From assembly GCA_021234155.1 (NCBI GenBank), contig JAJEKV010000321.1, positions 1-64,000 on the forward strand: a stretch of 64,000 nt of DNA, read 5' to 3'. The translations under genes were made by a program, and so were the position numbers. Position 1 is the stretch's first letter. Every line of letters starts with the position of its first letter. A model generated the notes under the pieces. It was not told where the DNA came from. It ran no database searches and saw nothing but the letters and a program-made list of their open reading frames with translations. Source of the stretch: Isoetes taiwanensis. Lineage: Eukaryota > Streptophyta > Lycopodiopsida > Isoetales > Isoetaceae. Shown here piece by piece: positions 1-64,000 of the stretch.

Positions 1-464
1 CTCGGTACCGCCTCCCTTCTCGGGTTCCACTTGTGGATTCTTCCAGCCACCGGAGATCTGCTTTCACTTGAAGCCCACGGCCAAGATGCTCACGATCATC
101 ATCAAGCTGCCTTCCATGTGCATGATCCCACCGTTCACGCCGCTTACAAGCAAGCTTTGCTCGATGTTCATGCGACCCAATGGCATGCCGCAGAATGGAT
201 GAGGAAATGGCGGCTCTCAACAGTAATCCGTGTGGTCCCTTTGTGCACTTCTGGACGGCACTGTTACCGAAATGGCTTTTACAAGATCAAGATGCGCGCT
301 GATGGATCCCTTTGATGGATTCAAAGCTTCGCTTTGGTTGCTCATGCGGCTTCTCTCAGGTTGAAGGTGTTGATTTCCATGAGACCTTCTCTCGGTGGTG
401 AAATGACTTCCATTCGATTCTTCTTGCTTTAGCAGCAGCTCATGATATGGAGATCCATCAAATG
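1..464 (+). pseudogene. Ty1/copia pol fragment, N-terminal part of reverse transcriptase
   Basis: The window opens inside a copia polyprotein, between integrase and reverse transcriptase. Across frame changes I read the usual start of the copia RT: TYKQAL-like residues, a W-x-A-A-x-x-E pattern near 190-210, YKIKMRADGS near 275-310, FSQVEGVDF-like residues near 350-385 and an end at HDMEIHQM (440-464). Several frameshifts break it, so it is not a working gene. The last codons join perfectly to MDVQTAF at 5759, which resumes the same protein. The two parts are therefore one element split by the insertion at 465-5755. The 5' LTR, gag and integrase must lie left of the window. Confidence 0.8.
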
Positions 465-2160
465 TGGCGCTCGAACATCGACGACCCTGGACGATTATAC
501 ATACGAGGGACTTTCCTCCCATGGCGACCAACTTCGCCATGAGCGAGGGCCTCCCGCCTACTTCGGCCACCTATAATCACGATGTCCCAAAGAAGGACAC
601 GAAAGGGTCATTCGCCCACGCCTTCAATGGGGCTCCTACGCCGCGGAAGCATGAATACAAGGGTTAGCACACAAAGATAAATCACATATAAATAACCACC
701 AACGAAGGGTGGCATATCCATCAAATACTAATGGCAAAGAATATGCATCTAAACCTAAGAAAACACCCCAAACCCATGGTTCTACCCCGTTCAGACCCGG
801 TGAGGATCGTTGATGGCTAGGCCTCAAGAGATCAAAGGCATGTAATCTTGACATGGCGTTGGCTGGGCATAGAACATTGGCTAGGGTTGTCCACTCCATC
901 CGCCTCTCCCCTGCACACTTTGCAGATGGGTCAATTCCACGCTATGGCGCCGCTATAGCCTTCCGGGAGACGCAGGCTCGAGGCATCACCGGGCGAGCCT
1001 ACTCCGGGGTTCATGAAGCCCCGGTCCGATGAGGGTCGGAGCGTCCCCTTCGAGAATCACGGTGGCTCCATGGGCGAGCTAGAGAATACGTGCGCATCGG
1101 CGACCCCGCATCCGTGCGGAAGCTTACTGCGCCCTAAATCTACTCCAAAGTGCAAGGTGCCCCATACGGGTCACACCTTCCCACCCGTGGAGTGTCGGAC
1201 CCATACCGGCCCTCTACGTGGACCGGCTATCGAGGTCTAGCTCGCTATAGGAGTCCTGGGAGCCTTTTATGTTGGGTGCAAGACCCCACCTCCACTTCAC
1301 CTTGTGTTCCTTGTCCGGTGCTAAGCCGGTACCATAGCATCTATGACCCGGTGGGTTCTTGTGCACAAGCCGCATTATTGGGATAATGAGGGGCTTTTAT
1401 CTAGAGCATACTACAATATATGGGCTCAGAGGTCTCTACCCTCCGTAATCCCCCATCTCGGGGTGCTAACTAAGCAAGAACTATCAATTCATCCTTTGAG
1501 AGCAAAACCGTAATCAAAATATAAAGAGAACTTACCTTTTCAACCAAGGGTTAGTTCCTACGAATAAAAGCACAGAGAAACATACAAGACAACACACAAG
1601 TGCCCAAAAGGGGCGCTACCCTAGAATATCAGCCTATACTAGCCACCCACCTGTATTCCCCTTTCGACCCGTTATCGTTTGGTGCCTCCATCCTTACAAA
1701 CTTCGATGCTCGGCTCTGATCACGGGTGCAAGTACTTGGGCAGGTGAAGCTCAGCTCAATCCCAAGGTAGGCCAGCCAAAGTCGATTATGGTGGATACGG
1801 GGTGGTGATCCACCCTATGGATCCAAAATAGCATTCACCATGCCGCCAACCGGGTTTGGCCGGTGGTGGCGTTCCCAAAGGATAATTAGTTTAATTATCC
1901 TTTATAAATAACTAGTAACGGTGCCCAGCGTTGCTGGGCATGATTTGGAACCTGCAACTATTGGGACGCCGAACATTGCATCGGAACAGGAGATTTGCCT
2001 CTTGGTGGTATTGAGCGTAGCGTTCAATTGTAATATTGTTTTGTAGTCTCATCATATTATTTTGTTGCAATTTAATCAAAGTCATCACGTTCTTAGGAAG
2101 TGCAAACACTCTTGCCTAGGAATTCATTGATGTAATGCCGACTACTATTTGTAACGAATA

Positions 2161-2400
2161 GTTTGTCTTTGCTTATTTATTGAGCCTTTCCCTTTCCAAT
2201 AAGGAAAACCTATGAATCTTTGGTCATAAGTTGAATTACTACCATGGGGTAATGGAGGCCTTAGTGGTTGCCTTGTCTTTGCTTATTTATTGAGCTTTTT
2301 CTTTTCCAATAAAAAAAACCTATGAATCTTTGGTCATAAGTTGAAAGCCAAAGCATGTAATCTTGTTACTACCATGGGGTAACAGAGGCCTTAGTGATTG
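2161..2400 (+). repeat. Tandem duplication of about 115 bp
   Basis: Two adjacent copies (about 2161-2271 and 2272-2400) share TTTGCTTATTTATTGAGC, an AACCTATGAATCTTTGGTC stretch and TACTACCATGGGGTAA. The second carries about 17 extra bases before the last block. It lies inside Helitron 1. No coding sense is visible. Confidence 0.8.
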
Positions 2401-2882
2401 TCTCGTCTATGTTCTAGAGTCCATAAAAGCAAACATAAGTTCAATACATCTCTTTTTGGGACACGATAATTAAACAAATACTACTATTCTTGCCATTGCA
2501 ACATTCCTTCCAGGGTTTGATGTGATTTTGATGGGGTTGGATGTCGTTTTATACATGTTTATAACAAAGGTTTTCTACATGTTTACAACAAAGGCAGAGA
2601 ATTTTTTCACCATTCTCCTCAATTATCTCCTCCATTTTCTTTAGACAGCATTTAAACAATAAGATTTGAAAATGTTAAAACAATATGATTTCAGTCAGAA
2701 CGTCAATCTACAATCTACTGTACATTGATATCAAAACATATTGGAAATTTCATATGTATTAAGCAAAAGGCAAAAGATAATTGAAATTAGAACCACTTGC
2801 AAAACAGGATGTGAGATATTTTCTGTGCATTTTTGCATGGCATTCATGATATAAATGCTAGGTACAATCTGATCATATGTAC

Positions 2883-3400
2883 CTGAAGAATAGACTTCCC
2901 CATAGCAATCACACTACTGGCACAACCAAACCAATTACAGTTCTGGTGAGAAAGGGAGTAACAACAATGAAAGATATTGTTGTCAAGCTTGTCAGCATAA
3001 TGCTGAGTGCCACATCCCCATTAGATACGTATGCTGCATAGCTTGATAGTTGAGCACCAGCAATGCATGCGGTGAGGATAAGCCCAACAGCGAATGATGA
3101 ATAATAAAAAAGCCAAGTATGGTAGAGGCATGTCACAACGTACCTTTGTAAAATTAAAGCAAAATCAGAAACTGAAAGCTGCACATGGATAGCATAATAC
3201 CACCTTGATGCACATTACATGCTAGCTTTGGAGCTTTTCACATATCAAAAAGATTACACAAAGTGAGAAATGAAGTATGTTACCAGAAAAATGAAGTTGG
3301 ATTTATCAATGCAGATGCTGCAATGGCAAGGACAATATAAGGAAGCAACCTAGATAATGATCTTGTAAGAACTCGCCATATCTCCACCCAATTAGCAACC
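2883..3400 (-). pseudogene. Captured exons of a BASS1-like sodium/metabolite cotransporter
   Basis: Three exon pieces read on the minus strand. The first (3400-3284) encodes VANWVEIW..LLPYIVLAIAASAL and is bounded by TGCTGCAG acceptor and CTG/GTAACA donor. The second (about 3225-3144) reads GGIMLS..QLSVSDFALILQR and ends AAAG/GTACG. The third (about 3125-2883) reads GLILTACIAGAQLSSY..GDVALSIMLTS..PFLT..VVPV..MGKSILQ and ends CAG/GTACAT. In plant plastid BASS (bile acid:sodium symporter family) proteins these segments occur in this order: a membrane helix, then the conserved AGAQLSSY and VAMSKSILQ blocks. Frame slips, a shortened region between pieces two and three, and missing N- and C-terminal parts show a captured fragment, not a gene. 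Confidence 0.75.
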
Positions 3401-4911
3401 CTGCAGCACAAAAGGATTCTTGAATCAACAAATGAATCATTGACTGCAGAAATGGGCATGGGGAGGGCTCTTGAAGAGCACTTCAAATGCAAGTTGCATG
3501 TAAGAAGTGCAGTGGTAGGAAACATATGCTAATGCCCCGGAATTCTGTAAATAGATGATGCAAGCATATGTGCTATACCATAGAGCTATTTGCTTTTAAT
3601 GTACATCATAGGATTAATACTAAGAAAAAAATAACAAATAAAAAGCTTTTACATATACCCTTTAATGTCTGCTTCAATGTGATATGCCTGTGTGAATCCA
3701 ATTTGCTTGCGTTGTTGCTGTTGCAGTTGCTACCTTCGTGAAGAAGATTTGTGCAAGTCCAACCCTTAAATCCTGCAAGTTTCTGACTTTATTCTTCATC
3801 TCCTTCATACAAAGCAATGTTAGATTGGTGCAATGCAGCAAAAGATGGAGCAGATAGAGAAGATTTACTTTCATTGCTCCTGATGCTTCTTTATAAAGAA
3901 GATTTGCTTCTCAACACCAAGCTCCTAAGTCCTGCCGATTTCTAATTTTATTCTCCAGACCTCCTTGTAAAAGGTATCTACACACCCAAAAATACTCACT
4001 AAAGAAAGGCAGAGGAATAGAATGTGTGCCCCTTGGGTGGAGAAACAGAAGAAATGGGTGCAACGGGAAAAGGAAAATTGCCTTGAGCTCCCGTTAAATG
4101 GGTCCGGCTCAAGCTAAACCTGGAATGCAAGCTCGTCATTTTTTGTCTCAGATCTTTTCCCTATAAAAGAGGATGAAATTCAACTAAACATACCTTCCAA
4201 TTTTACATACTCTGTATGCCCTTGCAGTTCCAGCCTCTAAGTAAAAATTCCAGCTCCAAGCTGCAACTGAAAGCTCCAGTTCCTATCATTCAAGCACTAC
4301 CGATTTACCATAATGATTTACCATAGTTGTACCTCTTGCTTTTAACCTAGGGCATGTCGACCCTTCACAGATGAATTCATCTTCTGGATAATATTTTGGA
4401 TTGGAAATGCATTCTCTAGATCGGGTTTCCCAATGGATTATCCCTTTTCTGGCTTGATGCTGGGTGAGGAAATTGATTAGTTGCTGGAATCCTTGGATTG
4501 GATGATCCCTTCCTTACCCTTCCTTAACAACTCTGGCGGATCAGAACATCTAATCATCTTCAGTTGATTGTCTTTGCAAGTTCAGTTGCTGACTGTTTGA
4601 ATTGTAGCGGCAGCGGATTCACCTAGGGTTAGCAAATGCACCTTAGAAACCAACGCAGCAACTCATTGCCTTGCAGCTGTGAGGAACATCCGCTAAAAAG
4701 CCTCAGGCATGCCGAGTTCGAAGAAGCTTGCCCTTCTTGTGTGGTTTGGTTCAGGCAGGACGAAATTTATTAGAGTAAGGCAGCGCAAATCCGGCAAATG
4801 AACTGCAGAAACCGGTGATCAAGTCCCTTGCAAACGTATCGCTAGGATCCTTTCGACCGCGAAAAGCCGAAAGAAGATTGGCGATGGGCAAGAAATGATT
4901 CAACTCAAAGA

Positions 4912-5250
4912 TTGGCAATCAGGAAAGAGGGCTTTATGCCTGAGAGGTTCAATATGAGAAACAACAAAAAGCGCCTCGTTGAGCAATGCAAGGCCCGTGC
5001 AATGCAGAGCTCTTGCAGTGAAGTCACAGAGCAAGAAAATTTGTGCTCTTCATTTGATCTTCCAACCTTTTCTAGTCATAATCCATCCTGCTTTGATGAA
5101 GAATTTGAATGCTTTTATTTCAAATATATGCTCTTGCAGGAGCAGTCAGACGAAGATGCTATTGCTGCTGCAGAGAATCAATTATATGAGATCTGGAGTT
5201 TTCATTGCCTGGAAGCGGATGGTGTTGCAGACCTTCCTGATTCGCCATAG
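4912..5250 (+). other. Open frame of 112 codons, unknown, inside Helitron 1
   Basis: A frame runs from 4912 to a stop at 5250 on the strand opposite to Helitron 1. The product would be mixed polar and acidic, with LLQEQSDEDAIAAAENQLYEIW in its C-terminal third. I do not recognise a family. It may be another captured exon piece, or chance. Confidence 0.2.
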
Positions 5251-5755
5251 CTGAGGAAGCCCTAAATCATGAGAACATAAACCAACGACCCAGCTTCGGC
5301 GCCTTTAGCTACAGCGACGGATCACCATCACCATTTCGGCATCGGCCCACCCGACCATGATCAAACCTTCATAACATGAAAGAACAGGGACGATCAAATC
5401 GGCACTGAAAAGAACAGCAAAAGCTTGAGCGCATAAGCCAAAAAGAGATCAAAAACCCTAACCCGTGGGGCTAAAAAAAAACTTTTGAGGATGTGGCATC
5501 ATCTCCACCGTTGTTAGAATGGATCAAATCCAGACCATCAAATTTAGGGCGTGGTCCATTACTTGCAGTAAAACATTATAATATAAGATGATCCCTTAAA
5601 TGTAGGTTATTATCTTTAACAATTAAATTAGCATAGCTAATTTAATCCTTTTTAAGTCAACCCCCTAGGTTACCATGCCCCATGGTAGCGTATCCATACT
5701 GGGTGACGTGTCAACATATTTATACATGTACGGTATAAATACTTGGAACGTCACA

Positions 5756-7053
5756 AAATGGACGTGCAAACTGCATTCTTGTATGATGATCTTTCAGAGG
5801 AAGTTTACTTGCAGCAGGCTGACGGCTACATTCAGCCCGGCAAGGAGCATTTGGTCTGGAGACTTCACAAGGCCCTGGCTTGCGACAGGCACCCCGGGCT
5901 TGGTATGAAAAAATGCACAACTTCTTACTTAAATTGGGCTTCAGCAGTGGTTTTGCAGACACCAACCTTTATGTCCTCAAGCAGGATGCTGCCTTCACTC
6001 TTTTGGGCCTTTACATTGATGATACTATCATCGTCACTAACTCTCTTGCAGTGCTCTCTCGCATTAAGCAATCTTTGGCTGCCCACTTCATGATGCATGA
6101 CCTCCAAGAAATTCGGAGTTGCCTTGGCCTGCGCATCACACGAGATTGCTCTCAGCGCATCCTCTGGTTTGATCAAGAGAAATATAGCCTGGATATTCTC
6201 CACAAGTTCAATATGCATGACTGTCATGGCATCTCCACTCCCATGGACGTTGGTCTAAAACTGTCTACTGCTGATTCCCCACAGACCCCAGTTGACCATG
6301 CTGCTATGGCTCCCATCCCATATCGCAATGCATTAGGTTGCCTCAATTATCTCATGATCTGCACTCATCCTGACCTTGGCTTTGTCGTCAGTCTCTTGAG
6401 CCGCTTCATGGCCAATCCTGGTCTCCCTCATTGGCATGCTCTCAAAGCGTGTTTTCGTTATCTTCGAGCCCTTCGCCCACTTTGGCCTTCAGTTTGGACC
6501 TCCTTCCTCTACCCAGGATCTCTTTCTTGGTTACACTGATGCTGACTATGCCGGTGAAGAGGAGGCCAAATCAACCTCTGGTTATTGTTTTTTCTTCAAT
6601 GAGGGTATCATCAGCTGGAGCTCTAAGAAGCAACAGGTCATTGCTCAATCCACTATGGAAGCAGAGTATATTGCTGCCTGCGAGGCAGCCAAAGAAGCTG
6701 CTTGGCTTCAGAAAATTGCCCTGGACCTTCACCTTCAGCAGGAGCTGCCTCTCACTCTTTACTGTGATAGCCAAAGTGCAATTGCCTTGGCTAAAGATCC
6801 CAGGTTTCATCCCAAGTCCAAGCATCTGAAAGTGCAGTTTTATTATCTGAAAGAACAAGTTCATGATGGTCACCTGGTTATGCCTTACTGTAACACTCAT
6901 GACATGGTGGTAGATCTTCTCACTAAGCCTCTGCCTACTTCCAAATTTCAGCACCATCGCACTCAACTTCGTGTTCTTCCTCGAGGTTCAGCTCAAGCAG
7001 GAGGTACAGAAGATCTTGTGAGCACCACCTCTTCAGACTCCTTCAAGCAGGAG
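5756..7053 (+). pseudogene. Ty1/copia pol, C-terminal reverse transcriptase and RNase H
   Basis: This continues the copia protein broken at 464. RT resumes with MDVQTAF and RLHKAL, shifts frame near 5878, continues RQAPRAWYEKM, then the catalytic LYIDD box (about 6010-6025) and the GCLNYL..HPDLGF block. After a second frameshift near 6440-6480 comes RNase H: GYTDADYAG, TSGYCFFF, SWSSKKQ, STMEAEY (about 6650-6670), YCDSQSAI (about 6760-6785), SKHLKVQFYYLKE and a C-terminal LTKPLP. The frame ends at 7057, overlapping the first bases of the 3' LTR. Domain order and lengths are normal for copia; two frameshifts and the insertion make it inactive. Confidence 0.9.
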
Positions 7054-7354
7054 TGTTGATCAAATGAAGTCGTCTTGACACGTGGCACCCACAAAACCGT
7101 CACCTTCTCGGTGCAAAAATCTTAGGAGAAACTCTAGGAGAAACTCTTGCATGTTACTGTTTTTAGTATTGCTATTTTGGTATTAAAGGATCCTTTCGAT
7201 CCTCTCTTTCTATCAAGTTCTGGCATTCAATAGAATCTATCGCCTTGCTATTCATCTGGGTTACCGAATACCTAGCTATTCTAGGTTCTACGTGTGAGAA
7301 CTGAATACCAAGCTATTCTAGGTTCTGCGTTTGTGAGTTGAATATCGATCATCA
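7054..7354 (+). repeat. 3' LTR of the copia element
   Basis: The sequence begins TGTTGATC at 7054, directly after a purine-rich AAGCAGGAG, and ends GATCATCA at 7354, a near-perfect inverted match of the start. About 300 bp is usual for a copia LTR. The purine run before it is the likely polypurine tract. The matching 5' LTR is outside the window, so I cannot confirm by comparison. Confidence 0.65.
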
Positions 7355-10300
7355 GATCTGGGTTTGGGGTCTATCTTCCTGGCATTTATGTGCAAGTGCG
7401 CCTTTTGGCACTTTCTCTTCTTAATTGCTCCTGATCTGACCTCCACACTTCATACATTACAGCTTTTTCCCAAACCCATAGATGCTCAGCTGTGTTTCTA
7501 TCCAGTGTTTCAGCAATCACATCATTTTGGTCTATCATCATCAAGTTTGTTGCAGACGCAATGTTCCTTTCTCATTTGTTCTGCTGCAACTTGAGCTTCA
7601 TCTTAAAACAAAGGCGCCTTCATTTATAATCTCTCTCTTTCAATATGTTCAGGTGTACATAATATGTTCATTTCTCAAAGCATCCTCTAGAGTAACCATA
7701 GGTTTCCATGTTTTATTTGTCAAACATGTATGTGGAACAAACTAAGTGCATATACCAGAGATCTTTCCTCTTTCTGCTCCTAAAAACTAGATGGACATAC
7801 AACTTATCATTTCAGTTTATTGCATGGTATAGATGATTGCATGATGGCTATTAATCATTAAAAGCAAGGCTTTTATATTCCCTGAAATTTTTACAGGGTT
7901 TTCATTTTTGGAGCAAGGGCATAGACTTGGCAAGAATTAGTCAGAACTAGCTATGTGTAGAATTGCAGAGTAGAATTGCAGAACTGCATCTGGATGGAAT
8001 GAAGCATTTCGAAACAATATGAGGACAATTTGGAAGAATTCTGGAGGATACCTAGGTATATATGTCTTTCTTGTCCTTCATGATGGTAGATGTGCTTTAA
8101 ATTAGAAAACTTCTTTTGACATCAAGGAACAAGTCGAATTGTTCTTCCGAGAAGGAAGGAAGGAAGGAAGGAAAAATAATGAAGGGCAACAGGCTATATC
8201 AAGCCTTTGTTCTAATTGAGACAAAGAAATAAGTTTCTTAACCTTCTTCCTAACAGCGTAATCCATAATTGTATTTAGTATAAAACCTCTTTCGTCTTCC
8301 TTGCTCACTAAAAATTGTTGCTTCCAGGTCCTTAGAATTGTTATATATGAATTTTTGCCTTAATATGATATGGATATACACTGCCATAGTTTCATGCATG
8401 CTCTTTTTCATATTAGCAAGGCAAGAAAGCATTTGGAATAATATTTGGAAGACAACCAGATGTATGTTTGTTTTTATATTCCTTTTTAGTGCATTTGAAA
8501 TAAAATTATTTAGGCAACAAGGAATAAAAGATTTTTTAGCATCTTTTTGATAAGAAAACTCATGGTTTATGAGATTCTACTATGGTGCAACAATATAGGA
8601 GATTCTGCTACATGCCTTACATACGTTGGTGCCATTTTAGTACATTTATCAGCATATGTCGTTGTTGGGATGCAATAATTTAATTCTATAGAAAATAATA
8701 AAATGCTAATGGTAAAGCCTTGCCTAAATATCTAGACTATGTAATCATGTACTTGCTGATAAAATTTAATGTAAAACTTGAATAAACTTTGTGCGGCTCT
8801 TATATCCATTTAACTCCTATTTGCAATATATATGTAATTGTCGATATGTTGAAATAAATTGGATACAAGAATTTTGAACAATTATTGAGACTTGCATTTG
8901 CCGTAATCAAACAGAAAAATAAAATGATCAAAAATATACCTCAACTTGTAGTGTTGTCAACAATTGATTACATGAGTGAACAACATTACTAATATAAATA
9001 AATTTTAACATAAACGTTCTTATTTTCGGCAACAAGTTCTAACAAAAGCAAATAGTAAAAAAGAAAAATAAAAGACCAATTACTAAACTCTAAGAAACGA
9101 AAAAAATGCTACTTGAGAGATGTAATTGACATGGCTTTGTTTGTGCAAAATGCAAGATTGTCTAAATTTAGAAAACACTAAGGGAAAATGAGGGTTGGAA
9201 GGAAAAGAGAAGGATCCCACATATTTAGATAAGAATGCAATACAATTATACTTACAACTGGCAAGACAAGATGTCATTACATGTGGACAGCTAGAGCTTG
9301 ATAAAAGCATGAGTTCTTATGCCCAGGTTTGATTTTAGTAACATGTTTGCTCATGAAAACATGACTTACACCGAAGGTGATCTATAGGGTACTAACTCCA
9401 TGGGGTCAACCTTATACCCGTATATACGCGGCAACGCCCGACACATGTTTACTAGTTCCTCCTATGTTTTATTAGCAGGGTTGCCTAACCCGAGGTGCAA
9501 CGTTTGCTGCAATCTAGAATGTCCACATGTCATGCCACGTAAGCAAAATAATTGCATGCCGTTGGATTTCATATTTTCCAATCTGACAGTCACGAATATT
9601 CTAAAAATCCAGGTAATTCCTTCATCTCCTTCGTCCTTTGTGGGCCTGGCCTTCTATACCCACACCCGGCTTCTATTCACTTTGGCATGCGGCTAAACTG
9701 TGCTTCGTTAACTGCTTCTTTGCATTTCTTGTAATTCAGTGCACGAGGCTAAGTAATGCTTTGCAGAGTAAGCAGCGGCTCATCAGGGATGCTCCACACT
9801 TTCGTTGTTGCCAGTGCTCCAGGCACGTTCTGATGGTCTGAAACTGGCCGAAATGCGGCCTCTTCTAGTGTATTTGTCCACCCTACTAGTCTTGGAATTG
9901 GATTAGGTTTCAATGCTTGTAACAATTTGGGTTTTCTTTGCACATAAGGCGCTGCCTAGGTAATCAATTTGATTTCTTCTTATTTGCATTTGTTTATTTG
10001 TTCTCTTACTCTTTTTTTTTCAACTCCTTTTTCCTCGTCTACGCATAACAATCTTGTCACTCTTTACTACAATTAGGCTTAGAACCTCAGACCAATCTTT
10101 GAGAAATACTTGGATCATTTTACAACTGATCCATTATCATCGTCCTACCCATGACATGCCTTTTTTTTTGTTATATGTACATTCTCATTGATCCATCATT
10201 TTTCTTCACAAACAAGATGGATCCAATAGGTCATGTGCTTAACTTGCTAAATCTTATGTTAAACAGTTCCTGCTTAATAGGCTTCTCAAATTCTGAATTT

Positions 10301-10858
10301 AACACTCTATAGGGCTTTTAATGCCGACCTTGTATTTGACACTGCTCTCCTTTCCTTGGTGATGATCGGATTATTTCCTCTGGAAAAAGATCTTTGAACT
10401 ATCAACTTATGCAACTTCCTCTTTCATGATTGACTTTAGGAGTTGTTTGGATAGTTCCTACAGATTTTGTCTCTACAAATCTTAGCTGTTGTGCCGATCA
10501 AAGCCTTATTAGCACCGACAGTGTCGGCGCTAGAATTGTGGGTTCTGCAGATAGCCAAGAAGGAACTTTTCAACAAGATGAGACTTTAAGTAGATGAAGC
10601 GAGCAAAATGATGATCAATGAGGCATAAGTCCTTGCTTATACAGCTTTGGATGAATTTTGAAGTCCAGAAGAATGCAATTGCATGTTTGCTTAATATATG
10701 CCTTCAGGATAAAAACATGAGGGCAATATACAGATATTCCAAAAATACTGATAATATTAGCAAGGTCTCGAATGCAGGCTTGACTACCAAACTAGTGGTG
10801 TAGCAATAGAGTCTCGAGCCTCATGTCAATGAAAAAATATAGGGATACAATGGTGAAA
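7355..10858. other. AT-rich stretch without recognisable genes
   Basis: I see no gene, RNA or element ends I can defend here. A short GAAG microsatellite lies at about 8151-8174. Open frames are short and without family likeness. A tract near 9400-9950 is richer in GC but I cannot place it. It is the DNA into which the LINE at 10869 inserted, or older decayed repeats. Confidence 0.5.
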
Positions 10859-11116
10859 ATGATGCACTGCTCCATCCCAAAGTATCTGTTTTATGGTGGC
10901 AAGTAACTCATCGTTGTCTGCGCGTTAATATTCTGGTGCACAGATTTCGTCCAGAGGTGTCTGCACTTTGTCCCTTATGTGCACAGAGGGACGAGACAAT
11001 TGAGCATTGCTTCTTCCTATGTAGACATGTCAGACATGCTTGGTTGTGGCTTCAAGGCCTCTTTCATTGCAATTTGAATAGCCAGCAAGTGTTATTAGCA
11101 GTTTATCCAAGTAGTT
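10859..11116 (+). pseudogene. LINE 3' fragment, left part (zf-RVT), with target duplication
   Basis: After ATGATGCACT (10859-10868), the LINE target duplication, the frame reads VHRFRPEVSALCPLC..ETIEHCFFLC and ends LLAVYPSS. This is the zinc-binding domain (zf-RVT) found after reverse transcriptase in plant LINEs. The protein breaks at 11116 where element E begins. It resumes on the opposite strand at 39255 (WDNLAKRAFHLASAWIIWSIWKR), and the second ATGATGCACT copy is at 38872-38863 after a poly(A). So this is a 5'-truncated LINE split by E and then turned around by an inversion. Confidence 0.85.
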
Positions 11117-11141
11117 AACAAGATTGCGTATTAAACGGGAG
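11117..11141 (+). repeat. Left terminal inverted repeat of outer E
   Basis: AACAAGATTGCGTATTAAAC followed by GGGAG starts right after target AGTT. It matches the reverse complement of both right ends (36588 and the inverted 39260) with three to five differences. Confidence 0.75.
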
Positions 11142-13193
11142 CAAATCATCGAAACGAGAGCAAAAGGAATATTCCTTAAAGATTCCTTTTTTTTTTACAA
11201 AAAGGGGGTAAAACGAGGTTAAAAAAAAAAAAAGATGCATAAAATTCTATTTTGACCCCCCCAAAAGTGACTAATTTTTTTGTGCAACGAAAGAATTGAC
11301 TTTTTGAAAGTGTCATTTTTCTTAGCAAATAGAATGTTCTTGAAGTATATTTTACGTGAGAAACCCTAATTTCAGAGGATAAAATATTTAACAAAAAATT
11401 GAAGTTAGTCCGTAACTGAAACTGTAGTATTCTCAAATTTTGAAGATAGAATCTTCATATTCACATACAAAATTTACAGTCTTTTTCTAAGACTCAGTTA
11501 TGTACAAAAGTGTGAGGAGTGATGAGAGAGGGATCTAGGACGTCATCATATTCATTTATACCATCTTCATCACCTTCACTTCTTTCACTGTCACTAGAGG
11601 AAGTGCTTGAGTTATCTTCCTCATCACTATCAACAGATGGTGTAGCATTGCCACCACCTTGTTCATCCTCTTCTTCGTAATTACAAGCTTTTTTAAGCAA
11701 ATTGATAGTCCTCTGGCGTAGACGATTGTCAGATTTCAATTTAAAATCGTAGCACAATATAGTCACGTCATTAAGGATCAGCTCATCCCTACAACCCACC
11801 TTCTTGGACTTTCATCCTTTTCTTTGGCTTCTCATTTCTAACTCATATCTACCTTCAAAAGCATTTTTCTGAGCGAGTTGCAAGCCAATGAATCTTGAGT
11901 TTAGTGACTAAGCCTTCCTCCTTGGTTTGTGTCAAGCACTTTTGCTATCCGAAAAGGTCGACCTTTGTCATCCTCCTCAGTTGGAAGAGCAATTAGCATA
12001 CCCTTGGTAATTTCTGTGATGTTACCTTGAGGCTCATTCCTGCGTCTTGGTCCGAGGTACATGACTCGATCCTCGTCTTCTTCTCTTTGCAGTGCTAATG
12101 TAGCATTGCTTGGACCTTGGTCTTTGGGGGTTGATGGAAGGTGTTAGGCCATCGAAATGGTTCTTGCAAGCTGTCTTAGAGCTATATTTTTCACAACAAT
12201 TTTTCTGTTCGAGAAAGAAAATTACTCCACCACATCCGATCTTCTTCTAAGAAGTACTTAAAGCCGAGGAAATTCCATTTTCAATGGCTTTTAAGGATGA
12301 CTTCTGGGGTACTTTTCTTACGCTTGGACTCCTTAGGATTTTTGAGAGGAAGTTGTTCAAAGACGTTCTATGAAGCAAGTAATGCGGAATATATTTAAGG
12401 AAGCGTAATCCCTACGGTGGACTCAGGTCCTTAGTTGTGGTATACTTCTTCCCGTGTAAGAAACTCTCGGCCATCCTTCAAGTAGAACTTGATGTGATGT
12501 TGAAAGGTGAGATCATTCAACTTGTTCCAAAAGCTTGTTCTCTGTCTCCAACGTTGAGAGAAAACAAACTCTCACGAAATCAGCGATCTCTTTAAGAAGA
12601 TCGATCACCGGTGGGAGTGTAAGAATCTTCAATAATTGAACTAATGTAGGAAGGAGAAAGCCTTCTTCCTTCTAAGGCGCCTTAAAATCTGTTGAACATT
12701 TGGTCAATCCGATCATGAGTGTGGCCTACAAGTAAGAAAACCGAGCTTCACTTTTCTAAAGATCCCAAGCTCCACTAACATAGCACAAGTATGCAAAGAG
12801 TGTTTGATTCTTGTTCTCCCTTGTAGTATTGTCAAGTTGCAGGTAAAAAGCGGTGGTAATTGCTCTTGCTTTCGCCTGGGACCTTGTTAAGAATTGTAAT
12901 TGTGAGGTTAGGGTCACCATGCAAGTTTGGATATGTCAAAAATACTTTGCACTTTAGACTTCCTTTGAAGACCATAGCTCCTACAAGGTGGACCTTAACA
13001 AAATATTCCTCTGGCACATCTTTAGGAATGTTCAAGAAATGTGGTAGAGTAGTTTTTTGGTCCATTCCATCAATCACAATGAACATATATTGCTGATTGG
13101 ATGTTCAAGAGCTTTTTTCTATGTTTGGCAAGCTTTCTTCTCTCTGCTTTGCTTGTTGTTCACGATGTGCGGCAAGATTCTGTTGCACAATAT

Positions 13194-13260
13194 CTGTAGA
13201 AGAAATAAGGTCAAAGCATTTTTTTTAAAATAAATGAGAGATTGAAGAACATGAGCTTAC
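13194..13260 (-). other. 67-bp intron in DUF7869 gene, copy 1
   Basis: The minus strand reads GAAAGAA/GTAAGC.. TTTCTTCTACAG/ATATTG. The equivalent intron in copy 2 is 17773-17707, also 67 bp. In copy 3 the acceptor reads CTACG because a CTG has lost a base. A spliced gene argues against a bacterial origin of this DNA. Confidence 0.75.
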
Positions 13261-13536
13261 TTCTTTCGACCTCTGTCTTTGCAGTTTCTCTTTGACTTTT
13301 TAATTCTGCACACCTTGAGCAAACATACATTCTGTGTCTCCCGGGAATTTTCACTAAACCGAATTCACTTTTCCGCGACCGGTGAAGTGTGAGTAAGAGA
13401 TGTGTTGAAGTCGAAGTGCAAAGTCTCTTTGTACTCATTAAAAACATCTTTTTGGTGATGTTATCGGTTAAATGATACATGTTCTTTGGCGTTTCTCACA
13501 TGTTTCTCTAAAATATTTCTCCATCCATGACACAAA

Positions 13537-13788
13537 GGGCAAAAGTATCTTTGGTGGGTATCAAAAAACGCTGCCCCAAACACTTAGATCGACACCACGG
13601 ATGTACTATTCTATCATAGTATTCCACTTGTCATTCATTGGAGCTGTTACATATTTCTATTGATTACCTAATTACCATGTGCTAGTACCAGTAACACCCT
13701 AAACAAGCTGCCATATGGGGTGCTATATGAGTCTTTGTCGACATCGTCCGGACGATGCTTTTGATACCCACCGAGCATACTTTTGCCC
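13537..13788. mobile_element. MITE, 252 bp, in DUF7869 copy 1
   Basis: The ends are GGGCAAAAGTAT and ATACTTTTGCCC, inverted repeats that continue imperfectly for about 28 bp. The inside matches the element at 50317-50564 (TATCATAATATTCCACTTGTC and CAAGCTGCCATATGGGGTGC blocks). DUF7869 copies 2 and 3 lack it, which shows an insertion. I could not settle its target duplication here. Confidence 0.8.
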
Positions 13789-15353
13789 AGCAGCAGGGCA
13801 TGCATGGTTACAACTCTTCTTGGTCCACAATGATCATCAATTGCTGGATTTTTGTCCGATCTTTTGTGTATTCTAGACATTACGGTGGACTCTAAGCGGT
13901 GGACAACCATAAAGCATTTACGGCAAACTTCTTGGCCGGTTAATGTAGTGCAAGAAGGTGTTCTTGGTGCGGCCTTACATGATAGGCCAAGTAGGCATTC
14001 TGGTCAGCCAATGTCATTGAACCCAGTAGTTGTCTCTAATTGCTCGTAATTTAGACATGTTAAATTTGTTGATACATCCCAATGAGCAACATTTACTTCT
14101 TAAAAGTCTTCTCATTTTATGCTCGTCCATAAGGTTTCTTCTTCTTACAGAGGAGCATGCTCTCAAACCATAATCCACCTTGAATTTCTTTGTGGACTGG
14201 CAGAGAAGCAGCGTAATCTCGTTGCACGCCGTTGGTGTCTTCATCTTACAAGAGAGTTCTACTCACAGGGGTGACCTCCTCTCGCCCTTAGTGGTGTGCT
14301 TGTAGAGGAGAACAAACCGATGAAGTATGCATACAGGATAAAGGCGGAGGTGCAATGTTGAATGAAGGAGATGGGCCAGCATATGATGTGCCAGCGAAAG
14401 TTGTTGTAGCATCTTCACGGGGAGTTCGATCAAACATATCTCTTATAGCGGTGAAATTACGCAAACCCATGTGTCACCACGTTTGTGTGAAGAGGAGTAG
14501 ATGCTGCAGGGTCGTCTTCATTTGTAGTGAAATCGTGGTGGGAGAAACGATGGAGAATCTCATGATCTTGAGCGTGATGTATTCTGGCATGTGTAAGTGA
14601 AGATGGAGAAACAACAAACAACGGAGGTAGTCCGTTCAAACATTTCTTTGAGGTCGAGCTATCGTAGTGTGAGGGGGATGGTACAAATGGTGGTGGAAGA
14701 TTGCCTACGCGGCAATTTGTGTGAGGGTTGGAAAGGTGGTGGCAGCCGGTTTCCTACTGGACTTGGAGAGGGTTGGAAAGGTGGTGGCAGTCTACTAGTT
14801 ACTGGACTCGGAGTGTCTTCGAGAAGCAACAAAGACCTTGTCGAGGTAGGTGTTGAAGAAGCATCTCCGTCTTGTGTTCCATCTGAAGTAGAGGTACTTG
14901 GGCAAACAAATGGTGGTGGAAGTTTGTTCACGAAGCGGTTAACCATGTCAAACAACTGCAAAAAATAGTGGGCTTGTTACTAACTCACAAGTCGATTGGA
15001 CTAATGATATTCGAGAATACAAATGCTATTCTGGAATAGTATTTTGTGTGCAGCATTTGCTGTGTGTGTGCAAGAATGCTATTCCAGAATACACTTATCC
15101 AGAGTGTTTGGACAAGACGTATTCCGCATCACATAGAAAAACACAACTGACAGTGGCCTACCTTTAAAAAGGAAAATCGAGCGCCTCAATTGCGTATTCC
15201 GCTTTCAGAGATTTAGTCGCCAGCCCGAGCGCCTTCCGATCAATATACATTTGCTGTATTCCGATTTACATAGCGAAAATAATGGGCGGGGTAAGCATAT
15301 GCCAAAAGTACATAGCACGTCTTTCTTTTGATTCTGATTTGCTTTTTGAAGGC

Positions 15354-15630
15354 CAAAGTGTATTCCGAATACACTTTGCCCTTCAGCGAAAAACAAAGTG
15401 TATTCCGAATACACTTTGCTTTACTTTGCCCTTGCTCAGCGGCGAAAAGCAAAGTGTATTCGAAACTCACATACACTTTGCCCTTTCGGGTGAAGAGCAA
15501 TTCACCCGAAGGGCAAAGTGTGGGCAAAGTGTATGTATTCCGGAATACACTTTGCTCTTCGCCAGTGAGCAAAGTGTATTCCAGAATACACTTTGCTCTT
15601 CGCCTGAAGGGCAAAGTGTATTCTGGAATA
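15354..15630. repeat. Palindromic array 1 (outer E, left part)
   Basis: Repeated AAAGTG..CACTTT palindromes with core GTGTATTCCGGAATACAC and variants at the centre (CCAG, CTGG, or a lost base). Spacers such as GCTCTTCGCCTGAAGGGC are themselves the inverse of neighbouring spacers, so the whole tract can fold. It is cut at GTGTATTCTGGAATA by the second E copy at 15631. The missing half, AATACACTTTGC, is at 36589-36600. Another palindrome pair lies at about 15015-15105. Confidence 0.9.
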
Positions 15631-15655
15631 AACAAAGTTGCGTATTAAACGGGAG
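15631..15655 (+). repeat. Left terminal inverted repeat of inner E
   Basis: AACAAAGTTGCGTATTAAAC plus GGGAG, directly after AATA of the interrupted palindrome. Confidence 0.75.
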
Positions 15656-16005
15656 CAAATCATCGAAACGAGAGCGAAAGGAATATTCCTCAAAAATTCC
15701 CTTTTTTTTTTACAAAAAGGGGCTAAAACGAGGTTAAAAAAAAAAAAGATGCATGAAATTCTATTTTGACCCCCCCAAAAGTGACTAATTTTTGTGTGCA
15801 ACGAAAGAATTGACTTTTTTAAAGTGTCATTTTTCTTAGCAAATAGAATGTTCTTGAAGTATATTTTACGAGAGAAACCCTAATTTCAGAGGATAAAATA
15901 TTTAACAAAAAATTGAAGTTAGTCCGTAATGAAGCGTAGTATTCTCAAAATTTGAAGATAGAATCTTCATATTCACATGCAAAATTTACAGTCTTTTTCT
16001 AAGAC

Positions 16006-19000
16006 TCAGTTATGTGCAAAAGTATGAGGAATGATGAAGGAGGGATCCAGGACATCATCATGTTCATTTATGCCATCCTCATCACCTTCACTTCTTTCAC
16101 TATCACTAGAGGAAGTGCTTGAGTTATCTTCCTCATCACTATCAACAGATGGTGTAGCATTGCCACCACCTTCTTCATCCTCTTCTTCGTAATTACAAGC
16201 TTTTTTAAGCAAATTGATAGTCCCTGCGGCGTGAGACGATTGTCGATTTCAATTTAAAATCATAGCACAATATAGTCCGTCATTAAGGATCAGCTCATCC
16301 CTACAACCCACCTTCTTGGACTTTCTCCCTTTTCCTTGGCTTCTCATTTCTAACTCATATCTACCTTCAAAAGCATTTTCTGAGCGTGTTGCAAGCCAAT
16401 GAATCTTGAGTTTAGTGACTAAGCCTTCCTCCTTGACTGTGTCAAGCACTTTTTGCTATCCGAAGGTCGACCTTTGTCATCCTCCTCGGTTGGAAGAGCA
16501 ATTAGCATACCCTTGGTAATTTTACGTGATATTACCTTGAGGCTCATTCCTGCGTCTTGGTCCGAGAGGTACATGACTCGATCCTCGTCTTCTTCTTCTT
16601 GCAGGTGCTAATGTAGCATTGCTTGGACCTGCTTTGTCTTTGGGGTTGATGGAAGGTGTTAGGCCATCCAAATGGTTCTTGCAACCTGTCTTAGAGCTAT
16701 ATTTTTCACAACAATTTTACGTTCGAGAAAGAAATTACTCCACCACATCCAGATCTTCTTCTAAGAAGTACTTAAAGCACGAGGAAATTCCATTTTCAAT
16801 GGCTTTTAAGGATGACTCACGGGGTACTTTTCTTACCTTGGACTCCTTAGGATTTTTGAGAGGAAGTTGTTCACATGCGTTCTATGAAGGAAGTGTGGAA
16901 TATATTTAAGGAAGCGTAATCCCTCTTGTGGACTCCAGTCCTTAGTTGTGGTATACTTTTTCCCCCAGAAGAAACTACGGCCATCCTTCAAGTAGAACTT
17001 GATGTGATGTTGAAAGGTGAGATCATTCAACTTGTTCCACGGCTTGTTCTGCAATGCGAGCGTTGAGAGAAAACAAACTCTCTGAAATCAGCAGTCTCTT
17101 TAAGAAGATCGATCTTTGGAGTGGGAGTGTAAGAATCTTCAATAATTGAACTAATGTAGGAAGGGAGAAAGCCTTCTTCCTTCTAAGGCGCCTGAAAAAT
17201 CTCTTTGAACATCTGGTCAATCGATCATGAGTGTGGCCTACAAGTAAAAACCGAGCTTCACTTTTCTAAAGATCCTAGCTCCACTAACATAGCCACGGTA
17301 TGCAAAGAGTGTTTGATTCTTGTTCTCCCTTGTAGTATTGTCAAGTTGCGGGTAAAGCACGAGGGTGGTAATTGCTCTTGCTTTCGCCACGGGACCTTGT
17401 TAAGAATTGTAATTGTGAGGTTAGGGTCACCATGCAAGTTTGGATATGTCAAAAATACTTTGCACTTTAGACTTCCTTTGAAGACCATAGCTCCTACAAG
17501 GTGGACCTTAACAAAACATTCCTCTGGCACATCTTTAGGAATGTTCAAGAAATGTGGTAGAGTAGTTTTTTTTTGGTCCATTCCATCAATCACAACAGAC
17601 ATATATTGCAGTGGACGTTCAAGAGCTTTTTACGTGTTTGGCAAGCTTTCTTCTCTCTGGCGCTTGTTGTTCCGCGATGTCCGGCAAGGTTACATTTGCA
17701 CAATATCTGTAGAAGAAATAAGGTCAAAGCATTTTTTTTAAAACAAGTGAGAGATTGAAGAACATGAGCTTACTTCTTTCGACCTCTGTCTTTGCAGTTT
17801 CTCTTTGACTTTTTAATTCTGCACACCTTGAGCAAGCGGACATTACGTGTCTCCGGGGAATTTTCACTAAACCGAATTCACTTTTCCACATCCGGTGAAG
17901 TGTGAGTAAGAGATGTCTTTGAAGGCTGAGTGCAAGTCTCTTTGTACTCATTAAAACATCTTTTTGGTGATGTTATCGGTTAAATGATACATGTTGTTGT
18001 TAGGCGACTTCTCACATGTTTCTCTAAAATATTTCTCCATCCATGACACAAAGAGCAAGGGCATGCATGGTTACAACTCTTCTTGGTCCACAATGATCAT
18101 CAATTGCTGGATTTTTGTCCAGTCTTTTGTGTATTCTAGACATTACGGTGGACCCTAAGCGGTGGACAACCATAAAGCATTTCGGCAAACTTCTTGGCCG
18201 GTTAATGTAGTGCAAGAAGGTGTTGCTTGGTCACGGCCTTACATGATAGGCCAAGTAGGCATTACGGTCAGCCAATGTCATTGAACTGTAGTTGTCTCTA
18301 ATTGCTCGTAATTTAGACATGTTAAATTTGTTGATACATCCCAATGAGCAGCATTTACTTCTTAAAAGTCTTCTCATTTTATGCTCGTCCATAAGGTTTC
18401 TTCTTCTTCTAGAGGAGCATGCTCTCAAACCATAATCCACCTTGAATTTCTTTGTGGGTGGCTAGAGAACGCGTAATCTCGTTGCACCGTTGGTGTCTTC
18501 ATCTTACAAGAGAGTTCTACTCGGGGGTGACCTCCTCTCCCGCCCTTAGTGGTGTGCTTGTAGAGGAGAACAAACCACGTGAAGTCATGCAGGATAAAGG
18601 CGGAGGTGCGGTGTTGAATGAAGGAGATGGGCCAAGCATATGATGTGCGGCCGAAAGTTGTTGTAGCATCTTCACGGGGAGTTCGATCAAACATATCTCT
18701 TATAGCGGTGAAATTACGCAAACCCATGTGTCACCACGTTTGTGTGAAGAGGAGTAGATCTTTGCGGGTCGTCTTCATTTGTAGTGAAATCGTGGTGGGA
18801 GAAACGATGGAGAATCTCGTAGTCTTCAGAACGTGATGTATTCCTGGCATGTGTAAGTGAAGATGGAGAAACAACAAACGGCGGAGGTAGTCTGTTCAGA
18901 AACATTTGTTGAGGTCGAGCTATCGTAGTGTGGGGGGATGGTACAAATGGTGGTGGAAGATTGCTACGTGCAGCTTGGTGAGGGTTGGAAAGGTGGTGGC

Positions 19001-19215
19001 AGCGGTTTCCCTCTTGGACTTGGAGAGGGTTGGAAAGGTGGTGGCAGTCTACTAGTTCTTTGGACTCGGAGTGTCTTGAGAAGCAACAAAGACCTTGTCG
19101 AGGTAGGTGTTGAAGAAGCATCTCCGTCTTGTGTTCCATCTGAAGTAGAGGTACTTGGGCAAACAAATGGTGGTGGAAGTTTGTTCCGGCGGTTAACCAT
19201 GTCAAACAACCGCAA
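16006..19215 (-). pseudogene. DUF7869-type protein, copy 2
   Basis: Same order as copy 1 without the MITE. Proline-rich N-terminus from 19215, SKCCSLGCINKF near 18340, CRKCFMVVHRLG near 18180, CSRCAELKSQ near 17820, intron 17773-17707. Then IDGMDQKKTTLPHF near 17580, LPP..LDN region near 17340 and FLLVGHTH-type region near 17250. IHWLATRSENAFEGRYELEMRS lies near 16400, and the acidic tail runs to the stop at 16006. It is closely similar to copy 1, but frames break repeatedly. Many breaks sit at CAG/CTG triplets where copies 1 or 3 keep the normal base, so part of the damage may be base-calling error. Confidence 0.7.
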
Positions 19216-19599
19216 AAAATAGTGGGCTTGTTACTAACTCACAAGTCGATTGGACTAATGATATTGAGGAGAATACAAATGCTATTCGGAATAGTATTTT
19301 GTGTGCGCATTCTTTGTGTGTGTGCAAGAATGCTATTCGGAATACACTTATCGAGTGTTTGGACAAGGCGTATTCCGCATCACATAGAAAACACTGGCCC
19401 GATTGGCCTACCTTTAAAAAAGGAAAATCGGCCTCGATTCGCGTATTTCCGCTTTGGAGATTTAGTCGCCCGGCCCGAAGCCTTCGATCAATATACATTT
19501 GTTGTATTCGATTTACATAGCGAAAATAATGGGATGGTAAGCATGTAAAGTACATACATATGCGTCTTTCTTTTGATTCCTGATTTGCTTTTGAAGGCC

Positions 19600-19872
19600 A
19601 AAGTGTATTCCAGAATACACTTTGCCCTTCAGGCGAAGAGCAAAGTGTATTCCGGAATACACTTTGCCCACACTTTGTCCTTGCTCACTGGCGAAGAGCA
19701 AAGTGTATTCGGAATACATACACTTTGCCCTTAGGGTGAAGAGCAATTCACCCAGAAGGGCAAAGTGTGGGCAAAGTGTATGTATTAGGAATACACTTTG
19801 CTCTTCGCCGATGAGCAAAGTGTATTAGAATACACTTTGCCCTGAACCAAGGGCAAAGTGTATTCTGGAATA
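19600..19872. repeat. Palindromic array 2
   Basis: Same repeats and spacers as array 1 in the same order, ending at the same GTGTATTCTGGAATA where a further E left end starts at 19873. The identical junction shows tandem duplication of the left half of inner E rather than an independent insertion. Confidence 0.9.
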
Positions 19873-19897
19873 AACAAAGTTGCGTATTAAACGGGAG
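19873..19897 (+). repeat. Duplicated left terminal inverted repeat of inner E
   Basis: AACAAAGTTGCGTATTAAAC plus GGGAG again after AATA. There are three left ends (11117, 15631, 19873) but only two right ends in the window. Confidence 0.75.
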
Positions 19898-20245
19898 CAA
19901 ATCATCGAAATGAGAGCGAAAGGAATATTCCTCAAAAATTCCCTTTTTTTTTTACAAAAAGGGGCTAAAACGAGGTTAAAAAAAAGATGCATGAAATTCT
20001 ATTTTGACCCCAAAAGTGACTAATTTTTTGTGTGCTTGAAAAGAATTGACTTTTTAAAGTGTCATTTTTCTTAGCAAATAGAATGTTCTTGAAGTATATT
20101 TTCTGAGAGAAACCCTAATTTCGAGAGGATAAAATATTTAACAAAAAATTGAAGTTAGTCCAGAATCGAAACTGTAGTATTCTCAAAATTTGAAGATAGA
20201 ATCTTCATATTCACATGCAAAATTCTGATCTTTTTCTAAGACTTC

Positions 20246-23200
20246 GGTTATGTGCAAAAGTATGAGGAATGATGAAGGAGGGATCCGGGGCGTCATCATG
20301 TTCATTTATGCCATCCTCATCACCTTCACTTCTTTCACTATCACTAGAGGAAGTGCTTGAGTTATCTTCCTCATCACTATCAACGGATGGTGTAGCATTG
20401 CCACCACCTTCTTCATCCTCTTCTTCGTAATTACAAGCTTTTTAAGCAAATTGATAGTCCTCTCACGTAGGCGATTGTCGATTTCAATTTAAAATCATAG
20501 CACAATATAGTCCGTCATTAAGGATCAGCTCATCCCTACAACCCACCTTCTTGGACTTTCTCCCTTTTCCTTGGCTTCTCATTTCTAACTCATATCTACC
20601 TTCAAAAGCATTTTTTCGGCGTGTTGCAAGCCAATGAATCTTGAGTTTAGTGACTAAGCCTTCCTCCTTGTGTCAAGCACTTTTGCTATCGAGAAAGGTC
20701 GACCTTTGTCATCCTCCTCGGTTGGAAGAGCAATTAGCATACCCTTGGTAATTTTACGTGATATTACCTTGGGGCTCATTCTGCGTCTTGGTCAGGGGTA
20801 CATGACTTCGATCCTCGTCTTCTTCTCTGCAGGTGCTAATGTAGCATTGCTTGACCTGCTTGGTCTTTGGGGTTGATGGAAGGTGTTAGGCCATCCAAAT
20901 GGTTCTTGCAACTGTCTTAGAGCTATATTTTTTCACAACAATTTTCTGTTCGAGAAAGAAATTACTCCACCACATCCGATCTTCTTCTAAGAAGTACTTA
21001 GCCTGAGGAAATTCCATTTTCAATGGCTTTTAAGGATGACTCGGGTACTTTTCTTCCGCTTGGACTCCTTAGGATTTTGAGAGGAAGTTGTTGCATGACG
21101 TTCTATGAAGGAATGTGTGGAATATATTTAAGGAAGCGTAATCCCTCTTGTGGACTCCAGTCCTTAGTTGTGGTATACTTTTCCCCTCGTAAGAAACTCG
21201 GCCATCCTTCAAGTAGAACTTGATGTGATGTTGAAAGGTGAGATCATTCAACTTGTTCCGCGGCTTGTTCTGCAATGCGAGCGTTGAGAGAAAACAAACT
21301 CTCACGAAATCAGCGGTCTCTTTAAGAAGATCGATCCTTTGGGTGGGAGTGTAAGAATCTTCAATAATTGAACTAATGTAGGAAGGGAGAAAGCCTTCTT
21401 CCTTCTAAGGCGCCTGAGAAAATCTCTTTGAACATCGGTCAATCGATCATGAGTGTGGCCTACAAGTAAAAAACCGAGCTTCACTTTTCTAAAGATCCCT
21501 AGCTCCACTAACATAGCACGGTATGCAAAGAGTGTTTGATTCTTGTTCTCCCTTGTAGTATTGTCAAGTTGGGTAAAGCACGGTGGTAATTGCTCTTGCT
21601 CGCCGCGGGACCTTGTTAAGAATTGTAATTGTGAGGTTGGTCACCATGCAAGTTTGGATATGTCAAAAATACTTTGCACTTTAGACTTCCTTTGAAGACC
21701 ATAGCTCCTACAAGGTGGACCTTAACAAAACATTCCTCCGGCACATCTTTAGGAATGTTCAAGAAATGTGGTAGAGTAGTTTTTTGGTCCATTCCATCAA
21801 TCACAAATGGACATATATTGCGATTGGACGTTCAAGAGCTTTTTTTACGTGTTTGGCAAGCTTTCTTCTCTCTGGCGCTTGTTGTTCACGATGTCCGGCA
21901 AGGTTACGTTGCACAATATCGTAGAAGAAATAAGGTCAAAGCATTTTTTTAAAACAAGTGAGAGATTGAAGAACATGAGCTTACTTCTTTCGACCTCTGT
22001 CTTTGCGGTTTCTCTTTGACTTTTTAATTACGCGACACCTTGAGCAAAACAGACATTACGTGTCTCCCGGGAATTTTCACTAAACCGAATTCACTTTTCC
22101 ACACGGTGAAGTGTGAGTAAGAGATGTCTTTGAAGGTGAGTGCAAGTCTCTTTGTACTCATTAAAAACATCTTTTTGGTGATGTTATCGGTTAAATGATA
22201 CATGTTCTTTGTTAGGCGACTTCTCACATGTTTCTCTAAAATATTTCTCCATCCATGACACAAAGAAGGGCATGCACGGTTACAACTCTTCTTGGTCCAC
22301 AATGATCATCAATTCTTTGGATTTTTGTCCGATCTTTTGTGTATTCTAGACATTCGGTAGTCCCTAAGCGGTGGACAACCATAAAGCATTTTCGGCAAAC
22401 TTCTTGGCCGGTTAATGTAGTGCAAGAAGGTGTTATGGTCGGCCTTACATGATAGGCCAAGTAGGCATTCGGTCAGCCAATGTCATTGAACCGTAGTTGT
22501 CTCTAATTGCTCGTAATTTAGACATGTTAAATTTGTTGATGCAACCCAATGAGCAGCATTTACTTCTTAAAGTCTTCTCATTTTATGCTCGTCCATAAGG
22601 TTTCTTCTTCTTCGGAGGGAGCATGCTCTCACACCATAATCCACCTTGAATTTTTTGGTGGGGTGGCTAGAGAACGCGTGTAATCTCGTTGCACTTCGTT
22701 GGTGTCTTCATCTTGAAGAGAGTTCTACTGCGGGGGTGACCTCCTCGCCCTTAGTGGTGTGCTTGTAGAGGAGAACAAACCACGCGGAAGTCGTAATGCA
22801 GGAAAAGGCGAGGTGCGGTGTTGAATGAAGGAGATGGGCCAGCATATGATGTGCCAGCGAAAGTTGTTGTAGCGTCTTCACAGGGAGTTCGATCAAACAT
22901 CTCTCTCTGCAAACCCATGTGTCACCATGTTTGTGTGAAGAGGAGTAGATGCTGCGGGGTAGTAGATCTTTGCGGGGTCGTCTTCATTTGTAGTGAAATC
23001 GTGGTGGGAGAAACGATGGAGAATCTCATGATCTTGAGCGAAATGTATTCCTGGCATGTGTAAGTGAAGATGGAGAAACAACAAATGGCGGAGGTAGTCC
23101 GTTCGAAAATTTTCTTTGAGGTCGAGCCATTGTAGTGTCGGGGGATGGAACAAATGGTGGTGGAAGATTGCTCACGTGCAAGCGGGGTGAGGGTTGGAAA

Positions 23201-23431
23201 GGTGGTGGCGACGGTTTCCCCTCTTGGACTTGGAGAGGGTTGGAAAGGTGGTGGCAGTCTACTAGTTCTTTGGATTCCTCGAGTGTCTTCGAGAAGCAAC
23301 AAAGACCTTGTCGAGGTAGGTGTTGAAGAAGCATCTCCGTCTTGTGTTCCATCTGAAGTAGAGGTACTTGGGCAAACAAATGGTGGTGGAAGTTTGTTCA
23401 CGAAGCGGTTAACCATGGCAAACAACTGCAA
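20246..23431 (-). pseudogene. DUF7869-type protein, copy 3
   Basis: Third copy in the same orientation. N-terminus MQLFAMVNRFVNKLPPPF from 23431, CC..C zinc-like block near 22560, GQEVCRKCFMVVHRLG near 22400, ITKKMFLMSTKRL near 22180. The intron acceptor near 21920 is damaged (CTACG). IDGMDQKTTLPHF is near 21790, LVELGIFRKVKLGFLLVGHTHDR near 21450, acidic tail near 20320-20420. The stop used in copy 2 (AAC TGA) reads AAC CGA here, again a CTG change. The copy adjoins the longest inter-gene array and, on its far side, the methyltransferase gene, so the two genes diverge from the array. Confidence 0.7.
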
Positions 23432-23821
23432 AACATTGTGGGCTTGTTACTAACTCACAAGTCGATTGGACTAATGATATTCGAGAATACAAATGCTATT
23501 CTGGAATAGTATTATGTGCAAAGATTTTTCGCGTGTGTGTGCAAGAATGCTATTCCAGAATACACTTATCCAGAGTGTTTGGACAAGACGTATTCCGCAT
23601 CACATAGAAAAACACAACTGACAGTTGCCTACCTTTAAAAAGGAAAATTCGAGCGCCTCAGTTGCGTATTCCGCTTTCAGAGATTTAGTCGCCAGCCCGA
23701 GCGCCTTCCGATCAATATACATTTGCTGTATTCCGATTCACATAGCGAAAACAATGGACAGGTAAGCATGTAAAGTACATAGTACGTCTTTCTTTTGTTT
23801 TCTGATTTGCTTCTGTAGGCC

Positions 23822-24166
23822 AAAGTGTATTCCAGAATACACTTTGCCCATCTGGCGAAGAGCAAAGTGTATTCTGGAATACACTTTGCTCACTGGCGAA
23901 GTGCAAAGTGTATTCCGGAATACACTTTGAACTTCGGGTGAAGAGCAAAGTGTATTCCGGAATACACTTTACTCTACGCCTGAAGGACCAAGTGTATTCC
24001 GAAATACACTTTGCTCGTCTCCAGATGGGCAAAGTGTATTCCGGAATACACTTTACACTTTGAAGGGCCGAATACACTTTGCCCCTTCAGGCGAGAGTAA
24101 AAGTGTATTAGAATACACTTTTGCACCTCACGATAAGCAAAGTGTATTCCGGAATACATTTTGCTT
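23822..24166. repeat. Palindromic array 3, between the two divergent E genes
   Basis: About eight palindromes of core GTGTATTCCGGAATACAC, spaced roughly every 40 bp. Spacers such as TTGCCCATCTGGCGAAGAGC are matched by inverted spacers (GTCTCCAGATGGGC) further on. It lies between the minus-strand DUF7869 gene (N-terminus at 23431) and the plus-strand methyltransferase gene (first recognised exon at 24415). This is the place for a two-way promoter. No TATA box is obvious. Confidence 0.9.
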
Positions 24167-24414
24167 GTAGTTTTGAGAACACTTGCTTTTTTCACTAAAA
24201 TAACACACTTTTTAACTGCAACAGACAACTTTTTAAGTTAAAAATTACTCTTTCGAGTCCAATTAAGGCACAAGAAATTGACTTGGAGTGACAACATTTT
24301 AGCTTGTTTTCCTGTCTTTTTCTGGCCTTTAGGGCACAAGATTAGTAAATGTTATTCTGGAATACAAATTTCGTTTGAATTTCTGTCTTAACATGGTTGT
24401 TTTAAAGCGTTCAA

Positions 24415-27333
24415 GTGGCGGGGAAGAAGGAAGCAAAGAGGGCATCAAAGAAATCTCAGAAGCCTAAGCGTCTACACCCTCAGAAGCACACCGCTGACAC
24501 AGATGTGCCCGCTATTTATGAAAACTTTCAAACGCAATGGTACGTGACCAGGGATGCAGATGGAAAATACAGCACACTGACGTTCTTGTACGTCTGTAAA
24601 AGTGCTGGTAACAAAAGGTACGACGACTCCGAGTTTGTTAACCTTGGGACAATAAAAGATGTCTCCGAGGTTGCCGGACAAGGAGGTCAGGTGGGGAGGC
24701 TATCCTTCAAGACCTCCCAAGGCTTCATTGTTGTGGACATCGCATTCTTTAAAATTGTCAGTGTGCAACCAAACCTTTGTACAAATTCTTTTCACACACT
24801 ACAGGACAAAACGAAGCTTTGTGTTCATGTATTAGGCGGGTTTGTTCCAAAGCCAAGCGAGGACTTTCTGTCGGTGAGTCCGAGCAATCGGGATGGAGAA
24901 AGATCACAATCACCACCTTCACGCTAGTTCTTCGTGGAGGTCATCGATAAAGGTTTTGAGGAAGAAGAGGAGGAAGAACCCCGCTTGCCAAAAGAAACTT
25001 AGCGTGCCAAGACAAACCATAGCTTGCTAAAAGAACCAAAGATTTAAAAGTACAGCCACTTTGAAATCACAGAAGTCCCCGAGGAAACCCTCAAAAAACA
25101 AAAGGGGAAAGGAAAAGCTCCGGGGGTTGCAATAAAGGAAAAGAAGGTTGATAAGACCTCTCAAAGAACGGAGGTTATTATTAAGAGAAAAATTTGTACA
25201 AAGGGTAATTTATCTTCCCCGCGGACTAGCATGAGGGCTGCCCCCAAAGAATGAGTCCGCGAAAGGCCGCCTACAAGTTCGAAAAATTTATGCCGCAAAC
25301 CACTTAAGGAACTTGAAGGACGTAATTAGAGCAATCCAAATGCTCATGTCGCCCCAATAGTTGTCCTTTTGTTGACAGGAGCAATGTCAAACCCCGTGAA
25401 TATGACAGAAAACGCAGAAACATACACACACCACGCCTTGGGGAAATCATAGCTTCAAGTCAAGAAGGCATTTGTACAAAGAAAAGAAAACCCCGTGTAC
25501 CTCTCCGCTCAGGCGCAGCTTTCTGTGGTCTCACCGACAAGGGAAGCAAAAATCGCTGCCAACACCCATAATGCCGACGAAAGTACAAATTAAAGATGAG
25601 CTCGGCCGACAAGATCCGATTCATGCACGGGGAGTACATAATTTTAAAGAAAAATATGGAGAAGATTTGAAGAAGCCGGCATATACTGTTAGAACTAAAG
25701 GAAGCGCGGCGCTGCGGGAGTGCTGCCTTAAGTAATGATGAAGCTAATAAACTACGATCTCTCATACCGCATGACAACCGGTTTCAACTAGCCTTCGAGA
25801 CGGCGGGGGTAAGTTTCTTTAGATGATTCGGAATAACCATGCGAGAAACTAACCTTGTTTGTTACCGCGCGGATATGGGACCTACAAAATGAAATTTTTA
25901 CCATGTTCGAGTGGCAGAATTAAAAAGTAAAGGGAAGGTCTCGAAAAGAAGAAAGGTTCGGCGCCTAAGAAGGAAATGACGATCACGATGGCCGAGAGAA
26001 ATGCGGGGGCTTTTACGCACATGGACATACTAGAAAGGCTAACGGAAGGTCGTTGATAAAGAGTTTTACGCTTGAAGAGATGTCCAAGGAACTTCACAAG
26101 TAAGAACGTAACTTTCATTTAAATTTTTCCAGTAGCAAGAAATGTTTTTATAAGCCAAGGTGTATTCGAATACACTTTGGCTTCATAAGTAGTCAATGTG
26201 TATTCCAGAATACACTTTGGCTTACAAGCCAAAGCAAATGTGTATTCCGAATACACTTTTGCTTTTAACGTAAAAAGCAAAAGTGTATTCGAATACACTT
26301 TTCGTCTAAAAGCAAAAGTGTATTCCGAATACACTTTTGCTTCAACGAACGTAGCAGAGGTGTATTCGAATACACTTTGCTTTTTGGCTTGTAAGACAAA
26401 GGGTATTCCAGAATACACCGTTTTTTCTTATTGCTTTCGCTTCCCAGAAAACAATACTCATCTTGTTTAATTGTTCTTGACTTCCCAACCAGGAAAAATG
26501 TTATTACGATTGCCAAACATGTTTAATGGAGTGCTTGAGCGTGGGACACCGGGACGGATGTAAAGAACTCTATCCCATAGCACTTTCGACGGCCGGTGAT
26601 TATCCAATACGCCCAAATTTTGAGGGCTGGCACGCCTTTTTCCTGCTTTTAATGTTTTTCTTTTTGTGATGCCCGCCTAACATCTTTTACTAATAGAGCA
26701 AGAAGAAGAACAAGGACCTACCGAAGGTTTTATGCACCGGTAAGGACCGCCGAGAAGAGAGAACTCTAGCGGATAGGCGATTGTTGATGTTGAGCCGTCC
26801 GAATACGAAGAGGTTTTCCATGTTTGATCAAAATAACTATTATTCTATCGTTCATGGGATTGCACTAAGTTGGCTGGAAGTGTAAAGCCACAAGATTTTA
26901 CATTGGTCATAGCAGGACTAATTTTGGTATGGGTTTAAAAGCCGAAGGATAGCCTTTTGACGATCAGCCATTCAAACACTTTCGAATTTAATGCTTTCGT
27001 CGACGAAATTAAGGTGTTACCACAGCAAAACACCGGGCGTCTTGTTGTGTTCCATTCCAAAGATGCAATCGGACTTGTAGAAGCTACTTTCAAGAACCGC
27101 CGGTTCTCGTGCAAGCCGGTTATGAAAATATGGTCCGGTGAGTCTTCAAATCTCGATTGCGGTTGAAACGTTCTTTCTTTCAAGTTTTGAGTCATTGTTG
27201 CGGTTTTAACTTCGTCATCTTCTATTCGGAATACGTACTTACTATTACGGAATATGATCTTGCAGTACAAAACTAATATCAACTACCATGGTGGAGGACC
27301 GAGGCTGTTGAGCAAGGTCGAGTATCTTCATGT
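24415..27333 (+). pseudogene. E methyltransferase gene, inner copy, N-terminal and middle part
   Basis: An exon starts near 24415, best seen in the outer copy as TTTCAG/TGGCAGGG. It gives a basic stretch (KKEAKRASKKSQKPK), then NFQTQWYVTRDADGKYS, GRLSFKTSQGFIVVDI and CVHVLGGFVPK, which I do not recognise as a named domain. After a lysine-rich linker come EEAK-like and HARGVHNFKEKYGEDLKKP blocks (25450-25700), then a block ending EEMSKELHK near 26095 and an intron with array 4. Beyond it, at 26820-27160, are MFDQNN, a GDCTKL-type block, a damaged DLPYG box (26900-26930) and VVFHSKDA. These belong to the N6A/N4C methyltransferase domain read better in the outer copy. The gene is cut at 27338 by a gypsy element and resumes at 35642. 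Confidence 0.6.
26155..26422. repeat. Palindromic array 4, in an intron of the methyltransferase gene
   Basis: Five to six palindromes with core GTGTATTC..GAATACAC follow the conserved exon end CTTCACAAG/TAAGAAC near 26100. The spacing and spacers differ from arrays 1-3 (AAGCCAAAG and TTTGCTTTT). The outer copy has the same intron array, now split into arrays 5 and 6. Confidence 0.85.
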
Positions 27334-27338
27334 AGCTT

Positions 27339-28350
27339 TGTTGCACTCTGTGCAACATTTGAGCAGAAGTCTTTTTAATCTAATATGTTGTGTGTTTTTG
27401 CAGGCAAGTCATTTTCTAGCATTAATTGGTAGCGCGAGCCACGAAGTTTGCAAGAGGCCTCGGTGTGTTGGAACACCTCTTGGTGTGTTTATGAACACAC
27501 CTTGGCCATGAAGGAGTTATCATGGTGCGAGAATCTTAATAGCGACCAAGATATGAGAAGGTTCACATCAAGGTGCGGGCAAGTGACAGAGTTTAACGTA
27601 GCTAGGTGTGTTGTTTGGATTTGAGAAAACAGGTTTTGGACTTGAGAAAAATATGTAATTTGTTTACATGAAAGGGACAATGTTTACATCATCCCTTTAA
27701 CAGATCTGCGTTATCGGGTTAAACTAAAGAAGATGAGTGCATGGGCAGTTGGTTAGAGTGAGCAAATTCCATTTGATAATCATGACACATCAAGTACATT
27801 ATATCTACAGTGAAGAAAATGCAGTTGTGATAGTCATACATTCATGATGCTTAGCCTTATTGTTGCCCTACAGATATATATCGAAAGTTATTTACAGCTT
27901 GAACCCGCAAGGTCCGTAGAGTTGGAGAAGACTTCGAAGTTTGGGAAAGAAGTTTTCATTTTCAATGGTCTCATGGTTACTATGGTTGAATGACCATTGA
28001 AATAAAACGAAATATGAAAATAAAATTTTGATGTCTTTGCAAAGAACGTAGTGTCTCATTGCTACAAGAATTGCTACAGGTAAATGTCCGGGTTCTAGAT
28101 CTCGCTACAAGACGAAATTGAAGTAGAAACTTTCTAAATCTATCAACCAGAATGCCGATGAAGTGCCGGACCGATTGAAACGAAGGGGAGAATATTAGAA
28201 GCAGAGGCTGGCAGAAAAATGTCCGGTTCAGCAGGCTAGAGGTAGCGATCCGGTAAACTCAAGACTATTTGAATTTATGAAGAGAGACAATCAAGAATCC
28301 ATCTGGCTAGTCTAGGTGTTGTACTCGTGTACATACTTTCGAGTGCAACA
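27339..28350 (+). repeat. LTR 1 of the gypsy element
   Basis: 1012 bp, TGTTGCACTC..GAGTGCAACA, matching LTR 2 (33725-34732, 1008 bp) along its length. Many differences are single bases beside CAG or CTG, for example ACAAGAATTG here against ACAGTAATTG in LTR 2. Confidence 0.9.
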
Positions 28351-28354
28351 TCTT

Positions 28355-28372
28355 TGGAGGTCCCACCGAGAT
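28355..28372 (+). promoter_or_regulatory. Primer binding site, tRNA-Gln type
   Basis: TGGAGGTCCCACCGAGAT begins four bases after LTR 1. Its complement ends ..CGGTGGGACCTCCA, the pattern I recall for the 3' end of plant tRNA-Gln with U before CCA. A second site with one change (TGGAGGTCCTACCGAGAT) is at 34737-34754. Confidence 0.6.
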
Positions 28373-28402
28373 CCATTGGGATTCATTCTCGCATACAATA
28401 TG

Positions 28403-29043
28403 CCACCCAAAAAGTTCAGATTGATGATAAACAAGAGGGTGGGCTGCCTGGCATCACGGAGGAGACGACCATTACCTCGATTAATGCTTCTCTTCCTCCT
28501 CCTTACCAGGATAGAAGTCACTATGCAGTACCAACTCCCACCTTTGATGGAGCAGGAAACCCTCGGGGAGTTCCTCGGGCAACCCTTTTGAGGATTATTA
28601 TGAAGAGTATGGGAAGAAAAAAAAGGTACTAGACAACAAGTTCTAAAATTGGCATTGAAAAGGGAAGCAAAGGCTTGGTTGCTCTATCAAGAAAGCCTAG
28701 GAATAAAGACTGGGAAGAATTGACAGCTTTCTTTGACAGGTTTGGTGGAGGTGTTACACAAAGGTGGATTGCCGGGGAGTTGCACACTATGCAAATTAGG
28801 GAGAGGAGAGAACATACATTCTTATGTTGAGAGGTTTAACCTCTACCTTCTCAAGTGCAAACAGCATGACGTAGAAACACCAAATTTCCATATGATACAT
28901 GCCTTTGTAAATGGGTTGAAGCCACAGCCTAAATTGCACAGGAAAATGAGTAAAATACAAGCACTAGGGGGGATAAATTCTATACATGCAGTCGGGATAA
29001 TCCCAAAGCAAAGACAGACATGCATCTTTGCTGAAAAATTCTT
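28403..29043 (+). pseudogene. Gypsy gag, N-terminal part
   Basis: The frame starts near MPPKK at 28403 and shifts several times. It includes PTPTFDGAGNPRGV, KREAKAWLLYQESL, FFDRFGGGV and NIHSYVERFNLYLLKCKQHDVETPNFHMIHAF..GLKPQPKLHRKM (28810-28945). The last block has the usual shape of the retrotransposon gag (capsid) domain. The reading ends near 29043, where the sequence turns to the other strand. A second copy is at 34790-35410. Confidence 0.75.
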
Positions 29044-29803
29044 GTGAGGGACTCTTCTTCTTCGGCAGTAGTGTTCATCCCTATGCTCAAAGTCCTTACT
29101 TCTTGCTTCTTAGTAATTTGGACTGTTTTTAAATCTACTTCCTCCCCGGTGTCAATTATCAAAATAGGGTGCATTTGTTCTAATTCCCGTTCATCCATGT
29201 CATCCTCTTCTGCAGCACCTTCGCTCAAATGATCCAACAATGCTTGTTTGCAAAGACGGTCAGCATCCATGTTCCGCCCTCTAGGTACATGGCTTATATT
29301 CCAATCTACAAAAGTTTGCGAAGCTTTCGAGCTCTTTGATGATACGCTATCATATCGGGATGTCTCTCTCGGTACTCACCTTCCACTTGCTTTGCATACT
29401 AACATAGAATCCCCATATATTGACAAATCGTGATGCCAAGCTCCTTGGTCGCTATCGAGCCCCATAACTAGGGGCCTCATACCGGGTTTGCGTTTGAGGT
29501 GATTCCTTGTACCGTTTTGCTTCCAATTTACAGCACATTCCCTTCGCCATCCTTAAGCACCATCCCTCGCGCACGGCCACTCCCGGTGAAGTTTAGATAC
29601 TCGCCATCAAACCAAAAGGAGACCCTTGGCCGGATTAATTTTCGCGTAGTGTTCTCAACGCCTATTGTCACTGGATGTTGTGATCGCAGACCATTCTTTT
29701 GTAGGAATTCACGACTGCACTTTTCTTTTCCATATGCCTCAGACATTAGTGATAGGTGATAGACCCCTTGACCATATGATTCCAGTATTTCTTCCATACC
29801 CAC
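29044..29803 (-). pseudogene. Extra RNase H domain on the minus strand of the gypsy element
   Basis: Minus-strand frames hold the four acidic positions of an RNase H of the RVT_3 (bacterial/archaeal-like) type. They are WFDGEYLNF (about 29613-29590), an EYEAL-type box (near 29465, slightly damaged), YGDSMLV (near 29415) and NMDADRLCKQAL (near 29275). The frame breaks between them. The normal gypsy RNase H is separate, after RT on the plus strand (31960-32270). Tat-lineage elements are known to carry two RNase H domains, usually with the extra one between the first RNase H and integrase. Here it follows the protease and would precede RT. Confidence 0.65.
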
Positions 29804-29821
29804 AAAGTTAGTGTGTCCCTG

Positions 29822-30415
29822 TTATTTTTCTGCTGCATGTCCATGCGCCAATATCTCAACCCTTTTTGTTCCATCGGAAATTGAGCAGGTTCCCATTTTC
29901 CAAATGGGTCTAGCATCGACTGTTTTCATCCATTTTCTTCCCAATAACAGATCATACAAGTCTTCCTCTCCTCCCTCAAACGCCACCACTATAAAATCTA
30001 CATGTGCTGCAATTCCTTCAACTCTCACTTCACAATTTGAAATGATTCCCAAAGGCTTAATTCTACCATTTGCAAACGTCTTAAGCATGCATTTTGACGA
30101 TGTGTCAATGGTCAGGCCTAGTCTTTTCATCACATGATAAGGCATTATGCTTAACCCTGACCCTCCATCCACAACTACATGGGTTAGATGCTTATTTGCA
30201 ACCTCGGCTGAACATTTCAACACTCCTGGATCATCATCAGCCCTTGGCAATACCAAATGCGCACTCGCAAGATCTCCGAGCTGTTCCTTTTCTCCGAGAG
30301 ATGCTCGCAGCAACTGGTCTCTATAGGATGGTGCTACTCTTAATAATGTTGCCAGATCCACTGTCACCTTTGAATTTTTTAGCAATAGCTCCAACTCATT
30401 ATGATGAGTCACCAT
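29822..30415 (-). pseudogene. Gypsy aspartic protease on the minus strand
   Basis: A continuous 197-codon minus-strand frame. HVVVDGGSGLSIMP (about 30185-30140) holds the retropepsin active-site motif D-G-G/S, and LLLGRKWM (near 29960) matches the conserved hydrophobic-G-R/D-W block near the protease end. It belongs to the same inverted block as the zinc knuckle to its right and the extra RNase H to its left. Confidence 0.8.
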
Positions 30416-30599
30416 TGGTTTCGGTTCTTAGGTGGTGGAGGGCGTGGATTGGTTCCACACTCGTGAGTAACCTTGCCATGTTCACCGCCACTATTTGTTG
30501 CTTATGTCTAGTCGCCTTGCCAAAATTCCCTCCTCGCCCCGGAGATTGCATCTATAAAATATGAACCACCCTCTCAGTTGCTTTCCTTTGATGTTTTGT

Positions 30600-31035
30600 G
30601 CCTCTTGTTTTGTTATGTATTCCCCTGATCCGGCATCTATCTTCCTTGTGTCCAACTTCCTTGCAAAAATAATGCACCGGGCATTCTTTTCCAAAATGCC
30701 CTCTTTTACTACATTTGGGGCAACCTCCTCCACCAAAGACATGCTCTCTCGGGTGCCCTATTCTCTCACAAAAGGAGCATGGTTTGGACTTGCCTCACCG
30801 GTGGTTGAGGGAGGTGGTTGTGTCAGCATTCTTTCAGCCAATTGTTTGGACACTTCCATGAGACTCATCATGCTTGCCTCTAATTTACTTGTCACTTTGG
30901 CTACCTCATTCTTAACTTCATCTTCTATCTTAGTTCTCTTTCCGACTGCATAACAATGTTCAACTTCCTTGTCTGCACTAAGTTCATCTACATCTTCTTC
31001 TATGGCATATATCACGCGTGCCACTTCTATTGGCG
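30600..31035 (-). pseudogene. Gypsy gag C-terminal part with CCHC zinc knuckle, minus strand
   Basis: Minus strand: an acidic and helical stretch (VIYAIEEDVDELSADKEVEH, then KLEASMMSLMEVSKQLAERM) followed by the knuckle CPKCSKRGHFGKEC (about 30722-30681). The knuckle has exact C-x2-C-x4-H-x4-C spacing. A second partial C..GH motif follows. This should follow the gag start at 28403-29043 but lies on the other strand. Confidence 0.75.
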
Positions 31036-32270
31036 AATTCCATATTGAGCTAAAACATGGGAGTAAGCCTATCGTCCAAAGGCTTAGGAGAATTAACCCA
31101 GTATTGGAGCCGCTGATTAAGATTGAGATTGACAAAATGTTGGAGGCGGGTCGATCGGGCATATTGATAATCGAATGGGTGTCATGCATAGTTCCAGTGA
31201 GGAAGAAGAATAAAAGGCTAAGAATTTGCGTAGACTATCAAGAGTTGAATAAAGCAACCAAAAAAGAGTTTTATCCGTTACCATTTTTGGAGGAGGTATC
31301 AGATGAGAAAGGTGAAGTGAAAAAGTATTCATTTCTGGACGGTTTTTCCAGTTTTAATCAGATAGCGGTAAGGCAAGAAGATCAGCCTAAAACTTCATTC
31401 ATCACGCCATGGGGTACTTTTGCAATGGTTATGCCGTTTGGATTAATGAATGCACCGTCTGTTTTTCAGAAAACAATGGATAAAGTATTTGAAGCAATGC
31501 CTAGAGAAAAGTTCAGGGTGTTTTTGGATGATTTGTGCCTAGGGACATCAAGGGAGCAGCACGTTAAATTTGTGCACACTGTTTTGGAGCTTTGTCAAGC
31601 AGGGAATGTATGCCTAAACCCGAGAAAATGTGTGTTCAATGTAGATGCAGGGGTGCTCCTTGGTCACAAGGTGTCAATTAAGGGAGTGCAGGCTGATCAA
31701 AACAAGGTGGACTTAATCAAAGCATTGCCAGCTCCGAGGAATCTCAAGGAGGTAAAGAAATTGGTGGGTATGATGAGCTTCTTAAGAATTCATGTGCCAA
31801 ACTTTTCTCACATAGTGTCACCTATTACAAAACTAACTCGGGTGGGTGCTGTGTCCAAAGCTAAGAGTAAATACATGAAGGTTTCATGGGATGATGCATG
31901 TCAGAAAGCATTTGAGACTATAATGACCAATTTGAGTGTTGCAACCTTTCTGGAGAGGCCAGACTACATGAAACCCTTTGAAGCATACATAACTGTAACG
32001 GCAAGAGCTGTAGGGTTGGTCTTGATGCAAGATAAGAAACTGATTAAGTTTGCTGGAAAGCAATGGAGCATTGCAGAAGCAAGATATCCTACAAGTGAGA
32101 AGTATGCGGCTGCTCTTATTTATCTCGTGGATAAACAGGGATATCTCTTCCTCCATCAGCATGTTTCTGTGTATATGAAGCACAACCCCATGAAATTTCT
32201 TATGGGCAAAGGCGCAGAAGAAAGGATAAATTGTGCAATTGGGCTGCTAAGTTGTCAATGTTTGATTTGA
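31036..32270 (+). pseudogene. Gypsy reverse transcriptase and RNase H
   Basis: An open frame from about 31036 to 32270. RT blocks: LRRINPVLEPLIKIEIDKML, VPVRKKNKRLRICVDYQELNK, YPLPFLEEV, YSFLDGFSSFNQI, KTSFITPWGTFAMVMPFGLMNAPS, VFLDDL at 31518-31535 (F-L-D-D in place of Y-x-D-D), then LGHKVSIKGVQADQNKVDLI. The RNase H of gypsy type follows: PFEAYITVTARAVGLVLMQ, ARYPTSEKYAAALIYLVDK, MKHNPMKFL. The frame stops at 32270, in place of the expected read-through to integrase. Few copy-type errors are visible here. Confidence 0.85.
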
Positions 32271-32468
32271 AAAATTGAAGCCGCATTACAATAAGCAAAG
32301 GAACCTAAGCCTATCTTCCATATCGTTTTTATAACCATGATTTTTGCCTTTGAAGGGGACGATGAAAATGTGAACGAAAAAGAATATGCAGGTCAGTCGT
32401 GGGAGAGCTTGTTCATTAAGTTTGAGGAATCATGGATGAAACCAATTGTAGACTATCTAATATATTAG

Positions 32469-33681
32469 TTGGTGCCAAAGGATCTCACTAAGGAGAGTGC
32501 AAGAAGATTTAAGGAAAATTGCCTTAAATATGTGATGGTTGGTGATGTGCTGTGCTATAAGGACAGGTCAGGCCTATACCTTAGATGTTTGGATGAAGTT
32601 GAACAAGGAATGGTCATAGAAGAATGTCATGCTGGAACATGTGGAGGTCACTACTCAAGTAAAGCGACAGTGAGGAAGATACTAAGGGGAGGATATTATT
32701 GGCCAACAATGCACAAAGACTGTTATAACAAAGTACTTAGATGCCATCAGTGTCAGGTGCATGGAGCTAAGGTTTTGATTCCTGGGCCACTTAATCCAAT
32801 AGTGACTCGTGACCATTTCAAACTTAAACCTTCGGATTATGTTGGCGGAATAGATCCAGATCTTAAGGCAACATCATTATATCCCGGTGTACACCGATCT
32901 TTTCACCAAGTGGGTAGAAGCAGAGTGACCCTGAGAAGCCCACGGCCAAAAACAACAACAAAATTCCTTTTGGAAAACATATGTAGTAGGTTTGGAGTAC
33001 CATACAAATTGTTGACCCGGACAAAGGGCAGATCATTTCATAAATGATGTGGTGGCTTTGTGTAAGGCTATGAAAATCGGACATACAAAGAAGCAGTTCT
33101 TACTACCCACAAAGGCTTGGGGCGGTGAATCTAGTAACAAGGTGTTGAAGAATATATTGAAGAAGACTGTAAGTCTGCATAAACGAGATTGGCATGAGAA
33201 ACTCCCACATGCACTTTGGGTATACAGATTGACCACTAAATATAGCTCAGGCTTCATGCCATTTGAGTTGACATATGGTGTGGAAGCTCATATGCCTATA
33301 CACTTGGAGATTCCAGTGATGCAAATCATGTGCGAGGTCATAGAAACAGATAAAGAAGCATACCAACACAGGCTGGAAATGCTTCTTAAATTAGACGAGA
33401 CAAGAGCTGATGCATTGAGTCATATGCTGATAAGCAAAAAAAAGATGCAGAATAACTTTAAGAAAAAGTATGGTCAGGCAAAAGGTTTTGAACCAGGTGA
33501 TTTGGTGCTAAAGTGGGACAAAGCTCATGAAGATAAGGCGCCAAAATTTGCTGCATTGTGGGAAGGACCTTATTTTATGAAAGGAAAAGCTGGAATAAAT
33601 TCATATGTGCTGACAGATGGCAACTTAAGGGAGCTGCCAAATCCAATCAATGTGCTTCATCTCAAAAGATATTGGCCTTAA
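32469..33681 (+). pseudogene. Gypsy integrase
   Basis: The zinc-binding N-terminus is intact in form: ECHAGTCGGHYSSKAT..GGYYWPTM..CYNKVLRCHQCQ (32625-32755). The catalytic core (32800-33130) is badly worn: the first D region is not readable, and a TRTKGRSFHK stretch replaces the D-N-G-x-x-F block with a stop and frame change near 33047. The C-terminal part reads well: SSNKVLKNILKKTV, PHALWVYRLTTKYSSGFMPFELTYG, KKYGQAKGFEPGDLVLKW, LWEGPYFM, NVLHLKRYWP to the stop at 33681. LTR 2 starts 44 bases later. Confidence 0.8.
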
Positions 33682-33724
33682 GGGGCTGAAGGGACCAGCC
33701 CAACCCTTTGTTTGGGCAAAGAAA

Positions 33725-34732
33725 TGTTGCACCCCTCATTGCAACATTTGAGCAGAAGTCTTTTTAATCTAATATGTTGTGTGTTTTTGCAGGTAAGTCA
33801 TTTTCTAGCATTAATTGGTAGCAGAGCCACGAGTTTGCAAGAGGGCCTGGTGTGTTGGAACACCTCTTGGTGTGTTTATGAACACACCTTGGCCATGAAG
33901 GAGTTATCATGGTGCAGAATCTTAATAGCAGCCAAGATATGAGAAGGTTCACATCAAGGTGCAGGCAAAGTGCGAGAGTTTCGTGTAGCTAGGTGTGTTG
34001 TTTGGATTTGAGAAAACAGGTTTTGGACTTGAGAAAATATGTAATTTGTTTACATCAGAAGGGACAATGTTTACATCATCCCTTTAACAGGATCTGCGTT
34101 ATCAGGTTAAACTAAAGAAGATGAGTGCATGGGCAGTTGGTTAGAGTGAGCAAATTCCATTTGATAATCATGACACATCAAGTACATTACATTTACAGTG
34201 AAGAAAATGCAGTTGTGATACTCATACATTCATGATGCTTAGCCTTATTGTTGCCCTACAGATATATCTGAGTTATTTACAACTTGAACCTGCAAGGTCT
34301 GTAGTTGGAGAAGACTCGAAGTTTGGGAAAGAAGTTTTCATTTTCAATGGTCTCATGGTTACTATGGTTGAATGACCATTGAAATAAAACGAAATATGAA
34401 AATAAAATTTTGGATGTCTTGCTACAGTAACGAGTGTCTCATTGCTACAGTAATTGCTACAGTAAATGTCCGGTTCTAGATCTCGCGCGCATCAGAAATT
34501 CGAAGTAGAAACTTTCTAAATCTATCAACCGAATGCTGATGAAGTGCCGGACCGATTGGAAACGAAGGGGGAGAATATTAGAAGCAGAGGCGGCAGAAAA
34601 ATGTCCAGTTCCCGGCAGCTAGAGGTAGCGATCTGGTAAACTCAAGACTATTTGAATTTATGAAGAGGGACAATCAAGAATCCATCTGCTAGTCTAGGTG
34701 TTGTACTCAGGTACATACTTTCGAGTGCAACA
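33725..34732 (+). repeat. LTR 2 of the gypsy element
   Basis: 1008 bp, TGTTGCACCC..GAGTGCAACA, preceded by a purine-rich GGGCAAAGAAA. It is followed by a primer site and gag, so it acts as a shared middle LTR of a tandem structure. Confidence 0.9.
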
Positions 34733-34789
34733 TCTTTGGAGGTCCTACCGAGATCCATTGGGATCTCGTGATACGCATGTACAATATGC

Positions 34790-35410
34790 CACCCAAAAAG
34801 TTCAGATTGATGATAAACAAGAGGCGGGGGCTGGCGGCATCACAGAAGACGACCATTACCGGATTAATGCTTCTCTTCCTCCTCCTTACCAGATAGAAGT
34901 CACTATGCCAGTACCAACTCCCACCTTTGATGGAGCAGGAAACCCTCGGGGAGTTCGCAACAAATTTTGAGGATTATTATGAAGAGTATGGGAAGAAAAA
35001 AGGTACTAGACAACAAGTTCTAAACCGGCATTGAAAAGGGAAGCAAAGGCTTGGTTGCTCTATCAAGAAAGCCTAGGAATAGCGGTGGGACCGGGAAGAA
35101 TTGCAGCTTTCTTTGACAGGTTTGGTGGAGGTGTTACACAAGGTGGATTACTTGCGCAGAGTTGCACACTATGCAAATTAGGAGAGGAGAGAACATACAT
35201 TCTTATGTTGAGAGGTTTAACCTCTACCTTCTCAAGTGCAAACAGCATGACGTAGAAACACCAAATTTCCATATGATACATGCCTTTGTAAATGGGTTGA
35301 AGCCACAGCCTAAATTGCACAGGAAAATGAGTAAAATACAAGCACTAGGGGGGATAAATTCTATACATGCAGTCGGGATAATCCCAAGCAAAGACATCTG
35401 CATGCTGTTG
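34790..35410 (+). pseudogene. Second gypsy gag N-terminal copy
   Basis: It repeats 28403-29020 closely (PTPTFDGAGNPRG, KREAKAWLLYQESL, NIHSYVERFNLYLLKCKQ). It breaks off near 35412, where the sequence jumps to the last 224 bp of an LTR. Confidence 0.8.
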
Positions 35411-35412
35411 AA

Positions 35413-35636
35413 AAACTTTCTAAATCTATCAACCGAATGCTGATGAAGTGCCGGACCGATTGGAAACGAAGGGGGAGAATATTAGAAGCAGAGGCGGCAG
35501 AAAAATGTCCAGTTCCCGGCAGCTAGAGGTAGCGATCTGGTGAACTCAAGACTATTTGAATTTATGAAGAGAGACAATCAAGAATCCATCTGCTAGTCTA
35601 GGTGTTGTACTCAGGTACATACTTTCGAGTGCAACA
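35413..35636 (+). repeat. Partial LTR 3 of the gypsy element
   Basis: It matches the last 224 bp of LTR 2 from ACTTTCTAAATCTATCAACC to the GAGTGCAACA end, then target copy AGCTT (35637-35641). Confidence 0.9.
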
Positions 35637-35641
35637 AGCTT

Positions 35642-36171
35642 ACTGGAGTTTCGATGGGAAGCGTACCATGGAGCACTTTAACACAGCAGCCTGCCAAAAT
35701 TTTTCTAATGTCCTAGAGTTCCCAGCTATATTTAAGCTCGGGGACCCAAGTGCACAAGGCAAAATTGTGAATCATTACCGAGAAACCCCACGAAGTTAAT
35801 TAACCATCTTCCGATATGTTTTCACGCCCGTGAGATTGGGTCCTAGATGCTTTCTCCGCTCGCACAACAATAGCATGTGCACTTAAAAAGGGCCAGAATC
35901 GCGGTCGTGTTGACATTGATAGAGAGTCTCAGAGACTTTATTAAGATGCGTTATCCGCTCTACCAACTCTACCAGATGAAAATCAAGAGTTGGGAGCCAA
36001 ATCATCATCAGATTTTGCCAAAATGACATCTTCTGAGATACAACCTCCTTTCACAAGCTCTCTGGAAGATGAAGCTACCTTTGCAGAGCTCAAAGAAGTA
36101 GCTCTAGCTACTATTCCCAAGAGACTATCGACACCAACAAGGATAAGACAAGTGACAAAGGAGCAACCGTA
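35642..36171 (+). pseudogene. E methyltransferase gene, inner copy, C-terminal part
   Basis: It continues the gene cut at 27338. Across frame changes: YWSFDGKRTMEHFNTA (35640-35690), a KPREL-type motif X block near 35790, then methyltransferase motif I near 35810-35870 (LDAFSGS..TIACALKKG) and VDID. An ENQELG..SSDFAKM tail and ATFAELKEVALATIPKR follow, stopping at 36170. Motif I lying after motif IV defines the beta arrangement of amino-methyltransferases (PF01555 N6_N4_Mtase is the family to test). The outer copy (39640-40260, minus) agrees. Confidence 0.6.
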
Positions 36172-36588
36172 GAGGAGAGAAAAAGGTAGAGACGAGCAAA
36201 CCACACACCGGGACTTCGATTTAGACCTCGAAGTTAGGTTTTGCTAAATTATTTACTATCGGCTATAAAAAAATATTGCCATATTTGATGTACTGAAAAA
36301 AAAATTTTTTTTTTTTTTTTTTTTTTAACGTTTTTTGGATGTCCTCGAATTCATAGTAATATTCCTCGTGTATTAATGTCTGGAATTTTGCCATTTCCAA
36401 GTGCTCTTTTCTACAAATGCAAGATTATCACTTCAAAAGAGTTCAAAATGCACGATAAAATAGTTTGTTTCAACTTGAAATCCCCAACTTCTTTTGAAAA
36501 TGATCATTTTTTAAATCCTGGTGTTTTTTTCAAGGGAATCTTTGAAACGGGAGTGATGCAACACTCCCGTTTAATTTGCAATCCTGTT
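36172..36588 (+). other. 3' end region of inner E with subterminal hairpin
   Basis: Non-coding and AT-rich, with a run of about 24 T near 36303-36326. It closes with an 11-bp hairpin, AAACGGGAGTG (36545-36555) and CACTCCCGTTT (36562-36572), that overlaps the terminal repeat. The same hairpin is at the outer right end (39276-39303). The left ends lack it. Confidence 0.7.
36564..36588 (-). repeat. Right terminal inverted repeat of inner E
   Basis: The reverse complement reads AACAGGATTGCAAATTAAAC plus GGGAG; it is followed by target copy AATA (36589-36592). Confidence 0.75.
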
Positions 36589-36592
36589 AATA

Positions 36593-38438
36593 CACTTTGC
36601 TTGTATTTTTTAGAACGGTTGTTTGTTTGCACTTAAATAACACACTTTTTAGCTGCAACAGACCACTTTTTAGGTTAAAAATAACACTTTCGAGTCCAGT
36701 TAAGGCACAAGAAATTGACTTAGAGTGACAATATTTTAGCTTATTTTCCTGTCTTTTTCTGGCCTTTAGGGCACAAGTTTAGTAAATGTTATTCTGGAAT
36801 ACAAATTTCGTTTGAATTTCTGTCTTAACAAGGTAGTTTTCAACGTTTCAGTGGCAGGGAAGAAGGAAGCAAGAGGGCATCAAAGAAATCTCAGAAGCCT
36901 AAGCGTCCACACCCTCAGAAGCACACCGCTGACACAGACGAGCCCACTGTTTACGAGAACTTTCAAACGCAGTGGTTCGTGACCAGGGGTGCAGATGGAA
37001 AATACAAAGACACCGACGTTTCAGACGCCCGTAAAAGTGCCGGGTAACAAAAGGTACGCCGACTGAAGTTTGTTAACCTCGGGACAATAAAAGATGTCTC
37101 CGAGGTCTTGGGACAAGAAGGTCGTGGGGAGGCTATCCTTCAAGACCTCCCAAGGCTTCATTGTTGTGGACATCGCGATTCTTCAAAATTGTCATTGTGC
37201 AACCACCGCATCAGACAAATTCTTTTCACACTACCGGACAAAACGGCCTCGTGGTTCATGTATTAGGCAGGTTTGTTCCAAAGACAAGCGAGGACTTTCC
37301 GCCGCTGAGTCCGAAAGCAATCGATGGAGAAAGGTCGAATCACCACCTTCGCTAGTTCTTCGTGGAGGTCATCGATGGAGGTTCCGAGGAACAAGACGAG
37401 GAAGAACCCCCGCGGCGGGCCAAAGAAACTTAGCAGGCCAAGGGCAACGATAGCTGCTAAAGAACCAAAGAAGCTAAAAGTACAAAGCCTTTGATGTTGT
37501 GGAAATCGCCGAGGAACAACCAAAACGAAGAAGGGAAAGGGCAAGGCTCCGGGTGGCCATTAAAGAAAAGAAGGTGGATAAGACCTCGAGAGGATGGAAC
37601 AAATAAATCTTAACAAGTATGTTCGTGGGTAATATACTTGTCAAGAACTTCCATGAGGTTGCCACCGGAAGAATGAAGCCGTGCGCCTTCTTCGTGTTCG
37701 AAAACCAAAGTGCATGGACCCCAAGGAATACGACAGAGAAAATGCAGACACTTACATGCACTATGTCCTTGGGGGAAACCACAGTTTCAAAGCAAGGAGA
37801 TAGTTGTACAAAAAAAAACAACCCAAGATATTTCTCTGTGGTCAGGTTTGCATCGTGGTTGACGGACGAAGAAGCAAAATCGTTGCCAACACGCACAATG
37901 CCGACAACTAATATAAGCTGAAAATGAGCTTTGTGGACAAAATCAGGTTCATGCACAGGGAATATATAATATTTAAAGAAAAATATGGAGATGATTTGAA
38001 GAAGCCACAATACTCATTGGAACTAAAGGAAGCGTGTGCTGTGGAGTGCTGCCTCAAATAACGACGAGGCTAACAAACGGCAGGTCTCTAATACCACACG
38101 ACATAACTGGTTCCAAATTTAGCCTTCAGAGATGGCAGAGTAAGTTGTTTTTGTATTCTGGAATACCCCTGCAGCCCTCCCACTGATATCGCTTTCTTCT
38201 CTCCACATTTGGGACCTCCAAAACGAAATATTCACCATGTTCGAGCGTGGTGATTTGAAAAGCAAAGGCAAGGTCTCCAAAAAGAAAAAGGATCCGAGGC
38301 GTCCCCAAAAAGGAAATGACAATCGTGGTGGCGAGAAATGCAGGGCTTCACAGATATGGATATATTAGAAAGGCTACTGCAAAAGGTTGTCGATAAAGAA
38401 TTTACTCTTGAAGAAATGTCCAAGGAGCTCCACAAGTA
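36593..38438 (+). pseudogene. E methyltransferase gene, outer copy, N-terminal half
   Basis: It starts with the rest of the palindrome split by inner E, then matches 24165 onward. Exon begins TTTCAG/TGGCAGGG near 36851, with KK..KSQKPKR, NFQTQWFVTRGADGKY, GRLSFKTSQGFIVVDI and a VLGRFVPKTSEDF block (near 37260). Later come NFHEVATGRMKPCAFFVFENQ (37640-37705), FASWLTDEEAKSLPTRTMP (37850-37900), SFVDKIRFMHREYIIFKEKYGDDLKKP (37925-38005) and an exon ending EEMSKELHK near 38435. No known domain is recognised in this half. The gene continues, inverted, at 41040. Confidence 0.6.
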
Positions 38439-38507
38439 AGAATGCCACTTTGGGTTCTTGTTTGGTAGGGAGAAGTGTAGTTCGAAAAACACTGGCTTAC
38501 ACGCGAC

Positions 38508-38638
38508 AGACAAAGTGTATTCCAGAATACACTTTGGCTTTCGTGTGTGAAGCAAAGTGTATTCCGGAATACAGTTTGGCTTTCGTGTGTGAGCCAAACT
38601 GTATTCCGGAATACACTTTGTCTTTCGCGTTTCGTAAG
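38508..38638. repeat. Palindromic array 5 (left part of the outer intron array)
   Basis: Three palindromes with core GTGTATTCC.GAATACAC and spacers GGCTTTCGTGTGTGAAGC. The same spacers, reversed, fill array 6. The array stops at the inversion breakpoint near 38640. Confidence 0.85.
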
Positions 38639-38639
38639 T

Positions 38640-38862
38640 TAATGTGATTATTTTTTTTATCTTGAATCTATGTTTTTTTTTATAACAACCCATTCAATTG
38701 TTTTACGGATATAAATTGTTATTTTTACATCGATATCAAACCCCCCTGGAAACCCCTGTTATTTTGCTATATATACATTTCGTGCACTTGACAGTTCAAA
38801 CTTGTGCTTTCAAAAATGAATTGCTGGTGCTATCTTCTAGCAATTTGAGAAAGCTAGGTATA
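38640..38862 (-). repeat. Part of dispersed repeat R plus LINE flank
   Basis: Bases 38640-38770, read on the minus strand, match 45150-45290 (TTTGATATC.ATGTAAAAATAAC, CAATTGAATGGGTTGTTATA). Bases 38770-38862 are the DNA that flanked the LINE target site. Nothing coding is seen. Confidence 0.75.
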
Positions 38863-39259
38863 AGTGCATCATTTTTTTATTTTTTTTTTGAAGGACTTGA
38901 GCCTTTATTATCCAGAGAAAGTTACAGAGTACAATGGGGACTAATAACTCAGTGGAGAGAATGTCCACCAGAGCAAAACCACCCCACTCACATACAACAT
39001 CTAAACAATATGAAGAGCAAGCAAAAACTCATAAGTAAGTATGAATCTGAAGATAGTGCTCCCAAATACGGCTCTTCACCTCATTAGCAATTGATGAGCA
39101 CTTGAATGCTTTGACAATTCGTTGTTGGGCATCAAGAAGGACCTGTGCATCTGAACAAGCCAGACCTTTGAATATGAGAAGATTCCTTCTTTTCCAAATG
39201 GACCAGATGATCCATGCAGAAGCCAAATGAAACGCCCTTTTTGCCAAATTATCCCAACT
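38863..39259 (-). pseudogene. LINE 3' fragment, right part, with poly(A) and target duplication
   Basis: Minus strand from the E target copy AGTT (39259-39256): the frame goes on WDNLAKRAFHLASAWIIWSIWKRRNLLIFKGLACSDAQVL, typical of the end of plant LINE ORF2. It finishes in a poly(A) (38890-38873) followed by ATGATGCACT (38872-38863). The left part is at 10869-11116. Confidence 0.85.
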
Positions 39260-39284
39260 AACAAGGTTGCAAATTAAACGGGAG
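39260..39284 (+). repeat. Right terminal inverted repeat of outer E (inverted segment)
   Basis: AACAAGGTTGCAAATTAAAC plus GGGAG, followed by the subterminal hairpin (39276-39303). Bases 39304-39640 beyond it hold no gene; an AAT microsatellite is near 39523-39541. Confidence 0.75.
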
Positions 39285-39639
39285 TGTTGCAGCACTCCCG
39301 TTTCAAAGATTCCTTTAGAAAAAGCACGGCACTTCAGAAATTGGGCCTTTTTAAGAGAGGTTCAAAGTTTCAGGAGTATCAGTTTTTTTTTTGGCCTGTT
39401 TTTGGGGTACTCTTTGGACAGGACTTTGGTTTTTTGGAGTTAAGCACGTGAAAATAGCAGATTTGAGACATGAGCACGTAATTTATTAGAGGTCGATGTA
39501 CAAAAAACACAAATTTAGTAAACATAATAATAATAATAATTTCATTACTGGTTTTGTGTTATATCAATAATGGCCAATAATGGCAATAAATAATAGATGT
39601 CAATCAGTAGCCACAACAAAAAAATCCGCCGAGATCTAA

Positions 39640-41040
39640 ATTAAAATCTTCTTCATTCTTTGCCGCCTCGCCTTGATCGCAGTTTCTATCGTTTCACCTT
39701 TCTCCGGGTGACTTAGGCTTTTCTCGTGTTGGTGGTCGCTTCGTGTATTGTAGCTAGAGCAACTTCTTTTCAGCTCTGCAAATGTAGCTCCGCTCTTCCA
39801 AAGAGCTTGTAAAGGAGGTATCTCAAGACGCCATCTTAGCAAAATCGAATTAGACTTTGCCCCAACTCTTGATTCTCGCCTGGTAGAGTTGGTAAGGCGT
39901 AAAGTCTCATCTTGATGAACTGCATGACCTCCTTTGTCAATGTCAACTTACACAATTCGGCCCTTCTTAAGTGCACAAGCAATAGTTGTACCCGTGAGCC
40001 GTAAAACGCCATTGTTAATTCCAATCTCCCGGACGCGGAGAACATGTCCGTAAGATGGTTAATAAGTTCGCGGGCTTTTGGTAGTGATTCACTATTCTTC
40101 CTTGTGCACTAGGGTCCCGCAAACGTAACATTTACTGGAAACTCCAACACGCTTTGAAAAGTTCTCGCATGCCGTGTTGAAGTGTTCCATCAGACGTTTT
40201 TCCGTCGAAACTCCAATAAGCCACGTGGAGATATTCGACCTTACTTAGCAGCGCTGGCCTCCACCATGGTAATTAATATTTGTTTTATACCTAAGGAAAA
40301 AAAAAAATAAAGAAGGATTTAAGTCTGACCAAAAGAAACGTATTCGAATAGGAACTCCTAACAAGAATTTAAAATGCTACTGCTTGTAACTAACAACAAA
40401 AAAAAAAAGGTAAGAAAAACAAAAGGACTTGTGTATTCGGAATAAGTGCTTACCAAACCAGATTTTCATAACCGGCTTGGGCAGCGAACCGGTGATTCTT
40501 GAAGTCGGCTTCCACAAGTCCGGATTGCATGCTTGAGTGAAATACTACCCGACCTCAATGTTTTGCCATAGTAATCGCTTTATGCCGCCGATTTAAAGCG
40601 TTAAACTCGTGAGTTTTAAATGGTCGGTCGTCAGAAGGGCCGCCTTCTTCACCTTTAAACCCATATGGAAGGTCGGCTACTACCAAGGTAAAATCTTGGG
40701 GCTTTATTGATTCGCTAATTTGGTGCAATCACCGTGTACAATAGAGAATAGGTTATTTTGATCGAACATTGTAAACCTTTCGTAATGGGAGGCCTCGGAA
40801 TCCAACACGCACCGCCACCGCCCTCTCTTCTCGCGGCCGCCCCCGACTAAGTGCATGAAGCCCCCCAAGCAGTCTTTGTTTTTTTTTTTTGCTCTGCAAA
40901 AAGAACGCCTTAGTAACAAGAAAAACAACAATATAAAAACAAATCAACATACCCACCTTCAAAATTTGGCATGATAATCGACAATCCTTTCGTCCGAGGT
41001 TGCGATAGGATAAAGCTCTTTGCACCTTTCCCAAAACATC
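39640..41040 (-). pseudogene. E methyltransferase gene, outer copy, C-terminal half
   Basis: Minus strand. FGKGAKS near 41020, an intron near 40880-40950, GGFMHLVGGGREKRGRWRCVLDSEASHYERFTMFDQNNLFSIVHGDCTKLAN (40860-40710), then KPQDFTLVVADLPYGF with ADLPYGF at 40677-40657. The run VHGDC..F.LVVADLPYG is the shape of motif IV in N6A/N4C amino-methyltransferases (D/N/S-P-P-Y; here D-L-P-Y). VVFHSSMQ-like residues, KVEYLHV near 40230, a KPRELI-like block near 40070, and motif I GSGTTIACALKKG near 39990 follow. Motif IV before I makes it beta class. Frame changes occur between blocks. The substrate base cannot be told from sequence. Confidence 0.65.
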
Positions 41041-41044
41041 AACA

Positions 41045-41613
41045 TTGATTGTTCTGAATCACACTTTGCTTCACACACTAAAAGCCAAAGCAGATTCCGT
41101 AATACACTTTTGCTTCACACACCTAAAGCCAAAGCGTATTCCAAAAAAAAGAACTACTTTAAAAATCGAAGTGTATTCCGTAATACACTTTGCTTCACAC
41201 ACTAAAGCCAAAGCAGATTCGTAATACACTTTGCTTCACACAATAAAAGCCAAAGCCGTGATTCCAAAAAAGAACTACTTAAATTTAAAAAGTGTATTCC
41301 AGAATACACTTTGCTTCACACACGAAAGCCAAAGCGTATTCCAGAATACACTTTGCTTCACACACGAAAGCCAAAGCGTATTCCAAAAAAAGAACTACTT
41401 AAAAAACTGAAAGTGTATTCCAGAATACACTTTGCTTCACAACAAAAAAGAACTACTTAAAAAACTGAAAGTGTATTCCAGAATACACTTTGCTTCACAC
41501 ACGAAAGCCAAAGCGTATTCCAGAATACACTTTGCTTCACACACGAAAGCCAAAGCGTATTCCGGAATACACTTTGGCTTTCGGGTGTGAGCCAAAGTGT
41601 ATTCTGGAATACA
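41045..41613. repeat. Palindromic array 6 with 110-bp higher-order repeat
   Basis: Many palindromes (TTCC.GAATACACTTTGC) with spacer CACACACGAAAGCCAAAGC. A larger unit containing AAAAAAGAACTACTTAAA recurs about every 110 bp between 41080 and 41470. Read in reverse this continues array 5. The array ends at the inversion breakpoint, where repeat R begins. Confidence 0.85.
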
Positions 41614-41815
41614 CTAAAGTAGTCTTATTAGGATATTGAGTTATTTTGGTAGAGGTTCAAGCCCTCGTATTTCATACTAGAATCTTAGGCAAAGCTGTAT
41701 AGAGGTTTGATATTCCCTCAAAACCTTAGGCAAAATCATATTTCATATTTCAAAATCATAAGCGACTGTGATAGTCCAGGGTGCACCTCGTTTAGAATAT
41801 GTAGCATAATAACAT
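41614..41815 (+). repeat. Second part of dispersed repeat R
   Basis: It starts GTAGTCTTATTAGGATAT and continues GGTAGAGGTTCAAGCC, matching 45318-45560. It joins to 38640 when the inverted segment is turned back; about 20 bases of R are missing at the joint. Confidence 0.8.
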
Positions 41816-42383
41816 GGGGTTTTCTTTGTGTTTTTGTACGCTTTTCACAAAGGTTTTCCTAAGATTTCATGGCGTATTCGAATGGATGTACTAATGTGTA
41901 CATCTAGAGTGCACCATTTCTTAGTTGTTGATTTAGCTTTTTTTTTTTCAATGGTCCAACATCCAAGGGCTCACAACAAAAGCCCTCTTTTTATTTTAGG
42001 GGCTGAACATGCAAGCCTCGTGGATAGGATTTTAGGGCACGAAACAGGGCTTGGAAATTTGCAACAACAGGGATTAGCAAGATAAGATTACAGGCTGTGA
42101 ATATGCTAGCTACCATTTAAAGAGATCGTCGTTGCAGGAGAGAAGCTTCTTCATAAAAAATGGTGGCATGGCCCAATTGTCTCAGGAAATGTACAAGAAT
42201 CAAAAGGTTTTTATATCTTTCCATTTCATTGGCAGAAGATCTAAAATTGTTGTATGACGGGCAAATTTGTCATTTTGCAGGATAAAACGTGGACTAGTTC
42301 TACAAACAAGATTTCATCCATATCGAATGCATCTATTCATCCAACTGTTGAGTAATTTCTAAGATCTCTTATATGAGAGTCCG
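41816..42383. other. No recognisable gene
   Basis: An 85-codon frame at 41828-42085 has no family likeness I can name. Otherwise nothing is seen. Confidence 0.4.
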
Positions 42384-43285
42384 ATGGTGCCTTGTCTTAC
42401 GCCACAACAAGGGGCACAACAGCGTCAGAATACGCTGTCGACGTCACAACACCCACACACTCAACAGTACCCCAACGTTGCTACTGAAGTAGAACTCCTC
42501 AAGGAAGTCTCTGCCTCCATGCCTCAGACTCCGGCACCGTTGGATCCTGCAGATCCTCTTTCTCATTTTCCCCTGGAACTACAAGAAGAGCTGGCTAAAA
42601 ACAAGATTCCACCACGTCTTGCAACTATTCTCAAGCTGTGTCCTGCCCTAAAGGAACAGTTGCCATTACCCACGGTCTTGGTGGCCACCTCTACACCCAG
42701 GGTCCATGCTATTGTGGGAAATCAACATACCAATCATGTCCATATTGATGGCGGTAGTGCTGTCAATCTCATAACAGACAAACTTCGGAAACAACTCGGC
42801 ATCAAATAACTCTACCGTGCCTCTTATGATATCAAGCTTGCAAATGGGCATATCACGCGCCCTCAAGGCATCACTCCCCTCCTTCACATCAGCATTGGAG
42901 ATCTCAAATTTCCCTTGGAGTTTGGAGTTTGGAGAGCTGGGGAAGACCCTGGTGATTATGAAATGCTGGTTAGGCGACCTTTCCTCCGCCAAGCTAAAAG
43001 CATTCATTACTGGGCTACTGATCAACTTGTCATTACTGACAGCACCTTGAATGCTACCATGGATCTTGAAACTGGTAAGCTTGTTTCGGTTGAGCACGCG
43101 GAGCCGTCTCTCTCCGACAGTGATTCAGACGAGCCTCAAAATACTTATCAGGTCCAGGCTCCTCCGGCAGGCCTCCCTCTTTCTTCATATCCTGAGTATA
43201 CTGACCCGTGGGGTGACATGACTCTTGATCAGGACCACGTGATTGCCACTCTCCTGGATCCTTATCTGGCTCCCTGTAACAGTTT
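42384..43285 (+). pseudogene. Gypsy gag-protease fragment
   Basis: A 141-codon frame and its continuation after one stop near 42810. It reads ELQEELAKNKIPPRLATILKLCPALKEQL, then HVHIDGGSAVNLITDKLRKQLG (42735-42805), which holds the retropepsin D-G-G-S motif. IKLANGHITRPQGI, PLLHISIGDLKFPLEFGVW and DYEMLVRRPFL follow, the expected order of a plant gypsy-type protease domain. No RT, integrase or LTR is seen nearby, so it is an orphan scrap. Confidence 0.7.
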
Positions 43286-45149
43286 TATAATATTTGCAGC
43301 AGCACAGATTTTTGTAAGAAGCCTCCAAAGATACCCAAGCAAGCTGCTTCAATGCAGCGAATGAAGGTGAAAAATATGTTTCCAGTGAAAAAATCAGGTT
43401 CCATTTCCAGATCAGACGATGTATCAGAAATGCAGGAGCAAATTTGAGGACGGTTTTTAAAACAAATGGGATAACAGAAAATCCCATGCCCAAGGAGATG
43501 AAAAGGGTAGATATGTTTGTTAGATCCCCGCTAAACCAAGAGCTCAACCAACCAGGCTTACTAAATCGCTTCTGGACATCTTACGCAAGTAAAGTCTTTG
43601 GAAGAAGTTAAAGCCCAACCCGCGGCTTGAATCTAAAGTCCCCGCGACAAAGTTAAACTGGAATAATGCATGTCCGAAATCTCACCGATTGATTGCAATT
43701 CGACATTGTTGTCTCCGCTTGTTCGTTAAATGCGGGCGTGATTCCATATATTGTTGTGTTTGCTTGCTCTGGATTGACATTGTGTGCTGCAGTGATGAAG
43801 GCTATGGCTGAAAGATTTGATATTGCGGTAATCGCTGATTTAGTTGCTTGCTCCATCAAAGAGTATTGTTGCAAAAGCATTGAAGCATGAATCTAACATG
43901 CACAGGAATTTAACATGGACAGCAGCATGCAGGCAGTTTGCAAGGGCGAAAAAATGTGCCTTGGTATGTTGATCCTTTTTAAACTTGCCTTGTAAGGTTT
44001 TAGCATATTTAATCTATATCTTGTTTAGCTGGAATGTGAAGATTTCTTTATTGTTGATGGCATTGCAGTGCTTACAATCAAACATTGTCCCAGACCTTTA
44101 TTTTCCTATTTAATTGGAATAAGGATGATCATAAGACATGCAAGTTACTGTTCTTGCGTGGAAACGCTCTCTGTTCATATTTCTCCTATAATTACACTCA
44201 GCACACAAGGGTCATTTTAGTCATGATGAAGTGCACACATTTATGATTGTACAAGCTCAAGAACCTTTTTTTACTTTCAACACTCTACTCATTTTACTTG
44301 ACATCTGGCAACAAGAATTTGAGGCCACATTGGCAGGTTGGCATATTGGCTGCGTATCAGACCGTTTAAAAGGTAATATACATGGATAAATTGTTATGGG
44401 CGTAGATGCCAAAATTGAGGTTAAAGAATCGAGATGAATTGAGGTATGCTCATCATGAAATTTTTGACATTGTAAAATCGGTTAAGAGGTATTTCCAACT
44501 GTACTATTCCATGGTGATTTCGGACAGTTTACAATAGAAGGGGGTATTTTAAACTATTTTGACAGTTGATTCTCTTGAACTAGTGGTACTGGATTTATAT
44601 TGGGCGCCATGGCCCCTTCAGTAAACCTTATGATGTTATTGTTGTTCTTGCCCATTTTATAACAGTGTGTTTGCGTATATTTGGGCGGCTCTTGGTATGC
44701 AATGAAAATAATTTGTTTGCCTTTTGATGTTATTGTGCTTTTTAGTAATTAATGTTTAGACCCAAAAAGTTTACCTATGTTTGCTTTAGTTAGGGCCCGA
44801 AGGGCCCAAAAATTTTTTTTAATATAATAATCAACACACAACTACCATTAACATTATTAACACAAACCATTGCATTTGACACATTTAAATTAAAATCCCC
44901 CTTAAACCCCCTTTGGTTTGGGTGCATATTCACACGGGGGGTTACGTAGGGCAGCGAGAGCCCCAAAAATATATTTATAATACATGTACAAAATTAACAC
45001 CATTAAGTACATTCTCTCAAACCTTATAGTATTTTGCAAACTTTAACATACAGTATACAAAAACTTGTACATGCATACCCCACAAACGAGGATCGCTATG
45101 TACGGTCCAGATCTTGGAATAAAGGGCAAATATGCCCATCTGACAGCAA
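43286..45149. other. No recognisable gene
   Basis: Short frames only. A small frame at 43693-43890 (LCAAVMKAMAERFDIAVIADLVACSI) has a protein-like make-up but no family I recognise. AT-rich DNA follows to 45149. Confidence 0.4.
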
Positions 45150-45560
45150 AAATAATAGGGGGTTCCAGGGGGATTTGATATCAATGTAAAAATAACAATT
45201 CATGAAACCATAAACCATATATATCCGTAAAACAATTGAATGGGTTGTTATAAAAAAAAATATAGATTCAAGATTAAAAAAAATAATCATATTAGATCAT
45301 GAGGTATATTGGTTGAAGTAGTCTTATTAGGATATAGAATTATTTTGATAGAGGTTCGAGCCCCGTATTTCATATTCTAAAATCTTAGGCAAAGCCGTAT
45401 AGAGGTTTGATATTCCCGCGAAACGTATTTCATATTTCAAAATCATAGGCGCCTCCAATCATAATTGATTATAAGCAAAACAAGAGGTGCCCACAGGTCC
45501 CAACATACAATCTCGGTCGTAGGATCAACGAATCCGAGGACTGTGGTAGTCCAGGGTAAA
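45150..45560 (+). repeat. Dispersed repeat R, copy at 45 kb
   Basis: About 410 bp shared with 62920-63345 and with the split copy 38770-38640 plus 41614-41815. Marker blocks: GATTTGATATCAATGTAAAA, CAATTGAATGGGTTGTTATA, GAGGTTCGAGCCCC, CATAGGCGCCTCCAATCATA. GGTTCGAGCC resembles a tRNA B box, so a SINE is possible; I see no convincing A box. Confidence 0.8.
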
Positions 45561-45747
45561 TCGGGTAAAGCTTTGCGTTTGTCTACTATGAGCTCAGTAC
45601 AGATGTACTATGAAAATTACATGGTTTTATTTCCAGGAAGAAGAGCAACAAATTGTAGAAGTACAAAATATGGATATGTGAGGGCATCTTGCTTTTTCTA
45701 TCCTGCCTCAATATGTGCATCCTTTCCCTATCGCGCCTCAATATGTA

Positions 45748-45900
45748 CTAGTAGACGTGTGCCCGGCAATGCCAAGCTAATGTCTGGGCATGTGTTTTTA
45801 CTCAGCCTTTAACGCCCATATGTGCAATTTTGAAAACATCACATGTTGATATTGGCAAGAATGGACATTATTTGCTTTCGTAGTTATTTTTGTTTTGAAA
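45748..45900 (-). mobile_element. Helitron-like 3' end
   Basis: The minus strand ends GCCGGGCACACGTCTACTAG then T (CTAG at 45751-45748). About 150 bp before it match the plus-strand DNA at 51720-51860 (GCTGAGTAAAAACACATGCC, GACATTAGC). The two are opposite ends of the same family in inverted orientation. I cannot place the 5' end. Confidence 0.5.
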
Positions 45901-45946
45901 TTGTCAATGTATTAACTTTACATTTATGGATTTCAGTAGTGAAAAA

Positions 45947-45977
45947 GAATAGAATAGAATAGAATAGAATAGAATAG
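45947..45977 (+). repeat. AATAG microsatellite
   Basis: About six units of AATAG in a row. Confidence 0.85.
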
Positions 45978-46277
45978 ATTTCAAGAAAGGAGTGCCAGCT
46001 CTCATGCATGTGGTCGAATGGAGTTGTCAAGATGGGGTTAGTAAATGAATGGAAAACGTTTAAGCACATACTCTATGCTTTGAATGGGCAAAATACGTGT
46101 CTAAGTAATTTCTGGCCTGGATTTTCATTATCTAAGTGTTTCTCACATAGATATAGTTGTGAATTTTTCGTCCATCCCTTGATGCACAAGATGCGCTTCC
46201 AAATCATCCAACCTTCCCAAAATGCGAAAGACTTCAATAATGACACCACTAATGCAATATATTTTGTCAAAGAAAAA

Positions 46278-48174
46278 CTAGTAATGGTACCCAGCCTTGC
46301 TGGGCATAAATTAGGAACCTTTAATTTCTTTCTTTTTTTATTCTCCTTTTTTTTTTCTAACCCCCTTCTCCCTCCCTTTGCCTTCCCTTTTTTTGTTTTT
46401 CTCTCTCTTTTTCCTTTTCCTTTTTTTATCTTTCCCCGCTCTTCCCATTTTTCCACTACTCTTTTCCCCTTCCTTTTCCTTTTCCTTTTCCTTTTCCTTT
46501 TCTCTTTCTCGTTTCTCATGCATTTTTTTCGTTCTCTTTTGCTTACCTTTTCATGTGCCTTTCTTTCTTTTCCCCACCCTCTTCCTCTTGATCCGTGCCC
46601 TTTTTCCCCATCTCTTTTCCCATTTCTCTCCCCCCTTTTCCTCATGCTCTTTTTGCTTTCCTTCTCCTTTTCCCTTTTCCTTTCAACTTTCCATTCCCTT
46701 TTCATACTTTTTCTTGCTTTGCGATGTTTCCTTTTTTTTCCTTTCTCTTTTCCCCTTCCTTTTACATTTCCCCTTCCCTTTCCTTTCCCTTTTCATATCC
46801 TTTTTCCATTCCCTTTTCTCAACCTTTTTAATGTACCCTTTTTTTTTTTTTCCTTCTTTCCCTATCCTCTTCCCCCTTTCCACTTTCTCCTTTCTTGTTT
46901 CTTTTTTCTTTTCCCTTTCCCATACTCTTTTTCCCTTTCTTTTTTCTATTTCCTCACCCTTTCCCTCTTCCCTTTTTTCTCGTGCCCTTTTCTCCTTCCT
47001 CTTTTCCTCTTTTCCTATTCCTTGCTCCCTACCCTTTGACTATTCTACTTCCCCCCCCACCCTTTTCCTCCCCTCTTCATTTTTCTCGATGCTCTTTTTG
47101 CTTCCGTTTTTCTCTTTCTTCACCCTTTCTCTCTTTCCTTTTTTTCACGCCCTTTCCTTTTTTCTCCTTTTCTCGTTCCCTTTTCCCAATTTCTCTTTTG
47201 CCCTTTTCCCAATCTCTTTTCCTTTTTACTTTCCTTTTTCCCATGGACTTTGCAACCTTTTCTTATTTTTCCTTACCTTTTCTCCTTTTCTCACCCTTTA
47301 CTTCTTACCCTTCTCGCGGTGCCCTTTTTTTTCCTTTCCCTTTCCCCTCGCCTATTCTATTCCTTTTTCTATTTCCTTTTATCTATCACTTTTTCCTTTT
47401 CTCTTCTCTTTCCTTTTTCCTCTTACCTTTCTTTTATTCCTTTTCCCTTTTCCCTTTTCCCTTTCATCGTTTTTCCTTTTCCCTTCCCCTTTTTCTTTTC
47501 CCTTTTCCCTTTCATCGTTTTTCCTTTTCCCTTCCCCTTTTCCTTTTCCCTTTTCTTTTCATTTTTTCCTTTTCCCTTCCCTTTCCTTTTCCTTTTTTCC
47601 TTTTCCCTTTCGTTTTTCTTTTCCCTTTCCCTTTTCCTTTTCCCTTTTCCTTTCATCGTTTTCCTTTTCCCTTCCCCTTTTCCTTTGCCTTTTTCCCTTT
47701 TCCCTTTCATCGTTTTTCCTTTTCCCTTACCCTTTTCCTTTTCCCTTTTCCCTTTTCCCTTTCATCATTTTTTCCTTTTCCCTTCCCTTTTCCTTTTCCT
47801 TTTCCCTTTTTTTCCCTTTCATTCCTTTTTCCTTTTCCCTTCCCTTTTCCTTTTTCCCTTTTTCCCTTTCATCGTTTTCCTTTTCCCTTCCCTTTTCCTT
47901 TGCCTTTTCCCTTTTTTCCCTTTCATCGTTTTTCCTTTTCCCTTCCCCTTTTCCTTTTCCCTTTTCCCTTTTCCCTTTCATCATTTTTCCTTTTCCCTTT
48001 CCCTTTTCCTTTTCCTTTTCCTTTTTCCTTTTCCCTTTCATATTGAAGCCATAGTCAAGATGAAATTTTAGTTGAAGACACGCACACATCATCTCCACCA
48101 TTGGTCAATCAAATCCTCGACCGTCCAATTTAGGGCTCCATTGAAGACACACGCTATAATTTTATAATATAAGA
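46278..48174 (-). mobile_element. Helitron 2, non-autonomous, filled with polypyrimidine DNA
   Basis: Minus strand: starts TCTTATATTATAAAATTATA at 48174 after A, and ends CTAG at 46281-46278 before T, with hairpin CCCAGC/CTT/GCTGGG (46290-46304) near the end. The first 110 bases match the start of Helitron 1. Length about 1.9 kb; nearly all of it is a pyrimidine-only tract on the plus strand. Confidence 0.8.
46320..48045 (+). repeat. Polypyrimidine tract of about 1.7 kb
   Basis: Almost only C and T on the plus strand, mostly CCTTTTCCC-type runs. From 47460 on, a higher-order unit of roughly 60-90 bp recurs, each starting TTTCATCGTTTTTCC. The tract reads open in more than one frame for hundreds of codons simply because stop codons need purines, so the long F/S/P/L frames here are not genes. 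Confidence 0.95.
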
Positions 48175-48937
48175 TGCTCGAAAAGCTCTAAAACAGTTGG
48201 AACCTCTATGAGCCCTAAAACGACACAACATATATGTTGAGTTGCCTCTTGCCACATGCAGTATTAAACAACTCGTAGTGCATTGTACAAGAAGAGAGGC
48301 AGAGGCAGGTCCAACTAGAACTTGTTATAACGTGTAATGACAAAGAGAGATCTCATTTCGTAATATAAAAGAGTTGGCATTTTACCTGTCATTTCTAGTA
48401 TGGTTAAATGTGTCTAGCTAGGCTTTTCATTCATCTCAACAGTTTTTCTACAATGGTATAGAGTGGTTGCACATCACATGCTACCCGAAAAATGAAAATC
48501 ATAGGGAATATCCAATTATAACACCTGGACCCCAAATAAAATTATGTGCTACAGATGTTGGCTAGTGTACCTACCGAGAGTTTATCGCCGGGATTAAAAA
48601 ACCCCGCTTTTTCGAGATTCGAGGAAAAACCCTAGCGATAAAATCTCGGCAAGGGGCTTGGACAACGCAAGGCTGCTATACGTTCCCACAAAAAAAAACC
48701 CACGCTTCACATAGAATACTGAAGTCGTGCATCACCCCCGAACATGCACATCACGACAAAAAACCAATAGAGAAAAAACCTCGAAAAGCGAGAGGCTGGT
48801 CACGCGTGTCACGCGACGAAAAACAACATTTACACCTCGAAAGAGTGAGGGGCTGGTCATGCATGCCACGCGACAAAAAAGAACATTTATAATAATATAC
48901 ACATGAAGGGAGGGCGGGTGGAAGTCAAGGGAAGCCG
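48175..48937. other. Non-coding, with a short tandem duplication
   Basis: No gene is seen. Two copies of about 60 bp lie side by side at 48775-48895 (ACCTCGAAA..GAG.GGCTGGTCA..CACGCGAC..AACATTTA). Confidence 0.6.
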
Positions 48938-49483
48938 AGAGAGGAGAAAACGCCGATGAGAAGTCGATGAAGAACCTGCAAGAAATAGCGATCCCCAAAC
49001 AAACCAGAGCCCCAGAAAATGCATGCAATCATGCATGCATGGGAGAGATGCATGCTCACCCATTCAAGAATTTCGATCCGATGGCTCGGATCGATGGCAT
49101 TCTCGAATAAGGGCTCGCATGAAACAGACAAAAGCTCCCGATGAAAAGAGACTTTCTTATCAAAACGGGATTGAGGTCGAAGGTTGAAAGATGGCCAAAA
49201 AGGGAACAAGATCAGGGAAGAACATGTCACAACATGGAAAGAGACGCCAAATTGGAAAACCAAGCAGGGAAAAGCCCCTCCTCTGCATGGTATCAAAGAA
49301 AGAGAGTCAAGGGAACTGCTGAGAGAGGGAAAACGCCGATGAGAAGTCAATGAAGAACCTGCAAGAAATAGCGATCCTCAAATGAACCAGAGCCCCAGAA
49401 AATGCATGCAATGCATGCATGCATGGGAGAGATGCATGCTCGTCCATTCAAGAATTCTGATCCAATGGCTCGGATCGATGACA
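48938..49483. repeat. Direct repeat pair of about 160 bp
   Basis: Copies at 48938-49100 and 49321-49483 share GAAAACGCCGATGAGAAGTC, GAAGAACCTGCAAGAAATAG, AGCCCCAGAAAATGCATGCA and ATGGCTCGGATCGATG. They contain ATGCATGC-rich hairpins. The reverse complement resembles 58738-58921 and 59101-59281. The 220 bases between the copies hold no clear gene. Confidence 0.8.
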
Positions 49484-50316
49484 TAATTAGAGGCGTGTGT
49501 CTACATGGGTCTTCTCTAAAAGACATATCCTTTTATGGTTATGATAAATGGATGTAAATAGGCCATTTTATACACTAATGTAAAAAATTGTTGTATCATG
49601 TCAAAATATTGTTAGCAAATAGCATTCTGCATTTCTAGATAATTTGAGATGTATTGTCACAAAAGCAAGCGCGTTAATAAAAGCCACTTCTTAGATGCTT
49701 AATTTATCCAACTTCCTATTTTCTCAATCAGCCACAATCCAATGTGGGATCAAAGTATCACAACACACAAACATATCCTTATATGGTTATGTAAAGATAT
49801 GTAGAGGTTAGTAGATGTTTTTATATTCAACCGATGATGTTCTAAGCTCATTGTATAGGACAAAATGAGGGCACATTCATTTGGTTAGTTTGAAGAATGT
49901 TTTTGATTGACTAATTGTAAGGCTATAACTCAGCGGTACATGTTAATTTTCCAAAGGTTGCTCGGTTCTTCTTTATCCATATAAGTTCAAGTGTGCATCT
50001 GCTTTGAATTTCCTGCTAATGTTACTCCCGGATTGCCCTAAGCTTATGTGTTCCGTCTCTTAAAAGTTGAAAGCTAAGGACGTCACCTATACAAATACCT
50101 GTACAAATAGCAAAACTTGTCTATACAATAAAACAAAAACTTAACACTTAAAGAACAAAGAAAGAAACTTCGAATTAGAAATTGAATGAATGCAAACTAT
50201 CTTGCAAAGAATAGAATACAAATATCTACAACAGATAAACTCATACAATCTATTAGATATATATGAGATGTAATATCTTTCTTGCAAATAAAGGATGGCT
50301 CTAAGAGATGAATTAT
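49484..50316. other. No recognisable gene
   Basis: AT-rich, with nothing I can assign. Confidence 0.5.
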
Positions 50317-50564
50317 GGGCAAAAGTATGCTGGTGGGGTACAAAAAAACGCGACCCAAGACTTAGATCAGCACCTGGACCTAATATTCTATCATAATATT
50401 CCACTTGTCATTAATTGGAGTTGTTACATGTTTCTATTGATTACCTAATTACCATGTGCTAACACCATAACACACTAAACAAGCTGCCATATGGGGTGCT
50501 ATATGAGTGATGTCAGCATATGTCTGGGCGCTTGCTTTTGCACCCCACCAGCATACTTTTGCCC
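50317..50564. mobile_element. MITE, 248 bp, with TTAT duplication
   Basis: Ends GGGCAAAAGTATGCTGGTGG and CCACCAGCATACTTTTGCCC are exact inverted repeats. TTAT flanks both sides (50313-50316, 50565-50568). The inside matches the MITE at 13537-13788. It sits next to the QWRF-like exons, in what reads as an intron. Confidence 0.85.
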
Positions 50565-50611
50565 TTATTCCAATGACATTTAGGGAAGAAAAGATAGCAC
50601 AAAAATAATAC

Positions 50612-50874
50612 CTAAATGAAATGGCATTTTGTAGGCCTGTGAATCTGCACCCTGCCCTTGTTGCAACTATTTTAATTGCAGCTTTTAGACTAATAACTTT
50701 GGCCTCAAAAATTCCATCTAGTCTCGTCCAAACTTCCAAATATTCTAATGCCTGCAAAAGAAAGAGAATGTATGGTTGCAATATAGCATCAATTAGCACT
50801 CCAATGATTGATATAAAAGACAGAAATATGTGTTTTACCTCTATCATGTTGCCATAGATGCTATTTCATGTGGT
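50612..50874 (-). pseudogene. Two exons of a QWRF/AUG8-like gene
   Basis: Minus strand: a short exon 50874-50839 (TATAG acceptor, GAG/GTAAAA donor) ending IYGNMIE-like, then exon 50751-50612 (TTTTGCAG acceptor, TTTAG/GTATT donor). The second exon encodes LEYLEVWTRLDGIFEAKVISLKAA..VATRAG..GLQNAISF. The YLE-W-x-x-L ..LK-A ..TR.. L..A-S pattern resembles the C-terminal QWRF (AUGMIN subunit 8) domain of plants. No other exons are found, so it is probably a captured or decayed fragment. The family call is from memory. Confidence 0.45.
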
Positions 50875-50879
50875 CTATA

Positions 50880-51841
50880 AAGCTTGCACTAACTCACTTG
50901 TGAAAGATTCGTATCATAACACATCATAATAGTTTTTATGCCTGTCCTTCTTTTGCATAACTCCAGTCCTGGGAGTTTAGATGCAATATCATGTTTAATA
51001 AACATAGCTAAGCATCTGTAAGAACTGTAAATTGAGATGGGGATAGAGTCTCTTGTTCAGAAGTTGGAGCCTGTGTGCAGAAGGGAACACCTGTTTTCCT
51101 CACCTGCAAATAGGGCAATCAAATTAGAGAAACACATTCTAGATATACCATTCAACCAAATTGTATCAACAACTCAGTTTGCCTATGGAACTTAATAACA
51201 TTGCTAGGTTTTACTATTTACATTTTATGGAAAGGCTATTTATGCTACATATTTTAAGTAAGGAGCTTCACCTGAAATGAACATCATGTGAAGATGACAT
51301 CCTTATAGCACTTTGCATATCCTAATTTTATGCCTAAAATTTCTCCCAATGTAACGGTCTGGTGATGACAGAAGCTAGAAGACGATGATCTCTGCAAAAA
51401 TAGCAGATCAGACGAACTATGCAGACCAACAAACAAAAAAAAAAAAGTCGTGCTTTATTACCTTTGTTTCCAGTCTGGAGAAGAAATAGAAGAATCATTA
51501 CCTTGTAGACATCAATGAGCCAGGACAAGATTTTGTGTTTTATATTTTTGTAATTATTTTTTATTGATGTAATTAACTGCTTCTAAGAGTGACATTTTTC
51601 GCATCAATTTTGGATTTATCTTTCCAAATTTTTGTCTTCAGAGGTAAATTTAAATGTCTCCTACATTCCTTATAAAGCATTGTTTTCTCTACTGAAATCC
51701 GTGAACGCAAATGCTACTATCATTAGACGATTTCAATAACAAAAATAATTACAAAAGCAAAAATAACGTCGAAGCTTCACATATGGATGTTCGAGGCTGA
51801 GTAAAAACACATGCCATGACATTAGCCGGGGCACACATTTA
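50880..51841. other. No recognisable gene
   Basis: Short frames only. The stretch 51350-51410 on the minus strand (HRLLASVITRPLHWE) could be another exon scrap, unassigned. The last 120 bases are the inverted match of 45748-45900. Confidence 0.4.
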
Positions 51842-51904
51842 CTAGGGTGTTAAAGGCCAAGTAAAAACACGAGCCAGGACATTAGCCGGGCACATGTTTA
51901 TTAG
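51842..51904 (+). mobile_element. Two tandem Helitron-like 3' ends
   Basis: Plus strand: GACATTAGCCGGGGCACACATTTACTAG ends at 51845. About 59 bases later a second end, GACATTAGCCGGGCACATGTTTATTAG, closes at 51904 before T. Both match the minus-strand end at 45748. The 5' start is not identified. Confidence 0.45.
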
Positions 51905-51950
51905 TGTAAGTTTATTTTGGTTAATGTTTGGGCTAAAATTCCTAGGTTCC

Positions 51951-52985
51951 CTTTTTTTTTTTTTTGAAGGATCAGAGATATATTAATTGGTACTCATCAA
52001 TTACATATGTATGCCAAGTGATATCATACACGTACACAACATGTTTGTTTATGTAGGGATAACCACTCAGCTGTGGATTTGGAACTTTTATAGGAACGAT
52101 AAAAGAAAGTCGTGGACTTGAGAAGCCCATTCCTCTTCTTCAAATGCTCTAAGATGTTGGCGGATCTTCTGCTTTAAAGATGGCCATAGGCGGTATTGAG
52201 GTGAATGTATTTTTGGGAAAACACTAATTTTCTCCGCCTCTTCCATATTAACCATAGGAACCATCCTTTATATAAATTCAGAGCAACTTTCTTTCCAATT
52301 TGCCATGACGATGGATACATGCCTAACAAAAGCTCTTTTTTTGTTAAAGAAGTCCCGAACGCTTCCTTCACTTTCTCCCATACTAGACGGAGTTTCGCAC
52401 AACACATGAAACAATGTTCAATTGTTTCTGTTCCCAAGCCGCACATTGGGCAACTCGGTGAGACATCACAGTTGAACTTGTTCACTAATATGTTGACCCT
52501 GATTGCTCTACTGTTATCTCCCATTGGGAGGGGGGTCTCATCACTTTGTTCACATGCAGAATCCTGTATGCCTTTGACTATGTTTTTTATCAAGATTTTC
52601 ACCACCGACCTGTGGAGAAGCATAGGTTGGAATATTGGCCAATTACCATTTCCCAAACTCGTTTGTCCCGTGATTTCACTTTAAGCTCACTGTGAAATGA
52701 CTCCCAGGAGCGTCGCACACCACCTTGGTACCAATCTCCAACGCAGAAGATACCCGCCACAATCCATCTGTTTTACGCTCTTTTATTCACCACCGAAAAA
52801 AGTGGCACACAGCCTCTGTTCGTTTCCACTTGTAGCCACCACACCGGCATAGACACTGAGGTACAATTTTTGATATCCAAGTGCCATAGAACTTTAACTG
52901 TCTCCCAAGCTTTAAGCAAGCCTCTAAGAAACGGCGAAGCTCCTGCATAGGGCCTCAATTTATAAAACAAGGCCCATGGTAAATT
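51951..52985 (-). pseudogene. LINE 3' fragment at 52 kb
   Basis: Minus strand from about 52985. LKAWETVKVLWHLDIKN, then RPLL-type residues, then GDNSRAIRVNILVNKFNCDVSPSCPMCGLGTETIEHCFMCC (52530-52400; zinc-binding zf-RVT), LLLGMYPSSWQIGKKVALNLYKGWFLWLIWKRR (52350-52250) and a poly(A) at 51965-51951. It is the same family as the split LINE at 10869/39255 (ETIEHCF, YPSSW, IWKRR). It is 5'-truncated; the target copies are not convincing. Confidence 0.8.
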
Positions 52986-53660
52986 TGCTTTTTGGGAATT
53001 TCTAGTTTTTTATATCAATGTTCATTTTGGGTTTAAAATTTTTGTGGCACCACTTTGTTAATCATCAAAATCACCAAAATTTTAACCCCTTGCGGGCTTT
53101 ACATCAACACAGCGTGGGTAGGGGCTCTGGTGATCAAATAGGCTGTTTGGGCATTTATTTGGGTGGTTTTGGGGCTCGGTGGAAATCCATTAACAACTCT
53201 CGGGGCTAACACCGCCACTCATATTTTTGCACTATTGGTTTCTCACAAAAAAAATCCTCGACCCGGTAGAAAACTTCATAATCCACCTTCTTTCGCCCTC
53301 TCTTTCCAAAATGTTGGATGCCTAACCTAATGGAGAAGACCTCATGTTGACACTTATTCATGATTCGGTGTATTATGAGGATTATAACTTATCAAGCATC
53401 TGTCATTGCATCGTATGTCCTTTCTTCTAGCTATATTTTATACTAATTAATCCCATACTACAAGGGAATTTCAGGATGTAATATACTGGTTAATTTCAGG
53501 CCATTTCCCACTCGCCATTGAGTTAATTTAACTGGTTGGTTATCTCTTAACTCAATCGAAAAGAGATTATGCTTTCCCATTAAAGTCGTTTAGGTAAGCC
53601 TAGTTGGAGACTTCTTAAGGATTATTTAAGTTAAATTCATAAAATCAACTTAATCAAACA
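52986..53660. other. No recognisable gene
   Basis: Mixed sequence with nothing I can assign. Confidence 0.5.
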
Positions 53661-53688
53661 CTAGTTATGGTGCCCGGCGTTGCCGGGC
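53661..53688 (-). mobile_element. Helitron 3' end at 53.7 kb
   Basis: Minus strand: hairpin GCCCGGC/AAC/GCCGGGC (53688-53672), then ACCATAA and CTAG (53664-53661) before T. It has the same shape as the ends of Helitrons 1 and 2. The element would run to the right; I could not find its TC start. Confidence 0.65.
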
Positions 53689-56600
53689 TTTAGCAAATGT
53701 GGATAGTAGAAGGAAGCATGCAATTTTGCATTTGTAGGCCTCAGGACATTGTCGTAAGGATGTTTTAGTGAATTGGCCCTTGTAGACTTTAGAATAGTTG
53801 GTCTTAGGGTGTTGTTTGGATGAATATATGATGAGGGTTTATGTATAATAAAGGATGCACAACATTGTAATGGCAATGAAGTTGTTAGTCTTTTGGTAGG
53901 TAATTTATGTGGGTTGAAGTTGCAATAGGTTATGTACCAGGCATTTAGCTACCTCTCGAATAGAGAGCAAGCGCATACCTGTAAGAAAGTGGTGGTAGCA
54001 TGTGATGCATTACACGACTTCTAATGGAATATAATGGTAATGGTAAGACTCATGGATGAGCTAGAAAAAAAAAAGATAAAGAGGAAAATGAAACCCAAAG
54101 CTGAGGGCTCTGGAACGGGTCTAATATCCCCACAATGTGCACAAAAGATTTCGCAGGCTGCATTTTTAAATGTGAAGACCTCTTACACCAATCTCTATTA
54201 GATGCACCGAGATACATTTGAAAGCAAAACAACACGATTGATAAGAAAGATTCAAAAGTTTCATATTTTTACTTTCGGCAAGAAAACAAATTATTAACAT
54301 GAATTAGGAAGAGTTCTATCTAAAACAAAAAAAAAACATAAGTGTTGCTCTTCCTTTTGATCAGACTGTCATTAACCAGTATTACAAACCCAGAGCGATA
54401 GACCTTAATGGAGGATATATGATATTAAGAGTTGGTAGATACAACCATCTCAAAGTTCCAGACCATTACAAATACAGGGGATCGAAAAATAAGTGTGAAC
54501 ATATCAGCTTCCTTGTGTGTCAATCCTCTTTCGCTACGTTAACGTTAGATTTGTTGGATGCGATGTTTATTTTGCTTCACACCTGCATCACATCTTCAGC
54601 AGAGACCAGCGGGCAGTGTTTACAAAGATGGAACTGTCGAGCTGGCGTCAGTTTAATTCCAGTCCCCCAAAGGAGAATCTAATTCCAGTCCCCCAAAGGA
54701 GAATATAACAATTTCCAAAGACTTCAGTGTCTTACATAAGGCCAATCATTTATTAATAGACTCAAAAATAAAACCATTTGTGGAGAGCATGTCTACGTAT
54801 GCAGCACTAAAGTAGATCCTTTTTCAATGTGACTGAAGCACATAACATAAATTGATGGCAGTTTTTAGCTACTTCATGGAACTTTAAATATGTGATCGCC
54901 TCATTATTGTAGAAATAGAGTTAGTTGTACTGTGACAGCACGAAGACATGTTTTAAGGCCATAAATATTTACATGTGGATGTTAAGCAATCTGTTTCCTA
55001 GCTATATCCTAGATATCTAGCTATATCCTTAAGAGGACAAACCCAAACAACTTCAGGAAACATTTATGTTGAGGAATAAAATACCATTGAGTAGAGTGAG
55101 TGGAGCCAGACAACTTCAGGAAAAGCATTCATATTTGTCTGTCAGGATTCTGCACATGGGTTGCATGCTTTTTGTCTTTATCTAGATAGGGAGACACCAT
55201 TAATATAACTTTCTGGAGCAATTAAAAAACCATATAAGATCATTTGAAGAAGGATGTTAAACACATAATTAATGAGCCCATAACCTCAGCTAATTAGTAT
55301 TTGCCTTTTGCCTATGGAGCTATAAAATCCTCGCTTGGCCAAGGTACGATACCATTACCAACTAAGTTTGAATACCTTTTTCCCATACATGCAATGCAAC
55401 AGAATATGGTAAAATACGTGCATCAATTAAACTTAACATCCAAGGACAATCCCATAATGGCAAGGCTATTATGCTAATGTGCTATGTCATCCCACTTGAA
55501 AGGCAACAACAAATCTTTGAAAGAGAGATGTTTGGAGGAAATAAACTTCCTTACATGTTGCTTCCAAAGCCGCAGCAGGAGATGTTGACATTCTTTCCTA
55601 ATTGTAAAGATAGACCTGCAAGACAAAAAGATAGTTTGCAAGTCCAACAAATATTTGAAAAAGAGGTGTTTGGAGGAAACAACGTAGAAATTAGATTCAA
55701 AATGGTTAGCAACAAAGACGACTGTCACAAATTAACCCTTTTGAAATCTAGATTGCCATAGGACACGTGCATTAGGCAAAAGGTTAAACTTGTAGACTGT
55801 TTCTAGAGACTCATTCCCCAGGTGTGGCAGAAGCAGTTGCAATGAAATAAAAAACCAACAATTAAATCGAGGATACAACAAATGTAAGGGTATTGTCAGG
55901 TCTTGAAGAGGCAGAACCTAAAAAGAAAAGGCAAATGAACATATGAAGAACAAACTGACAGGCCCAAAAGCACTGGAAGTTAACATGACAGACTAGATTC
56001 AGAATGTAAGCAGATATCCTTCTTCCTTGTTGTTCAAATATCAGAGAAAAAAAGAGACAAAAAGTGATTATTTGACTGGAATAGCATATAAATGGAGGAA
56101 AAGAGCAAGTCATCTTCATGCAAGTAGTAAATTACACTTATAGAATAAAGAGAAAACTTGAGACATAGATTCTTCTAACCTTGAACAATCCGGCACTACC
56201 TCATTTTCAAAAGTTCACAAAATGAATGTCACAAAGTTCGCATTGGCGAAAGCAGAAAGAAGCATCATACCTAGAATAAAAGCTTTTCATTACGTTGCTT
56301 GTGCAAAAGCGTGCCCTATTGAATGGTGCCTCAACTAAAATACTAATCTGTTCGAAAGATACAACAAATAGTTAGCACAATCTTGAGCCATACCTAAGAC
56401 AGATATTGTAAACAGCCTAGCATGCAGCATAAGGAATTCCATTCACCTTGACATTCAAGGTCATTCATAATTTCGCATTCAAGGACCAGACAGTATGCCC
56501 TATTCCTGCTTATATGAACTCCTAGATTCAGCAGTATCAATTACTTACTGAAGAAATGCTCCTTCAATCAAAGCTTTGCAATATCTTCTCAGGTTCTTGA

Positions 56601-58737
56601 AGCTGAAAAGTACGTGCCATTTCCAACTCTTCCATGCAAATGCAGTACATGCAAACTCTTAACGTAGTTAAGAGACAATGTAAGGTGAAAATAGGAAAAG
56701 AATAGTGTTAAACATCTGTCCAGAAAGTGACAACAATTAAGTTCTTACCTCTAGAGTCGCATTGCTTGTAGTGCCAAATGAGCTATGCAAAGCCCTTCTG
56801 AAAGAGACAAAGTTCCATGTCATTGGGAAGGGGAAACCAAGGGACAAAACTAAGGAGACTTACAGAGATTAGCCAAACACATCCAAATATCCATAGATTG
56901 CACTCCTTATATACAACGAAAGAATCCACCAAAGTATTATTAGTTGATCTACACCAATTTAAAACAGTGATTCATTCATTGTTAATATTAGATAAACTGC
57001 TCATTCAGATAAAGAGGACATGAATGCAAGTTGCGGCCAATTGAATAGCGATCTAGCAATCAGCAATCTAGCTTAGAAGCATGGGACACGAATCAACATA
57101 ATCAAATGGCATATAGACCTTGAATGATGGCATGCATGCTGAGATGCTATGCATCCTCTCGAAAGGAAAAAATTCAATCCCTATGTCAAAGGATCAGAGA
57201 GGTCATTCCCATATGAGAACAAAAGAAAATATGCTTCAAATGTCTAAACAAAATGAACAAAATGTTCGCAGAACGTGTATACATCATGGATATGACATGC
57301 AAAGTTGTTGGAGCAAGCTAGACCAAGGCATAACAACGTCAAGTACCATATATGCTAGATTGATGTAACCAGCAAGCCCCTAGAAGAAAATATCATCAAA
57401 AGAAATTAAGAACACTGACCTTTTAATGAAAAGCCATGGTGCCATTGCTAATTCTTGCTCTTACACAGCTAAACTTCAGATACTCTGGAATAAAGAAATA
57501 GGCTGCGTTGTGTATGCTTAGTCGTTGTAGATGGGAGGATGCACTGCAAACAGAACACAACAGGCAAAAACGTCAATGATGTGCATCCATGAATAGAAAT
57601 AAGTTAAAAGTGAATATGTTAAATTCACAAAGCGTAGATTAATTACGAGGAGCCTCTATTCTGCACATTGACTTCACAACAACAGAGATTGATCAGAAGC
57701 CTGCTATCTGCATATTCACCTAAATGTCAAAAATTCAAACTTTCCCTGACTGCACATTTTTTTTTTCCAAATGAACTTCTCCAAACGAAGTAGAGTACCG
57801 TCAATTGGATCTATCCTTGCAATTAAGTGTAGTGCATGCATGGAAAATTTTGGTCTTCTTGTGAAAGCACAAAGGAGAGCAAGCTAGTATTATTTAAACA
57901 TGAAAGTCTAGAACAATCCTCTATATGTAGTGCATCCAGGAACATTCTAGATTGTAATCTAGAGACTATAAGTGAAAATCACCAAGAGGACTATCTATAC
58001 CTCTTAAATTACCAGCAGCTTGTCTTGCAAACGATCCCTATAAAATAACGATCCCTATAAAATGCCGGTGCTCTTATCACTCCGCTCTGCAAAAAGAATT
58101 AGAAAACAATCAGATATGTACATATGGGCCTAGCAAAAATTACAATGGCAAGTCTACGATACAGATAATGGGAAATCTTGGCAAGCATATAACAAAATCA
58201 AATCAACCTTCAGAAAAAGCATAAACCCTAAATGCTTCACACCTTCAGCCGATTTTGATCAATCGATCCACGGCCCGATCCCCTCATGGCTTGAGAAATC
58301 GTGGCATGGATTCTCTTTGCCATAAAAAGCCATCAAAAACATAAGGACCCCAAAAATCACAAACGAAACAACTACTTCAATTTCTGGAAAATCGAAAATT
58401 TTCTGTAGCAAGCTCTCCTGCAGATGATCCGACAGCGCTAAAAAAAATTTCCTTAGGCGTCTTCTTCTGCGGAAAAAACTACAATCTATATGGCGGATCT
58501 TGAAATCACATGGATGTAGGATCATTCGACACCTTTGCGATTTCAATCGTGGAGCGGGGCGGATGAGGCGTCCACGAAAACAAAAAGCCCTTGAAAATGA
58601 TACCATAAAAACTTGTTAGATTTTTTGGAAGGGCCGGAAATATTTTTTCGGCGAAAACCCCACGAAATCTTATGAAATCAATTAAAAAAAAATCCAAAAA
58701 CATTTTCGGGACATCGGAAAAACCGAATTAAACAATC
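53689..58737. other. Long stretch with no defensible gene
   Basis: Many short frames on both strands and none with a family likeness. A GTCCCCCAAAGGAGAAT unit is tandemly duplicated at about 54662-54705. The pair 55495-55530 and 55640-55675 shares CAACAAAT.TTTGAAA.AGA..TTTGGAGGAAA. Intron-like sequence of a captured gene in the Helitron that ends at 53661 is possible but unproven. Confidence 0.4.
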
Positions 58738-59281
58738 CCATCGATCCGAGACATCGGATCGCCATTCTAGAATGGGACGAGCATGCATGTTTTGCATGCA
58801 TGCGGCGATGCGCATGCCGCATTGCAGTTGGGGAGTTCGCTATTTTAGGCGGCGTTTACGCCCCGACTTCATCGGCGCTTCCTCTTCTCTCTCAGCATAC
58901 CTTATTCTCTTTGAATTGTTTCGAGGCGGGGGAGGGGCTTCTTCCCGCACGGGTTTGGCCTAATTTGGCGTTTCTTTCATCTTTGTCCTTTCTCGGCCTT
59001 TAGCCTTCATCCCGTGGACCTTCGCCCTCGATCCTAGTTTGTTAAGGAAGTCCTTTGGTATTCGGGCGGTTTGTTGGTTTCATCTGCAGTCCCATTCTAG
59101 AATCCCATCGATCGAGAGACATCGGATCGCCATTCTAGAATGGGGCCGACATGCATGTTTTGCATGCATGGGGCGGCATGCCCGATTCCGTGGGAGTTCG
59201 CTATTTTAGGCGGCGTTTTTTTTGCTTCGGGACTTCGGGCGCTTCCTCTTCTCTCTCAGCGGTACCTTATTCTCTTTGAAC
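58738..59281 (+). repeat. Direct repeat pair of about 180 bp
   Basis: Copies at 58738-58921 and 59101-59281 share CCATTCTAGAATGG, a GCATGCATGTTTTGCATGCA hairpin, GAGTTCGCTATTTTAGGCGG and CGCTTCCTCTTCTCTCTCAG. They match, in reverse, the pair at 48938-49483. They lie about 400 bp before the LINE frame at 59704, so LINE 5' leader units are one possible reading. No gene is seen between 59282 and 59703. Confidence 0.75.
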
Positions 59282-59703
59282 CCACCCTCCCCCCCTTCTT
59301 TGTTGTTATTGTATTTTTATCAGCGTGGCACGCGTAATCAACCCCTCCACTCGGGAGGTTTGGTTTGTCTTGTTGTTTTGTTGGTGATGTGCGTGTACAA
59401 GGTTAGCGGCGGCATCTGTTTTCGACTTTTCCATTAGGTGGGTTTTGGGGAGCGATTTTTATGCCTTACGTTTGTCAAGCCCCTTGTCGAAGGCTTTATC
59501 ACTAGGTTTTTCCTCGAAAACCCGAAGGGGCGTGGTTTTTTAATCCCGTTGATAAGCTTTCGGCAGTACACTATGATCTCTATTAGCATTGTATTTTGTT
59601 GGGGTCCAAATGATATAATTGGATTTTCCCTTTATTTTTTATGGGTAGTTCGCATGTGTGCGGCTACCCACTATCCACCATTGTAGAAAATCTGCTGAGA
59701 TGA

Positions 59704-61646
59704 ATGAGAAGCGGGCAGAGAACTGCTCAATCTTTAGGCTGTGAGTATATCTCTTTAAATACCAAATCTAAGATTCTGGGTATTCCTTTTGCTTTGAAAA
59801 CTAATGCTAGTGAGCTTTGGAATGGTATAATTGATAAGCTGATCTCCTCAACAGTAAGTATTTATCCAAGAATGGGAGAGCTATTCTAGTTAATTCAGTC
59901 ATTTCTTCCTCTAATGTGTACCAGTCCTCTATTCTTATGGCTCCAAAGAAAGTTACTTCCAAGCTTCAAGGTATTCTTGGCAGATTCATTGCCAATGGAG
60001 GGAGTAGCAGAACTTGGATCCCTGTTTCTATGAAAGAATGCATGAAGAAAAAGAGTAATGGTGGTCTGGGAATTCTTGATATTGAGAAGCAGGGGCTGGC
60101 TTTGGCTGCCAAATATATCTTTAGAGCAGAGCATAATAAAATCAATCACGCAGTATCTTGCCTGATTAGGCATTATTTATCTAAATATAGACCTTTTGGG
60201 TGGAGAAATGTCCATATGCCGCTCCCTGATAGCTTGTTCTTCGACTTTAAAGTCCCAAATAACGTTCCTGGGATTATTAAGAAATGGATAAAGGCGTGGA
60301 AGGTTGTTTACAAGATGTACACTTGGAAGGAAGATCTATCCAGAGATCCGTCGATTTTTTGGAATCCTTCCCTGATTCTCAACAATCCTAACATGTGTCT
60401 TGCTATGAATTTTTCTATTCAATGTAGGAAGTGGACAGATATGGGGATCACTCATATTTCTCATTTGTTTAATGGTGCTGAATTTATTGACTTCCATAAT
60501 TCTGCTTTAGCTGATCTGGATGAAGAGAATAAAAGGCTTTATCAAGCAATCAAGCTTTGTATCATTGATGGAATCTGGCACAACCAGGATATCCAGTGGC
60601 ATGTTAATTGTAACCTTGGGTACAAGGTTAATATGGCTTACATATGTTTGATTAGAGGGTATACCTTAATTCTGACACCAAAATTGGGGAATCTCTCTAG
60701 AAAGGTGCTCTGCTAATTTGAGATTCATGTGGAAGTCCTCCATCTTTTCTAAGATTAAGGCTTTTATCTGGCAGCTTTGGCACAAGGCTCTGGCCACCAA
60801 TTCCAAGAGATTTAGATTAAATATGGCTGCCTCTAACCTGTGTGAAATATGTTTACAGGAAGCTGAAGATGAAGATCACCTCTTTAAAAACTATCTATGG
60901 GCAGAAGGGGTCCTGGAGTTGGCAGTTGAAGAATTCCATATCCCTAACCTATCCAAGATTTATTTGGTTGATATCCTGTTTCCTCATGATCATGTAGAGT
61001 GGAGAATTTATACTCTCCTTTGGAGGATGTGGAAACCAAGAAATTCAATTATCTTCGACCAAGAAATCGTCTGGCCTTGGGCTGTTATCAAGCAGTCCAA
61101 ATATGATATTTATTGGATAACAGAAGTTTTTCAGTAAAAAACTAACTCCCTTCTCATGCTTTTGATGTAATATATTATAAACTGAAGTGGGCTTGAATCA
61201 ACCTTATCATCAACTCCATGTGGTTGGATCAATTCGGAGCTAAACCAATGGATTATCATAGAGATTAGTGTTCAAGTGATTGCTCATGTATCCAAAATTT
61301 GGATGCTAGAAGAACTCTTATTTGTGAAGCAGTAGATCATATGGGCCATTTCAACTCGACAAAATTTCAGAGCTGCAATTGCCTATATTCTATTACAAGA
61401 GGGATAGGCTAAAAAGACAGACAAATAAGCTGAGGGAGAAGTTCTTGTCAGGCAAATTTTGAATGTCTGTTTTTTGATATTATGATTATAAACCCTTACA
61501 GTCTATGACCATAGGGATATCACTTCCTCGATAAAAAAGTGGTAACCTTTTGCATGCAGGCTTATATCTCCTGCATGCATAATTTTTGTACTCATATATT
61601 TTTCTAAGCAATATAAATACTGCCTTCAAAAAAAAAAAAAAAAAAA
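59704..61646 (+). pseudogene. LINE ORF2 C-terminal fragment with poly(A)
   Basis: Frames at 59704-59889, 59916-60716 and 60718-61137 form one worn protein. LGIPFALKTNASELWNGIIDKL and an APKKVTSKLQGILGRFIANG..WIPVSMKECMKKKSNGGLGILDIEKQ block (59940-60090) are typical of the region after LINE reverse transcriptase. The zinc-binding LW-KIKAFIWQLWHKALATNSK..LCEICLQEAEDEDHLF (60730-60890) and WRMWKPRNSIIF (61020-61060) follow. The 3' part ends in about 20 A (61627-61646). The RT core itself is missing (5' truncation). Frame breaks occur at 59889, 59916 and 60716. Confidence 0.8.
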
Positions 61647-61715
61647 ACAAACAAACTCGGAAATTAGAACTCATTCAAACTCGGAAATTAGAACCTATTC
61701 AAACTCGGAAATGCA
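61647..61715 (+). repeat. Short tandem repeat after the LINE poly(A)
   Basis: About three copies of AAACTCGGAAATTAGAAC.. of 25-26 bp follow the poly(A). Confidence 0.75.
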
Positions 61716-62919
61716 AACTCAAGAAAACATTCAAAGAACTTATCCTTGGCACAGTGGTTTCTAAGGCACTAGCCGACCTCTGAGGATGCTCCAGAATCTT
61801 TTTAGTCATCTTTCGTCGAGATTCTTGGGATGAGAGATCAAATCGAGCGCAAAATGCGAGCGAAGTTTGGATTGATGAGCAAAGTTTGGCGCCGGAATAG
61901 AACAGAGTACAGAAAATGAAAAACATAATAGGACAAGATGACATGGCCGCTCATCATTGCTGCCTGGGACTGACGTGGCCGCCAATGCCTGTACCAGTCC
62001 TTTTATTCTTGACGGGTGGGAATAGGGTGTTGTGTGCTATGTGTTGGGGTGCCTTTTTTTGCACCCCACTGGCAGGTTTTTACCCATCAATTTGTTCTAG
62101 AGAGATGTAAAATTGAAGATGCATTGTGCAACTGCTCTGGACATGTCAGAGGTAACTGTTCTATGTAACCCATCTAGAATCTTCTATTAGCTATTGACAT
62201 GCTCTCTATATCAAAGAGATGGCTTAATAACCATATGCTTATGTTGCATCTCACATTGGAAACATTAGCATGTGCCATGGATATGACTGGCTAGTCTGTA
62301 CGAAAACAGAAGCAGTTTAGAAAAAGAGTACATCGAAAGGATGGCACAAATAACATGTCAAACACACCCCATCAAAGTCTGATAGGAAATGACTACAAAA
62401 TAAGCAAAGAAAGTAAGGGACAGAAGGATGTAATAAAGTAAATATCTAGCAACAACTCAAGACTACCCAAACACCAAGAAATATAGGAAGCATTAAAATG
62501 ATTGTGCAACAATGCACTGCAGATCCATTCTCCTTAGCTTTGGCTTCAAAATCTTAATATTTCCAGGGAACTACAATAAGAAATCAAAATATTACTTCTT
62601 TGCATGGGCCCATGTTTCTCATCACACAAACTGCTTTAATGGCTAAAGTAATAGATTTCGCAGGCAACAAAGTATGACCAGTGGATTAACAATGGAGGAC
62701 ATAACTGCACATTATACAAGAGATATGGGCACCTATTTTCTGAAAGGCATAAGCACTATGGGAGTAAAGTTTTAAAATAAAAATAATAATTCATTCGGTG
62801 GCTAAAGGGGATGGAAAATGTTACTACATTAAGGGGCAAATGAAGGCACTTCGGAATATTCAATATCACTGACTGATTCAGGTAGGATTAAGGATATCAA
62901 TATGTAGCAAAATAACAGG
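61716..62919. other. No recognisable gene; MITE-like end at 62.06 kb
   Basis: GCACCCCACTGGCAGGTTTTTACCC-like DNA at about 62060-62084 resembles the terminal repeat of the MITEs at 13537 and 50317. I cannot find a matching left end. The remainder shows nothing. Confidence 0.4.
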
Positions 62920-63345
62920 GGGTTCCAGGGGAATTTGATATGGATTTAAAAATAACAAATCCTGAAACCATAGACCATATATCCTTAAAACAATTGAATG
63001 GGTTGTTGTAAAAAAAAAACATAGATACAAGATAAAAAATAATCACATTAGCTCACTAAGTACATTGGTGAAAGTAGACATTGAGTTATTTTGGTAGAGA
63101 TTCGATCTCCCGTATTTCATATTCTAAAATCTTAGGCAAAACCGTATAGAGGTTCGATATTCTCTCAAAACCTTAGGCGAAATCGTATTTCGTATTTCAA
63201 AATCATAGGCGCCTCCAATCATAAATGACTATAAGTGAAACGAAAGGTGCCCAGAGGTCCCAACATACGATCTGGGCCATAGGATCGACGAATCCAACGA
63301 CTGTAGTAGTCCAGGGTGCACCTCATTTAGAACATGTAGCAAAAT
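62920..63345 (+). repeat. Dispersed repeat R, copy at 63 kb
   Basis: It matches 45150-45560 block by block (CAATTGAATGGGTTGTTGTA, AAATCTTAGGCAAAACCGTA, CATAGGCGCCTCCAATCATA, TAGTCCAGGGTGCACCTC). It has the same orientation as the 45 kb copy. Confidence 0.8.
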
Positions 63346-64000
63346 AAGCTTCTTTAGATAATAGATATTCATAAAGGTAAAGGAAGGACCAACATGAATA
63401 ACAATGGCAAATGGACATATGAAGTGAATGAGAGCATGCTTCTCAAGTAAATAAATTTTAATCATGTGCTCTTATACGCACATACCTTTTCTGCTGCTTC
63501 TACCTTCGTGTGTCATTTAGGAATAAGAGATATAAACTTTTATTGTGTCGGATTCACCTTGCCCTTCAAAAATCTTTGGTGCAAAAACATAAGATGGGAG
63601 TTCAAGTATATTGTGACTCACAATTATCTACTCTAGAAAATGCCATCTGTCAAAGACAAATCTCACGTCAGAATTGCAAAGCAATCAAGATATTCCAGAT
63701 GAATCTCAACATAAAATCAAAAGGTAGATGGGTTATGGATGCAGTTCACTCTTACTATTAGCTGTAAATTTAGGATGTCAACATTAAGCATTAAGCAAAT
63801 ATAAAACATATTGTGCAACCTTTTGAAACTGTGAGTTTCGCAGCCTAGAGATTGTTTTATATTGAAGGACGACATATTCATCATCACATCATGAGTACAT
63901 TCTACATATCACATGGAAGCCAATCCAATACCTCGATGCAATATGCTAGGAGCTGCTTTGCATGTGAATATCGAGTACGTATGATAGGTTTAAGGTCCTG
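63346..64000. other. No recognisable gene
   Basis: Two short frames without family likeness; nothing else seen. Confidence 0.4.

Follow-up and report, generated by a model that had tools for sequence, protein, structure and literature searches.

A DUF7869 transposon family of Isoetes taiwanensis with a divergent ParB-like methyltransferase gene and lineage-specific palindromes

Introduction

Sola1-1_Ec32, a 21.5-kb DNA transposon of the brown alga Ectocarpus, carries on the strand opposite its transposase a gene whose 1104-aa product combines ParB-like and N4C/N6A DNA methyltransferase domains, and is described within one Sola-1 family of 1989 copies, 2 of them intact (PMC12477816). The authors of that 2025 study suggested that proteins of this kind may attach to the transposon encoding them and alter it epigenetically, and cited Iyer 2011 and Petroll 2025 for similar ParB-methyltransferase proteins in green and red algal transposons; the passages on Sola1-1_Ec32 make no mention of palindromes (PMC12477816). 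In phages, a ParB-CTPase fold is fused to the N6_N4 methylase domain PF01555 (PMC12704722).

The element described here resembles Sola1-1_Ec32 in being a DNA transposon with a ParB-like and methyltransferase gene opposite a (here probable) transposase gene, but it is 7.4–8.5 kb long and resides in a land plant. The green and red algal transposons, likened by description only, belong to another host lineage and possibly to another superfamily, whereas the phage fusions, of the same two-domain kind on mobile DNA, belong to prokaryotic viruses. The initial annotation had regarded the pairing of the two genes as undescribed, a claim superseded by the Ectocarpus Sola1-1 report (PMC12477816).

Two further systems are comparable in part. 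The VANC21 protein binds a short motif of its own that occurs as tandem repeats in introns and intergenic DNA, and VANC6 works through another motif (PMC5735166); these factors of VANDAL (MuDR) elements share with the present family an element-encoded factor and repeated, family-specific motifs that vary between related families, but the transposase differs and VANC motifs are short, not perfect palindromes as here. TET/JBP-carrying fungal transposons likewise have an extra gene for a DNA-modifying enzyme, one acting on methylcytosine, and have other transposases (PMC12730594). As far as the literature was searched, the new aspects are the abundance of the family in a land plant, its lineage-specific palindromes and its mosaic copies.

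Organization of the element

The analysed stretch of 64,000 nucleotides (the window) contains an outer copy spanning position 11117 to approximately 41600, with its right end inverted, and an inner copy nested inside it, both decayed. Their 25-bp terminal inverted repeats were located by repeat matches: A repeats, on the DUF7869 side, at 11117–11141, 15631–15655 and 19873–19897, all on the plus strand, and B repeats, on the methylase side, at 36564–36588 (minus strand) and 39260–39284 (plus strand). The string AACAARRTTGC has four exact matches in the window against 0.42 expected; the B repeat at 36564 reads AACAGGATTGC and falls outside these four. The outer copy starts directly after AGTT (11113–11116), and its opposite end is flanked by AACT (39256–39259), the reverse complement of AGTT, because the right part, including this flank, is inverted. 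Joining the two flanks restores one open frame to a LINE-like gene (...LLAVYPS/SWDNLAKRAF...), which makes the outer copy a single insertion.

AATA flanks the inner copy (15627–15630 and 36589–36592), which ends at 36588, and also precedes the third A repeat, which may mark the left boundary of that copy. DUF7869 gene remnants, three like the A repeats, lie on the minus strand at 11497–14967 (outer copy, three exons), 16018–19221 (second unit) and 20256–23434 (third unit), as identified by tblastn with the exons of a copy elsewhere in the genome (L002). The DUF7869-side units are approximately 90–93% alike across their long matches, and the segment 15631–19872 may have arisen by tandem duplication or as a further nested copy, the third. 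The nesting, repeats and AGTT and AATA duplications of the initial annotation stand, with three units of DUF7869 gene and A repeat rather than two; position 41613, annotated there as the element's end, falls in a palindrome array near the inversion breakpoint.

The methylase-side genes were traced with the same tblastn exons. In the inner copy they lie on the plus strand and comprise a broken ParB-like exon (24475–25796), a connector exon (CONN, 25846–26100), a frameshifted methyltransferase exon 1 bearing motif IV (26697–27135), and exon 2 in two pieces, 27263–27391 and, on the motif I side, 35638–36217. The gap in exon 2 (27392–35637, bounds approximate) holds a retrotransposon-like insertion, with reverse-transcriptase-like and integrase-like frames recognized by eye. 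The outer copy retains broken ParB-like and connector exons on the plus strand (36907–38436), whereas its methyltransferase exon 2 (39765–40292, with GTTIACALKKG at ~39992) and exon 1 (40453–40899, with VADLPYGF at ~40680), also found by six-frame reading, are in the inverted piece, on the minus strand and not on the plus strand as had been annotated. The string GSGTT is absent from all six frames of the window and clear in other copies.

A palindrome scan of the window gave 43 strand matches with up to two mismatches against 0 expected, each palindrome counting on both strands. In the outer copy they lie at 15571–15630, where one of them is interrupted by the next unit, with AATA at the junction, at 38512–38620, in the left arm of the inverted repeat where the right part is inverted, and in an array at the right inversion breakpoint (41168–41617). 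The second unit has a pair at 19600–19666; an array with spacing of mostly 41–42 bp separates the divergent genes at 23822–24163, and one palindrome stands between the connector and methylase exon matches at 26195–26219.

Frameshifts and stops break the genes of the window and the inner methylase is split, so the window alone is no proof of the arrangement; proof comes from copies elsewhere. The DUF7869 gene is divergent to a gene for a ParB-like and beta-class amino-methyltransferase protein in all ten fetched gene pairs and in 4 of 8 further DUF7869 loci. Among the 150 DUF7869 and 150 PF01555 scored matches listed, the latter as above cut-off, 24 pairs lie within 30 kb of each other against 0.8 expected; 17 of these have gaps of 4.7–5.6 kb, and all 17 are divergent. 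Both ends are visible in 7 of the 10 loci L001–L010, each with an exact 4-bp duplication, and L016, from another lineage, has both ends and the duplication GGAT. All eight complete copies (7.4–8.5 kb) thus have exact 4-bp duplications, and a single pair of ends encloses both genes in every one, as the initial annotation had supposed; in none of them did the two genes prove to belong to separate elements with ends of their own. Genome-wide, the 34-bp A end occurs 301 + 282 times with up to two mismatches (reversed control, 0). The pairing is real, and the element is an abundant family in a land-plant genome.

The two encoded proteins

The DUF7869 exon scores 1.5e-51 against its profile, far above the Pfam cut-off, which bears out the original assignment. 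With regard to a possible RNase H fold with the acidic triad of DDE transposases, motifs LQLDN and GHTHDQID are invariant in nine of nine aligned rows; IDGMD is present in six, the other three being without in-frame coverage there. The DUF7869 profile matched no PDB chain. The protein is the probable transposase. The Sola superfamily, as reportedly set out by Bao in 2009, makes 4-bp target-site duplications; duplications of this length, the one Sola1 feature compared, are found in 8 of 8 complete copies. A family-specific repeated non-coding motif, as in VANDAL/VANC, is also present. Membership of VANDAL was not supported, Pfam having given DUF7869 and nothing MuDR-like for the exons examined, nor was membership of KDZ, whose transposase domain stayed without a hit at E values as high as 1 in the same exons.

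The L002 methylase exon matches PF01555 with 64.2 bits (curated cut-off, 26.7; E 2.1e-17), and motif IV precedes motif I (D[LI]PYGF, then DAFSGSGTT) in five of five aligned proteins from three lineages. The best solved structure is CcrM, an adenine methylase (2.1e-11, over the stretch with both motifs). The annotated N6/N4 methyltransferase is thereby upheld, its motifs scoring as such, and by sequence the enzyme is a beta-class amino-methyltransferase. The nine best PDB sequences include CcrM, MboIIA, RsrI and DpnA, and three of the nine have general names only, whereas enzymes named N4-cytosine score from 0.004 down; adenine is therefore the better guess, and the methylated base is probably adenine-N6. 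Median dN/dS is 0.07 for MT1 (n = 9 pairs) and 0.08 for MT2 (n = 38 pairs), against 0.19 for DUF7869 exon 3, with synonymous sites near-saturated; the methylase exons look strongly constrained. Pattern-based scans of viral_contigs and genome_contigs returned no whole-protein relative, the match in viral contig L019 being limited to the motif I region.

Joined to the methylase, and placed in front of it, is a domain that weakly matches ParB-type models of PHROGs and NCBIfam, as it does the Pfam entry DUF6551, a family named as fused to the ParB-CTPase fold (PMC12704722). The best ParB-type model, TIGR03764, reaches E 0.00037 and is matched by 3 of 5 members, and DUF6551 by 4 of 5, all under the respective cut-offs; phrog_1033 and phrog_723 score 0.014 and 0.024 in PHROGs, which gives no cut-off. 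This part matched no ParB in the PDB. Because its scores do not reach the curated Pfam and NCBIfam ParB-type cut-offs, it is called ParB-like rather than a ParB. A putative Box II stretch, G[GS][NT]HS[FY]KAR (five aligned proteins, register set by eye), lacks the second arginine by this reading; a Box II arginine is required for NTP binding (PMC12704722), which is therefore doubtful here.

Lineage-specific palindromes and mosaic copies

Across 38 loci, 271 palindromes of the form GTAT-N6-ATAC were found, only 1 of them inside coding matches against 126 if evenly spread. They lie in the spacer that separates the divergent genes and also between methylase exons. The middle hexamer differs by element lineage. 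The lineage I 24-mer occurs 1474 times in the genome and the lineage III 18-mer 4415 times (reversed controls, 0). Twenty random loci were sampled after the palindrome prediction had been written down: 15 contain palindromes, for a total of 114 sites where 0.15 would be expected, and their hexamer type, if one-base variants are allowed, agrees with the DUF7869 lineage in all 15. The hexamers of lineages II and III have AATT in common, and lineage II is represented by two near-identical loci and a genome count, so that only two values of the hexamer 'code' are firm. In lineages II and III nothing matches exon DUF1, and sites there between DUF2 and the ParB exon may therefore be partly coding. 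Neither the palindrome arrays nor the ParB-like part, both more telling on function, figured in the initial annotation.

Some copies are mosaics in which transposase halves that resemble one another are combined with ParB-methylase halves that have diverged far more. In lineage I, protein distances for DUF7869 exon 3 and for the methylase exons are consequently incongruent (Mantel r 0.20, a value reached in 960 of 5000 shuffles); adding DUF2 and the ParB exon makes them congruent (r 0.76; 13 of 5000). The sampled lineage I copies retain TCCGGA-type hexamers despite their widely differing ParB-methylase halves.

Discussion

From the computed anatomy, ends, duplications, enzyme constraint, palindromes with their lineage-specific sequence, and mosaic halves, we infer a cut-and-paste transposon whose ParB-methylase reads the element's own palindromes, methylates there and counters silencing, a reading to which we give roughly even credence. 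The DUF7869 protein would cut at the A and B ends, leaving the 4-bp duplications, and the divergent gene would supply a ParB-like, probably adenine-N6, beta-class amino-methyltransferase recognizing GTAT-N6-ATAC with its lineage-specific middle hexamer. Methylation at these sites may keep the element's promoters open against host silencing; by analogy, the whole would be a self-recognition system of the VANC kind that also brings a writer. More tentatively, the lineage palindromes might form an epigenetic identity code, each read by a matching ParB-like adenine methylase that marks only its own copies for expression, with recombination reshuffling the halves in a manner resembling the exchange of specificity modules in bacterial restriction-modification systems.

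The palindromes could equally bind the DUF7869 protein. Some plant transposases bind repeated motifs in their own element, the arrays sit between both genes, and DUF7869 lineage also predicts the hexamer; the palindromes might thus be operators of this protein, or of its N-terminal exons, regulating both promoters independently of the ParB-methylase. We consider this unlikely, as the arrays are internal (in 7 of 8 complete copies every site inside the element is over 1 kb away from both ends, L016 having one at ~480), palindromes also lie between methylase exons, and ParB families classically bind palindromes. The mid-element position, if these are the enzyme's sites, likewise argues against a methylase serving to shield or label transposition intermediates, ends or target DNA, for instance by timing end cutting as Dam does for some bacterial transposons; repeated pairing with the DUF7869 gene and strong enzyme constraint fit such a role, which we nevertheless hold to be improbable. 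The initial annotation had proposed something close to it.

The palindromes might instead be an unbound selfish satellite or hairpin-prone repeat beside an old accessory methylase. The regular lineage I spacing (41–43 bp in 55 of 68 spacings below 70 bp) fits tandem duplication, and 5 of 20 random loci are without palindromes; yet the lineage III 14-bp core is kept (mismatch 0.01–0.09) while its flanks drift (0.30–0.66), and the architecture recurs with other sequences in diverged lineages, making this account quite improbable. The ParB-like matches, together with the resemblance of clustered palindromes to bacterial centromere sites, would suit a partition or clamp-like device for element copies with methylation secondary, but the arginine missing by eye from the NTP-binding motif leaves this very improbable, and no ParA-like gene was noticed in passing. 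That the genes belong to different, merely adjoining elements, as the incongruent lineage I distances might suggest, is already contradicted by the one pair of ends and one duplication around both in 8 of 8 complete copies, and mosaic copies account for the incongruence.

Self-marking by transposons with a bacterial-type enzyme has already been proposed for algae, in passages that name no binding site (PMC12477816). The abundant land-plant family offers a conserved enzyme together with a candidate recognition sequence that differs from lineage to lineage, a pair open to test, and so makes it directly testable whether transposons modify their own DNA to evade silencing. The AMT1 pathway of 6mA is reported lost in plants. 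If the self-marking reading is true, these elements would give plants a targeted writer of 6mA (or 4mC).

Gene pair and its lineages

The genome searched comprised 1,658,258,908 bases in 1110 contigs; the published Isoetes taiwanensis assembly, made from nanopore reads polished with Illumina data, is described as 1658.30 Mb, with 204 scaffolds and 909 unplaced contigs adding up to 1113 (PMC8566536). For DUF7869, 150 of 9907 first-look candidates were scored, and for the methylase model PF01555, 150 of 1444; the matches listed are above cut-off, and all counts are lower bounds. Among the scored matches, at least 24 DUF7869/PF01555 pairs lie no more than 30 kb apart, against 0.8 expected. In 17 of the 24 listed pairs the genes are separated by 4.7–5.6 kb and all 17 are divergent; the other seven have gaps of 9–12 kb, five being divergent, one convergent and one on the same strand.

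Ten of the 17 tight pairs were fetched (L001–L010). The three DUF7869 exons (DUF1–DUF3), the ParB-like exon (PARB) and the second methylase exon (MT2) are matched in the same order in all ten, and the remaining exons of the ParB–methylase gene, MT1 and CONN, in nine each; many of these copies contain stops or frameshifts. Both terminal repeats, A on the DUF7869 side and B on the methylase side, are present in seven copies, each flanked by an exact 4-bp duplication (ATGT, TTAA, GGTC, AATG, ATAT, CTTA and AAAC), and L003, L008 and L009 show a single recognisable end each in the stretch fetched. A further sample of eight DUF7869 matches without a listed PF01555 neighbour (L011–L018) yielded ParB–methylase exons in four (L011, L012, L014 and L016), one of which, L016, differs in its termini (AACAARGTTTAAAATGAAAC) and is flanked by an exact GGAT duplication. 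L018 matched at the beginning of the ParB exon only, and no such exon was found within the stretches fetched for L013, L015 and L017. The copies fall into three lineages, with DUF7869 core identities of 55–69% between lineage I and the others and 67–79% between II and III, and the pair is carried by copies in each. In its anatomy, this is almost certainly one transposon with both genes.

Copies in the window

The terminal repeats, duplications and nesting described in the initial annotation are present, although several of its details needed correcting. The outer copy (11117 to approximately 41600) is inserted in a LINE-like gene; when the flanks are joined with one AGTT, the reading frame of that gene becomes continuous again. 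Its right part is inverted, and both inversion breakpoints carry long inverted repeats (38493–38619 and 41468–41594) built of palindromes. The right end of the inner copy is at 36588, and its AATA duplication falls inside one palindrome of the outer copy. In the window itself, neither the DUF7869 nor the ParB frames are intact.

At 15600–15640 and 36580–36620 the copy is seen to be inserted exactly within the outer-copy palindrome, and AATA also precedes a third A repeat at 19873. A single case cannot show that insertion targets palindromes, and the sequences duplicated around other copies bear no relation to one. Three consecutive units of A repeat, DUF7869 gene and palindromes, approximately 90–93% alike with many small indels, occupy 11117–24087; they may reflect nesting, tandem duplication or uneven polishing of the assembly. 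Frames resembling those of a retrotransposon (by eye, a reverse transcriptase and an integrase) are inserted at 28000–35600 in the inner copy’s methylase exon. In seven of L001–L010 the B end continues into a hairpin of sequence GGGAGTGTTGCAGCACTCCC or similar (window 39260–39310, L001 near 716 and equivalents). The A end has no such hairpin, which makes the ends unlike each other just inside the repeat that they share.

Mosaic copies

The Mantel correlation across 14 loci, 0.91 with 0 of 2000 shuffles as high, had been read as co-inheritance, a reading withdrawn after the test within lineage I (10 loci). There the correlation is 0.20 for DUF3 against MT1 and MT2 (960 of 5000 shuffles as high), 0.16 for PARB against the methylase (1260 of 5000), and 0.76 for DUF2 and DUF3 against PARB, MT1 and MT2 (13 of 5000), or 0.71 (345 of 5000) when L002 and L004 are excluded. 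These lower values indicate that 0.91 reflects mainly differences between lineages.

Lineage I copies differ at fourfold sites by a median of 0.25 in DUF7869 exon 3 and 0.50–0.64 in the ParB–methylase exons, and identity along aligned copies drops abruptly. L003 and L008 are 95–97% identical from 300 to 2700 and 56–85% thereafter (the value for the first 300 bases, 73%, is unreliable because no A end could be located in L008). Between L005 and L009 identity falls near 3900, and between L010 and both L006 and L007 near 5100, inside the ParB exon. The alignment controls L003–L010 and L002–L004 gave 92–100% (two windows without data) and 82–99%, respectively; L002 and L010 are divergent throughout (46–83%). 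We read these alignments as recombination, which would have joined a similar transposase half to divergent ParB–methylase halves at about three different junctions. Such mosaicism would explain the incongruence of exon 3 and methylase within lineage I.

The ParB–methylase protein

The PARB stretch gives weak but repeated matches to ParB-type models or DUF6551; a ParB-only profile compared with the PDB gave three unrelated weak matches and no ParB. An IgA-protease domain model, matched by two of five members (best E-value 2.1e-4, better than that of DUF6551 there), is taken as spurious. The final two exons encode a beta-class methyltransferase, with motif IV (D[LI]PYGF) followed by a QKP stretch and DAFSGSGTT, and a PF01555 E-value of 2.1e-17. 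Its nine best PDB matches include CcrM, MboIIA, RsrI and DpnA, which are adenine enzymes. Median dN/dS over lineage I locus pairs was 0.19 for DUF3 (44 pairs), 0.15 for the ParB-like part (23), 0.07 for MT1 (9) and 0.08 for MT2 (38), rough values in that pairs with saturated synonymous sites are excluded from the counts and frameshifts inflate dN. Even so, these ratios speak against the methylase gene being a passenger.

In the C-terminal third of L002:6621–8336, a conserved stretch follows the DUF7869 domain (FW.AKV.DTVKEEG..TKLKIHWL.T...NAFEGRYELEM in lineage I); our impression is of a small chromatin-reader barrel, and no model matched it.

Lineage-specific palindromes

Of the 18 loci L001–L018, 17 contain one or more near-perfect palindromes of 20 bp, which belong to two related types or are close variants of them; L013 has none of these. 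The lineage I palindrome is AGTGTATTCCGGAATACACT, represented in L007 only by a variant whose middle lacks two bases; the other lineages carry a GTATAAATTTATAC-type palindrome, such as GCGGTATAAATTTATACCGC in L014 and L016. Both types are accommodated by GTAT-N6-ATAC, with which L011 and L012 hold nine sites each (one each before), the hexamer containing AATT in all and being GAATTC in 5/9. The hexamer contrast is clearest for lineage I against the rest, because II and III have a common AATT centre.

For a prediction written before fetching, 20 random loci were drawn from 132 unfetched DUF7869 matches. At least one palindrome is present in 15, with 114 sites against 0.15 expected, and in all 15 the hexamer type agrees with the lineage assigned from DUF7869 (eight lineage I and seven lineage III, one-base variants allowed). 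The five loci without a palindrome (L026, L027, L029, L034 and L039) also lack DUF1 and ParB matches, and our guess is that they are truncated copies, yet L020, L030 and L032 likewise lack these matches and have palindromes.

Across 38 loci, one of 271 sites lies within coding matches, against 126 expected under an even spread with DUF1 excluded from the coding set; the count is 12 of 271 with DUF1 and looser matches included, and a few more could be coding in lineages II and III, where DUF1 is unmatched. The sites occupy the interval separating the two divergent genes and the gaps that separate exon matches within the methylase gene, away from the element ends. With sites chosen at up to 8/30 (lineage I) and 6/20 (lineage III) mismatches, mismatch rates in lineage I are 0–0.04 for TGTATTC, 0.18 at the central base, 0.07–0.11 for the AAAG outside and 0.33–0.42 beyond that; in lineage III they are 0.01–0.09 for GTATAAA and 0.30–0.66 outside. 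Helical phasing of the palindromes was dropped as a candidate, the phase signal at 10.45 bp being weak (R 0.22 and 0.24, each distinct spacing taken once).

Genome-wide, AAAGTGTATTCCGGAATACACTTT occurs 1474 times and CGGTATAAATTTATACCG 4415 times, and their reversed controls 0 and 0 times. The lineage II 14-mer GTATGAATTCATAC has 64 matches (reversed control, 11; permuted palindrome GTATCAATTGATAC, 4), several of which cluster beside PF01555 matches, for example at C1037:14963677–14966824 and C1059:1169863–1173074. The 18-mer CGGTATGAATTCATACCG of the same lineage has no genome match, because the flanks vary in lineage II.

A different regular palindrome, AATGGCGCAGCTGCGCCATT, often repeated every 27 bp, is seen at L017:63–324 and L017:2076–2157, near a 527-residue open frame (L017:2203–3783) with no Pfam match over cut-off; this may be a further element carrying palindrome arrays of its own.

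Relatives and precedents

Scans outside this genome started from short peptide patterns, which miss distant relatives. The DUF7869 profile found no relatives in 18 pattern stretches of viral_contigs. The ParB–methylase profile found none in 253 stretches of genome_contigs and, in 222 of viral_contigs, one locus (L019) matching only residues 533–583 around motif I. A single ParB–methylase protein (7 stretches of viral_contigs) and a methylase-only profile (21 stretches of genome_contigs and 188 of viral_contigs) found none.

The pairing, initially thought undescribed, clearly belongs to a known class of transposons with a ParB–methylase. In the Ectocarpus element Sola1-1_Ec32, a gene on the strand opposite the transposase encodes a ParB-like domain and an N4C/N6A methylase; the same source points to examples from green and red algae (Iyer 2011, Petroll 2025) and puts forward that proteins of this kind may bind to, and modify, the transposon that encodes them (PMC12477816). 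ParB–N6_N4 methylase fusions are reported from phages in a ParB survey (PMC12704722), and a Sola1 from Physcomitrella is listed in PMC9033089. The term ‘DUF7869’ was not found in the open-licence literature searched, nor, in searches of which one named palindromes, was a report of the GTAT-N6-ATAC palindromes.

Self-recognition, for which VANC, the anti-silencing protein of VANDAL transposons (PMC5735166), provides a functional model, accounts best for the palindromes; argued from analogy and from their location, it would have about an even chance of being correct. The algal precedent lessens the interest of this element, and the palindromes with their lineage-specific sequence, together with its mosaic copies, raise it.
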